This document shows, in pieces, positions 1 through 64,000 of a DNA stretch of 64,000 nt (position 1 is the stretch's first letter; every line of letters begins with the position of its first letter). The notes below the pieces were generated by a model. That model made no database searches. It was not told where the DNA came from and saw only the letters and a program-made list of their open reading frames with translations. Made by a program: the position numbers and the translations under genes. Source of the stretch: Brachybacterium sp. SGAir0954 (GTDB lineage: Bacteria > Actinomycetota > Actinomycetes > Actinomycetales > Dermabacteraceae); the NCBI RefSeq assembly GCF_005490785.1, contig NZ_CP027295.1:930001-994000 (forward strand), written 5' to 3'.

Positions 1-377
1 GGCGTGGTCTTACCCGAACGGTCGATGAGCTCGTCGACCTCTACGATCCCGGGTCCGAGAGCATCCAGCTGCTCGCCATGCTCGACTGCGACGGCAGGAT
101 GGAGGACTTCCCCGGCCGGGTGCGCAGCGCGCGACTACGGCGGGTCCACGAGTTCCTGGTCGAGCAGGCCCTAATACGTCTGGGAGAGCAGGGGTTGCTG
201 CGCTCCGATCTGTGCCCGGCGTTCGCCGCGCGCACGTTCCTGTCCTTCGTCATGGGGTGCGCCACCAGAGAGCAGACGGTCCGCCTCATGCAGCAGGACG
301 ACCACGCCGACGCGCCCCGCGACGATCTCCGCCGCGCTCTGCACCTGTTCCTCGTGACAGAAGACCCGGAGCAATGA
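1..377 (+). CDS. C-terminal part of a TetR-like transcriptional regulator (5' truncated by window edge)
   Basis: The frame is open from the left edge to a TGA at 375-377, about 124 residues. The visible part is mostly helical, with a stretch like the ligand-binding half of TetR regulators: a basic segment around RLRRVHEFLVEQ, then a helix with LGEQGLLRSDL, a common phrase in that domain (a fixed number of helices before a position-dependent LR..D). The DNA-binding domain lies outside the window, so the family call rests on the C-terminal pattern only. No ligand can be named. It ends 117 bp before the hydrolase at 495, in the same direction, so the two may share a transcript. Confidence 0.5.
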   Translation, partial: RGLTRTVDELVDLYDPGSESIQLLAMLDCDGRMEDFPGRVRSARLRRVHEFLVEQALIRLGEQGLLRSDLCPAFAARTFLSFVMGCATREQTVRLMQQDDHADAPRDDLRRALHLFLVTEDPEQ

Positions 378-494
378 CCCGGCCAGCCTCGAATCGATGT
401 GCCTCACGCGCAACCGCGACAGCGCCGCCCTTCGACGGGCCAGGCCGCCACGCGACCGGCAGGGCTCTCGACCCTGATCGGGCATCATCTCGTC

Positions 495-1127
495 ATGGGC
501 ATTGAGAAGACCACGGACGCGCTCCTCCTCGTCGACCTGCAGGAGGCCTTCTTCACGGACCCCACGCTGGATCGCGCGCGACCCGCCCTCGTGGACGCTG
601 CGACGACGCTCATGGCGGCGGCGCGGCGCCTCGACATCCCCATCATCGTGGTCACGACCGAGCACAGCCGCGACCGATCCACCTGGACCCTCACCATGTT
701 CGATGACGACAAGGGCTTCCTTTTCCACGGCGACCCGGGAACGAAGATCCTCCACGAGCTCGACACCACGGGTGCCACGCACCTCGAGAAGACCCGCGAC
801 AGTGCGTGGTTCGGAACTGACCTGCTGCTGCGGGTCCGCAACCTCGGGATCCATCGGATAGTGCTAGCCGGCGTCTCCACCCACGCCTGCATCACCCAGA
901 CAGCCCGCGACGCGTTCGCGAACAACGTCCGCACGACCGTCGTGACGGACGCCGTTGCCGACCACGACGAAGCGCACCAGGAGCCTGCTCTCTCCCTGCT
1001 CGCCGCGGACCGCCAGGCGCAGCTCGCGACCGTCGCGGAGGTCCTCGCCGCGTGGGACGCGCCCGCGCGCAGTGAGGACGACGACGCAAGAACGGTCAGC
1101 GCCCGTGGGCAGGCGGGCCGGGGCTGA
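495..1127 (+). CDS. Isochorismatase-fold cysteine hydrolase
   Basis: A 210-residue protein with the full catalytic triad layout of the isochorismatase/nicotinamidase superfamily: Asp14 in LLLVDLQEAFF, Lys99 in LEKTRDSAWFGT and Cys132 in GVSTHACITQTARDA, with the usual GVxTHxC loop. Such enzymes hydrolyse amides or related bonds (nicotinamide, carbamoyl compounds, isochorismate). The substrate cannot be told from sequence. I chose the ATG at 495 because the Rossmann-like first strand begins right after it; an in-frame ATG at 399 would add 32 residues of low-complexity arginine- and proline-rich sequence. No clear ribosome binding site is seen before 495. It converges on the GAF-ANTAR gene. Confidence 0.8.
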   Translation: MGIEKTTDALLLVDLQEAFFTDPTLDRARPALVDAATTLMAAARRLDIPIIVVTTEHSRDRSTWTLTMFDDDKGFLFHGDPGTKILHELDTTGATHLEKTRDSAWFGTDLLLRVRNLGIHRIVLAGVSTHACITQTARDAFANNVRTTVVTDAVADHDEAHQEPALSLLAADRQAQLATVAEVLAAWDAPARSEDDDARTVSARGQAGRG

Positions 1128-1187
1128 GCCCGAGCCCGGGCCGTGAGGCCGCACGACAGCGACCGCGCGCTCTCCGTGACGTGGGGG

Positions 1188-1910
1188 TCAGCGCGTGCGG
1201 TCGCTCGGGGTGGTGCGGGGGACTTCTCCGAGCTCGGTGACTTCCCGCGCGACGTCGTGAAGCTTGCGGTTCAGGTGGTTGCTCGCCGTACGCAGCAACT
1301 GGAATGCCTGCTCCTCGGTGAGCTTGTGCGCGCTCATGAGGATGCCGACGGCCGCACCGATCTGTCGACTCGTCGTCAGGGCGTCACCGAGGCTCTGCGC
1401 CCGGCGCTCGCTGTCCGCGTGCGACATCAGCGTCGTCGCGTGGATGGCGAACAGCGTTCCGGCGGCGATGGAGTCGTCGAAGGCCCCCCGGGTGGCCGAG
1501 TACATGTTCAGAGCCGTCGGCGCAGGTTCGTCGAGAAGATGGAACGAGAGCACGCTCTTGACCCGCCCGTCCGCGACGACGAGCGCCCGGAACTGCGGCC
1601 AGCGCTGGTCCTCGGTGAGATCCGTGCTCCACACAGGCTGGCGGGAACGCGCAGCGTCCAGGCAGGGGCCGTTCCCGGCCGCGTACTGCATCTGATCGAC
1701 CTCACTCGCTGTGGAGTCGGAAGCGCAGATCGTCCGCGGCGGCTTATCGTCCGGGCGCATCGTGATGCAGGCCCAGTCGCAGGCCGGGATCGAGGTCTTG
1801 GCCAGTTCCACCAGACGTTGTCGCGCGTCCACCGGTGAGCCACCCGCCAAGAGGAAACTGCTCAGGCTCCCGAAGCTCCGCGCGAGGTCCTGGTGCACAT
1901 CCGCAGTCAT
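1188..1910 (-). CDS. GAF-ANTAR domain regulator
   Basis: A 240-residue protein. Residues about 15-150 form a GAF sensor domain (with YAAGNGPCLDAARSRQPV, typical of actinobacterial GAF-ANTAR proteins) and about 165-225 an ANTAR domain (SRQIGAAVGILMSAHKLTEEQAF then the ..LLRTASNHLNRKLHDVA helix). ANTAR domains bind paired RNA stem-loops and prevent transcription termination. The signal sensed here is unknown, and no histidine kinase lies nearby. The ATG at 1910 is preceded on the minus strand by AAAGGGGAC at good spacing; a longer in-frame start would add unstructured sequence. No dual-hexaloop ANTAR target was recognised near the gene. Confidence 0.88.
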   Translation of the reverse strand: MTADVHQDLARSFGSLSSFLLAGGSPVDARQRLVELAKTSIPACDWACITMRPDDKPPRTICASDSTASEVDQMQYAAGNGPCLDAARSRQPVWSTDLTEDQRWPQFRALVVADGRVKSVLSFHLLDEPAPTALNMYSATRGAFDDSIAAGTLFAIHATTLMSHADSERRAQSLGDALTTSRQIGAAVGILMSAHKLTEEQAFQLLRTASNHLNRKLHDVAREVTELGEVPRTTPSDRTR

Positions 1911-2291
1911 GTCGATGTCCCCTTTCGAAGTACGCGGACTGTGTCGCGTTGTCGACCATCCGGTTGAGGCGTCTCGGCCTCCCGAACCAAGGCAGCTCAA
2001 CACCAGACATTCTGCCAGTGAGAGCGCGCCTGACGGCCGGGGCGCTTGAGCTCTGTCGCGTGGCCGGGCATCGGGCGGTCGTGCCTCGCAGAGGCGTCCT
2101 CAGCCGGTCCGTGCGATCGCACGCCGGCACCGGAGCCTGATCCGCTGTGCATGGACCGGGTGAGAAGGATCGGTGACGGGAACACACGTCGCCGCCTCGG
2201 GCAGGAATGGCGCCCATCACGGAGTGGTGGGGAGCCGACCGGTAGGTCCCGAAGAGGCCTGGCCGCCGGGCGCAGCCGTACGCTCTCCGGC
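1911..2291. other. Intergenic region with a 14-bp perfect palindrome
   Basis: This 381-bp stretch lies between the divergent GAF-ANTAR gene and a small ORF, so it should hold both promoters. The only clear structure is the palindrome CGTGCGATCGCACG at 2110-2123. A TACGCT hexamer at 2279-2284 lies seven bases before the ATG at 2292 and could be the -10 box of a leaderless transcript, but no good -35 is visible. No RNA gene was recognised. Confidence 0.4.
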
Positions 2292-2528
2292 ATGCGGATC
2301 GACCTCATCCGGCCGCTCATCGGGCGAGCTGTGACGGTGAGCGACCACGACACCGTGCTCGCCGAGGGCGTGCTTCAGCACGCCCGCCAGGAGCGCGCGA
2401 CCTACCGCCCTGTTCCCGGCGGCGGCACGTGGTCAGGGGACGTGCTCGTGCTCGTCGTCGGAGACAGAACTCTGGAAGTGAGCACGAGCGTCGACGTGGA
2501 AGCTGCTGCACCACCACCGGACGCGTAG
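2292..2528 (+). CDS. Small hypothetical protein (78 aa)
   Basis: I do not recognise this protein. It starts RIDLIRPLIGRAVTV and continues with alternating hydrophobic and charged residues (GDVLVLVVGDRTLEVSTSVDV) that suggest a small all-beta fold, ending in a flexible AAAPPPDA tail. It has no signal peptide or membrane segment. No ribosome binding site precedes the ATG, but a TACGCT -10-like hexamer seven bases upstream would suit leaderless expression. It converges on rhaB and may belong to the flank, not to the rhamnose cluster. Being short, it could be spurious. Confidence 0.45.
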   Translation: MRIDLIRPLIGRAVTVSDHDTVLAEGVLQHARQERATYRPVPGGGTWSGDVLVLVVGDRTLEVSTSVDVEAAAPPPDA

Positions 2529-2676
2529 CGGCGGCATCCTGGATGTCGCGCGAGCGTGCACCGTCCAGGGCGATGAGGCCTGATCTCCTGCTGCTCGAGT
2601 GGCTTGGCTCTGCAGAGAACGCCCCAGTCGTAGTGGCGCAACTGCCCTCGGTGGTCCTTCGTCGGTTGTCACGTCC

Positions 2677-4194
2677 TCAGCCTCGCGGTGCGAACACCTC
2701 GAGCTCGGTGCTCTCCCGGATGACGGCACGGATGCCGCCGGGCTCCTGCCCGATCGCGCCGAGCGCCCGCGCCTGCACGGCGACGTTCCCGAGCGCGGTC
2801 GCCTCCATCGGCCCCGCGACGACCTCCACGCCGAGGGCATCGGCGGTGAGCTGGTTCAGCAGGGCGTTGCGGGAGCCGCCGCCCACCACGTGCAGCCGGT
2901 GGGGGAGCGGCGCCCGGGCGAGGCGGCACGCGGCCGTGAGCTCGTCGCGGTAGGTCTCCGCGAGGGACTCGAGGATGCAGCGCACGAGCTCCGCGGGCGT
3001 GGATGGGGAGCGGTCGTCCCCGGAGAGCACCGTCGCGGCCGCGCGCACGCGGTCCGCCATCCGCCCGGGGGCGAGGAACGCGGGATCGGTGGGGTCGATC
3101 CGGAACCTGTCGGCGGGCGCGTGGGCCGCGGCCGCCAGGAGCCCCTCGAGCTCCACACGGGCGCCGTCCTCCTCCCACTGCCGGATCGCCTCGCTGACCA
3201 GCCACATCCCGGAGACGTTCTTGAGGAACCGGACGGTGCCGTCCACCCCGCCCTCGTTCGTGAACCCAGCCTCCCGCGCCGCCTCGTCGAGCACGGGGGC
3301 GCGCAGCTCGAGGCCGATCAGCGACCAGGTCCCCGAGGAGATGAACGCGACCGGCGCGTCCTCCTCGCGGGCGGGGACGGCGAGCACCGCGGAGGCGGTG
3401 TCGTGGGAGCCGACGGCGACCACCGGCACCTCGCCGATCCCGAGCTCGCGGGCGAGCCCGGGGCGCACGGTGCCGAGCTGCTCGCCCGGGGCGATGAGCG
3501 GGGCGAGCAGCGCCGGGTCCACCCCGGCCGCGTCGAGCAGCTCGCTCGCCCAGCCGTCCCCGGAGGCGAGCAGCGCCCCGGTGGTCGAGGCGTTCGTGCG
3601 CTCGGTGCGGCGCTCGCCGGTGAGCAGCAGGCCGACGAGGTCCGGGACCAGGAGCACGCCCGAGCCGGCGGGGAGGCCGGTGAGGCGGTCCTCCGCGGCG
3701 AGCTGGTAGAGCGTGTTGAAGGGCTGCTGCGCGATGCCGGTGAGCGCGAACTGCCGCTCGCGGGGCACGCGCGCGGCGAGGGCGTCGGCCACGCCGTCGG
3801 TGCGGTGGTCGCGGTAGGCGATCACCTCGCCGGCCTGCTCGCCGCCCGGCCCGACGATCCCGTAGTCCACCGCCCAGGAGTCCACGCCGATCGAGGAGAG
3901 TCCGGGCAGGCCCTGGTCGCGGGCGAGGACGGAGGCCTGGGCGAGCCCGTGGCGGATCTCCGCCCAGAGCGCGCCGATGTCCCAGCTCAGGTGCCCGTCT
4001 CGCTGCTCGAGGCGGTTCTCGAAGCGGTGCGCGGGCAGCAGCGAGATCCGCCCGTCCTCGACGAGGCCGAGCATGACCCGGCCCGAGGTCGCCCCGAGGT
4101 CCACCGCGGCGACGGCCACCGATGCGCCCGCCAGCGACCGGGGGGCGCCGCTCGCGGCGGCGCCCCCGTCGGCCGTGGTGCCGGGGCCGGTCAT
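2677..4194 (-). CDS. rhaB: Rhamnulokinase
   Basis: A 505-residue FGGY-family sugar kinase that would phosphorylate L-rhamnulose to L-rhamnulose 1-phosphate. The first phosphate motif reads VDLGATSGRVMLG (residues about 31-43), the form typical of rhamnulokinases. GVDSWAVDYG, SHDTASAVLAVP, SSGTWSLIGLE and HVVGGGSRNALLNQLTAD follow in family order, the last being the adenosine-binding motif. The ATG at 4194 overlaps the TGA of the aldolase-dehydrogenase gene by four bases, so translation is probably coupled. It is the last gene of the leftward rhaI-rhaEW-rhaB unit, and its neighbours make the rhamnulose assignment firm. Confidence 0.95.
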   Translation of the reverse strand: MTGPGTTADGGAAASGAPRSLAGASVAVAAVDLGATSGRVMLGLVEDGRISLLPAHRFENRLEQRDGHLSWDIGALWAEIRHGLAQASVLARDQGLPGLSSIGVDSWAVDYGIVGPGGEQAGEVIAYRDHRTDGVADALAARVPRERQFALTGIAQQPFNTLYQLAAEDRLTGLPAGSGVLLVPDLVGLLLTGERRTERTNASTTGALLASGDGWASELLDAAGVDPALLAPLIAPGEQLGTVRPGLARELGIGEVPVVAVGSHDTASAVLAVPAREEDAPVAFISSGTWSLIGLELRAPVLDEAAREAGFTNEGGVDGTVRFLKNVSGMWLVSEAIRQWEEDGARVELEGLLAAAAHAPADRFRIDPTDPAFLAPGRMADRVRAAATVLSGDDRSPSTPAELVRCILESLAETYRDELTAACRLARAPLPHRLHVVGGGSRNALLNQLTADALGVEVVAGPMEATALGNVAVQARALGAIGQEPGGIRAVIRESTELEVFAPRG

Positions 4195-6233
4195 CGCAGG
4201 AACGCGGCCGCGACGCCGGCGTCCACCGGGACGTGCAGGCCGGTCGTGTGCGAGAGGTCCCCGGCGGTCAGCGCGAACACCGCGTTCGCGACCGTCTCCG
4301 GCAGCACCTCGCGCTTGAGCAGCGTGCGCTGGGCGTAGTACTCGCCGAGCTTCTCCTCCTCGACGCCGTAGACCTTCGCGCGTGAGGCGCCCCAGCCGCC
4401 GGCGAAGATGCCGGAGCCGCGCACCACGCCGTCGGGGTTGATGCCGTTGACGCGGATCTGGTGCCCGCCGAGCTCCGCCGCGAGCAGCCGCACCTGGTGC
4501 GCCTGGTCCGCCTTCGTCGCCGAGTAGGCGATGTTGTTGGGCCCGGCGAACACGGAGTTCTTCGAGGAGATGTAGAGGATGTCCCCGCCCATGTCCTGGG
4601 CGATCATCACCCGCGCCGTCTCCCGGGAGACGAGGAAGCTGCCGCGCGCCATGACGTCGTGCTGGAGGTCCCAGTCCTTCGCGGTGGTCTCCAGCAGCGG
4701 CTTGGACAGCGACAGTCCCGCGTTGTTGACGATGAGGTCGAGGCCGCCGAAGGCGAGCACCGCCTCGGCGACCGCGTCGATCACGGCCTGCTCGTCGGAG
4801 ACGTCGGCGCTCAGGGCGACGGCGCGGTCGGGCCCGCCGAGCTCCTCGGCGACCTGCTGCGCGTTCTCGAGGTTCAGATCCGCGATGACCACGCACGCGC
4901 CCTCGGCGACGAGCCGGGTCGCGGTCGCCTTGCCGATCCCGGAGCCGCCGCCGGTGACGAGCGCGATCCGTCGCGCGAGCGGCTTCTCGGCGGGCATGCG
5001 CTGCAGCTTCGCCTCCTCGAGCGCCCAGTACTCGATGCGGAACTTCTCCGCCTCGTCGATCGGGGCGTAGGTCGAGACGGCCTCCGCGCCGCGCATGACG
5101 TGGATGGCGTTGACGTAGAACTCGCCGGCCACGCGCGCCGTCTGCTTGTCCTTGCCGAAGGAGAACATGCCGACCCCCGGCACCAGGACGATCGTGGGAT
5201 CCGCGCCGCGCAGGGCGGGGGAGTCCTCGGTCGCGTGGCGCGCGTAGTAGGCGCTGTACTCCTCGCGGTAGGCGGCGTGCAGCTCCTGCAGCCGGGCGAT
5301 CTGCTCCTCTACCCCGGCGGCCGACGGCAGGTCCAGCACGAGCGGGCGGATCTTCGTGCGCAGGAAGTGGTCGGGGCAGGAGGTGCCGAGCGCGGCGAGC
5401 TGCGCGAGCTTCTCGCCCGCGAGGAACTCGTGGACGTCCTCGGAGTCCGTCCAGTGACCGATCATCGGGGCGTCGGTCGAGGCGAGCCCGCGGACCACGG
5501 GGGCGAGGGCGGAGGCCCGGGCCCGCCGCTCCGCCTCGGGCAGCGGGGCGCGCCCCGGATCGGCGGGGCCGAAGGGCTCCGCGGCGCCGTGGGCGTCCAG
5601 GTGCGTCTGCGCCTCGCGGATGATCCGCAGGGAGCGCTCCTGCGCCTCCTCGGAGGTCGCGCCCCAGGCGGTGATCCCGTGCCCGCCGAGGATGCATCCG
5701 ATGGCCTCGGGGTTCGCCTCCTTGATCGCGGCGATGTCGAGGCCGAGCTGGAAGCCGGGGCGGCGCCAGGGCACCCACACGACGGCCTCGCCGAAAATCT
5801 CGCGGGTGAGGCGCTCGCCGTCGGCTGCGGTGGCGATCGCGATGCCGGCGTCGGGGTGGAGATGGTCCACGTGCGCGGCGTCCACGAGGGCGTGCATGGC
5901 CGTGTCGATGCTCGGCGCGGCCCCGCCCTTCCCGAAGAGGCAGTGGTCGAAGGCGGCGACCATCTCGTCCTCGCGCTCGACGCCCGGGTAGACGTCCGCG
6001 AGGGCGCGCACGCGGTCCAGGCGCAGCACGGCGAGGCCCTTCTCCTGGAGGGTGCCGAGGTCGCCGCCGGAGCCCTTGACCCACAGCAGCTCGGTCTCCT
6101 GCCCGGTGACGGGATCGGTGTCGGTGCCCTTGGCGGAGGTGTTGCCGCCGGCGTAGTTGGTGGTCGTCGGATCCGCTCCGAGCGCGTTCGATCGCGCGAT
6201 CAGGGCGTCCACGGTCTGACGTGCGGTGCTCAT
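4191..6233 (-). CDS. rhaEW: Bifunctional rhamnulose-1-phosphate aldolase / lactaldehyde dehydrogenase
   Basis: A 680-residue two-domain fusion. The N-terminal class II aldolase domain (about 1-400) carries the zinc-site motif HLHPDAG and GGHGITAWG. The C-terminal short-chain dehydrogenase domain (about 425-680) has the nucleotide motif TGGGSGIGKATA, NNAG and the YSATKAD catalytic Tyr/Lys. The aldolase would split L-rhamnulose 1-phosphate into dihydroxyacetone phosphate and L-lactaldehyde, and the dehydrogenase would oxidise lactaldehyde to lactate. This matches the RhaEW (YuxG) type of Bacillus and many actinobacteria. The start at 6233 has GGGGAG nine bases upstream; an ATG at 6248 lacks this. 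It begins two bases after the rhaI stop. Confidence 0.95.
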   Translation of the reverse strand: MSTARQTVDALIARSNALGADPTTTNYAGGNTSAKGTDTDPVTGQETELLWVKGSGGDLGTLQEKGLAVLRLDRVRALADVYPGVEREDEMVAAFDHCLFGKGGAAPSIDTAMHALVDAAHVDHLHPDAGIAIATAADGERLTREIFGEAVVWVPWRRPGFQLGLDIAAIKEANPEAIGCILGGHGITAWGATSEEAQERSLRIIREAQTHLDAHGAAEPFGPADPGRAPLPEAERRARASALAPVVRGLASTDAPMIGHWTDSEDVHEFLAGEKLAQLAALGTSCPDHFLRTKIRPLVLDLPSAAGVEEQIARLQELHAAYREEYSAYYARHATEDSPALRGADPTIVLVPGVGMFSFGKDKQTARVAGEFYVNAIHVMRGAEAVSTYAPIDEAEKFRIEYWALEEAKLQRMPAEKPLARRIALVTGGGSGIGKATATRLVAEGACVVIADLNLENAQQVAEELGGPDRAVALSADVSDEQAVIDAVAEAVLAFGGLDLIVNNAGLSLSKPLLETTAKDWDLQHDVMARGSFLVSRETARVMIAQDMGGDILYISSKNSVFAGPNNIAYSATKADQAHQVRLLAAELGGHQIRVNGINPDGVVRGSGIFAGGWGASRAKVYGVEEEKLGEYYAQRTLLKREVLPETVANAVFALTAGDLSHTTGLHVPVDAGVAAAFLR

Positions 6234-6235
6234 GC

Positions 6236-7414
6236 TCAGGCTCCCCATCCCATCTGGTTCCCGCCCACGCGCTCGGCGGCGACCTTCTCCTCGTAGCCCG
6301 AGGCGCGGAAGGCCCCGAACGGATCCGCGGGCAGGCCCTGCTCCTCGCGGAAGGCGGCCAGCGCGGGCCGCACGTCGGTCCAGAACGCGTCCATGAGGAT
6401 CGCGTTCGCCTCGAGCACGTCGTGGCGGGCCTGGGCGTCCGCGAGCGCCTCGCGGTCCACGAGCAGCGCCTTGGCGAGGGTCTCCTGCACGTTGAGCACG
6501 GAGCGGATCTGCCCCTGGATCTTGGACTCGAGGTTGTGGCACTGGTCGAGCATGAAGTTCACGCCCGAGGCGGGGCGGTGCGCGTCCTGCTGCACGATCT
6601 CGAAGAGGATGCGGAACAGCTGGAACGGGTCCGCGGCGCCCACGATGAGGTCGTCGTCGGCGTAGTTGCGGGAGTTGAAGTCGAAGGCGCCCAGGCGCCC
6701 CTGCCGCAGCAGCTGCGCGACGATGAACTCGATGTTCGTGCCCGGCGCGTGGTGGCCGGTGTCGAGCACGACCATCGCCTGCTCGCCGAGGGCGAGGCAG
6801 TGCAGCAGGCTCGTGCCCCAGTCCGGGACGTCCGTGTGGTAGAAGGCCGGCTCGAAGAACTTGTACTCCAGGACGATCCGCTCGCCCTCCTGCAGGCCCG
6901 CGTAGATCTCCGCGAGGGAGTCGGCGAGGTGGTCCTGGCGGGCGCGGATCGAGTCCTGGCCCGCGTAGTTGGTGCCGTCCGCGAGCCAGATCTTCAGCTC
7001 GTGGGAGCCGGCCTCCCGCATCACCGCGAGGCACTCGAGGTGGTGGTCGATCGCGCGGCGGCGCACCGCGGGGTCGGAGTGGGTGAGCGAGCCGTACTTG
7101 TACTCGTCGTCCTGGAAGGTGTTGGAGTTGATCATGCCCAGCTGCACGCCGAGGCCCTCGGCGTAGGAGCGCAGGGCGGCCGTGTCCTCGACCTTGTCCC
7201 AGGGGTGGTGGAGGGACACGCGCGGCGAGGAGCCGGTGAAGGCGTGGGTCTGGGCGGCGTCCGCGATCTTCTCGAAGGGGTCGCGGGGGGTGCCGGGGGT
7301 GCCGAACACCTTGAAGCGGGTGCCGGAGTTGCCGTAGGCCCAGCTGGGGACCTCGATCGTGAACTCGCGCAGGTCGCGCGCGATGTCGGAGGGGAGCTCG
7401 GTGAGCGGGGGCAT
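6236..7414 (-). CDS. rhaI: L-rhamnose isomerase (RhaI type)
   Basis: A 392-residue TIM-barrel isomerase that would convert L-rhamnose to L-rhamnulose. Conserved metal- and substrate-site blocks are visible in order: SLHHPWDK, KIWLADGTNYAGQDS, EYKFFEPAFYHTD, VLDTGHHAPGTNIE and AFDFNSRNYADDDL. These are the blocks of the Pseudomonas/actinobacterial RhaI group, not of the E. coli RhaA sequence. The ATG is preceded by AAGGAG on the minus strand. It is first in the leftward rhamnose operon and faces the permease gene across a 295-bp control region. Confidence 0.95.
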   Translation of the reverse strand: MPPLTELPSDIARDLREFTIEVPSWAYGNSGTRFKVFGTPGTPRDPFEKIADAAQTHAFTGSSPRVSLHHPWDKVEDTAALRSYAEGLGVQLGMINSNTFQDDEYKYGSLTHSDPAVRRRAIDHHLECLAVMREAGSHELKIWLADGTNYAGQDSIRARQDHLADSLAEIYAGLQEGERIVLEYKFFEPAFYHTDVPDWGTSLLHCLALGEQAMVVLDTGHHAPGTNIEFIVAQLLRQGRLGAFDFNSRNYADDDLIVGAADPFQLFRILFEIVQQDAHRPASGVNFMLDQCHNLESKIQGQIRSVLNVQETLAKALLVDREALADAQARHDVLEANAILMDAFWTDVRPALAAFREEQGLPADPFGAFRASGYEEKVAAERVGGNQMGWGA

Positions 7415-7591
7415 GGGGTGCTCCTTGGGGAGGGCCCGGCTCGGCGCCGGGGGAGGCGGATTCGGGGACGGGGGTCAGGCCCGGGGGCGGCGGCCGGGGC
7501 GTACCGGCGATGGCCCTGGGCCATGAGCTCGATCTGGGCTTCGCCGATGTCCTTGGCCTCGACGTCGAAGAGGTTCACGCGGCCCGTGACC

Positions 7592-7620
7592 TTGAAACGA
7601 CTCAATTGAAACGTTAGCAT
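7592..7620 (+). promoter_or_regulatory. Rhamnose control region: promoter covered by two abutting operator-like sites
   Basis: Two copies of TTGAAACG begin at 7592 and 7606. Each starts a 14-bp site resembling the palindrome TTGAAACGTTTCAA: TTGAAACGACTCAA (7592-7605) and TTGAAACGTTAGCA (7606-7619), directly abutting. The same bases form a rightward promoter for the permease operon, with -35 TTGAAA (7592-7597), a 17-base spacer and -10 TAGCAT (7615-7620). A LacI-family repressor on these sites would block it; such central-CG motifs are typical of LacI operators. No matching regulator is encoded next to the cluster. Confidence 0.6.
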
Positions 7621-7709
7621 CAGTCGTGCCGGTCGACAAGCGCCCGAGGGGGGCGTGGCGTCGAACGGTGACCGCCCGTCCCGATGCACGTCGAAGGAGA
7701 CCGCATCCC

Positions 7710-9017
7710 ATGTCCACTCACCCCGCAGCACCCGCGCGCGGACGTGTGCGCGGATGGAAGGCGACGATCGCCGTCGCCATGTCCAACTACATCGAGGCGG
7801 GCTCGATCATCGCCCTCGCCACCAGCCTGACCTTCTGGCAGGAGCTCTTCGGCTTCTCCAGCTGGATGGTCGGCCTCGTCGCCGCGATCTCCGCCAACGC
7901 CTTCGGCGCCGCGATCGGCGCCATGATCGGCGGGCCGCTCGGTGACCGCTACGGGCGCAAGTTCATCTACACCTACGACCTCGTCCTCTACATGCTCGGG
8001 ACGCTGCTCGTCGTGTTCGCGACCCACGCCGCGATGCTCGTGATCGGCGTCGTGCTGACCGGCATCGCCGTCGGGGCCGGCGTCCCCGTCGCGTGGACGT
8101 ACATCGCCGAGCAGGCGCCGCACGAGAAGCGCGCCCGCCACGTGGGCACCGCCCAGCTGGCCTGGTCGCTCGGTCCGGCGATCGTCTTCGCGATCGCGAC
8201 CGCGCTGGTCCCGCTCGGCCTGCTGGGCTCGCGGATCGTCTTCGCCCATCTCTTCGTGGTCGCCTTCATCACCTGGTGGGTCCGGCGCGGCCTCGCCGAG
8301 TCGGACATCTGGACCGCGCAGCGCCGACGGCACGACGAGGCCGTCGCCGCCGGCGGGCCCGTCCAGCGGCGAGGCGTGCGCGAGCTGCTCTCGAACCGGC
8401 GGAACGTCACGGCGCTGCTGTTCCTCGTCGGCGTCTACTCGCTGTGGAACCTCGTCGCCGGGCAGATGGGGATCTTCATGCCCCGCGTCTACGCCACGGC
8501 GGGCGTGGAGAGCCCGGCGAGCCAGAACCTCCTGCAGGTGCTGCTGTGGACGGTGACGGTGATCGTCACCTACGTCGGCTTCATGCTGCTGGGTGATCGC
8601 ATGGACCGCCGCGTCCTGTACGGCATCGGCGCCGCGCTCGGCATCGCCGCGTGGCTCGTGCTCGTCTTCGCCCATGTGACCATGCCGCTGCTCATCCTCT
8701 TCGCCGTGCTGTGGGGAGCCTCCGCCGGGATCGGCGCGCAGGCGTTCTACGCGCTGTGGACGGCGGAGATGTTCGCGACCCAGTACCGGGCCACCGCGCA
8801 GGGCGTCCTGTTCTTCGTCGCGCGCATCCTCGTCGGCGTGCTGAGCTACTTCTTCCCGGTGCTCCTCGAGTCCCGGGGCGTCCCGTTCGTCGGCGTGCTC
8901 ATGATCGGATTCCTCGTCGTGTCCCTCCTCGTGGGCGTGATCGGCGCCCCGGACACGCGGGGGAAGACGCTCGAGCAGATCGAGCGCGAGCGCTACGGGG
9001 AGGCGGCGGCGCGATGA
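7710..9017 (+). CDS. MFS sugar permease, probable L-rhamnose transporter
   Basis: A 435-residue major facilitator superfamily protein with about 12 membrane segments. It shows the sugar-porter loop motif GDRYGRK between segments 2 and 3, a second copy GDRMDRR in the C-terminal half, and EQAPHEKRARHVG in the first half. It would import a monosaccharide with protons. Its place in the rightward unit ahead of rhaM, divergent from rhaI, makes rhamnose the likely substrate (inference). The ATG at 7710 has GAAGGAGA upstream; in-frame starts further left would add arginine-rich non-membrane sequence over the promoter. The stop overlaps the rhaM start (ATGA). Confidence 0.88.
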   Translation: MSTHPAAPARGRVRGWKATIAVAMSNYIEAGSIIALATSLTFWQELFGFSSWMVGLVAAISANAFGAAIGAMIGGPLGDRYGRKFIYTYDLVLYMLGTLLVVFATHAAMLVIGVVLTGIAVGAGVPVAWTYIAEQAPHEKRARHVGTAQLAWSLGPAIVFAIATALVPLGLLGSRIVFAHLFVVAFITWWVRRGLAESDIWTAQRRRHDEAVAAGGPVQRRGVRELLSNRRNVTALLFLVGVYSLWNLVAGQMGIFMPRVYATAGVESPASQNLLQVLLWTVTVIVTYVGFMLLGDRMDRRVLYGIGAALGIAAWLVLVFAHVTMPLLILFAVLWGASAGIGAQAFYALWTAEMFATQYRATAQGVLFFVARILVGVLSYFFPVLLESRGVPFVGVLMIGFLVVSLLVGVIGAPDTRGKTLEQIERERYGEAAAR

Positions 9018-9373
9018 CCACCCCCGAGCTCGACACCCTCCTCGCCACCACGGACGCGCACAGCCCGCACCGCTGCTGCTTCCTGCTGCACGTGCGGCCC
9101 GAGCGCCTCGCCGACTACGTCGAGGCTCATCAGCACGTGTGGGAGGAGATGCGCGAGGCGCTCCGCGAGGCCGGTTGGCGCAACTACTCGTTGTTCCTGC
9201 GGGCGGAGGACGGCATGGTGGTCGGATACTTCGAGGCCGACGACGTCGATGCCGCGCAGCGGGCGATCGCCGAGGCCGCGATCAGCCCCCGCTGGGAGGC
9301 CGCGATGGGGGAGTACTTCGCCCCCGGCGGCGGCGAGAAGCAGATCCTGCCCGCCTACTTCCATCTCGCCTGA
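9014..9373 (+). CDS. rhaM: L-rhamnose mutarotase
   Basis: A 119-residue protein of the RhaM (YiiL) family, which interconverts alpha and beta anomers of L-rhamnose so that the isomerase gets its preferred form. It matches the E. coli protein in the block from Phe23 to about residue 105, with the Tyr35-x3-His39 active-site pair, RNYSLFLR and the SPRWEAAMGEYF end. It carries about 15 extra N-terminal residues. The start overlaps the permease stop by four bases, so translation is probably coupled. This gene confirms that the rightward unit also serves rhamnose. Confidence 0.93.
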   Translation: MTTPELDTLLATTDAHSPHRCCFLLHVRPERLADYVEAHQHVWEEMREALREAGWRNYSLFLRAEDGMVVGYFEADDVDAAQRAIAEAAISPRWEAAMGEYFAPGGGEKQILPAYFHLA

Positions 9374-9393
9374 ACCCCCTGATACGGAGCACC

Positions 9394-10464
9394 GTGAACA
9401 GCATCGAGTCCAGCACCGAGCACAGCATCGAGCCCGGCACCGAGTCCGCGGCCGTCGTCGGCCGCGACAACCCCGGCACCATGGCCCGCCGCCTCGCCGC
9501 CCTCGTCGAGGCCGCCGCGCGCGGCCCCCTCACCGCGGAGGACGACGCCGCCTGGGACGCCCCCTACGGCCCGGCCGAGGCGTGGGACCTCCACGTCGAG
9601 GACCGCGAGGCGCCGGGACCCCACGGCCCCGTCCCCGTGCGCGTCTACACCCCGGCCGCCCCCGCGACCGGGCCCCGCCCGGTGCTCGTGTTCTGCCACG
9701 GCGGCAGCTTCCAGCACGGCGACCTCGACATGCCCGAGGGGGACGCGACCGCCCGCGGTGTCGCCGGCCGTGCGGACGCCGTCGTCGTCTCCGTCGACTA
9801 CCGGCTGTGCGACGAGCCGCCCGGCGGGAACCCCGCCCGGGTCATCCCCGGCACCGATCCCGCGCTCGAGGTGCGCGCCCCGATCCCCTGCGACGACGTC
9901 ATCGCCGCCGTGGACTGGACCCGCGCCCAGGCCGAGGAGCTGGGCATCGACCCCGTCCGGCTCGCCCTCGGCGGGGCGAGCGCCGGCGGGAACCTCGCGG
10001 CCGCCGCGAGCCTGCGCCTCGCCGAGTCCGGCCGGGCGCCCGCCGCGTCCCTGCTCATGTACCCCGTCACCCACCCGCTGAACCCCGAGGCCACTACCGA
10101 GGAGGCGGAGGCCCTCGCGGGCGTCCCGGACCGCTTCCGCTTCACCCCCGCGGGCATGCGCCGCATGGCGGAGAACTACCTGGGCGGCCCACTCGAGCAG
10201 GCCACCGCCCACGACTTCCCGGGCCTGGGCACCGCCGAGCAGCTCGCCGTGCTGCCCCGCACCTACCTCGAGGCGGACGAGTTCGACGACCTGCGCCTCG
10301 GCGCCCGCCGCTACGCCGAGCAGCTCGCCGAGGCCGGCGTCGAGGTCGAGTACGCGGTGCGCCCCGGCGTCACGCACGGCCACCTCAACAAGGTGGGCCT
10401 CGCCGAGGCCGCCCGGTCCTGGGACCGCCTCGCCGCGATCCTCGGCGAGCTCCGAGAGCTCTGA
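9394..10464 (+). CDS. Alpha/beta-hydrolase-3 family esterase
   Basis: A 356-residue hydrolase of the HSL-like group. The oxyanion-hole motif is CHGGSF (His102-Gly-Gly), the nucleophile Ser196 sits in GGASAGGN, and an ADEFDDLR Asp and a GVTHGHLN His complete the triad near the C terminus. It would cleave short-chain esters. Its place in the rhamnose operon suggests deacylation of an acylated rhamnoside or sugar lactone, but this is a guess. The GTG at 9394 follows a GGAG; an ATG at 9481 is the alternative. No signal peptide is seen, so it acts in the cytoplasm. Confidence 0.8.
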   Translation: MNSIESSTEHSIEPGTESAAVVGRDNPGTMARRLAALVEAAARGPLTAEDDAAWDAPYGPAEAWDLHVEDREAPGPHGPVPVRVYTPAAPATGPRPVLVFCHGGSFQHGDLDMPEGDATARGVAGRADAVVVSVDYRLCDEPPGGNPARVIPGTDPALEVRAPIPCDDVIAAVDWTRAQAEELGIDPVRLALGGASAGGNLAAAASLRLAESGRAPAASLLMYPVTHPLNPEATTEEAEALAGVPDRFRFTPAGMRRMAENYLGGPLEQATAHDFPGLGTAEQLAVLPRTYLEADEFDDLRLGARRYAEQLAEAGVEVEYAVRPGVTHGHLNKVGLAEAARSWDRLAAILGELREL

Positions 10465-10474
10465 GGAGGAGCGC

Positions 10475-11266
10475 ATGACCACGATCCAGCACGGCATCAT
10501 CGCCCCCGCCGCCCAGGCCGCCGCCGTCCGCGCGACGGGAGCGGACTACCTCGAGGCGACGATCGTCGGCTCCCTGCTCGAGGAGGGGACCGGCGGCACC
10601 TGGCACCGCGCCGCGGAGGTCCCGGAGTTCGCCCCGGCGCCCTCCTTCGCGATCCTCTTCCCCGCGACGGTGCGGATCTCCGACCCGTCGGTGCCGCTCG
10701 CGGAGACCGAGGAGCACCTGCGCACCGCGCTCGCGGCCCTCGCCCCGCACGCCCGGCCCGAGGCGACGATCGTGCTGGGCAGCGGCGCCGCGCGTCGCCT
10801 GCCCGAGGGCGTCGACCGCGCCGCGGGGGAGGAGCGCCTCGCGGCGACGGTGCGCCTCGCCCGGGACCTCGCCGCCGAGCACGGCCTCGAGGTGCTGCTC
10901 GAGCCCCTGCACCGCGGGGAGACGGACCTCGTCACCACGATCGCCGAGGCCGTGGCCTTCCTCGACGCGCACGACCTGGCCGAGGTGCGGGTCGTCGCGG
11001 ACCTCTTCCACGTCATGCTCGAGGAGGAGCCCTTCGCCGTGGTGCGCGAGCACGCGGGACGGGTGGGCCATGCGCACGTCGCGGACACGGACCGCCGCCC
11101 GCCCGGCCAGGGGGACTGGCCGCTCGCCGGCTTCCTCACCGCGCTGCGGGACGGCGGCTACGGCGGTCACGTCTCGATCGAGTGCTTCATCTGGCAGGAC
11201 ATCGCCGCCGAGGGTCGCGACGCCCTCGCCGTGCTGCGCGCCGCGGATCCCGCGACCGCCGCCTGA
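10475..11266 (+). CDS. Sugar isomerase/epimerase-like TIM-barrel protein (AP endonuclease 2 family)
   Basis: A 263-residue protein of the xylose-isomerase-like TIM-barrel superfamily. The metal-site residues are visible as Glu in VLLEPLHRGETDLV, Asp in VVADLFHVMLEEE, the GHAHVADTDRRPPGQGDW block and Glu in VSIECF near the end. This order is that of hydroxypyruvate- or ketose-epimerase-like proteins. The exact substrate is unknown. It is the last gene of the rightward rhamnose unit, 10 bp after the esterase, with GAGGAG before the ATG. A role in trimming a side product or a rhamnose-related sugar is inferred only from position. Confidence 0.78.
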   Translation: MTTIQHGIIAPAAQAAAVRATGADYLEATIVGSLLEEGTGGTWHRAAEVPEFAPAPSFAILFPATVRISDPSVPLAETEEHLRTALAALAPHARPEATIVLGSGAARRLPEGVDRAAGEERLAATVRLARDLAAEHGLEVLLEPLHRGETDLVTTIAEAVAFLDAHDLAEVRVVADLFHVMLEEEPFAVVREHAGRVGHAHVADTDRRPPGQGDWPLAGFLTALRDGGYGGHVSIECFIWQDIAAEGRDALAVLRAADPATAA

Positions 11267-11280
11267 GGAGCGGCGCGGGC

Positions 11281-11937
11281 TCAGGCACCGTCGGCGGTGC
11301 CGTCGGACGAGACGGCGCCGTCGGCTGGTCCGCCGTCGGACGCCGCGTCGTCGCCGGGACCCGCGCCCCACAGGCCCCGCAGCAGGAACGGCGGGACGGC
11401 GAGACCGCCCGCGATCGTGAGCGGCGCGAGCAGCCACAGCGGGGACAGGGCGATCACGGCGAGGGGCGCCAGCAGCGTCCGCCCGGGGGAGCGGAGCAGC
11501 CGCGAGGTCGCCCCCAGCACCAGGTCGCCGCGCTCCGCCCCGGTGCGGGCGGCGAGGACCACGTAGACGCTCAGCCACGCGATCACCACCCAGCCCAGCG
11601 GCACCAGCATCCCCACCGCGAAGGTCCGCGCGCCCGGGGCGAGCGCCGGCAGCGCGAGGACGTTCCCCGCGACCGCCGCGAGCACGAGCCACAGCAGCAC
11701 GGTGACCGGCAGGTCCCGCCGGCACGTGCGACGGGCGTGCCGCAGCACCGAGCGGAAGGCCTCGTCCCCGTGCCCGTCGAGGTCCCCGAGCACCCGGGAG
11801 CAGCCCGCGAGCACCGGCACGGCGAGCACCACGGAGGCCACGCCGAGCAGCGCCGCCGTGTTCGCGGCGATCACCGCCCCCGGCACCACGAAGAAGCGCA
11901 GGATGCCGGCGGGGCGCTCCGCCCGGTCCGCGGTCAC
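11281..11937 (-). CDS. DUF624 (YesL-like) membrane protein
   Basis: A 218-residue protein with five or six hydrophobic helices starting at FFVVPGAVIAANTAALLGV and a hydrophilic Asp/Gly-rich tail. The early block (VLAVPVLAGCSRVLGDLDGHGDEAF) has the DUF624 layout. DUF624 proteins are often encoded with CUT1 sugar importers; their role is not known. The GTG at 11937 overlaps the permease stop (GTGA), which fixes the start; reading further upstream would run into the permease gene in another frame. It is the last gene of the leftward importer unit. A 7-bp hairpin in its end (11284-11301) could help stop transcription. Confidence 0.75.
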   Translation of the reverse strand: MTADRAERPAGILRFFVVPGAVIAANTAALLGVASVVLAVPVLAGCSRVLGDLDGHGDEAFRSVLRHARRTCRRDLPVTVLLWLVLAAVAGNVLALPALAPGARTFAVGMLVPLGWVVIAWLSVYVVLAARTGAERGDLVLGATSRLLRSPGRTLLAPLAVIALSPLWLLAPLTIAGGLAVPPFLLRGLWGAGPGDDAASDGGPADGAVSSDGTADGA

Positions 11938-12869
11938 TTGATCCCCGAGGCCGCGAAGCCCTCGACGAAGTACCGCTGGAACACGAGGAACAGGATGATC
12001 ATCGGCACCGCCGCGAGGGTCGTCCCCGCCATCAGCAGGTGCCAGTCCGTCGCCGCCTCCTGGCGGAACGAGGAGATGCCCACCTGGATGACGCGGAGGC
12101 TGTCCGACGTCGTCACGAGCAGCGGCCACAGGAAGTTGTTCCAGCCGGCCTCGAAGCTCAGCAGGGCGACCGTGAGCAGCCCGGGCTTGATGAGCGGGGT
12201 GACGATCCGGGTGTAGATCCCGAACTCGCTCACGCCGTCAAGCCGCGCGGCCTCGATGAGCTCCGTGGGGGTCGCGACGTAGAACTGGCGGAAGAGGAAC
12301 ACCATGAACGGGGAGATCGCCCCGGGGACGATGAGCGCCCACCAGGTGTCGATCCAGCCGGTGCCGCCCGCGCCGAGGATCGTGTTCCCGCCGAACAGCG
12401 GCATGTGCCGCACCATGAGGAACACCGGGATGACCGTCGCGTAGAACGGGATCATGATGCACGCGACCATCCAGCCGAACACCGCGGGGGCGAGCGGGAA
12501 GCGCATCTTCGCGAGCGCGTAGCCGCACGCCGAGCCGAAGACGACGTTGAGGACCGCCGCGGCCGTCGCGAGGATGAGGCTGTTGCGCGCGTAGATGCCG
12601 AACGGGGCCCGGGAGAGCGCCTCGGTGTAGTTCTCGAGCCGGAGGTCCTGCGGGATCAGCGGCATCGGCACCTTCGCGAGCTCCGTGGGGTCGCGGATCG
12701 AGGACAGCGCCATCCACAGGAACGGCGCCGCCATGAGCAGCGAGGCGATGATCAGCACGGCGAGCACACCGCCGGAGGCGAGGCGCTTCTGGCGCCGCAG
12801 GCTCGTGCTGCGGGGCGGGCGCGCGGCCGGGGCGGCCGGGGTGCGCGGGGAGAGGGTGTCAGTCGCCAT
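11934..12869 (-). CDS. CUT1 sugar ABC transporter permease (MalG type)
   Basis: A 311-residue inner membrane protein with six predicted helices and the MalG-type EAA loop, EAARLDGVSEFGIYTRIVTP, which contacts the ATPase. The C terminus ending YFVEGFAASGIK is usual for this partner. It pairs with the permease at 12859, whose gene it overlaps by 11 bp. No ATPase gene is in this unit, so a shared MsmX-type ATPase elsewhere must drive it (known for many CUT1 systems, inferred here). Substrate unknown; location next to the rhamnose genes suggests an oligosaccharide containing rhamnose. Confidence 0.93.
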   Translation of the reverse strand: MATDTLSPRTPAAPAARPPRSTSLRRQKRLASGGVLAVLIIASLLMAAPFLWMALSSIRDPTELAKVPMPLIPQDLRLENYTEALSRAPFGIYARNSLILATAAAVLNVVFGSACGYALAKMRFPLAPAVFGWMVACIMIPFYATVIPVFLMVRHMPLFGGNTILGAGGTGWIDTWWALIVPGAISPFMVFLFRQFYVATPTELIEAARLDGVSEFGIYTRIVTPLIKPGLLTVALLSFEAGWNNFLWPLLVTTSDSLRVIQVGISSFRQEAATDWHLLMAGTTLAAVPMIILFLVFQRYFVEGFAASGIK

Positions 12870-13806
12870 CGGTGCCTCCGACGATCCGGCGGGAGAGGAA
12901 TGCGAGGACCACCAGGATCAGCAGCAGGACGACGGACTGGGCGTTCGCCAGCCCCACGCGGAACTCCTGGAAGGCCGTCTGGTAGATGCGGTAGGTGACC
13001 ACGGACGTCGAGTTCGCGGGGCCGCCCTCGGTGAGGATGTAGATGAGGTCGAAGGTCTGGAAGTTGCCGATCAGCGACGTGATGAGGATGAAGAAGGTCG
13101 CCGGGCGCAGCATCGGCACGGTCACGTGGCGGAACTTCTGGACGACGCCCGCGCCGTCGAGGTCCGCCGCCTCGTAGAGCTGGCCGTCGACCCCCTGCAG
13201 CGCGGCGAGGTAGATGAGCATCTTCAGCCCGATGCCCTGCCAGATCGTCACGAGGATGACGGAACCCAGGGCGAGGTCCGGGTTCGTGAGGAAGGGCAGC
13301 GGACCGATCCCCACGACGCCGAGGACGATGTTCAGCAGCCCGTTCTCCGAGGGGTTGTAGATCCACAGCCAGATCATCGCGACGGCGACGGTCGCGGTGA
13401 TGTGGGGCAGGAACACCATGACGCGGAAGATCCCGCGGCCGGGCACGGCGCGGTTGAGCATCACCGCGAGCACGAGCGCAAGGAACATCGAGACCGGGAT
13501 GCCGATCGCCGCGATGATCACGTTGTGCAGCACGGACCGCCAGAACAGGCCGTCGCCGAGGATGGTGGCGTAGTTGTCCAGGCCCGCGAACTCGGGCGTG
13601 TGGATGATGTCGTAGGCGGTGAAGCTGAGGACGAACGCGACGACGATCGGCACGCCGATCCAGAGCAGCGTGTGCAGGGTCGCGGGGGCGGCGAGGAGCA
13701 GGCCCCAGCGCCGCTCGGCGGTGCGGACGGAGGCGCGGCGGCGGGTCCCGCGCGGGGCGGTGCGGCCGGCGGGCGCGGCGGCGGGGAGACGGTCGGTGGT
13801 GGTCAT
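12859..13806 (-). CDS. CUT1 sugar ABC transporter permease (MalF type)
   Basis: A 315-residue membrane protein with a basic cytoplasmic N terminus, about six helices and the EAA loop YEAADLDGAGVVQKFRHVTVP. The segment TEGGPANSTSVVTYRIYQTAF is typical of the MalF side of CUT1 importers. It lies four bases after the binding protein gene and overlaps the MalG-type gene, in the usual order. It forms half of the membrane channel. No long periplasmic insertion of the E. coli MalF kind is present. Confidence 0.93.
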   Translation of the reverse strand: MTTTDRLPAAAPAGRTAPRGTRRRASVRTAERRWGLLLAAPATLHTLLWIGVPIVVAFVLSFTAYDIIHTPEFAGLDNYATILGDGLFWRSVLHNVIIAAIGIPVSMFLALVLAVMLNRAVPGRGIFRVMVFLPHITATVAVAMIWLWIYNPSENGLLNIVLGVVGIGPLPFLTNPDLALGSVILVTIWQGIGLKMLIYLAALQGVDGQLYEAADLDGAGVVQKFRHVTVPMLRPATFFILITSLIGNFQTFDLIYILTEGGPANSTSVVTYRIYQTAFQEFRVGLANAQSVVLLLILVVLAFLSRRIVGGTDGD

Positions 13807-13810
13807 CGGC

Positions 13811-15124
13811 TCAGATCCTGCTGATCGCGCCGTCGCACAGCGCTTTCATGTCGTCGAGGGTCTGCTGGACGCTCGCGCGGCCGGTCAGGCAGGTCTCGAC
13901 GATGCCGTCGAGGTTCGTGCGCACCTCCATGTACGCTGCGGAGCCGCCCTCCGTCGCGCCCGCGTAGGGCAGGTTCTGCAGGCCGAACTGTGTGAGCAGG
14001 CTGGACTCGATCTGCTCGTTCGGCGGCACGTCCGGTGTGGGCGGCACCTTGCCGGTGGCGGCGTTCGCGATGCCGAGGATCTCGGGGTCGAGCATGTGCT
14101 TCATGAAGGCTCCTGCGGCGTCCTTGTTCTTGGAGAGGCTGGAGAGGGAGAGGAAGGTGCCGCCCTGGAACATGACGGGGTCGCCGCCCGCCCCGGACGG
14201 CATGAGGTGGAGGTCGACAGCGCCCTCCTCGCACAGCTCGGGGGTCATCTGCGTCCAGGTCACCCAGTTCCCGGTGGACACCAGGGAGATGGCGGCCTTC
14301 CTCTGCTGGAAGGGGGAGGGCTGACCCTCCGCGGCCTGCAGGTCGTAGTCGATGGAGCCCTCGGAGATCCGGTCGAGCATCCACTGCAGGGCGAGGCGCC
14401 CGGGCTCCTCGTGGAGCATCGGGGTGAGACCGTCCTCGCTGAACATGCAGCCGCCGAACGCGTAGAGCAGGAACACGAAGGCCTGGCGGGCGCTGCCGGC
14501 GCTGCCGGAGAGGTAGTCGAGGCCCACCACGCCGTCGCCGGTGAGCTCGAGCGCCATCGCGGCGAGCTCGTCGAGGGAGGCAGGTCTTTCGGTGATGCCG
14601 CGGGCGGCGAGCAGGTCCGGGTGGGTGCCCAGGAACCGCAGGTCCAGGGCCTGGGGGAGGGAGTAGTACTTCCCCTCGAAGCGGGTGGAGACCAGGACGC
14701 TCTCGTCGAAGCCGAGGCTCTCGATGAAGTCCGCGGGGATCTCCGCGAAGATGCCCTTCTCCGCGAAGGGCTGGGTCCAGCCGACGCCGGTCATGATGAC
14801 GTCGGCGATGATCCCGCCGGCGATGCCGGTGGAGATCTTCTCGTTGAGCTTGTTCCAGTCCACCTGGTCCACGGAGACGGAGACGCCGGTGCGCTCGGTG
14901 AACGGGGCGATGATCTCCTCGTCGAGCGGGGCGCGGGCGTCGCCGACGAAGTCCGGGGTGAGCAGGCCGATGGAGCCGGTCAACGCGGAGTCGGGGACGT
15001 CGAGGTCCACGGGCTCCTCGGGGTCCATCTCGCCCCCGGAGCCGCAGGCGGCGGCGGTGAGCGTCGCGGCGCCCGCGGCGATCGCCCCGGAGGCGGTGAG
15101 GAGGGTACGGCGGGAGACGGGCAT
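13811..15124 (-). CDS. Sugar ABC transporter substrate-binding lipoprotein
   Basis: A 437-residue solute-binding protein of cluster B (extracellular family 1). The N terminus carries a twin-arginine-like VSRRTLL and a lipobox ending TAAAC, with Cys27 as lipid attachment site. The mature part shows the family pattern (ADVIMTGVGWTQPFAEKG, FEGKYYSLPQALD, SLDELAAMALEL). The ATG at 15124 follows GAGAGGAC. It is the binding protein directly joined to the permease pair. A second binding protein gene lies just upstream in the same direction, so this importer may use two receptors. Confidence 0.92.
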   Translation of the reverse strand: MPVSRRTLLTASGAIAAGAATLTAAACGSGGEMDPEEPVDLDVPDSALTGSIGLLTPDFVGDARAPLDEEIIAPFTERTGVSVSVDQVDWNKLNEKISTGIAGGIIADVIMTGVGWTQPFAEKGIFAEIPADFIESLGFDESVLVSTRFEGKYYSLPQALDLRFLGTHPDLLAARGITERPASLDELAAMALELTGDGVVGLDYLSGSAGSARQAFVFLLYAFGGCMFSEDGLTPMLHEEPGRLALQWMLDRISEGSIDYDLQAAEGQPSPFQQRKAAISLVSTGNWVTWTQMTPELCEEGAVDLHLMPSGAGGDPVMFQGGTFLSLSSLSKNKDAAGAFMKHMLDPEILGIANAATGKVPPTPDVPPNEQIESSLLTQFGLQNLPYAGATEGGSAAYMEVRTNLDGIVETCLTGRASVQQTLDDMKALCDGAISRI

Positions 15125-15331
15125 CGTTGTCCTCTCGACGGTCCCCGGTCGCCTCGTCGCGACCGGGCCCGCCCTCCCCGGCCGGTGGGGAGGTCGCGCG
15201 GGGGCGCGCCTCCGGCACCGGGCCGAGGGGGTGGCCATCGCATGTCAGGGCGTCGGCTGCAGGGTCCCGTCAGGAAAGCCCGCGCCCGGTGACGCCGCTC
15301 ACAGTTGCCGTGGTTTGCCGCGGTCGACCGG

Positions 15332-15354
15332 GGTCGGGACGGGCCGGCCCGACC
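15332..15354 (-). terminator. Hairpin between two binding-protein genes (possible attenuator)
   Basis: GGTCGGG (15332-15338) pairs with CCCGACC (15348-15354) around a GC-rich loop that is itself partly self-complementary (GGGCCGGCCC). It lies 18 bp past the stop of the first binding protein gene on the leftward strand. No U-run follows, so it may act as an RNA-stabilising or partial termination structure. Confidence 0.4.
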
Positions 15355-15372
15355 GCGGGCCGGTCCGCGGTG

Positions 15373-16683
15373 TCACTGCGCCGGCTGCATGCCCTCGAGC
15401 GCCGTGAGGATCTCCTGCGCGGCGGCCGCCGCCTCCTTCTTGCCGAAGTAGACGTCCTGGGCGATGCGCGTGAGCTCGTCGCCGAAGCCGACGCCCTCCG
15501 CGGGGGTGACGCGCGGGGCCGGGGCGACCTCGGCCTGCATGTCGCGGGCGAAGTCGAGGCAGATCGTCTCGACATCGTCGAGCTCGCCCTCGATCGCGGT
15601 CTGCACCTCGGGGAAGGCGGTCACGCCGCGCTCGATCTTCAGCACCTTCGCGGCCTCGGGGTCGGTGAGCAGGAAGCTCATGAGGGTGCCCGCGTTCTGT
15701 GCGACCGCGGTCTTCGCGGCGATCGACCAGTACATCGAGGCCTTGTTGACCATCTGGTGGTCGCCGCTCGTGATCGCGGGCAGCCGCCGCAGGGTCATCG
15801 TCGCGCCCGCGGCGCTCGCGAAGGTCTGCAGCTGGGTGTGGAACTGGAAGTGGAAGACGGACTTCCCCGTGCCGAAGCGGCCCTGCTCGACGCCGGCGCC
15901 CGCGTCCTCGATCTGGGCGTCCGGGCCGGGGGCGGCACCGGACTCGATGAGGGAGGCGCTGAACTCGAGGTACTTCTGGATGGTGGCGACGTCCACGAGG
16001 GTCTCGTCCTCGCGCGGGAAGAGCTGCTGGCCTGCCTGCCGCGCCCAGGCGGCGAGCTCCGCGGCGCCCTGGCCGAAGCCGTCCAGGCCCACGATCCCCT
16101 GGTCCTTGCCCCAGGTGCTGATCTCAGTGGCCGCCTCCTGGAACTGCTCCCAGGTCCAGGCGGTGTCCTCGGGCAGCTCGACGCCGGACTCCTTCAGGAG
16201 GTCCTCGTTCACGCCCACGGAGAAGATGCCGATGCCGAGCGGGGCGCCGACGAGGGTGCCGTCCGCGAGGCGGCCCGTGTCCAGCACCTTCGCGTCCATC
16301 GCGGAGAGGTCCAGGACGTCGGAGATCGTCTCGAGGTCCAGCAGCGCCCCGCGGGTGCCGTAGGAGTCGATGTAGGCCTCGTCCATCTGCAGCAGGTCCG
16401 GGGAGTCGCCGCCGGAGGTCTGGGTGGCGAGCTTGTCCCAGTAGCCCGTCCACTCGCTGTACTCCTGCTCGACGGGGATGTCCGCGTGGGCCTTCTCGAA
16501 GAGGGCGAGGGCATCCTGGGTGAGGCCCAGTCGGAGGTCGCCGCCCCACCAGTAGATGCGCACGGCGCCTCCCGCGCCGTCCTCCCCGGAGCCGCCGCGG
16601 GAGGCGTTGGGGCCGCAGGCGGCGAGGGCGGGCACGGCGCCGGCGGCGACGAGCAGGGCGAGCGTCTGACGACGGGTGAACAT
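15373..16683 (-). CDS. Sugar ABC transporter substrate-binding lipoprotein (first of a tandem pair)
   Basis: A 436-residue solute-binding protein with N-terminal FTRRQTL, a hydrophobic run and a lipobox ALAAC (Cys23). Mature sequence begins with VRIYWWGGD and includes EYSEWTGYWDKLATQTSGG and DLLQMDEAYIDSYGTRGALLDL, as in CUT1 receptors. The ATG at 16683 follows GGGAGG. It is separated from the next binding protein gene by 248 bp with a hairpin and has no permease of its own next to it. It may share the downstream permeases with a different ligand range, or serve as a high-abundance receptor. The two binding proteins are clearly different in sequence. Confidence 0.92.
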   Translation of the reverse strand: MFTRRQTLALLVAAGAVPALAACGPNASRGGSGEDGAGGAVRIYWWGGDLRLGLTQDALALFEKAHADIPVEQEYSEWTGYWDKLATQTSGGDSPDLLQMDEAYIDSYGTRGALLDLETISDVLDLSAMDAKVLDTGRLADGTLVGAPLGIGIFSVGVNEDLLKESGVELPEDTAWTWEQFQEAATEISTWGKDQGIVGLDGFGQGAAELAAWARQAGQQLFPREDETLVDVATIQKYLEFSASLIESGAAPGPDAQIEDAGAGVEQGRFGTGKSVFHFQFHTQLQTFASAAGATMTLRRLPAITSGDHQMVNKASMYWSIAAKTAVAQNAGTLMSFLLTDPEAAKVLKIERGVTAFPEVQTAIEGELDDVETICLDFARDMQAEVAPAPRVTPAEGVGFGDELTRIAQDVYFGKKEAAAAAQEILTALEGMQPAQ

Positions 16684-16851
16684 GGGGCCTCCCGGTGGAT
16701 GAGCGACGGTGCTGTGCATCCGGGCCGCGGCGCTGGGGAGCGGGGCCAGGTGGGAAAACGCTAGCCCAGCACGGGGCAACGCGGCCAGGCCTCGGCCGCG
16801 GCAGGAGGGTCGCGGCGGCGCAACGTGACCGTTCCGTGTCCGGAGCAGATC

Positions 16852-16882
16852 TCGACACCTCTTATTGCAAGGGTTACGGTAA
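16852..16882 (+). promoter_or_regulatory. Promoter of the beta-galactoside importer operon with TTACGGTAA repeat
   Basis: A -35 TCGACA (16852-16857), 17-base spacer and -10 TACGGT (16875-16880) point rightward to the binding protein gene at 16976. The -10 box is contained in the perfect inverted repeat TTAC-G-GTAA (16874-16882), which could be an operator, for instance of the ROK protein encoded at the end of the same cluster (inference). Confidence 0.5.
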
Positions 16883-16975
16883 GTGAGTCACGAACGGCGG
16901 GCAGCGGAGCCCGCCACCTCTCCGATCACTGATGTCGAGCAGGGCTGAAGCCGTGACCAGATGAAAGGCGCGATG

Positions 16976-18295
16976 ATGAGCCTCACCTCCTCCCCGTTCC
17001 CCCGTCGTGGACTCCTCGCCGGCATGGGTGCCGCCGGCGCAGCGCTCGGCCTGGCCGCTTGCGGGTCCGGAAGCGAATCCGGTGCGACCCCGAAGTCCGA
17101 CGAGAGCCACAAGGATTTCGTCATGACCGTCTGGGGCGGCGAGGCGGACAAGGCCGCCTACCAGGCGCGCATCGACCTGGCCAAGGAGAAGTTCCCCGAC
17201 TACACGATCACGCTCCAGCTCATCCCCTCGGAGAACTACGAGCAGAAGGTCCAGACGATGATCTCGTCGAAGACCGGGCCGGACATCATGCAGGTCGCGG
17301 AGAACGTGAACGTCTACGCCTCCAAGAAGCAGCTCGTCCCGATCGACGACTACCTGAGCCAGGGCGGGCTCGATCTCGAGAGCACCTTCGGTCCCGTCGG
17401 CGCGAACTATGCCTGGGACGGTGCGACCTATGGCGTGCCGGACCGGTCAGGGGCGATGGTCCTCTACTACAACAAGGACCTCTTCGATGAGGCCGGAGTG
17501 GACTACCCCAGCGCGGACTGGGACTGGGACGCGTTCCTCGACGCCGCGAAGAAGCTCACCGATCCCGCCAAGGGCCAGTTCGGCTTCGGCGGGGTGGGCT
17601 GGTGGCCTCAGTGGTTCTCCCTCGTCGCTCAGAACGGCGGGAACGTCCTGGACCCCGAGTCCGGCGCACCGGGTGTGAATTCGCCGGAGGCCGTCGAGGC
17701 GCTGCAGTTCGCCTACGACCTCTACTTCACCCACAAGGTCGCCCCGACCTCCGTGGACTACTCGAACATGGGCCCCGACATGGGCGCCGACGGCGCGTTC
17801 CAGCAGGGTCTCGTCGCGATGAACGCGACCGGGTTCTGGGGCGTGGGCGGAAACGCCGCCATCGAGGGCCTCAACTGGGACATCGCGCCGTTCTTCCACG
17901 GCGCGCAGCAGGCCGTGAGCGCCTTCGGCTCCGCGCTGGTCATCCCCACGGCCGCGAAGAACCCCCAGGGCTCCTTCGAGATCATCCAGTTCCTGACCTC
18001 CGCCGAGGGGCAGGCACCGATCGCGGACAAGGGCCAGGACGTCCCAGCGAACCTCGAGCTCCAGGAGAGCGACACCTTCCTGGACCCCGAATGGCTCGAG
18101 GCCGACGTCGACCTCCAGGCGTTCCCTGACTCCGCCGACATGATCTTCACCCCGAAGTTCATCCCCGAGTGGAACGAGATGCAGAAGGCGATCGAGGACG
18201 CGATGGCCTCCTTCTGGCTCGGCGAGTCCGACGCCCAGGCCACGGCCGACGACCTGCAGGGACGCCTCGAGCGCGTCATCAAGCCGACGAAGTGA
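16976..18295 (+). CDS. Sugar ABC transporter substrate-binding lipoprotein
   Basis: A cluster-B binding protein of about 439 residues with FPRRGLLAGMGAAG, then a lipobox GLAAC (Cys29 from this start). The mature part contains KTGPDIMQVAENVNVYASKKQLV and GVPDRSGAMVLYYNKDLFDEAG, typical receptor segments, and many Trp residues (GGVGWWPQWF) that suit a carbohydrate site. I prefer the ATG at 16976 because AAAGG lies seven bases upstream; ATGs at 16973 and 16961 are alternatives. It leads an operon of two permeases, a GH35 enzyme and a ROK regulator, so the ligand is probably a beta-galactoside oligosaccharide. Confidence 0.92.
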   Translation: MSLTSSPFPRRGLLAGMGAAGAALGLAACGSGSESGATPKSDESHKDFVMTVWGGEADKAAYQARIDLAKEKFPDYTITLQLIPSENYEQKVQTMISSKTGPDIMQVAENVNVYASKKQLVPIDDYLSQGGLDLESTFGPVGANYAWDGATYGVPDRSGAMVLYYNKDLFDEAGVDYPSADWDWDAFLDAAKKLTDPAKGQFGFGGVGWWPQWFSLVAQNGGNVLDPESGAPGVNSPEAVEALQFAYDLYFTHKVAPTSVDYSNMGPDMGADGAFQQGLVAMNATGFWGVGGNAAIEGLNWDIAPFFHGAQQAVSAFGSALVIPTAAKNPQGSFEIIQFLTSAEGQAPIADKGQDVPANLELQESDTFLDPEWLEADVDLQAFPDSADMIFTPKFIPEWNEMQKAIEDAMASFWLGESDAQATADDLQGRLERVIKPTK

Positions 18296-18302
18296 GCACC
18301 CT

Positions 18303-19277
18303 GTGACCACCGCCGTCGTCCCTGTGGCCGCTGATGCCGCCGGTCGGGAGTCCGCTCCCGGCCGGCGCCGGCCCCGTCCCCGTCTGGCTCCGCACCGTCG
18401 TCGCGAGGCCCTCTTCTTCTACCTGTTCATCTCACCGTGGGCGATCGGGTTCCTGGTCTTCCTGCTCGGCCCGATGATCTTCTCGTTCTATCTCTCGTTC
18501 ACCGACTGGGACTCGTTCACCGCTCCCGTGTGGGTGGGCCTGGACAACTACATCACCCTGCTCACGGACGACCCGATCTTCCTCAAGGTCATGGGCAACA
18601 CCGCGTTCTACTCGCTGATCTCGGTGCCGCTCGGCATGGTGGTCTCTCTCTTCATCGCGAACCTGCTCAACAAGAAGGTGCGTTTCCGAAAGCTGTTCCG
18701 CACGCTCGTCTATCTGCCCCACCTGATCCCGATCGTGGCCGTCGCACTCATCTTCCAGATGGTGTTCGCCCCGGAGGCGGGGCCGCTGAACCAGGCGCTC
18801 GCCCTCATCGGCATCGAGGGGCCCAACTGGCTCATGGACGCGCGCTGGGTGAAGCCGGCTCTGATCCTCATGTCGCTGTGGCAGGCCGGAGGCGGCACGA
18901 TCCTGCTGCTCGCCGGCATGAACGGCATCCCCAAGGAGCTGTACGAGGCGGCGGAGATCGACGGCGCATCCGGGTTCCGGCAGTTCTGGTCGGTGACCTT
19001 CCCGCAGCTCACCCCGGTGATCTTCTTCAACCTCATCATGGGGATCATCGGGTCGTTCCAGGTCTTCGCCCAGGTCTTCATCCTCACCGGCGGCGGGCCG
19101 GACAACGCGAGCCAGATGGCCGTCCCCATGCTGTTCGACGAGGCGTTCCGCTTCTACCACATGGGCTACGGCTCGGCGATCGCCTGGATCCTCTTCGTCG
19201 TCATCATGATCTTCACCGCGATCGCCTTCGCGACCTCCGGACGCTGGGTCTTCTACGAATCGGAGGTGCGCTCATGA
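18303..19277 (+). CDS. CUT1 sugar ABC transporter permease (MalF type)
   Basis: A 324-residue membrane protein starting with GTG, with a basic N-terminal tail, six predicted helices and the EAA loop YEAAEIDGASGFRQFWSVTFP. LTGGGPDNASQMAVPMLFDEAF follows as in MalF-side permeases. It starts seven bases after the binding protein stop and overlaps the next permease start by four bases (ATGA). It forms the channel with the 19274 product. The ribosome binding site is weak, so translation may depend on the upstream gene. Confidence 0.93.
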   Translation: MTTAVVPVAADAAGRESAPGRRRPRPRLAPHRRREALFFYLFISPWAIGFLVFLLGPMIFSFYLSFTDWDSFTAPVWVGLDNYITLLTDDPIFLKVMGNTAFYSLISVPLGMVVSLFIANLLNKKVRFRKLFRTLVYLPHLIPIVAVALIFQMVFAPEAGPLNQALALIGIEGPNWLMDARWVKPALILMSLWQAGGGTILLLAGMNGIPKELYEAAEIDGASGFRQFWSVTFPQLTPVIFFNLIMGIIGSFQVFAQVFILTGGGPDNASQMAVPMLFDEAFRFYHMGYGSAIAWILFVVIMIFTAIAFATSGRWVFYESEVRS

Positions 19278-20182
19278 GCGCCACGACCACTCTTCCCGCG
19301 GCGAGCGGCGCCGCCCGGCGTACGCGGCCGCGCACCCTCAGCGCGTTCCGCGGCGGCCCGTTCACCTACGGGATGCTCGTGATCCTCTCGGCGATCTTCA
19401 TGGTGCCGCTGGTGTTCGTCGTCTCGATCGCCCTGGCCTCGGACTCCACGGTGTCCACCGGTCAGCTGACGATCCTGCCGAGGGACTGGCAGTTCTCGAA
19501 CTTCGTCGAGATCTTCCGGACGAGCCTCCCCGTGGGCCGTTTCATGATCAACTCCGTGATCATCGCCGTGACCTCGGCGATCGGCCAGGTGCTCTCGAGC
19601 TCCCTCGTGGGCTACGCGTTCGCGAGGCTGCGGGCACCGGGCAAGAAGGGGCTCTTCCTCATCGTCATCGCGACGATGATGGTCCCCGCCCAGATCACGA
19701 TGATCCCGCAGTTCTGGATCTTCAGTGAGCTGGGTTGGGTGGACACGTTCCTCCCGCTCATCGTCCCGCAGTTCTTCTCCAACGCCTTCAACATCTTTTT
19801 GGTGCGCCAGTTCGTCACGCGCATCCCCTACGAGATGGACGAGGCGGCGTCGATCGACGGCCTGGGGTTCTTCGGCATCTACGTCCGGCTCATCCTGCCG
19901 ATGATGTCTCCGATCCTGATCGCCATCGCCATCTTCACCCTCACCGCGATGTGGGGTGATTTCATGGGGCCGCTCATCTACATCAACTCCGAGGAGAAGA
20001 TGCCGCTCGCCCTCGGCGTGCAGTACCTGACCTCCACCAGCCAGGAGCTGCAGACGCCCCCGTGGAACCTCATCATGGTCGGCTCGATCTTCCTGTCGCT
20101 GCCGATGATCGTCATCTACTACTTCGGGCAGAAATACATGTACGAGATGAACCTCTCCGCCGGCAGCGCGGGGGTCAAGTGA
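19274..20182 (+). CDS. CUT1 sugar ABC transporter permease (MalG type)
   Basis: A 302-residue membrane protein with six helices, the MalG-type loop MDEAASIDGLGFFGIYVRLILP and the end FGQKYMYEMNLSAGSAGVK. It overlaps both neighbours: four bases with the upstream permease and one base with the beta-galactosidase (TGATG). Such tight packing means the importer and the enzyme are made from one transcript. As in the other CUT1 units here, no ATPase gene is present. Confidence 0.93.
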   Translation: MSATTTLPAASGAARRTRPRTLSAFRGGPFTYGMLVILSAIFMVPLVFVVSIALASDSTVSTGQLTILPRDWQFSNFVEIFRTSLPVGRFMINSVIIAVTSAIGQVLSSSLVGYAFARLRAPGKKGLFLIVIATMMVPAQITMIPQFWIFSELGWVDTFLPLIVPQFFSNAFNIFLVRQFVTRIPYEMDEAASIDGLGFFGIYVRLILPMMSPILIAIAIFTLTAMWGDFMGPLIYINSEEKMPLALGVQYLTSTSQELQTPPWNLIMVGSIFLSLPMIVIYYFGQKYMYEMNLSAGSAGVK

Positions 20183-22827
20183 TGACCTCCCGGATCGACC
20201 TCTCCTCGTCGCGGCTCGAGCTCGACGGCACGCCCGCGGTGCTCCTGTGCTCCTCGGTGTTCCCCTTCCGCCTCCCCGCGGACCAGTGGGCCCACCGCCT
20301 GGACCTCGTCCGCGACTCCGGCTACCGGATGATCGACCTCTACGTGCACTGGGGCTTCCACGAGCAGGAGCCGGGCGTCATCGACCTCGACTCCGAGCAG
20401 CGGGACCTGCGCCGCTTCCTCGCCCTCGCCCAGGAGCGGGAGCTGCTCGTCATGGCGCGACCGGGGCCGTACATCTGCTCGGAGACCGACGGCGGCGGCC
20501 TGCCCTGGTGGCTGCACGGGGACGCGCCGACGGCGCCGTCGGCCCTGCGGACGACCGACCCGGACTACCTCGCCGCGGTGGACCGCTGGTTCACGGCGGT
20601 CATGCCCGTGCTCGCCGACGCCCAGACCACCCGGGGTGGCCCGGTGGCGCTCGTGCAGATCGAGAACGAGCTGGACTTCTTCGACTGCCCCGACCCCGAG
20701 GCGTACATGACCCACCTCGCCGAGCGCGCCCGCGGAGCCGGCATCGAGGTGCCGCTCATCGCCTGCGCCGGCCAGGGCGACCTCGCGGGCGCCTCCGGCG
20801 ACGCTCCGGGCGTGGTGCCGACCGTGAACCTCTACCCCGCGGACTCCTCGACGACCTTCGACGAGGAGACCCGCCACTACGCCCGCGAGCTCGGGGACCG
20901 CGACCTCCCGCTGCTGGTCACGGAGACCAACCGCGTGCATCGCACGCTGCGCCGCGAGATCCTCGCCGGCGCCCGGCTCGTCGCCCCGTACCTGCAGACC
21001 TCCGGCTTCGACCACCTCGTGCTGCCCTCCGCCGGGAACTGGGGCGATCCCGGCAACCTCATGACCCACGACTACGACTTCGACGGCTACCTCACGCCCG
21101 ACGGCCGCCGCCGCCCCGAGTACGACGAGGCCCGGGACCTCACCGCGACCCTGACCGCCTGGGGCGGGCGCCTCGCGGCCGCCGCGCCGGTGCCGCTCGA
21201 CCCCGCCGCCGTCGCCGACACGACCGGCGGGCCGGTCGTGGGCGGTGCGCTCGCCCTGCCCGGCGGCGGCACGATCGTGGGCCCCGCGGCCCTCGGCGCC
21301 GAGGAGCTGCCCGTGCGCCTGCGCTCCGCGAGCGGGATCGAGCTGGCGGCGAGCGTCCCCGCGGGGGCCTGCCCGTTCTGGTCGCTCGACGTGCCCCTGG
21401 ACCCGTGGGGCGCCCCCGGCACCCTGCGCGTCGCGACCGCAGAGCTCACCGGGGTCGAGTCCGGCCCCGAGGGCCTCTCCCTCACCTTCACCGGCGGCGA
21501 CTCCTCGGAGGTCCGTCTCGCCGTGCCCACCGCGGGCGGCGGCGAGGAGCTGCTGGAGCTGCGGGGCCCCGGCCGCGCCGCGACCCTGCAGGCCGCGACC
21601 GCGGTGAGCATCCGCATCGGCGAGCCCGGTCCGCGCCTCGCCGATCCCGAGCCCGTCCTGCACGCCGCGGGCGGGGAGCTGCTCCCGGCGCCCGCGGTCG
21701 AGGACCTCCTCGACGCGCGCCCCGTGCCGGAGGGGGCGCTGCCCGGCGCCGAGGCGCTCGGACTGGCCGACGGCCGCGTCGCCGCGGAGCTCGAGGTGCC
21801 CGCCGGGGCGAGCGGGCTGCTGCTGCTCGGCGCCGCGGACCTCGTGCGCGTCTCGGTCGACAGCGCCGACGGCGCCGGCGGTCATCGCGGCGTGCACGGC
21901 ACCCACGGCGCCCCGATCCGGGTGCCCCTCGGCCCCGCCTCTGCGCACCGGGTGCAGGTCACGGCCGAGATCTGGGGCCGCGCGAACTTCGACGACGCCC
22001 GCCTGCCCGCCCTCCGCCTCGGCGCGGGCCGCGGCCTCGGCACGGTGCTCGCGATCCACGGGAGCACCGACCTCACCGACCTCTGGGAGGTGCGGGAGCT
22101 GCCGGACCGTCGCGCCCGGGGCCGCCTCGACCAGCCGCCCCTGCGCGGCCTCGGCGGCTGGTCGAGCGCGAACCCCGGCCGTCCCGTCCGCTACGGCCGC
22201 ACCGTCCCGGCCCCGGACGGGGGGAGCGCGCAGGTGCTCGTCCTGCACGGGCTCACCGAGCCGGTGCGGGTCGCCGTCGGGGGTGCGGCGGAGCAGCTCG
22301 TGACGCCGGGATCGCCCGTCGTCCTCCTGCCCACCGGCGCTCCCGCGGAGGTCGAGGTCCTCGCCCCGCACGTGCCGGGCGGCCTGCTCGAGCGGGTCGA
22401 GCTGCTCGCGGTGCGGCCGCCGCGCGTGACCGCCCTGCGCACCGTGCGCGAGGAGGATCTCGCCGCCCGCCTCACCGAACGGGCGCCCGCGGCGGGCGCC
22501 GGCGCGCCCCTGCCGCGGGAGGGGCTGCGGCTCGACGCGGGGGAGCGGCTGCTCGTGCGCCTCGACGCCGCCCCGGCGACCGCGGGACCGGGGCGCCTCC
22601 TCGAGCTCGCCGGCGAGGACGTGGAGGTGACCGTCCTCGTCGGCGGCCGACGGGTCTCCCGCCACGTGCTCGGCGCCCCGGCCGTCTCCGGCGGCGACGC
22701 GCACCGGTCGTGGATCCCCGCGGGATGGTCCGACGGTGATCCCGACGACGTGCTCCTGCTCGTCGAGGCGCTCGGTGCGGGAGGCGGTATGTTCGGGGGC
22801 GCCCGCCGCGCCGCCGTCCCGCGCTGA
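20182..22827 (+). CDS. GH35 family beta-galactosidase
   Basis: An 881-residue enzyme without signal peptide, so it should cleave imported galactosides in the cytoplasm. The catalytic barrel (about 1-360) has RPGPYICSETDGGGLPWWL, the acid/base Glu163 in QIENE and the probable nucleophile Glu248 in LLVTETN. Beta-sandwich domains rich in Ala and Gly follow. It differs from common GH35 enzymes at several points: the usual GGTNFG is replaced by SAGNWGDPGN and the typical EW after PYIC is ET. The substrate may therefore not be plain lactose; beta-1,3 or beta-1,6 galactooligosaccharides from arabinogalactan are plausible. It follows the permease gene with a one-base overlap. Confidence 0.85.
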   Translation: MTSRIDLSSSRLELDGTPAVLLCSSVFPFRLPADQWAHRLDLVRDSGYRMIDLYVHWGFHEQEPGVIDLDSEQRDLRRFLALAQERELLVMARPGPYICSETDGGGLPWWLHGDAPTAPSALRTTDPDYLAAVDRWFTAVMPVLADAQTTRGGPVALVQIENELDFFDCPDPEAYMTHLAERARGAGIEVPLIACAGQGDLAGASGDAPGVVPTVNLYPADSSTTFDEETRHYARELGDRDLPLLVTETNRVHRTLRREILAGARLVAPYLQTSGFDHLVLPSAGNWGDPGNLMTHDYDFDGYLTPDGRRRPEYDEARDLTATLTAWGGRLAAAAPVPLDPAAVADTTGGPVVGGALALPGGGTIVGPAALGAEELPVRLRSASGIELAASVPAGACPFWSLDVPLDPWGAPGTLRVATAELTGVESGPEGLSLTFTGGDSSEVRLAVPTAGGGEELLELRGPGRAATLQAATAVSIRIGEPGPRLADPEPVLHAAGGELLPAPAVEDLLDARPVPEGALPGAEALGLADGRVAAELEVPAGASGLLLLGAADLVRVSVDSADGAGGHRGVHGTHGAPIRVPLGPASAHRVQVTAEIWGRANFDDARLPALRLGAGRGLGTVLAIHGSTDLTDLWEVRELPDRRARGRLDQPPLRGLGGWSSANPGRPVRYGRTVPAPDGGSAQVLVLHGLTEPVRVAVGGAAEQLVTPGSPVVLLPTGAPAEVEVLAPHVPGGLLERVELLAVRPPRVTALRTVREEDLAARLTERAPAAGAGAPLPREGLRLDAGERLLVRLDAAPATAGPGRLLELAGEDVEVTVLVGGRRVSRHVLGAPAVSGGDAHRSWIPAGWSDGDPDDVLLLVEALGAGGGMFGGARRAAVPR

Positions 22828-22887
22828 GCGGTCACCGGACGGCCACGAGCGGGTCGCCCCGCAGGCCCCACGACCGGGAGGGAAGCC

Positions 22888-24171
22888 GTGGCCACGAAGA
22901 CGTCCAAGGACATCCGCAGCGAGAGCCGCTTCATGGTGCTGCGCACGGTCTACGCGCGCGGCACGGTCACCCGTGCCCAGGTGAGCGCCGAGACGGGGCT
23001 CAGCCCGGCGACGGTCACGACCCTCGTCGGCGAGCTCGTCGAGGAGGGCGTGCTGCGTGAGGCGGGCCGGATCTCCTCCCAGGGTGGGCGGCCCACCTCG
23101 ACGTTCCAGGCGAATCCCGCGCGCGGCGCGCTGCTCGCGGTCGACGTCGCGGAGACCTACGTGCGCGTCGACCTCTTCGACGCGTCCCTCGTGCGGGTGG
23201 ACCAGGAGCGCGTGGACCTCGCCCCGGGGACGCAGAGCATCGCCACCATCGCGGAGCGGATCGGCGTCTGCATCACCGTGATCCTCGCGCGGCACCCGGA
23301 GCTCGAGGGGGAGGTGCTCGGCGCGGGCATCTCGCTGCCCGGGCAGGTGGACCCGGCGCGCGGGGTGGACGTCTTCGCCCCCAACTGGGACTGGCACGAG
23401 GTGCCGCTCATGGAGGAGCTCGAGAAGGCCGTCCCCGTGCCCGTCCGCATCGACAACCCGCTCATGGCGCTCGCGACCGGTGAGCTGTGGTTCGGGGCCG
23501 GGCGGCGCTTCCGCCACTTCGTCGCCGTGAACCTCGGGACCGGTGTGGGGGCGGGGATCATCGTCGACGGCCAGCTGCTGCGCGGCCCCGGGAACTCCGC
23601 CGGCGAATGGGGGCACACGACCCTCGTCTGGGGCGGGCGCGCCTGCCGCTGCGGCCGCTCCGGCTGCGTCGAGGCGTACGTGGGCGTCGAGGGCATCCGC
23701 GCCACGGTCGCGGAGATCGACCCCGAGCACGAGCTGCTCGCCGTGCCCCATCACCGGGACTTCGTCGAGCGGCTCATGCGGGCCGAGGCCGCAGGGGACC
23801 CGACGGCGCGCGAGGCGCTGCTGCGCACGGGCGACTACCTCGCGGCGGCCGTCGGCAACCTCGTGAACCTGCTGAACCCCGAGCACGTCTCGGTGCTCGG
23901 CTGGATCACCCGGTACGCGGGCTGGGAGCTGCAGGAGCGGGTGCGCGAGCGCATCGCGCAGGAGTGCCTGCCGGGCCCCTCCGCCGCGCTGAGCATCGAG
24001 TTCACCGAGGCGGACGGCGAGGGCGTGAGCCTCGGCATGGCGGTGCTCGCCCTCGAGGGCTTCCTCGAGCGGGTGGGCCTGCCGAGCCCGTCGAGCCCCC
24101 CGACCCCCGTGGTGCCCGCCGCCGGGCGCGGCCCGCGCACCGGCTGGGCGGTCCCGCAGCGCGAGGGCTGA
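22888..24171 (+). CDS. ROK family transcriptional regulator
   Basis: A 427-residue protein. An N-terminal winged helix-turn-helix (about 15-65, with VTRAQVSAETGLSPATVTTLV) is followed by a ROK sugar-kinase-like domain with NLGTGVGAGII and the zinc signature GEWGHTTLVWGG, CRCGRSGCVEA. The phosphate-binding DxGxT motif is poorly kept (VDVAETYVRVDLF), so this is a sugar sensor and not a kinase. It starts with GTG after GGGAGGGAAG and closes the GH35 operon, which it probably controls in response to galactose or a galactoside (inference). The last 35 residues are proline-rich. Confidence 0.92.
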   Translation: MATKTSKDIRSESRFMVLRTVYARGTVTRAQVSAETGLSPATVTTLVGELVEEGVLREAGRISSQGGRPTSTFQANPARGALLAVDVAETYVRVDLFDASLVRVDQERVDLAPGTQSIATIAERIGVCITVILARHPELEGEVLGAGISLPGQVDPARGVDVFAPNWDWHEVPLMEELEKAVPVPVRIDNPLMALATGELWFGAGRRFRHFVAVNLGTGVGAGIIVDGQLLRGPGNSAGEWGHTTLVWGGRACRCGRSGCVEAYVGVEGIRATVAEIDPEHELLAVPHHRDFVERLMRAEAAGDPTAREALLRTGDYLAAAVGNLVNLLNPEHVSVLGWITRYAGWELQERVRERIAQECLPGPSAALSIEFTEADGEGVSLGMAVLALEGFLERVGLPSPSSPPTPVVPAAGRGPRTGWAVPQREG

Positions 24172-24198
24172 GCGGCCGACGGGGTCCCCGTCGGCCGC
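24172..24198. terminator. Bidirectional terminator hairpin
   Basis: GCGGCCGACGGGG (24172-24184) is the exact reverse complement of CCCCGTCGGCCGC (24186-24198). It begins at the stop codon of the ROK gene and ends 10 bp before the stop of the converging GH43 gene, so it probably ends both transcripts. No U-run is present. Confidence 0.7.
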
Positions 24199-24207
24199 CC
24201 GCTCCCG

Positions 24208-26184
24208 TCACTCGGCGACGACCGCCACCCGGCTGACCTGCACGTCGGGCGAGCGCGTGGGATGCAGGACGAGGCGGATCTCCCCGGCGTCGCCCACCTC
24301 GACCCCGCCGTAGGCCGCGGCCTCCGGGGTCGCGGTGAACAGCTGCTGGGCCGCGACGACCTCGTCGTTGATGCTCACCTGCGCGGCGCGGTTCGCCCAG
24401 GGCCACGGGTCGTAGTAGCCCACGTGCACCGTGTACGAGCCGGCGGGCAGGTTCGCGAAGCGGTACGTGAGGTCGTCGTGGTCCGTGGCGTAGCGCAGCG
24501 TGCGGTCGATCGAGTCGGTGCCGCTGCCGGCGCTCTTCGAGCGGCCCTCGTAGCCCCACACGCTCCCCGTGGCCGGATCCGCGCCGTAGGGCTGGTCCGC
24601 GACGGAGTTCCGCAGGCCGCGACCCCGGGCGTGCTCGCGCAGGGCGAGGTAGTCGCTCGTCTCCTCGCCGCCCGCGTTCACGAGGTAGACCATGTGCTGC
24701 GGGACCACGAGCACCTCGCGGCGCACGGTGAGGCCCTCGGACCCGGAGAGGGTGCCCGTGACGGCGACCTTCCCGGGGCGGTCGAGGCTCGCTTCCCACG
24801 TGACCTTGCGCTTCTCACTCGTGCCGCCCGCGAGGCGGAGGGTGCCGTGGCGGGGGAGGCGCTGCGTCTCGCCGATCCGCACGGACCCCGGCAGGGCGAC
24901 GTCGACGGTGAAGGCGGGCTGGGCGGGCTGGTCCTCCCAGCGCCAGGAGTCCTCCCACACGAGCGAGGTCTGCGTGCCCTCGCCGAAGCGCAGCGGCAGC
25001 CAGATGTACGGCGCGTTCCTGAGGTCGGAGGGGGTCCAGCGGTCTCCCATGTAGATGTAGGTGCCGCGCTCGGGGTCCACGGGGATGACGTTCGTGGACT
25101 GGGAGCGGAAGGTGGTTGCGGCGCCGTCCCCGGTGACGGGGTTGCCGTGGTCGGTCCACTCGCCGAGGATCTCCGTCGCGGTCGCGTAGCTCGCGGGGTT
25201 GGGGTCCCAGCCGGTGGCGCCGGAGGTGATGAGGTAGTAGGTCCCCGCGCGCTTGAACAGGGCCGGGGCCTCGCGGTGGGCGCCGATGTAGGGGCGGATG
25301 AAGTCCACGCCCTTGACGGCGTCCTCCGCGGGGGTCGCGAGCTGGGTGAAGTCCGCGTCGAGCCTCGAGATGAACAGGGAGTAGTTCTCCTCGCTCGAGT
25401 AGATGATGTAGGCGGTGCCGTCGTCGTCGAGGAAGAGGGTCATGTCCCGGGCCATGCCGGGGTTGTCCGGCTGCCAGTCGGGCTCGCCCTCGGGGGCGTG
25501 GTGCAGGCGGTAGCTGTCGATCCAGCGGAACGGGCCGGTGGGGGAGTCGGAGACGGCGACGCCGGCGCGGGCCTTCGCGTACTGGGCGGTGGAGGTCTCC
25601 GAGGGGCCGTCGGCGTGGACCCACATGACCCAGGTGCCCTTCGCGGCGTTGCGGAGCACCTTGGGACGCTCGAGGATCGCAGCGGAGGCGCTGCTGCCGG
25701 GGGTCGCGGTGGTCTGCAGGTCGCGCACGACGGCGGCCTTCTGCTCCTCGGTGTACCCCTCGTAGAGCGCCGTGAAGTACGGGTCGGTGTCGATCTCCTC
25801 CGCGGTGGTGAGGGCGCGCAGGGCGAGGCCCTCGTCGGTCCAGGAGTAGAGGTCGCGGGAGGTGTAGACGTGCACGCCGGGGGAGGAGCCGTAGCCGTTG
25901 GTCCGGTCCTCGCCGTACCAGAGGTAGAGCGGGCCCTCCGCGTCCTCGGAGACGACGACCTGGCCGCCGTGCGCCTGGATGACGTTGCCGGCGGTGTCGA
26001 GCCAGGGCTCGCCGGGCGTGAACGCGGTGCGAGCGTCGGCGTCCTCCTCAGCGGTCGTGCCCTCGGCGAGAGCAGGGGCGGAGGCGAGCGCGGCCAGGGG
26101 CGGCGCCGCGAGGGCGGCGGTCAGGACGCTGCGCCGGCGGGGGAGCATGCGGCGGCGGGGGAGGGGAGGTAGGGGAGCGGGCAC
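24208..26184 (-). CDS. Secreted GH43-family enzyme, galactanase type (exo-beta-1,3-galactanase-like)
   Basis: A 658-residue protein with a twin-arginine-like signal (LPRRRSVLTAALAAPPLAALA, cleavage near residue 40). The propeller domain has the blocks of the GH43 galactanase group: IQAHGG, YLWYGEDRTNGYGSSPG, ERPKVLRN, RDMTLFLDDDGTAYIIYSSE and HREAPALFKR, then TSGATGWDPNP. A C-terminal region follows with an Ig-like part and a carbohydrate-binding-like domain (YRFANLPAGSYTVHVGYYDPW). It would trim beta-1,3-galactan outside the cell. The GTG at 26184 has GAGGAGT upstream; the ATG at 26148 lacks a binding site. Subfamily is inferred from remembered motifs. Confidence 0.82.
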   Translation of the reverse strand: MPAPLPPLPRRRMLPRRRSVLTAALAAPPLAALASAPALAEGTTAEEDADARTAFTPGEPWLDTAGNVIQAHGGQVVVSEDAEGPLYLWYGEDRTNGYGSSPGVHVYTSRDLYSWTDEGLALRALTTAEEIDTDPYFTALYEGYTEEQKAAVVRDLQTTATPGSSASAAILERPKVLRNAAKGTWVMWVHADGPSETSTAQYAKARAGVAVSDSPTGPFRWIDSYRLHHAPEGEPDWQPDNPGMARDMTLFLDDDGTAYIIYSSEENYSLFISRLDADFTQLATPAEDAVKGVDFIRPYIGAHREAPALFKRAGTYYLITSGATGWDPNPASYATATEILGEWTDHGNPVTGDGAATTFRSQSTNVIPVDPERGTYIYMGDRWTPSDLRNAPYIWLPLRFGEGTQTSLVWEDSWRWEDQPAQPAFTVDVALPGSVRIGETQRLPRHGTLRLAGGTSEKRKVTWEASLDRPGKVAVTGTLSGSEGLTVRREVLVVPQHMVYLVNAGGEETSDYLALREHARGRGLRNSVADQPYGADPATGSVWGYEGRSKSAGSGTDSIDRTLRYATDHDDLTYRFANLPAGSYTVHVGYYDPWPWANRAAQVSINDEVVAAQQLFTATPEAAAYGGVEVGDAGEIRLVLHPTRSPDVQVSRVAVVAE

Positions 26185-26278
26185 GGGGACTCCTCGTCGA
26201 GTCGTGCGGGAGCGGCCCGCGCTGTCGCGGGGCCGACGGGCGCCGGGCACGTCCGCGTGCTCCGGTCACCCTTTTCTC

Positions 26279-26297
26279 ACCCCTTAGGTAAAGGGGT
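26279..26297. promoter_or_regulatory. Inverted repeat upstream of the secreted GH43 gene
   Basis: ACCCCTT (26279-26285) and AAGGGGT (26291-26297) form a 7-bp perfect inverted repeat with a 5-bp centre, inside a locally AT-richer patch about 95 bp before the GTG of the GH43 gene and 73 bp past the GH27 stop. It could be an operator for the GH43 gene or the end of the upstream transcript; without a T-run the operator reading seems better. Confidence 0.4.
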
Positions 26298-26369
26298 TTC
26301 ATCTACCGTAGACGAGGATCGTGCGCAGGGGAAGGGGCGGTGTCGGACCTCCGCCCGACCCGCCTCGCC

Positions 26370-27692
26370 TCAGCCCCGCGGCACGTGCCGCAGCAGCACC
26401 GCTCCGTGGCGGGGGATCCGCACGTCGATCGCGGTGGAGCCGGGGGCGACGCCGCGGGCGTCGTCGGACTGCACGGCCACCTCCCGCAGGGGCGCCGGCT
26501 CCCCGCTCCACAGCTCGGTGACCTCGCCGAGGCCGCGACGGGGCAGGCCCACGTCCTGGCTGTCGATCGACACCTCGAGCTCCTCCTCGCCCACGTTGAA
26601 CGCGGCGATCCAGGTGCGGCCGTCGGCGGCGTCGGCCGTCCACAGCACGAGCGGGTCCTCGCGGAACACCTCCCGGCTCGCGGTCGCCTCCGTCTGCACG
26701 GCGAGCACCTCGGCATTGCTGAGCAGGGCGATCGTCGCGGGATCGGAGGTGGGCAGGTCCCCGCCCACCATGAGCGGGGAGCGGGCGATCACCCAAAGGG
26801 TCAGCAGGGTGCGGCGCTCCTCCGGGGTGAGCAGGTCGTCGCGGGGCTCCCCGCGCTCGGCGCGGAGTCCGATCCGGCCCAGCGGCAGCATGTCGCCGTC
26901 GGGCCAGCCGTCCGGGCCGGCGTGCGGGGCCCAGCGGGCGAAGCGCGCGAGGTTCGCCTCGACGTCCTCCCACGAATCCCAGAGGTCGTCGCAGATCCGC
27001 CACATGGTCGCGTGCTCACGCAGGTGCGGGAGGCGGGTGAGGGACAGGTCCCGGCCGGGGGAGAGGCTCAGCTGCATCGGCCGGCCGCTGCGCGCGATCG
27101 CCCCGGCGAAGGCCTCGATCTCCGAGGCCTGGTAGGGCCAGAGCATGTCGTCGACCTTGAGGAAGTCGACGCCCCACGCGGCGTACTGGGCGAGCACGGA
27201 GTCGTAGTAGGCGCCCGCGCCGGGCACCGAGTGGTCGATGCCGACCATGTCCGGGTTCCACTCGCAGGCGTTCGTCGGATCCGCGATCTGCGCGGCGGTG
27301 AGCGCGGAGCCGGCCACGGGGAGGTCCGCGGCGACGGCGCGGCGGGGGATCCCGCGCATCACGTGGATGCCGAGCCGCAGGCCGAGTGCGTGGATCTGCT
27401 CGGCGAGCGGGCCGAAGCCGGCGCCGCCCGCGGCGCTCGGGAAGCGGCCCGGGTCCGGCTGGAGACGGCCGTGGCCGTCCATGACCAGCGGGGCGTCCGC
27501 GTTGTAGCCGTGGGAGCGGGCCGACGGATCCGCCCAGTCGATGTCGACGACGACGGTGTCCCAGCCGTGGGGGAGCAGGTGCTCGGCGAGGAAGCGGGCG
27601 TTCTTGAGCACCTCCTCCTCGGTGACGGTGGTCCCGTAGGAGTCCCAGGAGTTCCAGCCGCGGGGCGGGACGGCGGCGGTCGATACGGTCAT
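26370..27692 (-). CDS. GH27 family alpha-galactosidase
   Basis: A 440-residue cytoplasmic enzyme (no signal peptide). It shows RGWNSWDSYG at the start of the barrel, the probable nucleophile Asp181 in DFLKVDD, MRGIPRRAV and WRICDDLWDSWEDV, then a C-terminal beta domain ending HGAVLLRHVPRG. It would remove terminal alpha-galactose; some GH27 members instead remove beta-L-arabinopyranose, which has the same ring geometry and would fit the arabinose operon. The ATG at 27692 lies one base after the upstream stop, with GGGGAG before it. It is the fifth gene of the araB-araD-araA unit. Confidence 0.88.
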   Translation of the reverse strand: MTVSTAAVPPRGWNSWDSYGTTVTEEEVLKNARFLAEHLLPHGWDTVVVDIDWADPSARSHGYNADAPLVMDGHGRLQPDPGRFPSAAGGAGFGPLAEQIHALGLRLGIHVMRGIPRRAVAADLPVAGSALTAAQIADPTNACEWNPDMVGIDHSVPGAGAYYDSVLAQYAAWGVDFLKVDDMLWPYQASEIEAFAGAIARSGRPMQLSLSPGRDLSLTRLPHLREHATMWRICDDLWDSWEDVEANLARFARWAPHAGPDGWPDGDMLPLGRIGLRAERGEPRDDLLTPEERRTLLTLWVIARSPLMVGGDLPTSDPATIALLSNAEVLAVQTEATASREVFREDPLVLWTADAADGRTWIAAFNVGEEELEVSIDSQDVGLPRRGLGEVTELWSGEPAPLREVAVQSDDARGVAPGSTAIDVRIPRHGAVLLRHVPRG

Positions 27693-27693
27693 G

Positions 27694-28965
27694 TCACTCC
27701 CCGAGCAGACGGTCGGCAAAGTCGTTGGCGAAGGTGCGGCCGGGATCCAGGCGGTCGCGCAGCGCCAGGAAGTCCGCGAGCCGCGGGTACTGGACGCGCA
27801 CCACAGCCGGGTCGGTCGTGAAGACCTTGCCCCAGTGCGGGCGCGGGGCGAAGGGCGCGAGGCGCTCCTCGATCTCCGGCAGGAGCGCGTCGACCGCGCG
27901 CGGCATCTGCTTCCACGTGAAGTGGACGCAGGCGCTGTCGCGGTGATGGGCGGGGGAGAGCCAGAGCTCGTCCGCGGCGACGGTGCGCACCTCGGAGGCG
28001 TGCAGCAGCGGCCGGATCCGCTCGCCGAGCGGCATGACCGCCGAGAGCGCGGCCGCGAGGTCCTCCCGGGCCACGAAGTACTCCGACTGGATCTCCTCCC
28101 CGCTCGAGGGGGTGAAGGCGAGACGGAAGTGCGGCAGCCGCTCGTGCGCGGGCCCCGGCTCGCCGCTCTGGTCGGTGCAGGGCTCCGCGCCGATGCCGGG
28201 CAGCGGGTGCACGGGCCGCGGGGCCCGGGTCCCGCCGTGCCAGCGCTCGGGCAGCGCGGGCTGTCCGTCCGGGCCGAGCCGACGCTTCACCCAGGCCTGC
28301 GCGATCGTCCCGTCCCAGTGGTGGAAGAGGCTCACGCTGTCCCCCGCGCCGAGGATCGCGGAGAGCTCCTCCTGTGCGAGCGCCGGGGCCGGGAGGTCGA
28401 GGTGGACCGTCTGCGCCATGTCGTGGGCGGGGACCAGGTCGAGGGTGAGGTGCGTGGCGACGCCGAGCAGGCCGAGCGCGAGCACGGCCCCGCCGAACAC
28501 CTCCGGATCCGCCTCGCGGTCCAGGGTGAGCAGGTCCCCGCCCGCGGTGACCAGCTCGATGCGGCGCACCGCGTTCGCGAGCGAGCGGTGGCCGTCGCCG
28601 GAGCCGTGGGTGCCGGTCGCGCTCGCGCCGCCCACGGAGATGTGCGGCAGCGAGCCCATGTTGCCGAGCGCGAGCCCCGCCTCGTGGGCGGCGACGGCGA
28701 CCTCCCCGTACCGGACCCCCGCCCCCACGCGCACGGTGCGCGCGGCGGTGTCGACCTCGATGTCCGCCGGCATCCGGGCGAGGGTGACGAGCGGACCGCT
28801 CGAGACCGCGACCTCGGAGAACGAGTGGCGGGTGCCGAGCGCCCGGAGTCGCGGCGAGGCGGCCACGAGCTGCTGCAGCTCGGCGACGGAGGCGGGGGAG
28901 TGCAGCGGGCCGGGGCCGTAGTCGACGGTCCCGGACCAGCTGCGGCCCGGTGCGGAGAAGGCCAT
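27694..28965 (-). CDS. Alditol oxidase-like FAD enzyme (VAO family)
   Basis: A 423-residue flavoprotein close in pattern to Streptomyces alditol oxidase. The FAD domain has ALGTRHSFSEVA, with the His that is covalently linked to FAD in that family, VRVGAGVRYGEVA, SLPHISVGGASATGTHGSG and ELVTAGG. The C-terminal part keeps the active-site blocks EIQSEYFV, SEVRTVAADELWLSP and FAPRPHWGKVFTT. It would oxidise a polyol or aldose with oxygen, giving hydrogen peroxide. Its position between araA and the GH27 gene, with one-base gaps, suggests arabitol or another pentitol as substrate (inference). D-arabinono-lactone oxidase-like activity is an alternative. Confidence 0.85.
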   Translation of the reverse strand: MAFSAPGRSWSGTVDYGPGPLHSPASVAELQQLVAASPRLRALGTRHSFSEVAVSSGPLVTLARMPADIEVDTAARTVRVGAGVRYGEVAVAAHEAGLALGNMGSLPHISVGGASATGTHGSGDGHRSLANAVRRIELVTAGGDLLTLDREADPEVFGGAVLALGLLGVATHLTLDLVPAHDMAQTVHLDLPAPALAQEELSAILGAGDSVSLFHHWDGTIAQAWVKRRLGPDGQPALPERWHGGTRAPRPVHPLPGIGAEPCTDQSGEPGPAHERLPHFRLAFTPSSGEEIQSEYFVAREDLAAALSAVMPLGERIRPLLHASEVRTVAADELWLSPAHHRDSACVHFTWKQMPRAVDALLPEIEERLAPFAPRPHWGKVFTTDPAVVRVQYPRLADFLALRDRLDPGRTFANDFADRLLGE

Positions 28966-28966
28966 G

Positions 28967-30475
28967 TCAGAAGCCCTGAGCGAGGCGGTGGTAGACCTGG
29001 TTAGTGCGCAGCTCCTGGGCGAAGGAGCGCACCGTGGTGGTCTCGTCGATGATCGCGAGCTCGAGGTCGCCGATGGTCGCGAGGTCCTCCCAGGTCTCGA
29101 GGTCCACCGCGGAGCTCATGACCGTGTGGTGGGCGGCGCCGGCCGTCAGCCAGCACTCGGCGGAGGTCGCGAAGTCCGGGGCGGGCTCCCACACCGCGCA
29201 GGCCACGGGCAGGTTCGGGAGCTCCTCGTCGGGCTCGACGACCTCCACGACGTTCGCGACGAGGCGGAACCGCTCGCGCATGTCGGACAGCGCGACGACG
29301 ACCGCGGGGCCGGGGTCGGCGGAGAACGTCAGGCGCACCGGGTCCTCGCGGTCCCCGATCCCGAGCGGGTGGATCTCGAGCGAGGGGCGGGCGGTCGTGA
29401 GGGAGGGGGAGACCTCGAGCATGTGCGCGCCGAGGATCTTCTCCTTCCCGGGGGTGAGCTCGTAGGTGTAGTCCTCCATGAGGGAGGCGCCGCCGGGCAG
29501 GCCGTGACCCATGACGGCGGCGACCCGCACGAGGATCGCCGTCTTCCAGTCGCCCTCCGCGCCGAAGCCGTAGCCCTCGGCCATGAGGCGCTGCACGGCG
29601 AGGCCGGGCAGCTGGCGCAGCCCGCCGAGGTCCTCGAAGTTCGTGGTGAAGGCGCCGAAGCCGCCCTCCTCGAGGAAGCGGCGCAGGCCCAGCTCCTGGC
29701 GGGCGCCGTAGCGCAGCGACTCGTGGCGCACGCCGCCGGCACGCAGCTCGGGGACGACGTCGTAGAGCTCCTCGTACTCGGCGACGAGGGCGTCGACCGC
29801 GGAGTCCTCGATCGCGTCGACCACGGCGACGAGGTCGTTGACGCCCCAGGTGTTCACGGAGACGCCGAGCCGCAGCTCCGCCTCGGTCTTGTCGCCCTCG
29901 GTGACGGCGACGCCCCGCATGTTGTCGCCGAAGCGCGCGAGCCGCAGGGAGTGCATCTCCGCCCAGCCGGTCGCGGCGCGGGCCCAGCGGCCCACCTTCG
30001 CCTGCACGCCCGCGTCGCTCGCGTGGCCGACGACGGTCTTGCGGTCCACGCCGAGCCGCGTGGCGATGTACCCGAACTCGCGGTCGCCGTGGGCGGCCTG
30101 GTTGAGGTTCATGAAGTCCATGTCGATCGTGCCCCAGGGGAGGGCGAGGTTCGCCTGCGTGTGCAGGTGCAGCAGCGGGGTGCGCAGGGCGTCGAGGCCC
30201 TGGATCCACATCTTGGCGGGGGAGAAGGTGTGCATCCAGGTGATGACGCCGACGCAGGCCGGGTCCGCGTTCGCGGCCAGCGCGACCTCGCGGATCGCGT
30301 CGCGGTCGGTGAGGACGGGCTTCCAGACGACCTTCACGGGGATGTCGGAGGCGGCGTCGAGGGTCTCGGCGATCGTGCGGGACTGCTCGGCGACCTGGTC
30401 GAGGGTCTCGGGGCCGTACAGCCCCTGGCTGCCGGTGAGGAACCAGATCTCGCGGGTCTCGAAGGGGTTCTGCAT
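28967..30475 (-). CDS. araA: L-arabinose isomerase
   Basis: A 502-residue enzyme that converts L-arabinose to L-ribulose. It matches AraA through its whole length: [13 protein letters not shown] at the start, [56 protein letters not shown] with the metal-binding Glu, and [16 protein letters not shown] near the end. Length equals that of the E. coli enzyme. A GGAGG lies before the ATG, and the gene starts five bases after araD. It acts in the cytoplasm. Confidence 0.97.
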
Positions 30476-30480
30476 GGTGC

Positions 30481-31236
30481 TCAGGCCTCCTGGGGCTGGT
30501 CGTCGGCGGGGGTCGCGGCGCTCTGGCCGTAGACGTTCTGGTAGCGGTCGAAGAGGGAGTCGACGAGATCCTGGGGGATCGGCAGCGGCTCCCCGAGCTG
30601 GCGGGAGACGTGCACGGTGCGGGCGACCTCCTCGCACATGACGGCGGCCTTGACCGCGTCCTTCGCGTCGGAGCCGATCGTGAAGGGGCCGTGGTTCTGC
30701 ATGAGCACGGCGCGGGAGCGGGAGCCGCGGAGGGTCTCGACGATGCCGCGGCCGATCGAGTCGTCGCCGATCACGGCGAAGGGGCCGACGGGGATCGGGC
30801 CGCCGAACTCGTCGCCCATCATCGTGAGCACGCAGGGGATCTCCTCGCCGCGCGCCGCCCAGGCGGTCGCGTAGGTGGAGTGCGTGTGGACGACCCCGCC
30901 CACGTGGTCGAGGTGCTCGTAGACGTAGGCGTGGGCGGCGGTGTCCGACGAGGGTGAGAGGGAGTCGGGCGTGCCGTCCTGGATCTTCGCGCCGTCGAGG
31001 GTGCACACGACCATCGACTCCGGGGTGAGGTCGTCGTAGGAGACGCCGGAGGGCTTGATGGCGAACAGGCCCGGGAGATCGGCAGGGAGGTCGGGCACGC
31101 GCTCGGAGACATTGCCGGCGGTCCAGACGACGAGCCCGTTGCGGGGCAGCTCGGCGTGGAGGGCGGCGACGCGCTCACGGGTGGCGGCGACGGCCTCGCG
31201 CACGGGCGCAGGGAGGTCGGCGAGGACGAGGGGCAC
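30481..31236 (-). CDS. araD: L-ribulose-5-phosphate 4-epimerase
   Basis: A 251-residue class II aldolase-fold enzyme that converts L-ribulose 5-phosphate to D-xylulose 5-phosphate. Zinc ligands are seen in [13 protein letters not shown] (two His) and QNHGPFTIG (third His), with TAGNVSER and KPSGVSY for phosphate binding and [13 protein letters not shown] as in AraD. I place the start at the GTG 31236 because GAAGGAG lies six bases upstream; a TTG at 31251 would put the operator-like site inside the gene. The LacI-type site at 31247-31261 touches this ribosome binding site. It lies 79 bp after araB. Confidence 0.95.
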
Positions 31237-31246
31237 GGGGCTCTCC

Positions 31247-31261
31247 TTCAACGTTGTAGCA
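31247..31261. promoter_or_regulatory. LacI-type operator site A, next to the araD ribosome binding site
   Basis: TTCAACGTTGTAGCA contains CAACGTTG and the right half of the motif found at 42642, 47746 and 50803. On the leftward strand it reads CTACAACGTTGAAGGAG, so the site runs directly into the araD ribosome binding site. A repressor here would block elongation from araB or initiation in the araB-araD gap. The regulator encoded at 49676 is the likely binder (inference). Confidence 0.6.
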
Positions 31262-31315
31262 GGACGTGCGGGGGATCCGACGGGCGCGCGGAGCGCCCGT
31301 CGGGGGAGGGGAGGT

Positions 31316-32950
31316 TTAGCCGAGCGTCTCGCCGGCGAGCCGCTCGACGGGCAGCGCGGCGGTGTACGCCTCGAGCCAGCGGGCGTAGCCGGCTACGCCC
31401 TCGGGGGAGGGCTCGAGCACGCTCTGGTCCGCGCCGGCGAAGACCTCCTGATCCAGGAAGTCCGCGAGGGAGAGGTCCCCGTCGCCGTGTCGGCGGCGGC
31501 GGGCATAGGCGGCGAGCAGGGCCATGCCCCAGGCGCCGCCCTCGCCGGCGGAGGCGCCGACCGCGACGGGGGTGTCGATCGAGTCGGCGAGGACCTGCTG
31601 GGCCACGCCCGCGGTGCGGAAGATGCCGCCGTGGGCGTGCATGACGTCGAGCTGCACGCCCTCGTCCACGAGCAGGGCGCGCATGCCCACCGCGAGCGCC
31701 CCGAAGGCGCCGTGCAGCTGGGCACGCATGAGGTTCTCGAGCGTGAAGCGGGCGGACTGCTCGCGCACGAGCAGCGGGCGGCCCGAGGGCACGCCGGTCT
31801 GGTGCTCGCCGGCGAGGTAGTTGTAGCTCAGCACGCCGCCCGCGTCGGCCTCGCCCTCGGCGCCCGCGCGGAACAGCGTGGAGTAGAGCTCCTCCGCGGG
31901 GACCGGAGAGCCGGAGAGCTCCGCGAAGCGCGCGAAGACGCCCAGCCAGGCGTCGAGGTCGCCCGTGCAGTTGTTCGTGTGGATCATCGCGACCGGGTCC
32001 CCGGCGGGCGTCGTGACCAGGTCGATCTCCTCGCGGGGACCGGAGAGCGGCCCCTCGAGCACGACCATCGCGAAGGCGCTCGTGCCGGCGCTGACGTTGC
32101 CGGTGCGCGGGCCCACCGCGTTCGTGGCGACCATGCCGGTGCCGGCGTCCCCCTCGGGCGGGGCGGCGACGGCGCCGGGGCGCAGGGTGCCGCTCGGGTC
32201 GAGCAGCCGCGCGCCCTCCTCGGTGAGCTCTCCCGCCTCCTCGCCCGCGCCGAGCACCTCGGGGAGCAGATCGCGCAGGGTCCAGGGACGGGAGGAGAGG
32301 GCAGGGAGCGCCTGCGCCTTCTCGAGCAGGTCCGCGTCGTAGTCGCTGCCGTCGGCGGCGATGGGGAACATGCCGGAGGCGTCGCCCACGCCGAGCGCGT
32401 GGCGGCCCGTGAGGCGGCGGTGCACCCAGCCGGCGAGCGTCGTGATCGCGCCGAGGCGGTCCACGTGCTCCTCGTCGCCGAGCGCCGCGTGCAGCAGGTG
32501 GGAGACGCTCCAGCGCAGGGGGATGTTCAGCCCGAGCGTGGAGGAGAGCAGCGAGGCGGCGTCCTCGGTGTAGGTGTTGCGCCAGGTGCGGAAGGGGACG
32601 AGCTGCTCGCCCTCCGCGTCGAGGGCCAGGTAGCCGTGCATCATGCCGGAGATGCCGATCGAGGCGAGCTGCGTGAGCTCCGTGCCGTGCTCGCGGCGCA
32701 CCGCCTCGGCGAGGTCCGCGTAGCAGGCCTGCAGCCCGGCCTCGGCGTCCTCGAGGGCGTAGGTCCAGTTGTCCTCGACCAGGGCGTTCTCCCAGGCGTG
32801 GGAGCCGGTGGCGAGGACCGTGCCGGCGTCGTCCACGAGGGCGGCCTTGATGCGGGTAGAGCCGAGCTCGATGCCGAGATGGGCGCGCCCGTCGGCGATG
32901 AGGGCGGCCGGCGCGGCATGGTCGGCAGAGGTCACGGCGTCGTGCGTCAT
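31316..32950 (-). CDS. araB: Ribulokinase-type FGGY sugar kinase
   Basis: A 544-residue FGGY kinase with LGIELGSTRIKAALVD (first phosphate motif), GISGMMHGYLALD, NVSAGTSAFAMVV (second phosphate motif), and HAHGGIFRTAGVAQQVLAD plus GASAGEGGAWGMALLAAY (adenosine site). Its place directly before araD and araA shows that it phosphorylates L-ribulose. The sequence is of the type found in actinobacterial arabinose operons and differs from E. coli AraB. The ATG at 32950 lies six bases after a TGGGAT -10 box, so the transcript may be nearly leaderless. Confidence 0.9.
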   Translation of the reverse strand: MTHDAVTSADHAAPAALIADGRAHLGIELGSTRIKAALVDDAGTVLATGSHAWENALVEDNWTYALEDAEAGLQACYADLAEAVRREHGTELTQLASIGISGMMHGYLALDAEGEQLVPFRTWRNTYTEDAASLLSSTLGLNIPLRWSVSHLLHAALGDEEHVDRLGAITTLAGWVHRRLTGRHALGVGDASGMFPIAADGSDYDADLLEKAQALPALSSRPWTLRDLLPEVLGAGEEAGELTEEGARLLDPSGTLRPGAVAAPPEGDAGTGMVATNAVGPRTGNVSAGTSAFAMVVLEGPLSGPREEIDLVTTPAGDPVAMIHTNNCTGDLDAWLGVFARFAELSGSPVPAEELYSTLFRAGAEGEADAGGVLSYNYLAGEHQTGVPSGRPLLVREQSARFTLENLMRAQLHGAFGALAVGMRALLVDEGVQLDVMHAHGGIFRTAGVAQQVLADSIDTPVAVGASAGEGGAWGMALLAAYARRRRHGDGDLSLADFLDQEVFAGADQSVLEPSPEGVAGYARWLEAYTAALPVERLAGETLG

Positions 32951-32956
32951 AGAGTC

Positions 32957-32995
32957 ATCCCATCATCCCGCCACGGTGATGTCAACGTTCACATC
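32957..32995 (-). promoter_or_regulatory. araB promoter with LacI-type operator
   Basis: On the leftward strand a -35 TTGACA (32985-32980), 17-base spacer and -10 TGGGAT (32962-32957) precede araB. The -35 box lies in a near-perfect palindrome, GATGTCAACGTTCACATC (32978-32995), symmetric in 16 of 18 positions with the central AACGTT typical of LacI operators. The same motif occurs at 34239, on the other side of the LacI gene at 33049. Confidence 0.75.
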
Positions 32996-33048
32996 GGGAT
33001 TCCCGATGGTGCTCCCGGGTGCCCGATGAGAGTGCCCGACGACGGTGC

Positions 33049-34071
33049 TCAGTGCGTGCGCTCGGGCCGCGTGGAGCGACGCACCACGAGCCGCGGCGGC
33101 AGCGCCCGCGGGGTCTCCGCGGCCTCGGTCGCCCCGTCCATCAGCTCCACCAGGTGGCCCAGCGCGGCGCGCCCGACCTCGGCGAAGGGCTGGGCGACCG
33201 TGGTGAGAGAGGGGAGCAGGAACTCCGCGCCGAGCGTGTTGTCGAAGCCCACCACGGCCACGTCCTCGGGGATGCGGAGACCCCGCTCGTGCAGGGCGTG
33301 GAGCACCCCGATCGCCATCATGTCGTTCGCCGCGAAGATCGCCTCCGGCCGGCCGCGCTCCAGCACCTGCAACGTGAGCTCGTAGCCCGAGCGCGGGGTC
33401 CAGTCCTCCGAGCCCAGCACCTCGGCGTCCAGACCCTCGGCGGTGACGGCCGCCTCGAACCCGCAGCGGCGGGCCCGCGCGTCGAACCAGTCGGGCGGCC
33501 CGGCGAGGTGGACCACCGAGCGCACCCCCGTGCGTCGCAGGTGCGCGACCACCTCGCAGGCTCCGCGGCCCTGGTCGATGCCGACCACCTCGACGCCGGC
33601 CTCCGCCGAGGTCTGCGCGGAGATCGCGACCACCGGCGCCGCCTGCGCGACGGCCCCGACCGCCGGGTCCATCCCCGCGTGGGCGGCGATGACGAGGATG
33701 CCGTCGACCCCGGACCCCAGCAGCTCCGCGCCGACCTGGTCCGCGCCCTGACCCCCGGGCGGCATCGAGGTCAGCAGCACCGAGTAGCCCGCCTCGCGGG
33801 CGGCGATCTCGACGGCCGTTGTCGTCTCCGCCGGGCCGAACAGCGAGGAGCCGTCGGTCAGCACGCCGATCAGCGAGGAGCGGGAGGTCTTCAGCGCCCG
33901 CGCCGCCCGGTTGCGCGCGTAGCCCAGGTCCGCGATCGCCGCGAGCACGCGGTCGCGGGTGTCCGGGCGGACGATCCCGGGCTCGTTGAGCACCCGCGAG
34001 ACGGTCTGGTAGGAGACGCCGGCGCGTGCGGCGACATCGCCCATCGAGGGGCGGCGCGGGGCAGTGCTCAT
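33049..34071 (-). CDS. LacI family transcriptional regulator (probable arabinose regulator)
   Basis: A 340-residue LacI-type repressor. The helix-turn-helix and hinge occupy residues about 10-65 (MGDVAARAGVSYQTVSRVLNE, then YARNRAARALKTSRS), followed by a periplasmic-binding-protein-like sensor domain with IFAANDMMAIGVLHALHERG, PEDVAVVGFDN and a C-terminal RLVVRRSTRP. The ATG at 34071 follows GAGGAGGA. It sits between araB and the ChvE-type importer genes, whose control regions share the palindrome GATGTGAACGTTNNCAT. I infer that it binds both and responds to arabinose. Confidence 0.92.
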   Translation of the reverse strand: MSTAPRRPSMGDVAARAGVSYQTVSRVLNEPGIVRPDTRDRVLAAIADLGYARNRAARALKTSRSSLIGVLTDGSSLFGPAETTTAVEIAAREAGYSVLLTSMPPGGQGADQVGAELLGSGVDGILVIAAHAGMDPAVGAVAQAAPVVAISAQTSAEAGVEVVGIDQGRGACEVVAHLRRTGVRSVVHLAGPPDWFDARARRCGFEAAVTAEGLDAEVLGSEDWTPRSGYELTLQVLERGRPEAIFAANDMMAIGVLHALHERGLRIPEDVAVVGFDNTLGAEFLLPSLTTVAQPFAEVGRAALGHLVELMDGATEAAETPRALPPRLVVRRSTRPERTH

Positions 34072-34224
34072 GGGGAGTCCTCCTCGTCCAGGGCGAATCC
34101 TCGGGCTGCGGGAACCCCGCAAAGATACCGCTGACCTGTGCGGACAGCGAGCCGTGCCCGGTGGCGGCGCCGTCGTCGGCACCAGGAACCGTTGCCGACC
34201 CGTGACCGACCGGGGCGGCGATTC

Positions 34225-34257
34225 TTGACACGTGCGTCGATGTGAACGTTAGCATTC
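34225..34257 (+). promoter_or_regulatory. Promoter and operator of the ChvE-type importer operon
   Basis: A consensus -35 TTGACA (34225-34230) and -10 TAGCAT (34250-34255) with a 19-base spacer face the binding protein gene at 34359. The -10 box overlaps GATGTGAACGTTAGCATT (34239-34256), which shares GATGTGAACGTT with the reverse complement of the araB site at 32978. Spacing is slightly long, which could mean a weak or activated promoter. Confidence 0.7.
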
Positions 34258-34358
34258 AGGCGTTCCCCGCCCCGGCACAGGCGCCGCGCAACAACCGCGC
34301 AGCGGCGGAGGGACGGACCTGCTGACAGCAGCACACGGCGAATCAACGAGGAGAAGCC

Positions 34359-35510
34359 ATGTACAACCGCAGAGACTTCCTGGTGGGGGCGACGGCCGCG
34401 GCGGCCGTCCTGGGACTGGCCGCGTGCGGCGGCAGCGGAGCCGGCTCCGGCGGCCCCGACACCGACGCCGCCCCGAGCGACCAGACCGTGGGCGTCGCGA
34501 TGCCCACCCAGACCTACGAGCGCTGGGTCGCCGACGGCAACAACATCAAGAAGGGCCTCGAGGAGAAGGGGTTCACCGTCGACATGCAGTACGCCGACGA
34601 CGACATCCCCACCCAGCAGCAGCAGATCGACCAGATGGTGAACAAGGGCGTGAGCGCCCTGCTCATCGCCTCGATCGACGGCGCCTCGCTGTCCTCGCAG
34701 CTCGACGCCGCGGCCGCGGCCGGGATCCCGGTCATCGCCTACGACCGCCTGCTCACCGACAGCGAGAACGTCGACTTCTACGTCACCTTCGACAACTACA
34801 AGGTGGGCGTGAACCAGGCCAACGCGCTGCTGTTCGGCCTGGGGCTGCTCGACGAGAAGTTCGAGAAGGCCGCCGACGCCCCGAAGGGCCCGCTCAACGT
34901 CGAGCTCTTCGCCGGCTCCCTCGACGACAACAACGCCCACCTGTTCTGGAAGGGCGCGATCGACACCCTCCAGCCCTACTTCGACGACAAGACCCTCACG
35001 GTCCTCTCGGGGCAGATGGACATCGAGCAGGCCGCCACCCAGCGCTGGGAGCAGGAGACCGCCCAGAAGCGCATGGAGAACCTGCTGACCACGCACTACA
35101 ACGGCGGCCAGGAGCTGGCCGGCGTGCTCGCCCCCGCTGATCCGCTCTCCCGCGGCATCATCAACGCCCTGCAGAACGCGGGCCTGGGCCCCACCCTCGA
35201 GGACGGCCTGCCCGTCGTCACCGGCCAGGACGCGGAGATCGCCTCGATCAAGCTCATCGCCGACGGCGTGCAGTCCTCGACGATCTTCAAGGACACCCGC
35301 CAGCTCGCCGAGCAGGCCATCGTCGCCGCGGAGTCCATCCTCAAGGGCGAGGACCCCGAGGCCAACGACACCGAGACCTACGACAACGGCGTGAAGGTCG
35401 TGCCCTCGTACCTGCTCGAGGTCCAGATGGTGCTCGAGAGCAACTACAAGGAGATCCTCGTCGACTCCGGCTACTACACCGAGGAGCAGGTGAGCTCCGG
35501 CCAGCTCTGA
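34359..35510 (+). CDS. chvE: ChvE-type multiple-sugar-binding lipoprotein
   Basis: A 383-residue cluster-D binding protein of the ChvE/XylF group. The N terminus NRRDFLVGATAA leads to a GLAAC lipobox (Cys23). The mature part shows VGVAMPTQTYERWVADG, ADDDIPTQQQQIDQMVNKG, LLIASIDG and IAYDRLL, then DNNAHLFWKGA, all in the order of ChvE. ChvE homologues bind arabinose, galactose, xylose and related sugars. AGGAG precedes the ATG. A strong hairpin separates it from the ATPase gene. Regulation by the neighbouring LacI protein is likely. Confidence 0.92.
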   Translation: MYNRRDFLVGATAAAAVLGLAACGGSGAGSGGPDTDAAPSDQTVGVAMPTQTYERWVADGNNIKKGLEEKGFTVDMQYADDDIPTQQQQIDQMVNKGVSALLIASIDGASLSSQLDAAAAAGIPVIAYDRLLTDSENVDFYVTFDNYKVGVNQANALLFGLGLLDEKFEKAADAPKGPLNVELFAGSLDDNNAHLFWKGAIDTLQPYFDDKTLTVLSGQMDIEQAATQRWEQETAQKRMENLLTTHYNGGQELAGVLAPADPLSRGIINALQNAGLGPTLEDGLPVVTGQDAEIASIKLIADGVQSSTIFKDTRQLAEQAIVAAESILKGEDPEANDTETYDNGVKVVPSYLLEVQMVLESNYKEILVDSGYYTEEQVSSGQL

Positions 35511-35533
35511 GCCGCAGCCCCGCGATATCCGAC

Positions 35534-35564
35534 GGGGTCCCGGCGCGCCCCGCGCCGGGACCCC
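35534..35564 (+). terminator. Intercistronic hairpin (attenuator or mRNA stabiliser)
   Basis: GGGGTCCCGGCGCG (35534-35547) is the exact reverse complement of CGCGCCGGGACCCC (35551-35564), a 14-bp stem with a 3-base loop, 24 bp past the binding protein stop and just before the AGGAGGT of the ATPase gene. Such hairpins after binding protein genes usually keep the binding protein in excess over the membrane parts (known for maltose and other ABC operons). Confidence 0.7.
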
Positions 35565-35581
35565 CGACCCCAGGAGGTCCC

Positions 35582-37123
<1,542 letters not shown>

Positions 37124-37132
37124 GCGCGCCTC

Positions 37133-38314
37133 ATGGCCGGAACTTCTGACATCAGGGAGCTGCTGACGCGCAACATGCGCTCGAGCGGCATCTACATCGC
37201 GTTCGTGTTCATCATCGTGCTGTTCACGATCCTCACGGGCGGCCAGCTGCTGAGCCCGGGCAACCTCACGAACCTCGTGCTGCAGTACTCCTACATCCTC
37301 ATCCTCGCGATCGGCATGGTGCTGATCATCGTGGCCGGGCACATCGACCTCTCGGTGGGCTCCGTGGTCGCGCTGACGGGCGCCGTCGCCGCCGTCGTCG
37401 TGATCGGGAACGGCCTGCCCTGGTGGGTGGGCGTGCTCGCCGCGCTCGGCACGGGCGCCCTCGTGGGCCTGTGGCAGGGCTTCTGGGTCGCGTTCGTGGG
37501 CATCCCCGCGTTCATCGTCACCCTCGCCGGCATGCTGATCTTCCGGGGCCTCACGATGCAGGTGCTCGGCAACGTCTCGCTCTCGCCGTTCCCGCGCGAG
37601 TACCAGTACATCTCCGGCGGCTTCCTCAACGGGCTGCTGGGCGGCAACGGCTTCGACGCCTTCACCCTGTTCCTCGCGGCCGCGCTGATCGTCGTCTACG
37701 CGGTCCAGCAGTACCGGGGCCGCCTCGCGAAGCTCACGTACAAGCAGCAGGTCGAGGCGCAGTTCCTCTTCTGGATCAAGACCGCGGCCGTGGCGCTCGT
37801 GGTCATGGCCTTCGCCTGGCAGCTCGCGCACTCGCGCGGTCTGCCGGTGGTGCTGATCCTGCTCGCCGCGCTGATCCTCATCTACGGCTTCGTCAGCCAG
37901 CGCACGATCTTCGGCCGGCACATCTACGCGATGGGCGGCAACCTGCAGGCCGCGCAGCTCTCCGGCGTGAAGACGCGGCGGGTGAACATGTGGCTGTTCG
38001 TCAACATGGGCCTGCTCTCCGCGGTCGCGGGCATCGTCTACTCGGCCCGCTCGAACAGCGCCCAGCCGGGCGCGGGGAACATGTTCGAGCTCGACGCGAT
38101 CGCGGCCGCGTTCATCGGCGGCGCGGCGGTCACGGGCGGCGTGGGCAAGGTCCACGGCGCGATCATCGGCGGCCTGATCATGGCCGTCATGTCCAACGGC
38201 ATGCAGATCATGGGCATCGACCAGTCCACGCAGTCCGTGGTGCGCGGCGTGGTGCTGCTGATCGCCGTGGCCTTCGACGTCTGGAACAAGAAGCGCTCGC
38301 AGAGCGGTGCGTGA
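37133..38314 (+). CDS. gguB: CUT2 sugar ABC transporter permease (GguB type)
   Basis: A 393-residue membrane protein of the BPD_transp_2 family with about ten helices. Typical CUT2 blocks are AIGMVLIIVAGHIDLSVGSVVAL and VGIPAFIVTLAGMLIFRG, and the ATPase-contact region FGRHIYAMGGNLQAAQLSGVKT. A longer loop near YRGRLAKLTYKQQVEAQF is as in XylH/GguB proteins. It starts nine bases after the ATPase stop. It completes the ChvE-GguA-GguB importer for arabinose or related monosaccharides. Confidence 0.95.
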   Translation: MAGTSDIRELLTRNMRSSGIYIAFVFIIVLFTILTGGQLLSPGNLTNLVLQYSYILILAIGMVLIIVAGHIDLSVGSVVALTGAVAAVVVIGNGLPWWVGVLAALGTGALVGLWQGFWVAFVGIPAFIVTLAGMLIFRGLTMQVLGNVSLSPFPREYQYISGGFLNGLLGGNGFDAFTLFLAAALIVVYAVQQYRGRLAKLTYKQQVEAQFLFWIKTAAVALVVMAFAWQLAHSRGLPVVLILLAALILIYGFVSQRTIFGRHIYAMGGNLQAAQLSGVKTRRVNMWLFVNMGLLSAVAGIVYSARSNSAQPGAGNMFELDAIAAAFIGGAAVTGGVGKVHGAIIGGLIMAVMSNGMQIMGIDQSTQSVVRGVVLLIAVAFDVWNKKRSQSGA

Positions 38315-38315
38315 C

Positions 38316-38341
38316 CCGTGCGGGGAGCACTCCCCGCACGG
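38316..38341 (+). terminator. Terminator hairpin after the ChvE-type importer
   Basis: CCGTGCGGGGAG (38316-38327) pairs perfectly with CTCCCCGCACGG (38330-38341), beginning right after the permease stop codon. It is followed by TCCCCTC and then by a second hairpin, so it probably ends the operon. Confidence 0.8.
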
Positions 38342-38348
38342 TCCCCTC

Positions 38349-38396
38349 GGAGCCCGCTCGCCGGCATCGGACCCCCGGTGCCGACGGGCGGGCTCC
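38349..38396 (+). terminator. Second, longer hairpin in tandem
   Basis: GGAGCCCGC (38349-38357) pairs with GCGGGCTCC (38388-38396), enclosing a further short CCGGC/GCCGG-type pairing. Together with the preceding hairpin it makes a double terminator in front of the next operon. Confidence 0.6.
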
Positions 38397-38541
38397 GTCG
38401 TGCGCGGATGACGCGCCGGAGTGGCCGGTGACCAGGCGCGACGCACCGTGATCCGATCGTGACGGCAGAAGCGATGACAACGTGAGAAACTCGCCCCAGC
38501 CGCGGGGTCGCGGCAGTGGGAACTCATCAAAGGAGATGGCC

Positions 38542-39804
38542 ATGTCCACGAAGAACCGGATCACCCGACGCAGCGCGTTCGCCCTGGGCGGCGCGACCAT
38601 GGCGGCGGCGGGCCTCGCGGCCTGCGGCGGCAACACCGGTGGCCTCACCGGGGGCGGCGGCAGCGACGGCGGGGGCGGGGCGCTCTCGCAGTGGTACCAC
38701 CAGTACGGCGAGGAGGGCACGCAGCAGGCCGCGAACTCCTACGCCGCGGACTACCCCGACGCGAAGGTCACCGTGAACTGGGTGACCGGCGACTACGCCA
38801 CGAAGCTCTCCACCGCCCTGCTCTCCGGCGGCGGGGTCGACGTCTTCGAGAACAACGGCATCGCCGTGGACCAGGCCGAGCAGGGCCGCTACGTGGACCT
38901 CACCGACATCATGGAGCCGGCCAAGGGCTCCTTCAACGAGGCCTCGCTGGGCCCCGTGACCATCGGGGACAAGATCTGGGGCGTCCCGATGATCGTGGAC
39001 CCGCAGCACTTCTACTACCGCAAGTCGCTCTTCGAGGCCGCCGGCATCGAGGTCCCCACGACCTGGGAGGACCTCGTCGCCGCGGCCACCGAGCTCACCA
39101 CGGACAAGCAGAAGGGCCTGTTCCTCGGGAACAACTTCGACGCGAACGCCTGGGCGATGGTCTGGGCCGCGGGCGGCTCTCCGCTGAACGAGGCGAAGGA
39201 CGCCGTCGCCTACAACACCCCCGGCTACGCCGAGGGCCTGGGCTCGATCCACACCATGCAGAAGGACGGCGTGCTCCTCACCGGCGCCCCCTCGGACTGG
39301 ACCGACCCGGCGGCCTTCTCCTCCGGTCTCTCCGCGATCACCTGGGGCGGCTGCTGGGCGCTGCCGGCCCTCGAGGCCGCGCACGACGACATCGGCGTGT
39401 TCCCGCATCCGGCCGTCGGCTCCGGCGGCAAGGAGGTCGCCTTCATGGGCGGCTGGAACGCGCAGGTCGCGGGCAACTCGGAGAACATCGAGGCGGCCAA
39501 GGAGTTCGTGAAGTGGCTGTGGATCGACCAGACCGAGCACCAGACGGACTGGTCGCTCAGCTACGGCTTCCACATCCCGCCGGTCACCGCGACCGCGGAC
39601 CAGGCGGAGGCGCTCAAGACCGGCAACGGTCTCGAGATCGCGACCATGGCCAAGGAGATCGGCGTGACCGGCACCCCCGAGTGGACGGGCGCCATGGACA
39701 CCCCGCGCCTCGACGCCGTCTCGAACATCCTCAAGAACGGCGCCGACCCCGCCGAGGAGCTCGCGAAGGCCGAGAAGGCGAGCAACGAGGCGATGGCGTC
39801 GTGA
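38542..39804 (+). CDS. Sugar ABC transporter substrate-binding lipoprotein
   Basis: A 420-residue cluster-B binding protein with a twin-arginine signal TRRSAFALGGATM and lipobox GLAAC (Cys28), followed by a Gly-rich linker. The mature part has LSQWYHQYGEEGTQQAANSYAAD and VTGDYATKLSTALLSGGG, with VFENNGIAVDQAEQG, as in CUT1 receptors. The ATG at 38542 has AGGAG six bases upstream; the ATG at 38536 is too close to it. Two permeases and a GH43 enzyme follow in one operon, so an arabinose- or galactose-containing oligosaccharide is the likely ligand. Confidence 0.92.
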   Translation: MSTKNRITRRSAFALGGATMAAAGLAACGGNTGGLTGGGGSDGGGGALSQWYHQYGEEGTQQAANSYAADYPDAKVTVNWVTGDYATKLSTALLSGGGVDVFENNGIAVDQAEQGRYVDLTDIMEPAKGSFNEASLGPVTIGDKIWGVPMIVDPQHFYYRKSLFEAAGIEVPTTWEDLVAAATELTTDKQKGLFLGNNFDANAWAMVWAAGGSPLNEAKDAVAYNTPGYAEGLGSIHTMQKDGVLLTGAPSDWTDPAAFSSGLSAITWGGCWALPALEAAHDDIGVFPHPAVGSGGKEVAFMGGWNAQVAGNSENIEAAKEFVKWLWIDQTEHQTDWSLSYGFHIPPVTATADQAEALKTGNGLEIATMAKEIGVTGTPEWTGAMDTPRLDAVSNILKNGADPAEELAKAEKASNEAMAS

Positions 39805-40796
39805 GCGTCCAGGCCCCGGCGCGCGCCCGCGGGCGCGCGCCGGACCGCACCGGCCCCACGCGCATCAAGGGCAACGGCCTCGCCTTCTGGCTGTTCTTCA
39901 CGCCCTTCCTCGTGGGCCTCGTGGTCTTCACGATCGTGCCCCTGATCTGGGGCGCCACGCTGAGCCTGTTCGAGGCGAAGGGCACCGTGCTGCCCACGGA
40001 CTTCGTGGGCCTCGCGAACTTCCGCCACTTCCTCGTGGACACGGCCTTCCTGAAGTCCCTGCGCACCTTCACCGTCTTCGCGCTGTTCATCGTGCCGGTG
40101 ACGATGGTCTGCTCCCTGGGCCTCGCGGTGCTCGTCAACGGGCTGCCGCGCTTCCAGTCCTTCTACCGCTCGGTGTTCTTCCTGCCCACGGCGTGCAGCT
40201 ACGTCGTGGCCTGCGTGGTGTGGCGGCTGTCGCTGTTCAACGGGCTCGAGTCCGGGATCGTCAACCAGATCCTCGGCGCGTTCGGCCTGGACGCGATCTC
40301 GCAGTGGCTCTCCGCCTCGCCGTACTGGTGGATCGTGCTGGTCTCGGTGCGCCTGTGGCTGCAGGTGGGCTTCTACATGCTGCTGTTCCTCGCGGGGCTG
40401 CAGGCGATCCCCTCGCAGCTCTACGAGGCCGCCGCGGTGGACGGCCTGAGCCCCGGCGGCTTCCGGATGTTCCGCCTCATCACCCTCCCGCAGCTGCGCA
40501 CGACCTTCGCGGCGGTGCTGCTGCTCCTGCTCATCGCCGCCTTCCAGGCCTTCGACGAGTTCTACAACCTCACCGGCAACAACCCCGAGACGAGGCCCCC
40601 GCTCGTGTACCTCTACAACATCGCGCTCGGGTCCCAGCAGGACTTCGGCACCGGCTCGGCGGGCGCGCTCGTGCTCACCGCGATCATGGTCGTCGCCGGC
40701 CTGCTGCAGACGGGCCTCCTGGGCTTCGGCAGCAACGACGAGGGCCGCCGGCGGTTCGCCCTGCGGCTGCGCCGCGGCGGGAGGAGCTCACGATGA
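39801..40796 (+). CDS. CUT1 sugar ABC transporter permease (MalF type)
   Basis: A 331-residue membrane protein with a basic N terminus, six predicted helices and the EAA loop YEAAAVDGLSPGGFRMFRLITLP. It begins with GTG overlapping the binding protein stop (GTGA) and ends overlapping the next permease start (ATGA). FNLTG-type residues in DEFYNLTGNNPETRPPLVYL mark the MalF side. No ATPase gene is near. Confidence 0.92.
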   Translation: MSVQAPARARGRAPDRTGPTRIKGNGLAFWLFFTPFLVGLVVFTIVPLIWGATLSLFEAKGTVLPTDFVGLANFRHFLVDTAFLKSLRTFTVFALFIVPVTMVCSLGLAVLVNGLPRFQSFYRSVFFLPTACSYVVACVVWRLSLFNGLESGIVNQILGAFGLDAISQWLSASPYWWIVLVSVRLWLQVGFYMLLFLAGLQAIPSQLYEAAAVDGLSPGGFRMFRLITLPQLRTTFAAVLLLLLIAAFQAFDEFYNLTGNNPETRPPLVYLYNIALGSQQDFGTGSAGALVLTAIMVVAGLLQTGLLGFGSNDEGRRRFALRLRRGGRSSR

Positions 40797-41647
40797 CCGC
40801 CCAGATGCACATCGTCGGCTCCGGCCGCCGCAGCACGGGCCTCGTGCTGCGCTACGTGGTCGCCTCGGTGCTCGCGCTCGTCTTCCTCATCCCGTTCTAC
40901 GCGATGGTGAAGACGGCGCTGTCCACGAACGAGGAGATCTACACGAGCGAGTTCACGCTCTGGCCCGCGCACCCCCAGTGGCAGCGGATCCCGGAGCTGT
41001 TCGCCGATCCGCTGTTCCTCGCGGCGCTGCGGAACTCCGCGATCATGGCGGCGGTCTCGACCTCGCTGTCGATCCTCATCGCGGCGCTCGCCGGGTACGC
41101 CCTCGCGCGGATCCCGCACCGGGCCGCGAAGCCCATGTTCATGCTGGTGATCATCGTGCTGCTGGTGCCGGCGACCACGGCCTTCGTCCCGAACTTCATC
41201 ATCGTGGCGAGCCTGGGCTGGATCGGCACCCTGCGCGGCCTCATCATCCCGGGCCTGTTCAGCGCGTTCAACGTATTCCTGTTCCGGCAGTTCTACCTGG
41301 GCTTCCCGCGCGAGGTGGAGGAGGCGGCGTACATCGACGGCGCGGGCTTCTTCCGCACCTTCTTCACGGTGGTCTTCCCCAACACGCTGCCCTTCGCCTC
41401 CGCGCTCACCGTGCTCGGGCTGATCGGCTCGTGGAACGCGTTCCTGTGGCCGCTCGTAGTCGCGGGCAACGGGCAGGGCGCGATGACGGTGCAGATCTAC
41501 CTGTCCTCGTTCCTCACGGCGCAGACCTTCGACTACGGCGGGTTGTTCATGGCCGCGACGATCAGCCTGCTGCCGGTGCTGCTGGTGTTCTTCATCCTGC
41601 AGCGCTTCCTCGTGGCCGGCATCGCGGCCACCGGGCTGAAGGGATGA
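40793..41647 (+). CDS. CUT1 sugar ABC transporter permease (MalG type)
   Basis: A 284-residue membrane protein with six helices and the EAA loop VEEAAYIDGAGFFRTFFTVVFP, ending in RFLVAGIAATGLKG as is usual for MalG-type partners. Four-base overlaps with both the upstream permease and the downstream GH43 gene show a tightly coupled operon of four genes (38542-42579). Confidence 0.93.
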   Translation: MTAQMHIVGSGRRSTGLVLRYVVASVLALVFLIPFYAMVKTALSTNEEIYTSEFTLWPAHPQWQRIPELFADPLFLAALRNSAIMAAVSTSLSILIAALAGYALARIPHRAAKPMFMLVIIVLLVPATTAFVPNFIIVASLGWIGTLRGLIIPGLFSAFNVFLFRQFYLGFPREVEEAAYIDGAGFFRTFFTVVFPNTLPFASALTVLGLIGSWNAFLWPLVVAGNGQGAMTVQIYLSSFLTAQTFDYGGLFMAATISLLPVLLVFFILQRFLVAGIAATGLKG

Positions 41648-42579
41648 GCGCGGCCGTCCCCGCCTGGGACGTGCCGCTCGCCGACCCCGACGTGGTCCGC
41701 GTGCCCGGCGGCTGGATCGCCTACGGCACCGGACCCGTCGAGGACGGCCGCGCCGTGCCCGCGGCCGTCAGCACGGACCTCGTCACCTGGCGCGGGATCG
41801 GGAACGTCCTCGAGGCGCTCGCGCCGGAGGCGGGGGAGTCCTACTGGGCGCCGGAGGTGTGCGAGCGCGACGGCGCCTGGTGGATGTACTACTCCGTGGG
41901 CCACGGCGACCGCGGCCACCTGATCCGGGTGGCGCGGGCGGAGGTCCCGCAGGGGCCGTTCCGGGACCAGGGCCTCGTGCTCACCCCGCACGAGCGCTTC
42001 GCGATCGACGCCTCCCCGTGCCGCCTGCCCGACGGCCGCTGGTGGCTGTGGTTCGCGCGGGACGTGCTGGACCACGAGCGGCCCGGCACGCACCTCGCGG
42101 GTGCGGAGCTGCTGACGCCGACGACCCTCGGCCCCGTGCGCGAGGTGCTCGCCCCGTACGCGGACTGGCAGGTCTTCGCCCACGACCGCGAGATGTACGG
42201 GCAGGTGCTGGACTGGCACACGCTCGAGGGGCCGCATGCGGTGCTCGCGGGGGAGCGGCTGCTGCTCACCTTCTCGGGCGGGTCGTGGCAGGGCCCCGGC
42301 TATCGCACCGCGTGGGCCTGGGCCTCCGGGCCGGAGGGACCGTGGACGGTGCCCCCGGCGGGGGAGGACGTGCTCCTCGCGACCGACGCCGAGCTCATCG
42401 GCCCCGGTCACGACTCGTGCACCGTGGGGCCGGACGGCGCCGCGGTCATCGCGTTCCACGCGTGGGACGCGGCGGGCACGGCGCGCTTCATGCACCTGCG
42501 CGAGCTCGAGGTGGACCCGGTGGGTCCGGGGCTGCGCGTGGGCGGGCCCGTCGGCGCCCCGACGGGCGCGGCCGGGTGA
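41644..42579 (+). CDS. Cytoplasmic GH43-family glycosidase (probable arabinosidase)
   Basis: A 311-residue single-domain five-bladed propeller enzyme without signal peptide. The three GH43 acidic residues are placed as Asp14 in LADPDVVR, Asp122 in FAIDASPCRL and Glu195 in HTLEGPHAVL, with the late block AELIGPGHDSCT that is common in this family. It would cleave an imported oligosaccharide, probably arabinofuranosyl or arabinan-derived. The substrate is inferred from context. It is last in the importer operon and its ATG overlaps the permease stop (ATGA). Its product would feed araA. Confidence 0.82.
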   Translation: MSAAVPAWDVPLADPDVVRVPGGWIAYGTGPVEDGRAVPAAVSTDLVTWRGIGNVLEALAPEAGESYWAPEVCERDGAWWMYYSVGHGDRGHLIRVARAEVPQGPFRDQGLVLTPHERFAIDASPCRLPDGRWWLWFARDVLDHERPGTHLAGAELLTPTTLGPVREVLAPYADWQVFAHDREMYGQVLDWHTLEGPHAVLAGERLLLTFSGGSWQGPGYRTAWAWASGPEGPWTVPPAGEDVLLATDAELIGPGHDSCTVGPDGAAVIAFHAWDAAGTARFMHLRELEVDPVGPGLRVGGPVGAPTGAAG

Positions 42580-42630
42580 CGGCCCGCCCGCGGGGTCGCC
42601 GCTGGCCCGTGCGGGAGATCCGCGCGGGTG

Positions 42631-42659
42631 TTGACCGTCACTTTACAACGATGTAGATT
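42631..42659 (+). promoter_or_regulatory. Promoter with LacI-type operator site B
   Basis: A -35 TTGACC (42631-42636), 17-base spacer and -10 TAGATT (42654-42659) lead to the binding protein gene at 42795. The spacer and -10 hold TTTACAACGATGTAGA (42642-42657), a close copy of the motif TCTACAACGTTGTAGA. Bound repressor would cover the polymerase site. The promoter core aligns base by base with that of the arabinanase gene at 47744-47772. Confidence 0.75.
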
Positions 42660-42794
42660 CTCGCACGCGGTGCAGGGACCGCCGTGCACGACGACCGCGC
42701 GCGGCTCCCCGCTCGACACGCCGCACCTGACACCCCGCGTCGACCGGGCGGAGCAGCTCGCTCCCCCACGGCGCCCCACGAAGAGGTGGACACG

Positions 42795-44144
42795 ATGAAC
42801 CAAGGCTCCCCACGGAGGGCCGCAGGAGGACCTCGTCCTCGCATGACCCGCCGCTCGATGCTCCAGGGCCTCGGCGGCCTGGGCGCCCTCGGCGCGACCG
42901 GCTCCCTCGCCGCTTGCGGCAGCGCCGGCGCGCAGGGCGTCGGCGACCTCGCCTACTGGCACCTGCTCTCCGGGCCGGACGGCGTCACCATGACCGAGCT
43001 CGTCGACGGCTACACGGCGACCGACGGCGCCCCCGGCGTCAAGCAGACCGTGCTCGCCTGGGGCGCGCCGTACTACACGAAGCTCGCCATGGCCTCCTCC
43101 GGCGGCCGCGCCCCGGACCTCGCCGTCATGCACGCCGCGCGCGTGCCCGGCTACGCGCCCGGCGGCCTGCTCGACGAGTGGGACCTCGACCTGCTCGGCG
43201 AGTTCGGGGTGAAGAAGGAGGACTTCCCCGAGCTCATCTGGGACAAGATGGTCGTGGACGACAAGCTCACCTGCATCGCCCTGGACTCCCACCCGTTCGT
43301 CCTCTACTACAACACCGACATCGCGGACGCCGCCGGCGTGCTCGGCAGCGACGGCCTGCTGCTGCCGACGAACACCCCGGAGGACTTCCGCGAGCTCGCC
43401 CTCGAGCTCGGCGCGAAGTCCCCCAGCGGCTACGGCCTCTCCTGGGGCTACCTCGGTGACGGCTCCAACCAGTGGCGCATGTTCTCGACCTACTACACGC
43501 AGCTCGGCGGCACGATCGAGCTTCCCGAGGGCGGGACCATGCAGTACCAGGAGGAGCTCGTCGTGCAGACGGCGGAGTGGATCCTCTCGCTCATCGACGG
43601 CGAGGTCGGCAACCCCGGCAACGACGGCGGCACCGCGATCTCCGAGTTCGCGACCGGCAGCACCGGCGCCTTCTACGGCGGCGTCTGGGAGTCCGGCAGC
43701 TACCGCAACGAGGGCGTCCCCTTCGACATGACCGTCATCCCCGGCGTGTTCGGCGAGCCCGCGGCCTACGCCGACTCCCACTCCTTCGTGCTGCCCCACC
43801 AGAGCAGCCCGGACGAGGCCAAGCGCCGCTCCGTGCACGAGATGGTCGCCTACCTCCTGAAGAACTCGATCTCCTGGGCGGGCGCCGGTCACATCCCGGC
43901 GTACTCCCCGGTCGTGCAGGACCCGGCCTACGCGAAGCTGATCCCGCAGTCGCACTACGCGGACGCGATCGACCACCTCGTCTACGACCCGCCCGCCTGG
44001 TTCACCGGCTCGGGCAGCGACTTCCACACCTACTTCGGCAACGACATGCAGAACGTGTGGGCGCGCCGCACCTCCCCGCTCGAGGGCTGGAACGCCTTCG
44101 TCGCCCGCATCAACGACCTGCTCGCCAAGCCGAGCCCGATGTGA
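42795..44144 (+). CDS. Sugar ABC transporter substrate-binding lipoprotein
   Basis: A 449-residue cluster-B binding protein. The N terminus holds MTRRSMLQGLGGLGALG (twin-arginine type) and a lipobox SLAAC (Cys41). The mature part begins DLAYWHLLSGPDG and contains LAWGAPYYTKLAMASSGGRAPDLAVMH and MQYQEELVVQTAEW. The ATG at 42795 follows AAGAGGTGGA; an in-frame ATG at 42684 would start within the leader. The LacI-type site upstream, shared with arabinanase and GH51 genes, suggests that it binds arabinooligosaccharides. Confidence 0.92.
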   Translation: MNQGSPRRAAGGPRPRMTRRSMLQGLGGLGALGATGSLAACGSAGAQGVGDLAYWHLLSGPDGVTMTELVDGYTATDGAPGVKQTVLAWGAPYYTKLAMASSGGRAPDLAVMHAARVPGYAPGGLLDEWDLDLLGEFGVKKEDFPELIWDKMVVDDKLTCIALDSHPFVLYYNTDIADAAGVLGSDGLLLPTNTPEDFRELALELGAKSPSGYGLSWGYLGDGSNQWRMFSTYYTQLGGTIELPEGGTMQYQEELVVQTAEWILSLIDGEVGNPGNDGGTAISEFATGSTGAFYGGVWESGSYRNEGVPFDMTVIPGVFGEPAAYADSHSFVLPHQSSPDEAKRRSVHEMVAYLLKNSISWAGAGHIPAYSPVVQDPAYAKLIPQSHYADAIDHLVYDPPAWFTGSGSDFHTYFGNDMQNVWARRTSPLEGWNAFVARINDLLAKPSPM

Positions 44145-44169
44145 TCCGCCTCGTCGAAGGAGACGTGAG

Positions 44170-45135
44170 ATGACGACCGCTGACGGCGTGACCGTCCCCC
44201 GCACCAGCCCCCGCCCGAACGCCGCCCTCACGGGCGGCCCGATCAGCGAGGGGCGCCGCCGGCGCCGCCGCGCCGAGAACATCCGGGGCTGGGTCTACTG
44301 CCTGCCCTTCCTCATCGCCTTCGGGCTCTTCCTCATCTGGCCCACGATCTACGGGCTCTGGATGAGCTTCACGGGCACGAGCCTCGCCGGCACCAAGACC
44401 GGCTTCGTGGGCCTCGCGAACTGGACCGAGGCGCTCGGCGACGCGAACGTGTGGACGTCGCTCGCCAACACCGCCGTGTTCACCGTGCTCTCCTCGATCC
44501 CGCTCGTGCTCATCGCCATGGGGCTCGCGATCCTGGTCAACGTGGGCCTGCCGGGGCAGTGGTTCTGGCGCCTCGCGTTCTTCCTGCCGTTCCTGCTCGC
44601 CTCGACGGTGGTCTCGAAGTTCTGGAACTGGATGTACAACCCGCAGCTGGGCCTCGTGAACACGGTGCTGGGCTGGTTCGGGATCACCGGCCCGGCCTGG
44701 CTGCAGGATCCGAGCACCGCGATGATCTCCGTGGTCATCACGACCGTGTGGTGGACCATCGGCTTCAACTTCCTGCTCTACCTCGCCGCGCTGCAGAACA
44801 TCCCCGACCAGCTCTACGAGGCCGCGAGCCTCGACGGCGCGGGCCGCTGGCGGAAGTTCCGCTCGATCACGGTGCCGCAGCTCGCCCCGACCACCGTGCT
44901 GGTGCTCGTGCTGCAGCTGCTCTCCTCGCTGAAGGTCTTCGACCAGATCTACCAGATGACCTCCGGCGGCCCCGGCGGCGATACCCGCCCGGTCCTGCTG
45001 TACATCTACGAGGTGGGCTTCACGGGCTACCGCCTGGGCTACGCCTCCGCCATCTCCTACATCTTCTTCTTCATGATCATCATCGTCTCGCTCGCGTACA
45101 TGGTGATCTCCTCCCGACGGAGCGTGAAGGCATGA
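44170..45135 (+). CDS. CUT1 sugar ABC transporter permease (MalF type)
   Basis: A 321-residue membrane protein with a run of arginines before the first helix, six helices and the EAA loop YEAASLDGAGRWRKFRSITVP. TSGGPGGDTRPVLLYIYEVGF is the usual MalF-side region. A strong GAAGGAG precedes the ATG, 25 bp after the binding protein stop. Its stop overlaps the next permease start by four bases. Confidence 0.93.
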   Translation: MTTADGVTVPRTSPRPNAALTGGPISEGRRRRRRAENIRGWVYCLPFLIAFGLFLIWPTIYGLWMSFTGTSLAGTKTGFVGLANWTEALGDANVWTSLANTAVFTVLSSIPLVLIAMGLAILVNVGLPGQWFWRLAFFLPFLLASTVVSKFWNWMYNPQLGLVNTVLGWFGITGPAWLQDPSTAMISVVITTVWWTIGFNFLLYLAALQNIPDQLYEAASLDGAGRWRKFRSITVPQLAPTTVLVLVLQLLSSLKVFDQIYQMTSGGPGGDTRPVLLYIYEVGFTGYRLGYASAISYIFFFMIIIVSLAYMVISSRRSVKA

Positions 45136-46070
45136 GCGCCGCGAACCCCACCACCAGCCCCGCCCTCCCCGCGACCCGCGGGAAGCGCCGCGCCGACGCC
45201 GCCGAGCGCACCGCGGCGACCACCGCCGCCGGCCGACGACGGCGCCGCACCGACCCCGCCCGCGTGGTCGCCTTCGTGATCCTGCTGGTCCTCGCCCTGG
45301 CGTGGCTCGTGCCGGTCCTGTGGGCGGCGCTGACCTCCTTCAAGACGGAGGCCGAGGCGGCCGCGCTGCCGGTGACGATCGTGCCGGAGAGCGGCTTCAC
45401 GCTCGACGCGTACATCACCACGCTGACCTCCGGCCAGGTGCCGCGGTGGGCGTGGAACAGCCTTCTGACCTCCACCGCGATCACGTTCATCACGGTCGTG
45501 ATCTCGGCGCTCGCCGGCTACGCGCTCTCCCGCATGGAGTTCGTGGGCCGCAAGGCGATCGTCGCGCTGATCCTCGCCTCGATCATGATCCCGGGGCAGA
45601 TCCTCATCGTCCCGCTGTTCCAGCTCATGCTCGGGCTGAACCTCGTGGACACCTACTGGGGGATCATCCTCCCGCAGGTGGTCGCGGCGCCGATGGTCTT
45701 CATCCTCATGAAGTTCTTCGACCAGATCCCGCGCGAGCTCGAGGAAGCCGCCCTCATGGACGGCGCGAGCCGCCTGCGGATCCTGTGGAGCATCGTGCTC
45801 CCGCTGTCGCGGCCGATCCTCGGCGCCGTCTCGATCTTCGTGTTCATCGGCGCCTGGAACAACTTCCTGTGGCCGTTCATCGTCGTCAACGACGCAGACC
45901 TCATGACCCTGCCGACGGGCCTGCAGACGGTCATCAGCGCCTACGGCATCCAGTACGCGCAGAACATGGCCCAGGCGATGCTCGCGGCGCTGCCGCTGAT
46001 CATCGTGTTCCTGTTCTTCCAGCGTCAGATCATCAAGGGCATCTCGACGACCGGCATCGCCGGCACCTGA
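45132..46070 (+). CDS. CUT1 sugar ABC transporter permease (MalG type)
   Basis: A 312-residue membrane protein with a long basic N-terminal tail (about 40 residues), six helices, the EAA loop LEEAALMDGASRLRILWSIVLP and the ending IIKGISTTGIAGT. It is the last gene of the 42795-46070 importer operon, which ends at a very strong hairpin. The importer is probably specific for arabinooligosaccharides, by virtue of its operator and its arabinanase neighbour. Confidence 0.93.
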   Translation: MSAANPTTSPALPATRGKRRADAAERTAATTAAGRRRRRTDPARVVAFVILLVLALAWLVPVLWAALTSFKTEAEAAALPVTIVPESGFTLDAYITTLTSGQVPRWAWNSLLTSTAITFITVVISALAGYALSRMEFVGRKAIVALILASIMIPGQILIVPLFQLMLGLNLVDTYWGIILPQVVAAPMVFILMKFFDQIPRELEEAALMDGASRLRILWSIVLPLSRPILGAVSIFVFIGAWNNFLWPFIVVNDADLMTLPTGLQTVISAYGIQYAQNMAQAMLAALPLIIVFLFFQRQIIKGISTTGIAGT

Positions 46071-46087
46071 TCCCCGGTCCTCCCATG

Positions 46088-46125
46088 CGGCGGCGGCGCT
46101 CCCCACGCGGGGAGCGCCGCCGCCG
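46088..46125. terminator. Strong bidirectional terminator hairpin (17-bp stem)
   Basis: CGGCGGCGGCGCTCCCC (46088-46104) is the exact reverse complement of GGGGAGCGCCGCCGCCG (46109-46125), with an ACGC loop. It lies in the 69-bp gap between converging genes (importer permease and arabinanase), so it should stop both. Confidence 0.85.
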
Positions 46126-46139
46126 TGCGTCCGGCCCGC

Positions 46140-47615
46140 TCAGACCTCGCGGCTGCCCCAGAGGGCGCGGCCGTCGGGCCCGAGCACGGTGAAGGTCGGG
46201 GTCCAGGCGTCGAGGCCGTCGTGCCAGCCGCGGGTGAAGGTCCCGTCGAAGCGCGCGCCGTCCAGCTCGATCACGGCTCGCCCGGAGCCCTCCGCGCGCC
46301 AGCGGCCCTGCACGGCGCCGGTGACGGTGCCGTCGGCCCCGAGGGTCACGGGGACCGAGTCGGTGACCTCCGCGGAGATCGCGCGGCCGTGGTCCACGAG
46401 CTGCCAGTCGCCCACGATCTCGTCGCGGCGCAGGCGGGCCTCGCGGGCGGTCGCGGCGGGCTCCCCGGCGTAGCGGTGCGGGGAGGGGACGAGCCAGCCC
46501 GTGCGGGTGAGGTGGAGGCGGTGCACGCGCACCTCGTGCTCCTCGCCGCGGCCCGGGAATCGCGTGTGGAGGATCAGGAAGGACTCGTCGGTCCCCGGCC
46601 GGGTCCAGGCGGAGACGTGGCCGGGGGAGACGTAGCCCTGGCCCTCGGCGCCGTCGCGCTGCGTGAAGCGGTGGTTCCCGAGGAGCTTCACGGCGTAGGG
46701 CTCGATCGAGGCGTCGTCGAACAGCGGCAGGGAGGGGTCGGAGCGGCACTCGCGCAGGTCGTGCCCGGCATGGTCGAGGTAGGGGCCCTCGACGGAGCGG
46801 GAGCGGCCCACGCGCACGTTGTAGCCGCCATCGGCGTCGAGCCCGCCGAAGGTGACGAAGAGGTAGTAGTAGCCGCTCTCCTCGGAGCGCAGGATGTACG
46901 GCGCCTCGATGCGGGAGTGGTTCCCGCCCACGAGGTGCACGCCGTAGCCCTGGCCGGGGACGGGCCGGCCGGTCGCGGGGTCCAGCTCGAGCAGGAAGAT
47001 CCCGCCGGAGTAGGAGCCGTAGACGAGGCGCAGCACGCCCTCGGCGTCGACGAAGGCCTGCGGGTCCACGACGTTGGGGTGCACGAGCGCGTCGTAGATC
47101 GTGCCGTCCTCGCTCTCCTGGTCCCACTGGCCCGAGCGCAGGAAGATGCCCTCGTCGCGGTAGGGGCCGGTGATCTCGTCGGCCACGGCGGATCCGAGCG
47201 CGGAGCGCGGGGAGCTGCCCTCGCACGCGCAGTAGTACATGCGGAAGCGGCCGTCGTCGGCCCGGTGCACGTCCGGTGCCCAGAGCGTGGTGGTGTTCGC
47301 CCATGCGAAGGCCTCGGCGAGCTCGACGGTGACGTCCTCGAAGAGCGGGTTCTCCGGGGTGACGAGATCCGCGACGCCGGTCCAGCGCAGGAGGTCCGGC
47401 GTGCGGGCGGCCGCGAGGTGGGAGCCGAAGACGTACAGCTCGTCGCCGGCGGCGACGATCGAGGGGTCGTGCACGGAGATCTCGGCGAACGTGGGGTCGG
47501 GGAGCGTGCGCCGTGGTGGGGCGGCGGTCGCGCCCGGGGCGGTCAGGGCCGCGGCCCCGGCGGCGGTGAGGGCGGCGGTCGAGCCGATCAGGGTGCGGCG
47601 GGAGAGCGTGCTCAT
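46140..47615 (-). CDS. abnA: Secreted GH43 arabinanase
   Basis: A 491-residue secreted enzyme: twin-arginine signal LSRRTLIGSTAAL with cleavage near residues 31-33. The propeller domain carries the three acidic residues Asp50 (VHDPSIV), Asp184 (NVVDPQAFV) and Glu237 (RIEAPYILR), and YGSYSGGIFLLEL typical of endo-arabinanases. A C-terminal beta-sandwich (about 405-491, VGDWQLVDHG to FTRGWHDG) is the extra domain of this group. It would cut alpha-1,5-arabinan outside the cell to oligosaccharides for the 42795 importer. GAAGGAG precedes the ATG. Endo or exo action cannot be decided by eye. Confidence 0.88.
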   Translation of the reverse strand: MSTLSRRTLIGSTAALTAAGAAALTAPGATAAPPRRTLPDPTFAEISVHDPSIVAAGDELYVFGSHLAAARTPDLLRWTGVADLVTPENPLFEDVTVELAEAFAWANTTTLWAPDVHRADDGRFRMYYCACEGSSPRSALGSAVADEITGPYRDEGIFLRSGQWDQESEDGTIYDALVHPNVVDPQAFVDAEGVLRLVYGSYSGGIFLLELDPATGRPVPGQGYGVHLVGGNHSRIEAPYILRSEESGYYYLFVTFGGLDADGGYNVRVGRSRSVEGPYLDHAGHDLRECRSDPSLPLFDDASIEPYAVKLLGNHRFTQRDGAEGQGYVSPGHVSAWTRPGTDESFLILHTRFPGRGEEHEVRVHRLHLTRTGWLVPSPHRYAGEPAATAREARLRRDEIVGDWQLVDHGRAISAEVTDSVPVTLGADGTVTGAVQGRWRAEGSGRAVIELDGARFDGTFTRGWHDGLDAWTPTFTVLGPDGRALWGSREV

Positions 47616-47743
47616 GGTGACTCCTTCGTCGGTCCGGGCCGGCGCCGGTGACGGGGTCGCCGGTGCTGCGGGCCCGGGGGAGGGGTGCGTGCGAGTGGTC
47701 GCACGGGGCACTGCGGCAGGACGTCGGCGTCGCTGCCACGAGC

Positions 47744-47772
47744 AATCTACAACGTTGCAGAAGTCACGGCCA
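47744..47772 (-). promoter_or_regulatory. Arabinanase promoter with LacI-type operator site C
   Basis: TCTACAACGTTGCAGA (47746-47761) differs from the palindrome TCTACAACGTTGTAGA in one base. On the leftward strand it overlaps a -10 TAGATT (47749-47744) with a weak -35 TGGCCG (47772-47767) at 17 bases. The site also lies just before the GTG of the divergent membrane protein gene, which it could control too. Confidence 0.75.
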
Positions 47773-48324
47773 GTGGCATCCGGCCGGGGGCCGACGTCGC
47801 CTCCCGACGTACGGCCGCGTCGCCCCCGAGAGCCGACGTCCGCGCCCCCGGGGGGCCGTCGTGCCCTCGGCCTGCCGGTGATCGCCGTCGTGGGCCTCGC
47901 CCTGCTCGCCGTCCCCCGGGTGGTGCTCCACGACCTGGGGGTGCTCACTCCGGGGACGGCGCTGAACCTCGTGCTGGTCGTGGCCCCGCCGTTCGTGTGG
48001 GTGGCGACCGCGCTGCTCGCCGGCGTGCGGCGGCCGTTCGTCACGCTCCTCGCGATCGGGGTGGTCCACGCGCTGCTCCTGGCCCTCGTGCACCAGCTGC
48101 TGTGGGGCGCGGCCTTCGCGGGCGCAGCCCCGCGGCTCGGCGGGCGGCTCGCAGGGCTCGATCCCCTCGTGCAGGAGCTCGTGCTGCGCTCGGCGGCGAT
48201 CGTCTCGAGCCTGGTGACGGGGATCGTGCTCGGCGCGGTCCTGGGGCTGCTCGCCGAGGTGCTCGCCCGGGTCGCCCGAGGTGGCCGGGGCCGTGCTCAG
48301 CGGCGGAGCGTGAGCACCCGGTAG
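47773..48324 (+). CDS. Small four-helix membrane protein of unknown function
   Basis: A protein of about 183 residues with a basic, proline-rich N terminus and four hydrophobic segments: GLPVIAVVGLALLAVPRVVL, LNLVLVVAPPFVWVATALL, FVTLLAIGVVHALLLALV and IVSSLVTGIVLGAVLGLLAEV. I do not recognise the family. The GTG at 47773 is my best start; a GTG at 47878 just before the first helix is possible. Its last 28 bases overlap the end of folA on the other strand. It lies between arabinan genes and thyA-folA, and nothing in it suggests a sugar role. Confidence 0.6.
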   Translation: MASGRGPTSPPDVRPRRPREPTSAPPGGRRALGLPVIAVVGLALLAVPRVVLHDLGVLTPGTALNLVLVVAPPFVWVATALLAGVRRPFVTLLAIGVVHALLLALVHQLLWGAAFAGAAPRLGGRLAGLDPLVQELVLRSAAIVSSLVTGIVLGAVLGLLAEVLARVARGGRGRAQRRSVSTR

Positions 48325-48854
48325 CGCAGTCCCGACGCGCCGACGGACCAGCCCTCCGCGGGCTCGGAGGCGCGCAGGGTGAGGCCCGCGGGGATCGCGG
48401 GGGCGAGGGTGTCGCCCTCGACGTCCAGGTCGATCTCGGTGACGACGAGGAGGTCCGCGCGGTCCATCGCCTCGCGGTACACGCGACCGCCGCCGATCAC
48501 CCAGATCGTGCTGGGCTCCTCGGCGGCCGTGCCCTCGGCCGCGGAGGCCCGCGCCGCGAGGTCCTCCCGGGCGAGGTCGAGCGCCTTGTCCAGCGAGCCC
48601 GCGCGCAGCGCGCCGTCGGCCGCGAAGCCGGGATCGGAGGTGATGACGATGTTCGTGCGCCCCGGCAGGGGCCGGAAGCGCGGCGGGAAGGACTCCCAGG
48701 TGCGGCGGCCCATGACGACGGGGGCGCCCGCGGTGGTGCGCGAGAAGTGCTGGAGGTCCTCCGGGAGGTGCCAGGGCATGGTGCCGCCGGCGCCGATCAC
48801 GCCCCCCCGGGCCTGCGCCCAGATCATGCCGATGCGCGGCGCGTGCTCCGCCAT
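48297..48854 (-). CDS. folA: Dihydrofolate reductase
   Basis: A 185-residue enzyme that reduces dihydrofolate to tetrahydrofolate with NADPH. Typical blocks are IGMIWAQARGGVIGAGG, MPWHLPEDLQHFSRTT with the catalytic acidic residue, VVMGRRTWESFP, LPGRTNIVITSD and TIWVIGGGRVYREAM. It is longer than E. coli FolA by a 15-residue insertion (ARASAAEGTAAEEP). The ATG overlaps the thyA stop by one base (TGATG), so the two are translated together, as fits dTMP synthesis, which produces dihydrofolate. Confidence 0.95.
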   Translation of the reverse strand: MAEHAPRIGMIWAQARGGVIGAGGTMPWHLPEDLQHFSRTTAGAPVVMGRRTWESFPPRFRPLPGRTNIVITSDPGFAADGALRAGSLDKALDLAREDLAARASAAEGTAAEEPSTIWVIGGGRVYREAMDRADLLVVTEIDLDVEGDTLAPAIPAGLTLRASEPAEGWSVGASGLRYRVLTLRR

Positions 48855-49666
48855 CAGACGGCGACCGGGGCCTTGATCCCCGGGTGGTGCTCGTAGCCCA
48901 CCACCTCGAAGTCCTCGAACTCGTAGTCGAGGATCGAGTCCGGGCGGCGGGTGATCCGCAGCTGCGGCGGGGCGAAGGGCTCGCGCGCCAGCTGCCGCTC
49001 CACCTGCTCGACGTGGTTGTCGTAGATGTGCACGTCCCCACCGGTCCACACGAAGTCGCCCACCTCGAGATCCGCCTGCTGGGCGACCATATGGGTGAGC
49101 AGGGCGTAGGAGGCGATGTTGAAGGGGACCCCGAGGAACATGTCCGCGCTGCGCTGGTAGAGCTGGCAGGACAGCTTCCCCTCGTGCACCTCGAACTGGA
49201 ACAGGGCGTGGCAGGGGGCGAGCGCCATGTCGGGGACGTCGGCCGGGTTCCAGGCGGTGACGATGTGCCGGCGCGAATCGGGGTTCGTGCGGATCTGCTC
49301 GACGACCTGCGTGATCTGGTCGATGACGCCGCCGTCGCGGGTGGGCCAGCTGCGCCACTGCGCGCCGTAGACGGGGCCCAGCTCGCCGTCGGCATCCGCC
49401 CACTCGTCCCAGATGCTCACGCCGCGCTCCTGCAGCCAGCGCACGTTCGTGTCGCCGCGCAGGAACCACAGCAGCTCGATCGCGAGCGAGCGGAAGTGCA
49501 CGCGCTTGGTGGTGATCAGCGGGAACCCCTCGGAGAGGTCGAAGCGGATCTGACGGCCGAACACGCTGCGCGTGCCGGTGCCGGTGCGGTCCGACTTGTG
49601 CGTGCCGGTGGCCAGCACGTCGCGCAGGAGGTCCTCGTACGGGGTCGCGATGTTCATCGGGTCCAT
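48854..49666 (-). CDS. thyA: Thymidylate synthase
   Basis: A 270-residue ThyA that methylates dUMP to dTMP using methylenetetrahydrofolate. It aligns with E. coli ThyA nearly end to end: [44 protein letters not shown], the catalytic Cys152 in [22 protein letters not shown] and [17 protein letters not shown] precedes the ATG at 49666; an ATG at 49657 is also in frame. This housekeeping pair lies inside a sugar-use region, between the arabinanase and its probable regulator. Confidence 0.97.
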
Positions 49667-49675
49667 TCTCTCCCC

Positions 49676-50743
49676 TCAGGCGGGGAGCAGGGCAGTGCTC
49701 TCGCGCACCACGAGGTCGTAGGGCGTCATGACGGTGCGGGGCGGGCCGTCGTAGCCGCCGATCCGCTCGATGAGGAGGTCCAGCACCGTGGTGGCGAGGG
49801 CCTGCTTGTCCGGGGAGACGGTGGTGAGCGGGGGAGAGGTGAAGGGGGCGTCGGGCGTGTCGTCGTAGCCGATCACCGCGACGTCCTCGGGCACCCGGCG
49901 GCCGTGGCGGCGCAGCCGGGAGAGCACGCCGATCGCGAGGTCGTCGTTGCCGCACACGATCCCGTCGACCTCGGGCAGGCGCTCGAGCAGGGCCTCGGCG
50001 CCGTCGGCCCCGTCCTGGCGGTGCCAGTCGCCCACCTCCTGGATCGTCGCCGCGGAGGGGTCGAGGCCGTGGGCGGCGAGCGCGCGCAGGAAGCCGTCGC
50101 GGCGCAGCGTGCCGGAGCTGTGGGGCTGCACGCCGTGCGCGGAGGGGATCGCGCCGAGGAAGGCGAGGCGCCGGCGCCCCTGGTCCAGCAGCAGCGAGGT
50201 GGCCTCGAAGGAGGCGCCCTCGTTGTCGATCTTCACGTAGTCGCAGCCACGGGGCAGCTGCTCGGGGAGGTGCTCGCCGATGAAGACGGTGGGCTGGCTC
50301 GTGCGCTCCATGCGCGCGAGCTCCTCCTCCCAGAGCTGCAGCGGGTTGAAGATGACGCCGTCGCCGAGCACCCGCTCGAAGCCCTGGAGCACGGTGCGCT
50401 CCGCCTCCGGCCCGGCGGAGGTCGTGTGCAGGACGACGGTGCGCCCGCGGCGCTGGGCCTCGTCGATGAAGGCCTGGGCGATGTCGGAGTAGTAGGTGAA
50501 GGTGAGCGAGGGCAGGGCGAGGGTGATGAGCCCGCTCGCGCCCGTGCGCAGCTGCTGGGCGGCGGCCTGGGGGCGGTAGCCCACCTGGGCGATCGCGGCG
50601 AGCACCCGATCGCGGGTCGCCTGCTTCACGTAGGGGTAGTCGTTGACCACGTTGGAGACGGTCTTGATGGAGACCTGGGCGATCTCGGCGACGTCGCGCA
50701 GGGTCGGGGGACGCTGCGGGAGCGGTCGGGGCGGCGTCGGCAT
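49676..50743 (-). CDS. LacI family transcriptional regulator (probable arabinan/arabinoside regulator)
   Basis: A 355-residue LacI-type repressor with a helix-turn-helix (TLRDVAEIAQVSIKTVSNVVN), hinge (RPQAAAQQLRTGASGLI) and sensor domain containing VDGIVCGNDDLAIGVLSRL, EDVAVIGYDD and DLVVRESTALLPA. It is divergent from the GH51 gene, with site D (50803-50818) in the 141-bp gap. Four copies of this motif occur in the window, all at arabinan or arabinose genes, so this protein is their likely regulator (inference). The ATG at 50743 has only a weak binding site. Confidence 0.92.
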   Translation of the reverse strand: MPTPPRPLPQRPPTLRDVAEIAQVSIKTVSNVVNDYPYVKQATRDRVLAAIAQVGYRPQAAAQQLRTGASGLITLALPSLTFTYYSDIAQAFIDEAQRRGRTVVLHTTSAGPEAERTVLQGFERVLGDGVIFNPLQLWEEELARMERTSQPTVFIGEHLPEQLPRGCDYVKIDNEGASFEATSLLLDQGRRRLAFLGAIPSAHGVQPHSSGTLRRDGFLRALAAHGLDPSAATIQEVGDWHRQDGADGAEALLERLPEVDGIVCGNDDLAIGVLSRLRRHGRRVPEDVAVIGYDDTPDAPFTSPPLTTVSPDKQALATTVLDLLIERIGGYDGPPRTVMTPYDLVVRESTALLPA

Positions 50744-50802
50744 GGGCAGATTCTTGCACCGACCGGCGTGCATTGACGTGCGGGGGCGGACGTGGTGGGA
50801 TA

Positions 50803-50818
50803 TCTGCAACGTTGTAGA
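50803..50818. promoter_or_regulatory. LacI-type operator site D between the LacI gene and GH51
   Basis: TCTGCAACGTTGTAGA is one base from the perfect palindrome TCTACAACGTTGTAGA. It lies 66 bp before the GH51 ATG and 60 bp before the LacI ATG, so it could control both. A TTGACG (50773-50778) and the AT-richer GATATC next to the site are possible promoter parts, at a long spacing. Confidence 0.72.
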
Positions 50819-50884
50819 AACGCTCCGCACCCGCGGACGGCACCCCTGTGCCCCCACCCCACTGCAGACAGGATGCGCACACCG

Positions 50885-52402
50885 ATGTCCGCCACCGTCA
50901 CCCTGACCCTCCACCCCGCGTTCTCGGTCGCCCCCGTGCGCCGGCGCACCTTCGGCGCCTTCGTCGAGCACCTCGGCCGCTGCGTCTACACGGGCATCCA
51001 CGAGCCCGGCCATCCCACGGCCGACGCCGACGGGTTCCGCGGCGACGTGCTCGAGCTGACCCGCGAGCTCGGCGTGAGCAGCGTCCGCTACCCCGGCGGC
51101 AACTTCGTCTCCGGCTACCGCTGGGAGGACGGCGTGGGCCCCGTCGAGGAGCGCCCCGCCCGCCACGACCTCGCCTGGCACTCCACCGAGCCCAACACCG
51201 TGGGCCTCGACGAGTTCATGACCTGGGCGGAGAAGGCCCAGGTCGAGCCGATGTACGCCGTGAACCTCGGCACCCGCGGCATCGAGGAGGCGCTCGACGT
51301 CCTCCAGTACGCGAACGCCCCGCAGGGCATCGCCCTCTCCGACCAGCGCGCCGCCAACGGCCACCCCGACCCCTACGGCATCCGCATGTGGTGCCTCGGC
51401 AACGAGATGGACGGCCCCTGGCAGGCCGGCCACAAGACGCCCGAGGAGTACGCGCGGATCGCGACCGAGACCGCGCGCCTGCTGCGCCAGGAGGACCCGG
51501 ACCTCGAGCTCGTCGCGTGCGGCTCCTCGAGCTCCTCGATGGAGACCTTCGGCGCGTGGGAGAACATCGTCCTCACCGACGCCTACGACTACGTCGACAT
51601 GATCTCCGCGCACGCCTACTACGCGGAGAAGGACGGCGACCAGGCCTCCTACCTCGCCTCGGCCGACGACATGGACCACTTCATCGACTCCGTCGTGGCC
51701 ACCGCCGATCACGTGCGCGCGAAGCTCAAGAAGGACAAGCGCATCATGATCAGCTTCGACGAGTGGAACATCTGGTACCAGCACCGCGCCGAGTCCCGCC
51801 CGCCGCAGGGCGACGACTGGCCCGTCGCCCCCGTGCTGCTCGAGGACACCTACAACGCGATGGACGCCGTGGTGTTCGGCAACCTGCTGATCTCCCTGCT
51901 GCGCCACAGCGACCGCGTGGCCTCCGCCTCGCTCGCCCAGCTCGTCAACGTGATCGCCCCGATCATGACCGCGCCCGGCGGCCCCGCCTGGAAGCAGACC
52001 ACCTTCCACCCCTTCGCCCTCACCTCGAAGCACGCGGTGGGCCAGGTGCTCGACGTGCGCCTGACCGCGCCGAACTTCGAGAACCCCCGGTTCGGCGAGA
52101 GCTCGACCGCGGATTCCGTCGCCACCTGGGACGAGGAGAGCGGCGCGCTCTCCCTCTTCGTCGTCAACCGCGGTGCGGAGGACTCCCTCGCCCTGGACGC
52201 CGACCTCACCGGCTTCGGCGACCTCGAGCTCGTCGAGGCCCTCACCCTGCACCACGAGGACCCCTACGCGGCCAACACCCAGGACGCCCCCGAGACCGTG
52301 GTCCCCGCGGCCAACGGCTCGGTGACCCTCACGGACGGCCACCTCACCGGTGACCTGCCCGCGATCTCCTGGACCCTGGTCCGGCTCGCCCGCCGGGCCT
52401 GA
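50885..52402 (+). CDS. abfA: Intracellular GH51 alpha-L-arabinofuranosidase
   Basis: A 505-residue enzyme without signal peptide. It follows the GH51 intracellular type closely: FGAFVEHLGRCVYTGI at the start, RYPGGNFVSGYRWEDG, the acid/base Glu174 in WCLGNEMDGPWQ and the nucleophile Glu293 in ISFDEWNIWY, positions nearly equal to those of the Geobacillus enzyme (175 and 294). A C-terminal beta domain ends ISWTLVRLARRA. It would release arabinose from imported oligosaccharides. An ATG at 50873 would add four residues. Regulation by the LacI protein encoded divergently is likely. Confidence 0.95.
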   Translation: MSATVTLTLHPAFSVAPVRRRTFGAFVEHLGRCVYTGIHEPGHPTADADGFRGDVLELTRELGVSSVRYPGGNFVSGYRWEDGVGPVEERPARHDLAWHSTEPNTVGLDEFMTWAEKAQVEPMYAVNLGTRGIEEALDVLQYANAPQGIALSDQRAANGHPDPYGIRMWCLGNEMDGPWQAGHKTPEEYARIATETARLLRQEDPDLELVACGSSSSSMETFGAWENIVLTDAYDYVDMISAHAYYAEKDGDQASYLASADDMDHFIDSVVATADHVRAKLKKDKRIMISFDEWNIWYQHRAESRPPQGDDWPVAPVLLEDTYNAMDAVVFGNLLISLLRHSDRVASASLAQLVNVIAPIMTAPGGPAWKQTTFHPFALTSKHAVGQVLDVRLTAPNFENPRFGESSTADSVATWDEESGALSLFVVNRGAEDSLALDADLTGFGDLELVEALTLHHEDPYAANTQDAPETVVPAANGSVTLTDGHLTGDLPAISWTLVRLARRA

Positions 52403-52460
52403 CCCCCGACGCGGTCCGGCCGGGTGAGCGTCCCCCGGCCGGGCCGACCCCCTGACGCAC

Positions 52461-52492
52461 AGCGGCCGCCCCTCCTGCGAGGGGCGGCCGCT
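52461..52492. terminator. Bidirectional terminator between the two GH51 genes
   Basis: AGCGGCCGCCCCTC (52461-52474) is the exact reverse complement of GAGGGGCGGCCGCT (52479-52492), with a CTGC loop. It sits in the 107-bp gap between the converging GH51 genes and should end both transcripts. Confidence 0.82.
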
Positions 52493-52509
52493 GCGTGCTC
52501 CGGGCGGGG

Positions 52510-54168
52510 TCAGGCCAGGTCGAGGCTGATCGTCGCGTAGGACGCCGCGGGCAGCTCGACCTCGAGGCCGCGCGCGTGCGGGCGGATCGTCGTCAGCTCG
52601 CGCGGCGCGACGGCATCCGGCGCGGCGGGCGTGTTGTGCGCCGCGGTGGACTCCGCCGCGAGCACCTGCCCGCGGCGCGCGGTGACCTCGGCGCCGCGCA
52701 GGTCGAGGACCACGGTGCGGGCCTCGGTCGCGTGGAGGTTCGACAGCGAGATGAGCGCCGAGCCGTCCTTCGTCGAGGCGCTCGCCGAGAGCAGCGGCAG
52801 GTCGCGGCCGTCCACGCTCGCCGCGGCCTCCGGCAGGGTCACGTGCACCGGGAGGGCGGCGGCGTCGTGGTGCCCCGCGTTCATCGCGAACACGTGGTAC
52901 GTGGGCGTGAGCACGAGCTCCCCGGTCTCCGGGTCCGTGAGGATCATGGCCTGGAGGACGTTGACCGTCTGCGCGATGTTCGCCATGAGCAGGCGTCCCG
53001 CATGGCGGTGGAAGGCGTCGAAGTGGATCGAGGCGACGAGCGCGTCCCGCAGGGTGTTCTGCTGGTACAGGAACCCCGGGTTGGTGCCCGGCTCGACGTT
53101 CCACCAGGTGCCCCACTCGTCGAGCACGAGGCCCACCTTGCGGTACGGGTCGTAGCGGTCCATCACGGTGCTGTGGCGGGCGAGCAGCTCGTCGATGTAC
53201 GAGGCGCGGGAGAGCGCCCGATACCACTCGTCCTCGGTGAACTCGGTGGCCGACCCCTTGTCCGTCCAGGGGCCGGTCATCGTGTAGTAGTGCAGCGAGA
53301 CGGCCTGGAAGGGCGCGGGGTCGCCGTCGGCCTGCCGGCCGAGGTCCTCGCCGAGGGCGCGCATGAGCACCTCGGTCCAGTGGGTGTCGCCGTCGTGGGC
53401 GCCGGCCGCGATGCGGGTGACCTCGTTGCCGGCGTGGTCGCGCACGTACGTCGAGTACTGGCGGGCGAGGTCGGCGTAGGCCTCGGCGGACATGTTGCCG
53501 CCGCAGCCCCAGGCCTCGTTGCCGATGCCGAAGAAGGGCACCGTCCAGGGCTCGTCGCGGCCGTTGCTGCGGCGCAGGGCGGCCATGGGGGAGTCGTCGG
53601 AGCGGGTGAGGTACTCGATCCACTCGGACATCTCCTGCACGGTGCCGGAGCCGACGTTGCCGTTGACGTAGGCCTCGGTGCCCAGCAGCTCCACGAGGTC
53701 CATGAACTCGTGGGTGCCGAAGGAGTTGTCCTCGACGACGTCGCCCCAGTGGGAGTTGACCATGCGCGGCCGCTCCTCACGGGGGCCGATCCCGTTCTTC
53801 CAGTGGTACTCGTCCGCGAAGCAGCCTCCGGGCCAGCGCAGGTTGGGGATCTGCAGGGCGCGCAGGGCGGCGACGACGTCGTCGCGGATGCCGCGGGTGT
53901 TCGGCAGGTCGGAGTCCTCGCCCACGAAGAAGCCCTCGTAGATGCAGCGGCCCAGGTGCTCGGCGAAGTGGCCGTAGACGTGGCGGCTGATCGTGTCCCC
54001 GCCCTGGTCGAGGTCGACGGTCACCTGCGCGGGGCCGGCTGGCGCGGGCGGCGGGGTCGCGGTGCCCGATGCGCCGGCGGCGCTCGGGGCGGGAACCTCC
54101 GAGGCGGCGGGCGCGGCGAGCGCGGAGGTCAGCGCTGTGGACAGCGAGCGGCGGCGATTGCTGGTCAT
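52510..54168 (-). CDS. GH51 alpha-L-arabinofuranosidase, probably exported
   Basis: A 552-residue GH51 enzyme of a different type from the one at 50885. Its N terminus ([20 protein letters not shown]) resembles a short twin-arginine signal followed by an Ala/Pro-rich linker to about residue 48. The barrel has [34 protein letters not shown], the acid/base Glu218 in [11 protein letters not shown] and the nucleophile Glu351 in [15 protein letters not shown] precedes the ATG. The hydrophobic part of the signal is short, so export is probable but not sure. It has its own upstream LacI gene and operator-like site. Confidence 0.9.
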
Positions 54169-54263
54169 GGGGGCTCCTGGGAGGGCGGCCGGGGCCGGTC
54201 TGAAGGGGTGGTCTGCCTGCTGCGGGAGCGCGGGGCCGACGGTGGCCCGCGCGCGTCGGCACC

Positions 54264-54292
54264 ATCGTTTATCGATACACGAGCAGAGTCAA
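54264..54292 (-). promoter_or_regulatory. Promoter and operator-like site of the exported GH51 gene
   Basis: On the leftward strand a -35 TTGACT (54292-54287), 17-base spacer and AACGAT (54269-54264) precede the GH51 gene. Inside lies GTTTATCGATACAC (54267-54280), a near-palindrome around ATCGAT of the LacI operator kind and the only AT-rich patch in the gap. The LacI gene at 54341 ends just upstream and is the likely source of the repressor. Confidence 0.6.
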
Positions 54293-54340
54293 GGGGGTGA
54301 CGGGGCGTGGTCGGTGCGCGGCTCGGCGCGGCATCGCGCC

Positions 54341-55366
54341 TCAGCGTCGCGTGGACTCGCGCTCGACGAGGGTGAAGGGCGCCCGGATCTCGAGGCCGCC
54401 GAGCTCCGCCGGGGCGGGGGAGTCGATCCGCTCCCGCAGCAGCTCCACGGCGCGGCGCGCGATCCAGCGGTGATCGGGGCTGATCGTCGAGAGCGAGGGG
54501 AGGGAGAACTCGCCCTCGGGCAGGCCGTCGAAGCCGATCGCGAGCGCGTCCTCCGGCACCCGCAGCCCCCTGTCCGCGAGGCCGCGCACGGCGCCCAGCA
54601 TGACCGAGTCGGTCACGCCCACGTAGCCGTCCGGGCGCAGCCCCCGGTCCACGGAGTCCCGCGCGGCCTCGCGCCCGGACTGCGCGGTGAGGCCCGTGAC
54701 CGGGATCAGCATCGGCTCGTCGGCCACCCCGCCCCAGGCGGCGAGAGCGTCGCGGTAGCCGTCTATGCGCCGGGCCAGCGGATCCGTCTCCGGCCGGCCG
54801 TCCCCGCACAGCAGGGCGATCGACCGGCAGCCGCGCTCGAGCAGGTGCGTGGTCGCGGCGAACATGCCCTCCTGGTTGGAGAGGGAGATGTGGGCGGTGC
54901 CCGTCGGCGCGGGCCGCTCGCCGAGCACGACGACGGGGAGCTCCGCGGGCAGCAGGCTCGCGTCCTCCGGGCGCAGCGCGAGCGGGGTGATGATCAGACC
55001 GTCGTAGGCGAGCGTGCGGGCGCGCTCCACGGCGGCGACCTCCGCGAGCAGATCCGCCTCGGGCGCCTCCGTGACGAGCGAGAGGCCGTGGCGCCGGGCC
55101 TCCTGCGCGATGAGGCCGCCGAGCATCCCGTAGTAGGAGAAGGGGGAGTCGGTGCCCGGGGCGAGCAGGCCGATCACGCCGCTGCGGCCGGAGCGCAGGG
55201 TGCGCGCGGAGACGTTCACGTGGTAGCCCGTCTCCCGCACGGCCTCCTCGACGCGGGCCCGCAGCTCGGGGGCGACGCTGGCCTTCCCCCGCAGGACGTT
55301 CGAGACGGTCATCGGCGAGACGTCGGCCCGTCGTGCGACGGCCGCCATCGTGATCCGCTGCGCCAT
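54341..55366 (-). CDS. LacI family transcriptional regulator
   Basis: A 341-residue repressor with the helix-turn-helix ITMAAVARRADVSPMTVSNVL, hinge region VNVSARTLRSGRSGVIG and sensor domain with DGYVGVTDSVMLGAVRGLADRG and PEDALAIGFDG, ending APFTLVERESTRR. AGGAGG precedes the ATG. It lies directly upstream of the exported GH51 gene in the same direction, 172 bp apart, with the ATCGAT-centred site between them. It probably represses that gene in the absence of an arabinoside signal (inference). Its sequence differs clearly from the other two LacI proteins here. Confidence 0.92.
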   Translation of the reverse strand: MAQRITMAAVARRADVSPMTVSNVLRGKASVAPELRARVEEAVRETGYHVNVSARTLRSGRSGVIGLLAPGTDSPFSYYGMLGGLIAQEARRHGLSLVTEAPEADLLAEVAAVERARTLAYDGLIITPLALRPEDASLLPAELPVVVLGERPAPTGTAHISLSNQEGMFAATTHLLERGCRSIALLCGDGRPETDPLARRIDGYRDALAAWGGVADEPMLIPVTGLTAQSGREAARDSVDRGLRPDGYVGVTDSVMLGAVRGLADRGLRVPEDALAIGFDGLPEGEFSLPSLSTISPDHRWIARRAVELLRERIDSPAPAELGGLEIRAPFTLVERESTRR

Positions 55367-55460
55367 CGCGCACCTCCTGCCCGGGCCGGTGACCTCAGCG
55401 CAGGGTACCGGAGAGCGGTAGGCGCCGGCCGGGATCGTGGCGCCGGAGCGGGCCGCCGCC

Positions 55461-56114
55461 TCAGATCTCGACGTCGCGGCCCACGGCGGTGCGCAGGTGC
55501 AGCACGAAGCGGGAGCCCGGGGCCTCGCGGATCGCGGCGACGCCGTCCCCGAGACCGAGGGCGTCGAGCGCCTTCTGCTGGGGTGCGGGGTTCACCTCGA
55601 TGCGCTCGAAGGAGACCAGCTCGACCGCGGGCAGATCGGAGCCGAGCCCCGGGTGGGGTGTGTCGCCCCAGTCGATGAGGAAGGGGATCGCGTAGTTGCG
55701 CGGGGCCTTCGCCTGGGTCAGCCTCCAGCGCAGCTCGGCGCCGTCCGCGGTGCGGCGGGAGAGGTCCTGCACGTCGCCGGGGTCGACGCCCCCGGCCCGG
55801 GCGTGCCGGGCGACCTCGTCGATCCTCTCGGGGTGCACGGCGTAGGTGATGAGGGTGGGCTTCCTCAGCCGGTTGATGCTGAAGGTCTTCGGCAGCTCCT
55901 CGCCCTCGCGCTCCGGATCGGGGCCGATCAGCTCGAGGTAGCGCGGGCCCTGCTCGCCGTCGACCGTGAGGGCGACCAGCGCGTTCGCGGTCCCGGTGGG
56001 GTGGGTGCCGCCGGGGGCGGCGGTGACCCCCGTGAGCTCGTGGAACCAGTCCACGAGCTGGGCGAGGTCGGGGCCGGCGATGACGACGTGGTCGAGCAGG
56101 CGGGGGATGCTCAT
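55461..56114 (-). CDS. VOC-superfamily (glyoxalase-like) protein
   Basis: A 217-residue protein with two paired beta-alpha units. It begins IPRLLDHVVIAGPDLAQLVDWFHELTG, the His and layout of the glyoxalase-like domain, followed by GTANALVALTVDGEQGPRYLELIGPD with a second possible metal ligand. The C-terminal unit ends with RFVLHLRTAVGRDVEI. The substrate is unknown. AGGAG precedes the ATG. It is separate from the sugar operons and is divergent from the isomerase gene at 56334. Confidence 0.8.
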   Translation of the reverse strand: MSIPRLLDHVVIAGPDLAQLVDWFHELTGVTAAPGGTHPTGTANALVALTVDGEQGPRYLELIGPDPEREGEELPKTFSINRLRKPTLITYAVHPERIDEVARHARAGGVDPGDVQDLSRRTADGAELRWRLTQAKAPRNYAIPFLIDWGDTPHPGLGSDLPAVELVSFERIEVNPAPQQKALDALGLGDGVAAIREAPGSRFVLHLRTAVGRDVEI

Positions 56115-56297
56115 GAGGGCTCCTGGGATCGGGGCCCCTGGTATCACCGGGACCCGGGGGCGGGTGGTCGACGGCGCGGGTGGCGCGCCGACGTCGATGC
56201 CGACGACGGTACCCGGCCGGCTCGTGCGGGAACGGCGTGCTGACCGCGGCGCCGTGGGGTGCGGACCTCCGAGCGAAGACCTCTCCCTCCGGAAGAC

Positions 56298-56326
56298 GTG
56301 ACCGCGGCCACAGGGCCCCGTAGGCT
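56298..56326 (+). promoter_or_regulatory. Promoter of a probable leaderless transcript
   Basis: A -35 GTGACC (56298-56303), 17-base spacer and -10 TAGGCT (56321-56326) end seven bases before the ATG at 56334. No ribosome binding site lies in between, so transcription should begin at or next to the start codon, as is common in actinobacteria. Confidence 0.6.
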
Positions 56327-56333
56327 CGAGCGC

Positions 56334-57182
56334 ATGTTCTCCTGCCTCTCGCCCGGTGCCCTCGGGCTGACCCTCGACCACACGGACGCGGTCGACCTCG
56401 CCTCCAGCCTCGGATTCGGCGGCGTCGACCCCGATCCCTCGTACTTCTCCTCCCTCCCCAGCCGTCAGGCCGTCGTCGAGCACGGCGACGCGGTGCGCGA
56501 GAAGGGGCTGCGCTGGGGGATCGCGGGCCTGCCCATCGGCCTCGACGCCCCCGCGGAGGAGTTCCGCCAGGCCCTCGCCCAGCTCCCCGACGCCCTCGAC
56601 CTGCTCACCGCCGCGGGCGTGAGCGCCGTCGGCACCTGGATCCGCCCCATGCACGAGGACCGCGACCACCGCGAGAACTGGCGACTCCACGTGGGCCGCC
56701 TCGCCCTCGTCGCCGAGCTCCTCGCGGATTCCGGCCTCCGCCTGGGCCTGGAGTACATCGGCCCCAAGACCTTCTGGTCCACCGAGCGCTTCCCCTTCAT
56801 CCACGGCATCCGCGAGGCCCGCGAGCTCATCGCGGAGACCGGCGCCGGCAACGTCGGCCTCATCCTCGACAGCTACCACTGGTACACCGCCGGCGAGAGC
56901 GCCGAGGACCTCGCCGGGCTCACCGACGCCGACGTCGTCTCCGTGGACATCAATGACGCCCGCGACGACCGCGAGCGTGACGAGCAGATGGACCTCGACC
57001 GGCGCCTGCCCTTCGCGACCGGGGTCATCGATCTCGACGGATTCATGGACGCTGTGCGTGACGCCGGTTACACCGGGCCGGTCAAGGTCGAGCCCTTCAT
57101 GAAGGAGCTTGCCGAGCAGCCGATCGCGCAGGTCCTCACGGATATCCGGGAGCGCACGGACCGTGCGATCGGCGCCGTCTGA
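56334..57182 (+). CDS. Sugar phosphate isomerase/epimerase-like TIM-barrel protein
   Basis: A 282-residue protein of the xylose-isomerase-like barrel superfamily. Metal ligand blocks are seen as Glu in GLRLGLEYIGPKTFW, Asp-His in LILDSYHWYTAGE, VVSVDINDARDDRERDEQMD and Glu in VKVEPFMKEL. The pattern suits an aldose or ketose isomerase/epimerase; the substrate is unknown. The ATG is seven bases after a TAGGCT -10 box and lacks a ribosome binding site. It is followed by putP in the same direction, 110 bp on, which probably has its own promoter. Confidence 0.8.
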   Translation: MFSCLSPGALGLTLDHTDAVDLASSLGFGGVDPDPSYFSSLPSRQAVVEHGDAVREKGLRWGIAGLPIGLDAPAEEFRQALAQLPDALDLLTAAGVSAVGTWIRPMHEDRDHRENWRLHVGRLALVAELLADSGLRLGLEYIGPKTFWSTERFPFIHGIREARELIAETGAGNVGLILDSYHWYTAGESAEDLAGLTDADVVSVDINDARDDRERDEQMDLDRRLPFATGVIDLDGFMDAVRDAGYTGPVKVEPFMKELAEQPIAQVLTDIRERTDRAIGAV

Positions 57183-57292
57183 ACCCTCCGCGCCGATGTG
57201 CGCCCCGTCTCGCTGATCGTTACGGTCGACGGGCCCCCCGCGCTCCACCCCTCTCTCCCCGCCCTTCCCCCACCCCGCTCCTCGGAGGACCC

Positions 57293-58798
57293 ATGGACCT
57301 GACGTTCAAGCTCATCGCGGTCGGGATCTACTTCCTGGCCATGCTCGCGATCGGTCTCTACGCGTACCGCAAGACCGATGACGGCGAGGACTACATGCTC
57401 GGCGGGCGCAACCTGCACCCGTTCACCGCAGCGCTCTCCGCCGGCGCCTCGGACATGTCCGGCTGGCTCATGATGGGTCTGCCCGGCGCTCTCTACCTCT
57501 CCGGCCTCGTCGAGGTCTGGATCGCGATCGGCCTCACCGTCGGCGCGGCCGTGAACTGGATCGTCGTCGCCCCGCGGCTGCGTCAGCACACGCAGATCGC
57601 CGGCAACTCGATCACGCTCCCCAGCTTCTTCGAGAGCCGCCTGCGGGACCGCACGCGCCTGCTGCGCATCGCTGCGGGCCTCGTGATCCTCGTGTTCTTC
57701 GCCTTCTACGTCTCCTCCGGCATGGTCGCGGGCGGCCTCTTCTTCGAGTCCACCTTCGGCGGCTCCTACGTGGTCGGCATGCTCCTCGTGGCGGGCGTGA
57801 CCATCGTCTACACCCTCTTCGGCGGGTTCCTCGGCGCGAGCTACACCGACGTCGTCCAGGGCCTGATCATGATGGTCTCCCTCATCGCCGTGCCGATCGT
57901 CGCGATGGTCGTCACGGGCGGCCCCGCGCAGATGTTCCACTCCGCCTTCGCGGAGAACCCCGAGTTCGGCTCCCTCGTCGCGGGGGCGAGCATCGTCGCG
58001 ATCGTCGGCAACGTGGCCTGGGGCCTCGGCTACTTCGGCCAGCCGCACATCATCGTGCGCTTCATGGCGCTGCGCTCCGCCCGCGATGCGAAGTACGGCG
58101 CGACCGTGGGCATCGGCTGGATGGTCATCTGCGTGATCGGTGCGATCCTCACCGCGATCGCGGGCCTCGCCTACATGCAGCAGAACCCGGGCCAGTCCCT
58201 CACGGACACCAAGAACGCCGAGTCGGTGTTCCTGGACATGGCCCAGATCCTCTTCCACCCGCTGATCGCCGGGTTCCTGCTGGCCGCGGTGCTCGCCGCG
58301 ATCATGTCCACGATCTCCTCGCAGCTCATCGTCACGAGCTCCGCGCTCGTCGAGGACCTCCTCGGCGCCGCCGGCAAGGCCACCTCGCCCAAGGCGAAGC
58401 TGTGGTGGGGCCGTGCGGCCGTGCTCGCCGTCGCCGTGTTCGCGCTGCTGCTCGCATTGAACCCGAACGCCTCCGTGCTGGACCTCGTGGGCTTCGCCTG
58501 GGCCGGCTTCGGCTCCGCCTTCGGCCCCGTCGTTCTGCTGAGCCTCTTCTGGCGCGGCCTCTCCGCGATGGGCGCCCTCGCCGGCATGGTCAGCGGCGCC
58601 GTCGTCGCCTTCGTCTGGGGGCAGACGGAGCTCGGCACCCTGTTCGGGCTGCTGCCGGACCGCCTCTACGAGATCATCCCCGGCTTCGCCGTGGGCCTCG
58701 CCGTCGCGGTGCTCGTGAGCCTCGTGACGCCGAAGCCCCCGCAGGAGGCCATCGACGAGCTCGACCAGGCGGTCGCGGAGATCCGCACGGGCGCCTGA
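57293..58798 (+). CDS. putP: Sodium/proline symporter
   Basis: A 501-residue sodium:solute symporter with about 13 membrane segments. The early block AALSAGASDMSGWLMMGLPGALYLSG is the sodium- and proline-site region of PutP, followed by GGFLGASYTDVVQGLIMM and GLGYFGQPHIIVRFMALR, and LAAVLAAIMSTISSQLIVTSSAL of the sodium symporter signature. It would import proline for nutrition or osmoprotection. GGAGG precedes the ATG. A TACGGT -10-like box lies at 57221-57226. The cytoplasmic tail carries PKPPQEAIDELDQAV. Confidence 0.93.
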   Translation: MDLTFKLIAVGIYFLAMLAIGLYAYRKTDDGEDYMLGGRNLHPFTAALSAGASDMSGWLMMGLPGALYLSGLVEVWIAIGLTVGAAVNWIVVAPRLRQHTQIAGNSITLPSFFESRLRDRTRLLRIAAGLVILVFFAFYVSSGMVAGGLFFESTFGGSYVVGMLLVAGVTIVYTLFGGFLGASYTDVVQGLIMMVSLIAVPIVAMVVTGGPAQMFHSAFAENPEFGSLVAGASIVAIVGNVAWGLGYFGQPHIIVRFMALRSARDAKYGATVGIGWMVICVIGAILTAIAGLAYMQQNPGQSLTDTKNAESVFLDMAQILFHPLIAGFLLAAVLAAIMSTISSQLIVTSSALVEDLLGAAGKATSPKAKLWWGRAAVLAVAVFALLLALNPNASVLDLVGFAWAGFGSAFGPVVLLSLFWRGLSAMGALAGMVSGAVVAFVWGQTELGTLFGLLPDRLYEIIPGFAVGLAVAVLVSLVTPKPPQEAIDELDQAVAEIRTGA

Positions 58799-58844
58799 CC
58801 GCCCGCCGCACCGCCGCGGCCTGGGGAACGATCCCCACGTTCCC

Positions 58845-58882
58845 GACGCGCCCCGTCACCGTCCCCGGTGGCGGGGCGCGTC
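58845..58882 (+). terminator. Terminator hairpin after putP
   Basis: The arms 58845-58860 and 58867-58882 pair over 16 positions, with GACGCGCCCCG matching CGGGGCGCGTC, one G-U pair and CACC matching GGTG, around a GTCCCC loop. It lies 47 bp after the putP stop. Confidence 0.75.
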
Positions 58883-58897
58883 GCCGTCCGGGGCCCC

Positions 58898-58903
58898 TAT
58901 CCT
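58898..58903 (+). promoter_or_regulatory. -10 box of a possible leaderless DUF1206 transcript
   Basis: TATCCT lies six bases before the ATG at 58910 and no ribosome binding site is present. No good -35 box is visible because the putP terminator occupies that place, so the call rests on the -10 spacing alone. Confidence 0.4.
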
Positions 58904-58909
58904 GCCGCC

Positions 58910-59776
58910 ATGGACATGCCCCAGCCCGAGGACGCCCGCCGCGCCGCCCGCCGTGCGGAGGACACCGCGCGCCGTGCCGAGGACGCCGCCGAGGAGGTCG
59001 CCGAGCACCCCGTCTTCGAGGGCCTCGCCCGCGCCGGCTTCATCGTCAGTGGGCTCGTGCACCTGCTCATCGGCGCGATCGCGCTGCGGATCGCCCTCGG
59101 CTCCGGCGGTGAGGCGGACCAGTCCGGCGCCCTGCGCTCCATCGCCTCCGCCCCCGGTGGTCCCGTGCTGCTGTGGACCGGCGGTGTCGCGATGATCGCC
59201 CTCGCCCTGTGGCACGTCGCGGAGGCCTGGTTCGGCGCCCGGCAGGCCGACGGTCGAGCGGACGCCGCCCAGCACGTCGTGAAGACCCTCGGCAAGGCGA
59301 TCGTCTATGCGGCGCTCGCCTCGACCGCCCTGCGCTTCGCGATCGGCAGCGGCAGCTCCTCCGAGCAGCAGACGGACTCGGTGACCGCCGCCCTCATGAC
59401 CGCCCCCGCCGGGCGGCTGCTCGTGGGCGTCGTCGCCCTCGTCATCATCGGGATCGGGATCTATCACGTCGTCGCCGGGGTGACGCGCCGCTTCGAGAAG
59501 CAGCTCGAGGGCCGACGCCACCGCACGGTCTCCCGGGCCGTGACCGTGAGCGGCACCGCCGGGTACGTCGCCAAGGGCGTGGCGCTCGTGGCCGTGGGCG
59601 CCCTGTTCGGCTGGGCGGCGATCACCGCGGATCCCGACAAGGCCGGCGGCCTCGACGCCGCTCTCTCCACGATGGCGTCCCTCCCGGCCGGGACCGTGTT
59701 GCTGATCCTCGTGGGCGTGGGTCTCATCCTCTTCGGCGTCTTCTCGATCCTGCGCTCCCGCTACGCGGACATGTGA
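58910..59776 (+). CDS. DUF1206 membrane protein
   Basis: A 288-residue protein. The first 35 residues are charged and Ala/Arg-rich (a likely coiled stretch), then three internal repeats of two helices each follow, each starting with an LARAGFIVSGLVHLLIGAIAL-like segment: near residues 45, 125 and 210 (the third as SGTAGYVAKGVALVAVGALFG). This threefold layout is that of DUF1206, whose function is unknown. It lies after putP behind a terminator. A possible leaderless start at 58910 is set by a TATCCT -10 box. Confidence 0.82.
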   Translation: MDMPQPEDARRAARRAEDTARRAEDAAEEVAEHPVFEGLARAGFIVSGLVHLLIGAIALRIALGSGGEADQSGALRSIASAPGGPVLLWTGGVAMIALALWHVAEAWFGARQADGRADAAQHVVKTLGKAIVYAALASTALRFAIGSGSSSEQQTDSVTAALMTAPAGRLLVGVVALVIIGIGIYHVVAGVTRRFEKQLEGRRHRTVSRAVTVSGTAGYVAKGVALVAVGALFGWAAITADPDKAGGLDAALSTMASLPAGTVLLILVGVGLILFGVFSILRSRYADM

Positions 59777-59897
59777 GGGCGGTGGGGGAGCGCCTCTGCC
59801 CGCCACCTCGCCCCCCTCGCCGGCGGCGCGTCGGTCGACGGCGCCCCCGTCTCTCGCTCCTGTGGCGCACCGGCCGACGGTCCCTCCAGAAAATCGC

Positions 59898-59924
59898 GTA
59901 CATCATGTACATCTTGTACTTCCC
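59898..59924. repeat. Three tandem 9-bp repeats forming overlapping palindromes
   Basis: GTACATCAT, GTACATCTT and GTACTTCCC follow each other without a gap. The first two with the next GTAC form palindromes (GTACATCATGTAC at 59898-59910 and GTAC-N5-GTAC at 59907-59919). Half-sites on a 9-bp spacing suggest cooperative binding of a dimeric protein. No regulator can be assigned. Confidence 0.5.
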
Positions 59925-60049
59925 GAGAATCGTGATCGGCGCGGATCGTGACCTCTTCTCGTCAGGGATTTCCTGCGTCTCGATGGTGGGCGGGTGAGTG
60001 TGCGCATCTGTGCAGGTCGTGATGTCGATCGTTCCTCCCCAGCGCAGGG

Positions 60050-60058
60050 TTGTCCACA
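60050..60058 (+). promoter_or_regulatory. DnaA-box-like 9-mer
   Basis: TTGTCCACA matches the DnaA box form preferred in high-GC actinobacteria. It stands alone: I saw no second copy nearby, so it is not evidence of an origin. DnaA also acts as a transcription factor, and this site lies 35 bp before the SOS-box-like promoter of the HNH gene. Confidence 0.4.
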
Positions 60059-60092
60059 TTCTTCGGCAGTTCTCGACGGGCCCTGGTGATCA

Positions 60093-60112
60093 TCGATCAA
60101 CTGTTCTAAAAT
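60093..60112 (+). promoter_or_regulatory. SOS (LexA) box-like sequence overlapping a -10 box
   Basis: TCGATCAACTGTTCTA (60093-60108) matches the actinobacterial LexA palindrome TCGAAC-N4-GTTCGA at 10 of 12 positions. It overlaps TAAAAT (60107-60112), the best -10 box in the gap, about 86 bp before the DUF222-HNH start. A LexA protein bound there would cover the promoter. Confidence 0.55.
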
Positions 60113-60198
60113 GGAGGGAACGTGACGGGCGGGAATCGCTGACGCTTCCCCGTCCTTCCGCATGCAGATCCCGGTCGGTGCGAGGGAGGTGGTGGGTG

Positions 60199-61887
60199 AT
60201 GTCGACGCTCTCGCGCGAGCCCGTGCCGCGCGGCGAGGAGGGCTCGCCGCCTCCCACTCCCACTCCCGCGCTCCTCCCTGAGGAGTCGGCTGCTTCCGCT
60301 GCGCGCCGGCCGGGGGAGCCGGAGCAGGCGCTCCCGCGCGTCCTGCGGGGAACGGTGAAGGGCCGGAGCGAGGTGACGGCGGGGACCATCGCCGGCCTCG
60401 CGCTCGTGGAGGAGGAGTCCGAGGAGGCCGTGGTCCTCCGTCGGCTCCTGGACCGGCGGCGCACCGTGCTCGCGGCGCTCTACGTCGCTGAGCTGCGGGA
60501 CCTCGCCGCCCTGTGGGACGCGAAGGCGGGGGAGGAGGACGGCGACGTGAACGCGGCGGCGGTGGGGATGGTGCTGCGCGCCAGGATCGGCCGCGCCACG
60601 ACCCGTCAGCGCGATGCCTTCGTCGGCGTCACCGACCTGCCCCGCTGCCTCGCCGAGGTCGAGGCCGGCGCGCTCCCCGCGGAATGGTTCGACCACGTCC
60701 TGCGCTCGGTCCGGGATCTGACCGCCGAGCAGCGGCATCTGGTGGACGAGCAGGTCGCGGGCTGGCAGCTGGACTCCCTGTCCCCGGACCGCTTCTGGAC
60801 CCTGCTGCGCACACTCGTGCTCTGGTTCGGTCGCACCGCAGCGGACGGCTCCCCCGAGTCGAAGCGGGACGTGCGGATCGACGTGAACGCCGATGCGACC
60901 GCATGCCTGAGCGTGACGGGGCCGATCCCAGAGATCCTGGGCCTCGGCCGGCGCCTGGACAAGGCGGCCCGTGCGGTGCAGGACGCGCAGCGCCACGCCC
61001 TCGAACGGATCGCCGCCGGGGCGCAGGACGTCGAGATCCCCTGGGACGTGGACGGCGACGCCGCCGCCGCGGGGCGGCACATGACGCTCGGCGCGATCCG
61101 CTATCTCCTCCTCACCCGCTCGACGATCGCCACCGGGGGAGTGCCCGTGCCGCGGATGCCGCTGCGGCTGCACCTCGTCGTCCCCGTCCTGTCCCTCCTC
61201 GGCGTGAGCGATGCGCCCGGCACGCTCGACGGCACGATCCCGATCCCCGCCGAGATGGCGCGGGCCCTGTGCGGGGACGCACCGGTGTGGCACCGCGTGC
61301 TGACCGATCCGATCAGCGGGGAGTTCCTGCCCGTCGCGGCGCAGCAGTACCGGCCCTCACGGGCGATGCTCGAGCACGTGAAGCTCGTCGACACCGTCTG
61401 CGCCGTCCCCGGCTGCACCCGCACCCTCGTCGACGCGGGGGAGGTCGACCACATCGAGGAGTTCGACCACCTCCACCCGTGCCGCGGCGGCCCCACCACC
61501 CCCGCGAACCTCCACGGCCTGTGCCGGCGCCACCATGCGGCGAAGACGCAGGGCCGGCTCGACCCCGAGCGCACGGACGGCGGCCGCGCCACGCGCTGGT
61601 CCGTCGACGGGACCGCCTGGAGTGAGGTCACCACGAACCGGGACCTCGTCACCGCAACCCTCGCCGCCGAGTATCAGCGGCTCTGGGACCTCTACCTGGA
61701 CGAGAAGAGATACGCCCCGGTGTGGGAGCGCATGGAGCGCGAGTGCTGCTTCGCCACCCCCGAGGAGGAGGCGATGTGGCAGCGTTGGTACGCCTTCCAC
61801 GAGGAGCACTACACGGCCTGGGACGGTCCGCCCGGTGTCGACCCTCCACCACCGGAGTTCCCCGAGTTCCAGGAACCGCCCTTCTGA
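60199..61887 (+). CDS. DUF222 / HNH endonuclease domain protein (13E12-repeat type)
   Basis: A 562-residue protein. The DUF222 region (about 50-340) includes the block RIGRATTRQRDAFVGVTDLPRCL and is mostly helical. The HNH nuclease domain lies at about 395-455: paired Cys in CAVPGC, the VDHIEEFDHLHPCRGG core with the catalytic His, and GLCRRHHAAKTQG. This is the arrangement of the multicopy 13E12 family of actinobacteria. Its role is not known; the nuclease motif looks intact. The ATG at 60199 follows GGGAGGTGG. An SOS-box-like site overlaps the probable promoter, suggesting induction by DNA damage. Confidence 0.9.
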   Translation: MSTLSREPVPRGEEGSPPPTPTPALLPEESAASAARRPGEPEQALPRVLRGTVKGRSEVTAGTIAGLALVEEESEEAVVLRRLLDRRRTVLAALYVAELRDLAALWDAKAGEEDGDVNAAAVGMVLRARIGRATTRQRDAFVGVTDLPRCLAEVEAGALPAEWFDHVLRSVRDLTAEQRHLVDEQVAGWQLDSLSPDRFWTLLRTLVLWFGRTAADGSPESKRDVRIDVNADATACLSVTGPIPEILGLGRRLDKAARAVQDAQRHALERIAAGAQDVEIPWDVDGDAAAAGRHMTLGAIRYLLLTRSTIATGGVPVPRMPLRLHLVVPVLSLLGVSDAPGTLDGTIPIPAEMARALCGDAPVWHRVLTDPISGEFLPVAAQQYRPSRAMLEHVKLVDTVCAVPGCTRTLVDAGEVDHIEEFDHLHPCRGGPTTPANLHGLCRRHHAAKTQGRLDPERTDGGRATRWSVDGTAWSEVTTNRDLVTATLAAEYQRLWDLYLDEKRYAPVWERMERECCFATPEEEAMWQRWYAFHEEHYTAWDGPPGVDPPPPEFPEFQEPPF

Positions 61888-61921
61888 CCGGATGCACGGA
61901 TGCGCGGGAATGCGCCGTGGG

Positions 61922-62764
61922 TCAAGCGCGTCGGCGCGACTGGTGCTCGCGCGGGCTCACCCCGTGCCGGGCGCGGAACCGCCGCGAGAAGTACAGCGGG
62001 TCCGCGTAGCCCACGCGTCTCGCGATCCGGGCGACCGGATCCGGGGTGAGCTCGAGCAGGTGCGCGGCGAGCTCGAGGCGCTGCGCCTCCACGTACGCGG
62101 CGGGCGCCGACCCCACCTGCGCGGAGAACAGGTGCGAGAACCGCGACGGGGACAGGTGCGCCACCTCGGCGAGCCGGCGCAGCGAGAGGTCCTCCGCGAG
62201 GTGCGCGTCGATGTGCTCGAGCACGCGCAGCAGGCGCTCGTCGATCCGGTGCCGGCGCGGGTTCTGCGTGTCGTACCAGAGTAGCGCCGCCTCGAGCCCG
62301 TTCAGCGCGAACAGCTCCGGGCGCCCCACCTCGAGGCGCGTAGCCCGCGCGGCGGAGCGCAGCGAGGGCAGCACGCGCGCCTCCACCTCCGCCCCGAGCG
62401 TGATGAGCCCCGTCCCCGGCGCGGCCTCCGGCCAGTCCAGAAGCGCCGTCCAGCTCGCCGGCGGATGGACGTGGGCGTACAGCAGCCGCCAGCGCCCGCC
62501 CGCGGGATCCGTGCCGTAGTCGTGGACGGTGCCCGGCGCGATCAGCGCCGCGGCACCTGGGCCCAGGCGCAGCGGCGGACCGGCCGACGGGCGCAGCAGT
62601 CCCGCCCCGGCGACGGTGTGCAGCAGCAGCCAGTCCTGCGTCCCCCGCGAACGGCGTACGTGGTACCCGGCGCCCTCGTCGTGCTCCCCGGCGACGACCC
62701 GGCCGAACTCCGGCGGAGGCACCTCGACAGCAGGCGCCTGGGCGCGCGCAGCAGGATCATCCAT
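61922..62764 (-). CDS. AraC family transcriptional regulator
   Basis: A 280-residue activator-type protein. An N-terminal cupin-like sensor domain (about 20-150, with LIAPGTVHDYGTD and WRLLYAHVHPP) is followed by a double helix-turn-helix at about 185-280 (LSLRRLAEVAHLSPSRFSHLF and PVARIARRVGYADPLYFSRRFRARHG, then SPREHQ). The sensor domain is like that of AraC/XylS proteins that sense sugars. GGAGGG and GGGGAC precede the ATG. It is divergent from the dioxygenase gene, with 55 bp between the start codons, and probably controls it. Confidence 0.92.
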   Translation of the reverse strand: MDDPAARAQAPAVEVPPPEFGRVVAGEHDEGAGYHVRRSRGTQDWLLLHTVAGAGLLRPSAGPPLRLGPGAAALIAPGTVHDYGTDPAGGRWRLLYAHVHPPASWTALLDWPEAAPGTGLITLGAEVEARVLPSLRSAARATRLEVGRPELFALNGLEAALLWYDTQNPRRHRIDERLLRVLEHIDAHLAEDLSLRRLAEVAHLSPSRFSHLFSAQVGSAPAAYVEAQRLELAAHLLELTPDPVARIARRVGYADPLYFSRRFRARHGVSPREHQSRRRA

Positions 62765-62819
62765 GTCCCCACCCTCCGATCACCTGGTCGCCGACGGTCG
62801 CCATGACAAGACTCGCACC

Positions 62820-63698
62820 ATGACGACCCTCTCCGACAGCCCTTCAGACATCAGCACAGGCACCCCGGCCCCCGACGTCGATCTCCTGATCCTCGACGCG
62901 GCCGGCCTCGACCCCGCCGTCCTCGCCGAGGCCTACGAGCGCAGCGGCGCCGTGCACCTGCGCCGCGTGCTCGACGCCGAGGAGATCGCCGAGCTGCGGG
63001 AGACGTACACGCGCCACATCGAGGAGGACGGCACCGGCGGCGCCTTCCACGAGACCCCCGAGGACGACCCCCTCCACGCCTACCCCCGCATGATCCAGCC
63101 GCACCGTGACGACCACGCCCCCGGCCGCCTCGCCCGGCGGTGGCTGCTCGAGCGGCGCGTCATGGGCCGCGTCGAGGAGGCCGTCGGACCCGTCTGGGCC
63201 GCGCAGTCGATGTTCTACTTCAAGCCCCCGGGCGCCCGCGGCCAGGCCATGCACCAGGACAACTACTTCCTGCAGTCCCACCCCGAGACCTGCATCGCCG
63301 CCTGGATCGCGGTGGACGACTGCGACGGCGAGAACGACGCCCTGGGCGTGGTCCCCGGCACCCACCGCTACGACATCGAGTGCCCCGAGGAGGCCGACGC
63401 CGCCGAATCGTTCACGACCATCACCGTCTCCATCCCCGAGCACCTGCGCGTGGTGCAGACGGACATGCGCGCCGGCGACATGCTGATCTTCCACGGCAGC
63501 CTCGTGCACGGCTCGAAGCCGAACACGAGCACGGACCGGTTCCGCCGCTCGCTGATCCTCCACTACATCCCCGAGGGCAGCCGCGAGGTCGCCTCGAGCT
63601 ACCAGCCGCTGCTCGACGCCCGCGGCGAGGAGGTGCGCATCGACGCCGCGGAGATGGGCGGCACCTGCGGCGAGGGGTGGATCCCGAGCAACCACTGA
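62820..63698 (+). CDS. Phytanoyl-CoA dioxygenase (PhyH) family protein
   Basis: A 292-residue iron(II)/2-oxoglutarate-dependent oxygenase of the PhyH family. The iron-binding facial triad is visible as His145-x-Asp147 in MHQDNYFL and a distal His in FHGSLVHGS (225 or 230), and FRRSLILHY supplies the Arg for 2-oxoglutarate. The substrate is unknown; bacterial relatives near AraC regulators often act on small organic or sugar-derived compounds. There is no ribosome binding site; AAGACT six bases upstream could be a weak -10 of a leaderless message. It shares a 55-bp control region with the AraC gene. Confidence 0.85.
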   Translation: MTTLSDSPSDISTGTPAPDVDLLILDAAGLDPAVLAEAYERSGAVHLRRVLDAEEIAELRETYTRHIEEDGTGGAFHETPEDDPLHAYPRMIQPHRDDHAPGRLARRWLLERRVMGRVEEAVGPVWAAQSMFYFKPPGARGQAMHQDNYFLQSHPETCIAAWIAVDDCDGENDALGVVPGTHRYDIECPEEADAAESFTTITVSIPEHLRVVQTDMRAGDMLIFHGSLVHGSKPNTSTDRFRRSLILHYIPEGSREVASSYQPLLDARGEEVRIDAAEMGGTCGEGWIPSNH

Positions 63699-63702
63699 CG
63701 CC

Positions 63703-63708
63703 TAGTCT
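63703..63708 (+). promoter_or_regulatory. -10 box of a possible leaderless transcript
   Basis: TAGTCT lies six bases before the ATG at 63715, with no ribosome binding site between. No convincing -35 is seen. The spacing equals that at 58898 and 56321, which makes a leaderless start more believable. Confidence 0.4.
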
Positions 63709-63714
63709 TCGGTC

Positions 63715-64000
63715 ATGACTGCAGCCGACGCCTCCCGGGACCGCCTGCGCGCGCTGCTCGGCCTGACCGAGGGGACCCCCGGCGCGGCGCACCTCGCGCC
63801 CCGCCCCGACGACCGGACGCCCGACGGCGCGGAGTCCGTGGAGATCCGCGTGCCCGGCGAGGAGGAGGGCGTGCCCGCCTTCCTGCTGCGCCCCGAGCCG
63901 GCGCGTGCGAGCGGCGCCGCCGTGGTGCTCGTCGCCGGTCACGGCCGCGGCATCGACGACCTGGTCGAGCCCGACGGCTACCACGACGCGCTCGCCCGCA
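63715..64000 (+). CDS. Alpha/beta hydrolase, N-terminal part (3' truncated by window edge)
   Basis: The frame is open from the ATG at 63715 to the window end, 95 complete codons. After a helical start (RDRLRALLGLTEG) come strands with VEIRVPGEEEGVPAFLLRPE and VVLVAGHGRGIDDLVEPDGY, in which GHGRG is a probable oxyanion-hole loop of an alpha/beta hydrolase such as the dienelactone hydrolase or acetyl esterase groups. The nucleophile elbow lies outside the window, so the family is only probable. It starts 16 bp after the dioxygenase stop. Confidence 0.6.
   Translation, partial: MTAADASRDRLRALLGLTEGTPGAAHLAPRPDDRTPDGAESVEIRVPGEEEGVPAFLLRPEPARASGAAVVLVAGHGRGIDDLVEPDGYHDALAR

Follow-up and report, generated by a model that had tools for sequence, protein, structure and literature searches.

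A predicted local LacI regulon for alpha-arabino-oligosaccharide use in Brachybacterium, beside a parallel AraQ-like arabinose regulon

In Bifidobacterium, AauR and AbfR have been described as LacI-family local regulators whose predicted targets are GH43 and GH51 alpha-L-arabinofuranosidases, endo-arabinanases, an alpha-arabino-oligosaccharide ABC importer and their own genes (PMC5928203). AraQ regulons of Actinobacteria have also been reported (PMC5928203, PMC4746261, PMC6882875), with TGTGAGC><GCTCACA as the AraQ operator of B. breve (PMC6882875). Sugar-use regulons of LacI proteins were reconstructed by genome comparison in a study which calls Actinobacteria under-represented and whose main text lacks the string 'arabin' (PMC4052901). 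The papers found on LacI and arabinan lead to bifidobacteria, and those found on Brachybacterium and arabinan include, judged by title, none on regulation. Among the matches listed for the letters CAACGTTG together with LacI, all looked unrelated by title, as did the only matches for thyA with LacI and arabinofuranosidase.

Here we analyse a 64-kb stretch of the Brachybacterium sp. SGAir0954 chromosome (the window), in which a LacI gene, LacI_A, lies near genes predicted to serve arabinan use. The features on which the argument rests are as follows.

49676..50743, minus strand: LacI-family regulator LacI_A (Pfam LacI and Peripla_BP_3, and translation; ATG start from the sequence)
50803..50818, no strand assigned: predicted operator TCTGCAACGTTGTAGA in the LacI_A/GH51a divergent gap (close motif match and conservation)
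50885..52402, plus strand: GH51 alpha-L-arabinofuranosidase GH51a, ArfA equivalog (Pfam; NCBIfam NF051901)
47746..47761, no strand assigned: predicted operator TCTACAACGTTGCAGA, ahead of the arabinanase gene (130 bp from its start)
46140..47615, minus strand: GH43 endo-1,5-alpha-L-arabinanase, AbnB-like (Pfam GH43 and GH43_C)
42642..42657, no strand assigned: predicted operator TTTACAACGATGTAGA, within the spacer of a TTGACC-N17-TAGATT promoter-like pair (42631-42659)
42795..44144, plus strand: ABC importer solute-binding protein (Pfam SBP_bac_1; start from the sequence)
44170..45135, plus strand: ABC importer permease 1 (Pfam BPD_transp_1)
45240..46070, plus strand: ABC importer permease 2, approximate start (Pfam BPD_transp_1)

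In content, the predicted LacI_A regulon is like those predicted for AauR and AbfR in PMC5928203: an arabinofuranosidase, an arabinanase, an importer (substrate predicted) and the regulator's own gene. Unlike them, LacI_A belongs to another actinobacterial lineage and is joined to thyA-folA. We read its predicted gene set as a local alpha-arabino-oligosaccharide LacI regulon resembling the bifidobacterial AauR/AbfR regulons, and so as an ordinary kind of sugar switch. An N-terminal HTH (PF00356) and a sensor domain (PF13377) were found on 49676-50776, the recognition helix being VSIKTVSNVV. An even palindrome with a central CG is the usual LacI-family operator form, and such a palindrome was found near LacI_A and its candidate targets. 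GH51a scored 685 bits against NF051901 (cut-off 625). The arabinanase scored 599 bits against NCBIfam NF053746, under the 750 cut-off, and, with its signal-like N-terminus RRTLIGSTAALTAAGAAALTAPGATA, is apparently secreted.

An earlier note on this DNA had proposed one motif at four loci, before araD, the importer, the arabinanase and GH51a. This observation largely holds. No exact copy of the literal 16-mer TCTACAACGTTGTAGA exists in the window, but with up to 3 mismatches it matches exactly four places, 31245 (3 mismatches; noted earlier as 31247), 42642 (2), 47746 (1) and 50803 (1). No such match arose in 100 shuffles of the window. Over the whole genome (3.41 Mb, one contig) the same search yielded six places, the four above plus 753845 and 3300021, and the backward-read motif yielded none. 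The three close copies stand out genome-wide; the fourth, before araD, is weak. Genome-wide, the core CAACGTTG is present just 5 times, with three copies in the cluster (31249, 47750 and 50807); the 42642 site carries CAACGATG in its place.

The six places were scored with a matrix trained on sites of 22 relatives, none taken from the window. Sites 47746 and 50803 each scored 30.1 and 42642 scored 25.4, inside the leave-one-out range of the training sites (22.7-30.9); the araD-side match at 31245 scored 16.7, under that range, and the two matches outside the window 9.9 each, so that only three of the six exceed 20. With a near-identical earlier matrix (23 sites, including one coding-sequence copy at L061 11563), about one score of at least 16 is expected by chance per genome, and none of at least 20 occurred in ~21 Mb of simulated sequence. 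A further match lies within the LacI_A gene at 50643 (score 14.5) and recurs in relatives; since it encodes the conserved residues SNVVN, we rejected it as an operator.

The three high-scoring sites were conserved in relatives. The LacI_A-side gap site was found in 25/25 relatives with a readable gap (scores 18.5-31.0), 22 of which had supplied the training sites; in those of the loci L059-L083 that hold GH51a, its identity is 79-88%. The importer site was kept in 13/16 relatives with the gene, with no site within 400 bp upstream of the orthologues in G009, G023 and G033, and the arabinanase site in 8/9, with none within 400 bp upstream in G008. Among 107 control regions upstream of other genes, many of them inner genes of operons, none reached 16.7 and the highest score was 3.3. 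Genes whose match starts after residue 15 or is at most 60% identical were left out of these controls; one such gene is SBP2 in L082, where a motif match scoring 16.1 lies about 112 bp ahead of the part that was matched.

The sites also lie on promoter-like sequences. In the window and in 13/13 site-bearing relatives, the importer site fills the spacer of TTGAC-N17/18-TA(A/G)(A/G)TT, a placement as expected for a repressor. The arabinanase site is associated with TTGNNN-N17/18-TA(A/G)NGT in 8/8 site-bearing relatives; since TGGCCG replaces the relatives' -35 in the window, no promoter was scored there. In the 141-bp LacI_A/GH51a gap, the operator directly follows the TTGACG-N17-TGGGAT promoter-like pair of GH51a, and in 23/23 loci read the site is preceded by TTGAC at a distance of 29-31 bp. 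The LacI_A gene had been said to touch this copy; its start at 50743 is in fact 59 bp away.

Presence of the site followed presence of the regulator. A strict pattern of the motif was present in 22/29 genomes with a LacI_A-group gene and in 0/9 without one, and its backward control was absent from all 38. A looser pattern gave one match each in G007 and G030, both without the regulator, and its backward control one match in G017. Strict-pattern matches elsewhere in the genome were seen in G002, G004, G019 and G020. The importer was found in 17 genomes and the arabinanase in 10, both only among the 22 genomes with a LacI_A of at least 67% identity (co-occurrence cut-offs 1e-130 and 1e-60). The proposal of one LacI regulon over the importer, the arabinanase and GH51/LacI was supported by these sites, their conservation, their promoter-like placement and the way they track the regulator gene across genomes.

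A second LacI_A-like gene (60-63%, helix VSMKTVSNVV) is present in five relatives. Because this paralogue adjoins the GH51 site in the four of the five that are readable, it could be the binder there. In another paralogue clade (L087-L090), which has the VSIKTVSNV helix, no site lies beside the LacI gene; only in L089 are there weak matches (15.6 and 13.4), ahead of a GH51 gene and ~4 kb distant. The helix alone therefore does not fix the motif, and a shared helix was not accepted as proving specificity. Outside the family, G098 (same order) has a LacI protein 47% identical with the same VSIKTVSNVV helix, whose gene diverges from that of a binding protein (39% identical); the stretch between the two genes holds two overlapping CAACGTTG sites. 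In G323, the other relative from outside the genus (50%), the 4 kb examined contain no site.

The repressor gene abuts two genes of nucleotide metabolism.

48854..49666, minus strand: thyA, thymidylate synthase (Pfam), whose start lies 9 nt past the LacI_A stop
48297..48857, minus strand: folA, dihydrofolate reductase (Pfam DHFR_1, 144 bits; position conserved in relatives)

In L063, the only relative inspected by eye, thyA overlaps LacI_A by GTGA. Across 38 genomes, thyA adjoins a LacI_A-group gene in 23 of the 24 cases found (the exception is G037), and 14 genomes have no such thyA (E 1e-60). In three of the five genomes with a duplicated LacI (L066, L075 and L076), no site lies directly before LacI_A-thyA, the only one being ~4 kb upstream, before same-strand permease-like genes. 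It is rather doubtful that LacI_A-thyA-folA forms one autoregulated operon through which plant-sugar sensing would also set dTMP/folate gene expression; simple read-through or an inner thyA promoter may account for the arrangement.

The arabinose genes and the features around them are as follows.

28967..30475, minus strand: araA, L-arabinose isomerase, approximate start (Pfam AraA domains)
30481..31236, minus strand: araD, L-ribulose-5-phosphate 4-epimerase-like (Pfam Aldolase_II; GTG start from the sequence)
31245..31260, no strand assigned: weak match CCTTCAACGTTGTAGC between araB and araD (not regarded as a supported operator)
31316..32950, minus strand: FGGY kinase in the araB position (Pfam FGGY)
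32980..32993, no strand assigned: separate predicted operator TGTCAACGTTCACA (perfect TGTSAACGTTSACA), before araB
33049..34071, minus strand: AraQ-like LacI regulator, helix VSYQTVSRVL (Pfam; translation)
34241..34254, no strand assigned: another copy of this operator, TGTGAACGTTAGCA (differing from TGTSAACGTTSACA at 2 positions), before araF
34359..38314, plus strand: araFGH-like sugar ABC importer (34359-35510, 35582-37123, 37133-38314; Pfam)

The name araB rests on context, since NCBIfam scores are under cut-off for xylulokinase and ribulokinase alike; the first araFGH gene is a ChvE equivalog (490 bits, cut-off 460). The TGTSAACGTTSACA-type operator at araBDA is conserved and next to the AraQ-like LacI gene, which stands beside araBDA and araFGH with the shared operator before both. 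This linkage is like that of AraQ in three other actinobacteria, as given in PMC5928203. The outer half TGTGA is common to the operator here and that of B. breve (PMC6882875); unlike the latter, the centre here is AACGTT, not AGCGCT, so that the B. breve motif TGTGAGCGCTCACA is not matched and we call the 33049 protein only 'AraQ-like'. Its regulon is a neighbour of the LacI_A regulon, not the LacI_A regulon itself.

We consider it very probable that LacI_A is a local repressor of alpha-arabino-oligosaccharide use acting through 42642, 47746 and 50803, with arabinose under the parallel AraQ-like regulon. Within this scheme we infer that LacI_A is the binder, that it represses rather than activates, what the inducer is and where in the cell the proteins act. 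Without inducer, a LacI_A dimer would bind the palindrome TNTRCAACGTTGYANA, or a near form of it, at the three sites; RNA polymerase would be blocked from within the promoter spacer in the case of the importer and, in relatives, of the arabinanase, and from just downstream of the -10 in that of GH51a. Secreted arabinanase would release arabino-oligosaccharides, which the importer would take up and one of which would bind LacI_A, freeing the promoters. GH51a would then cut the oligosaccharides to arabinose, and free arabinose would pass to the control of the second, TGTSAACGTTSACA-type regulon over araBDA and araFGH.

The AACGTT centre is common to the LacI_A and AraQ-like motifs, and the LacI_A protein has 34 matches in this genome at E 0.001; another LacI, such as the AraQ-like 33049 or LacI_B at 54341, might therefore read the three sites with LacI_A as a bystander. 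This is improbable, since across the genus the site tracks the presence of a LacI_A-group gene and that gene's own upstream gap, AraQ-like genes adjoin a different motif, and the helices of LacI_A, 33049 and LacI_B differ (IK, YQ and PM). Less probable still, with a very small chance of being right, is that the sites serve an activator or an architectural role, or are promoter sequence kept for some other cause. They are AT-rich in a 72% GC window and overlap promoter-like elements, which might be conserved anyway; however, the palindrome is longer than any -10 consensus could explain; at GH51a it does not coincide with the expected -10 but follows it downstream, and it has no counterpart in the backward control.

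LacI_A repression at the three sites was thus retained, which leaves the araD-side match, by which the earlier note had placed araD in the LacI_A regulon and linked arabinan sensing to araD-araA. Through 31245, LacI_A could also control araD-araA by a roadblock or an internal promoter. The core is rare in the 3.41-Mb genome, yet one copy falls exactly in the 79-bp araB-araD gap, where one of the three other copies would land with a chance of ~7e-5 (even placement; post hoc), and the araB-side half of the match, GCTACAACG, is a good half-site. A strong hairpin at 31277-31303 (stretch z -3.2) lies between araB and this site, so that araDA may be separately controlled, and the gap holds an AraQ-type operator (0-1 mismatch) in 6/28 other genomes, which makes LacI-type control inside the operon plausible. 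Against this, the match scores below every training site, its right half is the araD Shine-Dalgarno AAGGAG (31243-31248) within the araBDA operon, and inspection by eye found no TTGAC/-10 pair around it. A LacI_A-type site was found before araD in 0/28 other genomes (best score 3.2), and araBDA already has its own regulator and conserved operator. Control of araDA by LacI_A is accordingly unlikely, the link from arabinan to araDA is unsupported, and 31245 is probably not part of the LacI_A regulon; it is possibly a species-specific site. A decayed AraQ-type site at 31245 was also unsupported (5 mismatches to TGTSAACGTTSACA). The condition under which the note would have its proposal refuted, a lack of conserved sites before orthologous genes, thus leaves the other three sites standing and counts against this one.

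This analysis corrects an attractive link to araDA that proved unsupported and provides, for arabinan use in Brachybacterium, a conservation-tested regulator, motif and gene set. The two parallel LacI regulons, with their common AACGTT operator centre, could serve as an example in work on the LacI recognition code.

The genome that holds the window (positions 930001-994000) is a single contig of 3.41 Mb. The following features bear on LacI_A, the proposed LacI-family repressor of arabinan use:

28967-38314, araA, araD, an FGGY kinase at the araB position, a second LacI gene and an araFGH-like importer
42795-46070, ABC importer with a binding protein and two permeases
46140-47615, GH43 arabinanase, closest to AbnB but scoring under the cut-off of that family; its N-terminus is signal-like
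49676-50743, minus strand, LacI protein (LacI_A)
50885-52402, GH51 ArfA (GH51a), over the cut-off

The earlier note had placed one operator motif at four loci. The exact motif is absent; the window holds four copies that deviate from it by 1, 1, 2 and 3 mismatches. Genome-wide, six places matched with at most three mismatches, four of them the window copies, and the core CAACGTTG occurred at five places, three within this cluster. The set of copies in the window is therefore not due to chance. Its four members are unequal in strength: a matrix built from 22 sites of relatives, window excluded, scored 30.1 at 50803 (LacI_A/GH51a gap), 30.1 at 47746 (arabinanase), 25.4 at 42642 (importer) and 16.7 at 31245 (araB-araD gap), with left-out training sites at 22.7-30.9. 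Since the training sites were initially chosen by likeness to the motif of the earlier note, the matrix cannot count as independent of that motif, and gene-by-gene conservation is the stronger test. An operator-like sequence also lies within the LacI_A gene itself (50643-50658), coding for SNVVN of the recognition helix; it recurs in many relatives because these residues are conserved.

Loci around LacI_A-like genes in the genus were examined over up to 20 kb each. Twenty-six carried a LacI_A-group gene (L059-L083 and L086), one of which (L076) starts at the gene, leaving its upstream gap unreadable. The site was present in the upstream gap at 25/25 readable loci, with scores of 18.5-31.0; at four of these (L061, L066, L074, L075) the adjoining gene is a second copy, 60-63% identical. 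No site adjoined the LacI gene at the four loci of a paralogue clade (L087-L090). Orthologues of the importer and the arabinanase have a site within 400 bp upstream in 14/17 and 9/10 genomes respectively, window counted. At the same loci, 107 regions upstream of other genes were scored, and none reached 16.7. The importer site is asymmetric, and the same CAACG(A/C)TGTA is kept in 13/14 copies (exception G019, L157), which hints that an uneven and perhaps weaker operator is selected for at this place.

The second LacI_A-like gene, with the helix VSMKTVSNVV, was found in five genomes (L061, L066, L074, L075, L076) and, in the four with a readable gap, adjoins the GH51 site. These copies possibly reflect duplication with division of targets.

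Four of the five named records found to encode close LacI_A relatives are Brachybacterium, at 71-77% identity, and the window is accordingly assigned to Brachybacterium. An order-wide search (E 1e-80 or better) found LacI_A-like proteins in 22/396 genomes; this genus accounts for 20. Outside it, G098, from another family of the order, carries two overlapping CAACGTTG sites (L122, 2598 and 2611) in the gap that separates its LacI gene from a related binding-protein gene, and G323 had no site in the 4 kb fetched. A strict site pattern matched in 0/9 genomes without the LacI_A group and in 22 of the other 29, not always adjoining LacI_A; allowing 2 mismatches gave one match each in G007 and G030, both without the group, and one in the backward control. 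At the cut-offs used, the importer (17 genomes) and arabinanase (10) were confined to the 22 genomes with LacI_A at 67% or more, counts that are not a clean statistic, related genomes being non-independent.

The importer site lies between TTGAC and TA(A/G)(A/G)TT in the window and in 13/13 relatives having the site, with a spacing of 17 (18 in two cases). The arabinanase site lies between TTGNNN and TA(A/G)NGT in 8/8 relatives having it, the window being the exception, with no -35 at the expected place. For importer and arabinanase together, the last five cases come from visual reading. At GH51a, TTGAC stands 29-31 bp upstream of the site at 23/23 loci read, and the site directly follows the expected -10, which is poor (an automatic rule passed just 7/23). 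Each of the three placements favours repression.

The match at 31245 lies inside the 79-bp araB-araD gap, its right half forming the araD Shine-Dalgarno ahead of a GTG start codon at 31236. Its rarity and position speak for a LacI_A site, but no other genome shares it: wherever the region upstream of araD could be read (28 other genomes), the score is at most 3.2, and we consider such a site improbable. The proposed link from arabinan sensing to araDA is likewise unsupported, araBDA carrying another palindrome, found twice beside the AraQ-like LacI gene:

32980-32993, TGTSAACGTTSACA, perfect, before araB
34241-34254, TGTSAACGTTSACA with 2 mismatches, before araF

Perfect TGTSAACGTTSACA copies occur in 27/38 genomes (backward control, 0 in all), on the same contig as araD in 24 of the 27. 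In 20/24 a copy lies 1.7-2.1 kb before araD, i.e. before araB; outside that range fall G005, G011 and G034 (~3 kb, opposite side) and G020 (3.8 kb ahead of araD). The araB-araD gap itself holds a copy (0-1 mismatch) in 6/28 other genomes. These positions suggest that araBDA is part of an AraQ-like regulon, of the kind that PMC5928203 describes for other actinobacteria. Between araB and araD there is also a strong hairpin (31277-31303, minus strand; 11 pairs, no T run), which may serve as an attenuator or as a processing site.

Similar sites were found at or near other genes of relatives. In G021 and G031, TCTACAACGTTGTGTA stands at the start of a GH127 beta-L-arabinofuranosidase gene adjoining a different LacI gene (L084, 9833; L085, 2943), and in G002 and G004 a site stands where a GH2-family gene begins. 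At L062, L064, L065, L068 and L079-L082, a site (15.3-21.1) lies before or near a second importer, ~35-48% identical to the first. These cases hint that similar sites are widely used for arabinosides, not necessarily through LacI_A.

Taken together, the LacI_A system is well supported as an ordinary local LacI regulon for arabinan use, which is a known kind of system. Directly after the LacI_A gene (49676) comes thyA-folA (48297-49666), separated by 9 nt; in L063 the genes overlap at GTGA. thyA was found in 24/38 genomes and adjoins a LacI_A-group gene in 23 of the 24. Of the features nearby, this link between the repressor gene and thyA-folA is the one of greatest interest.
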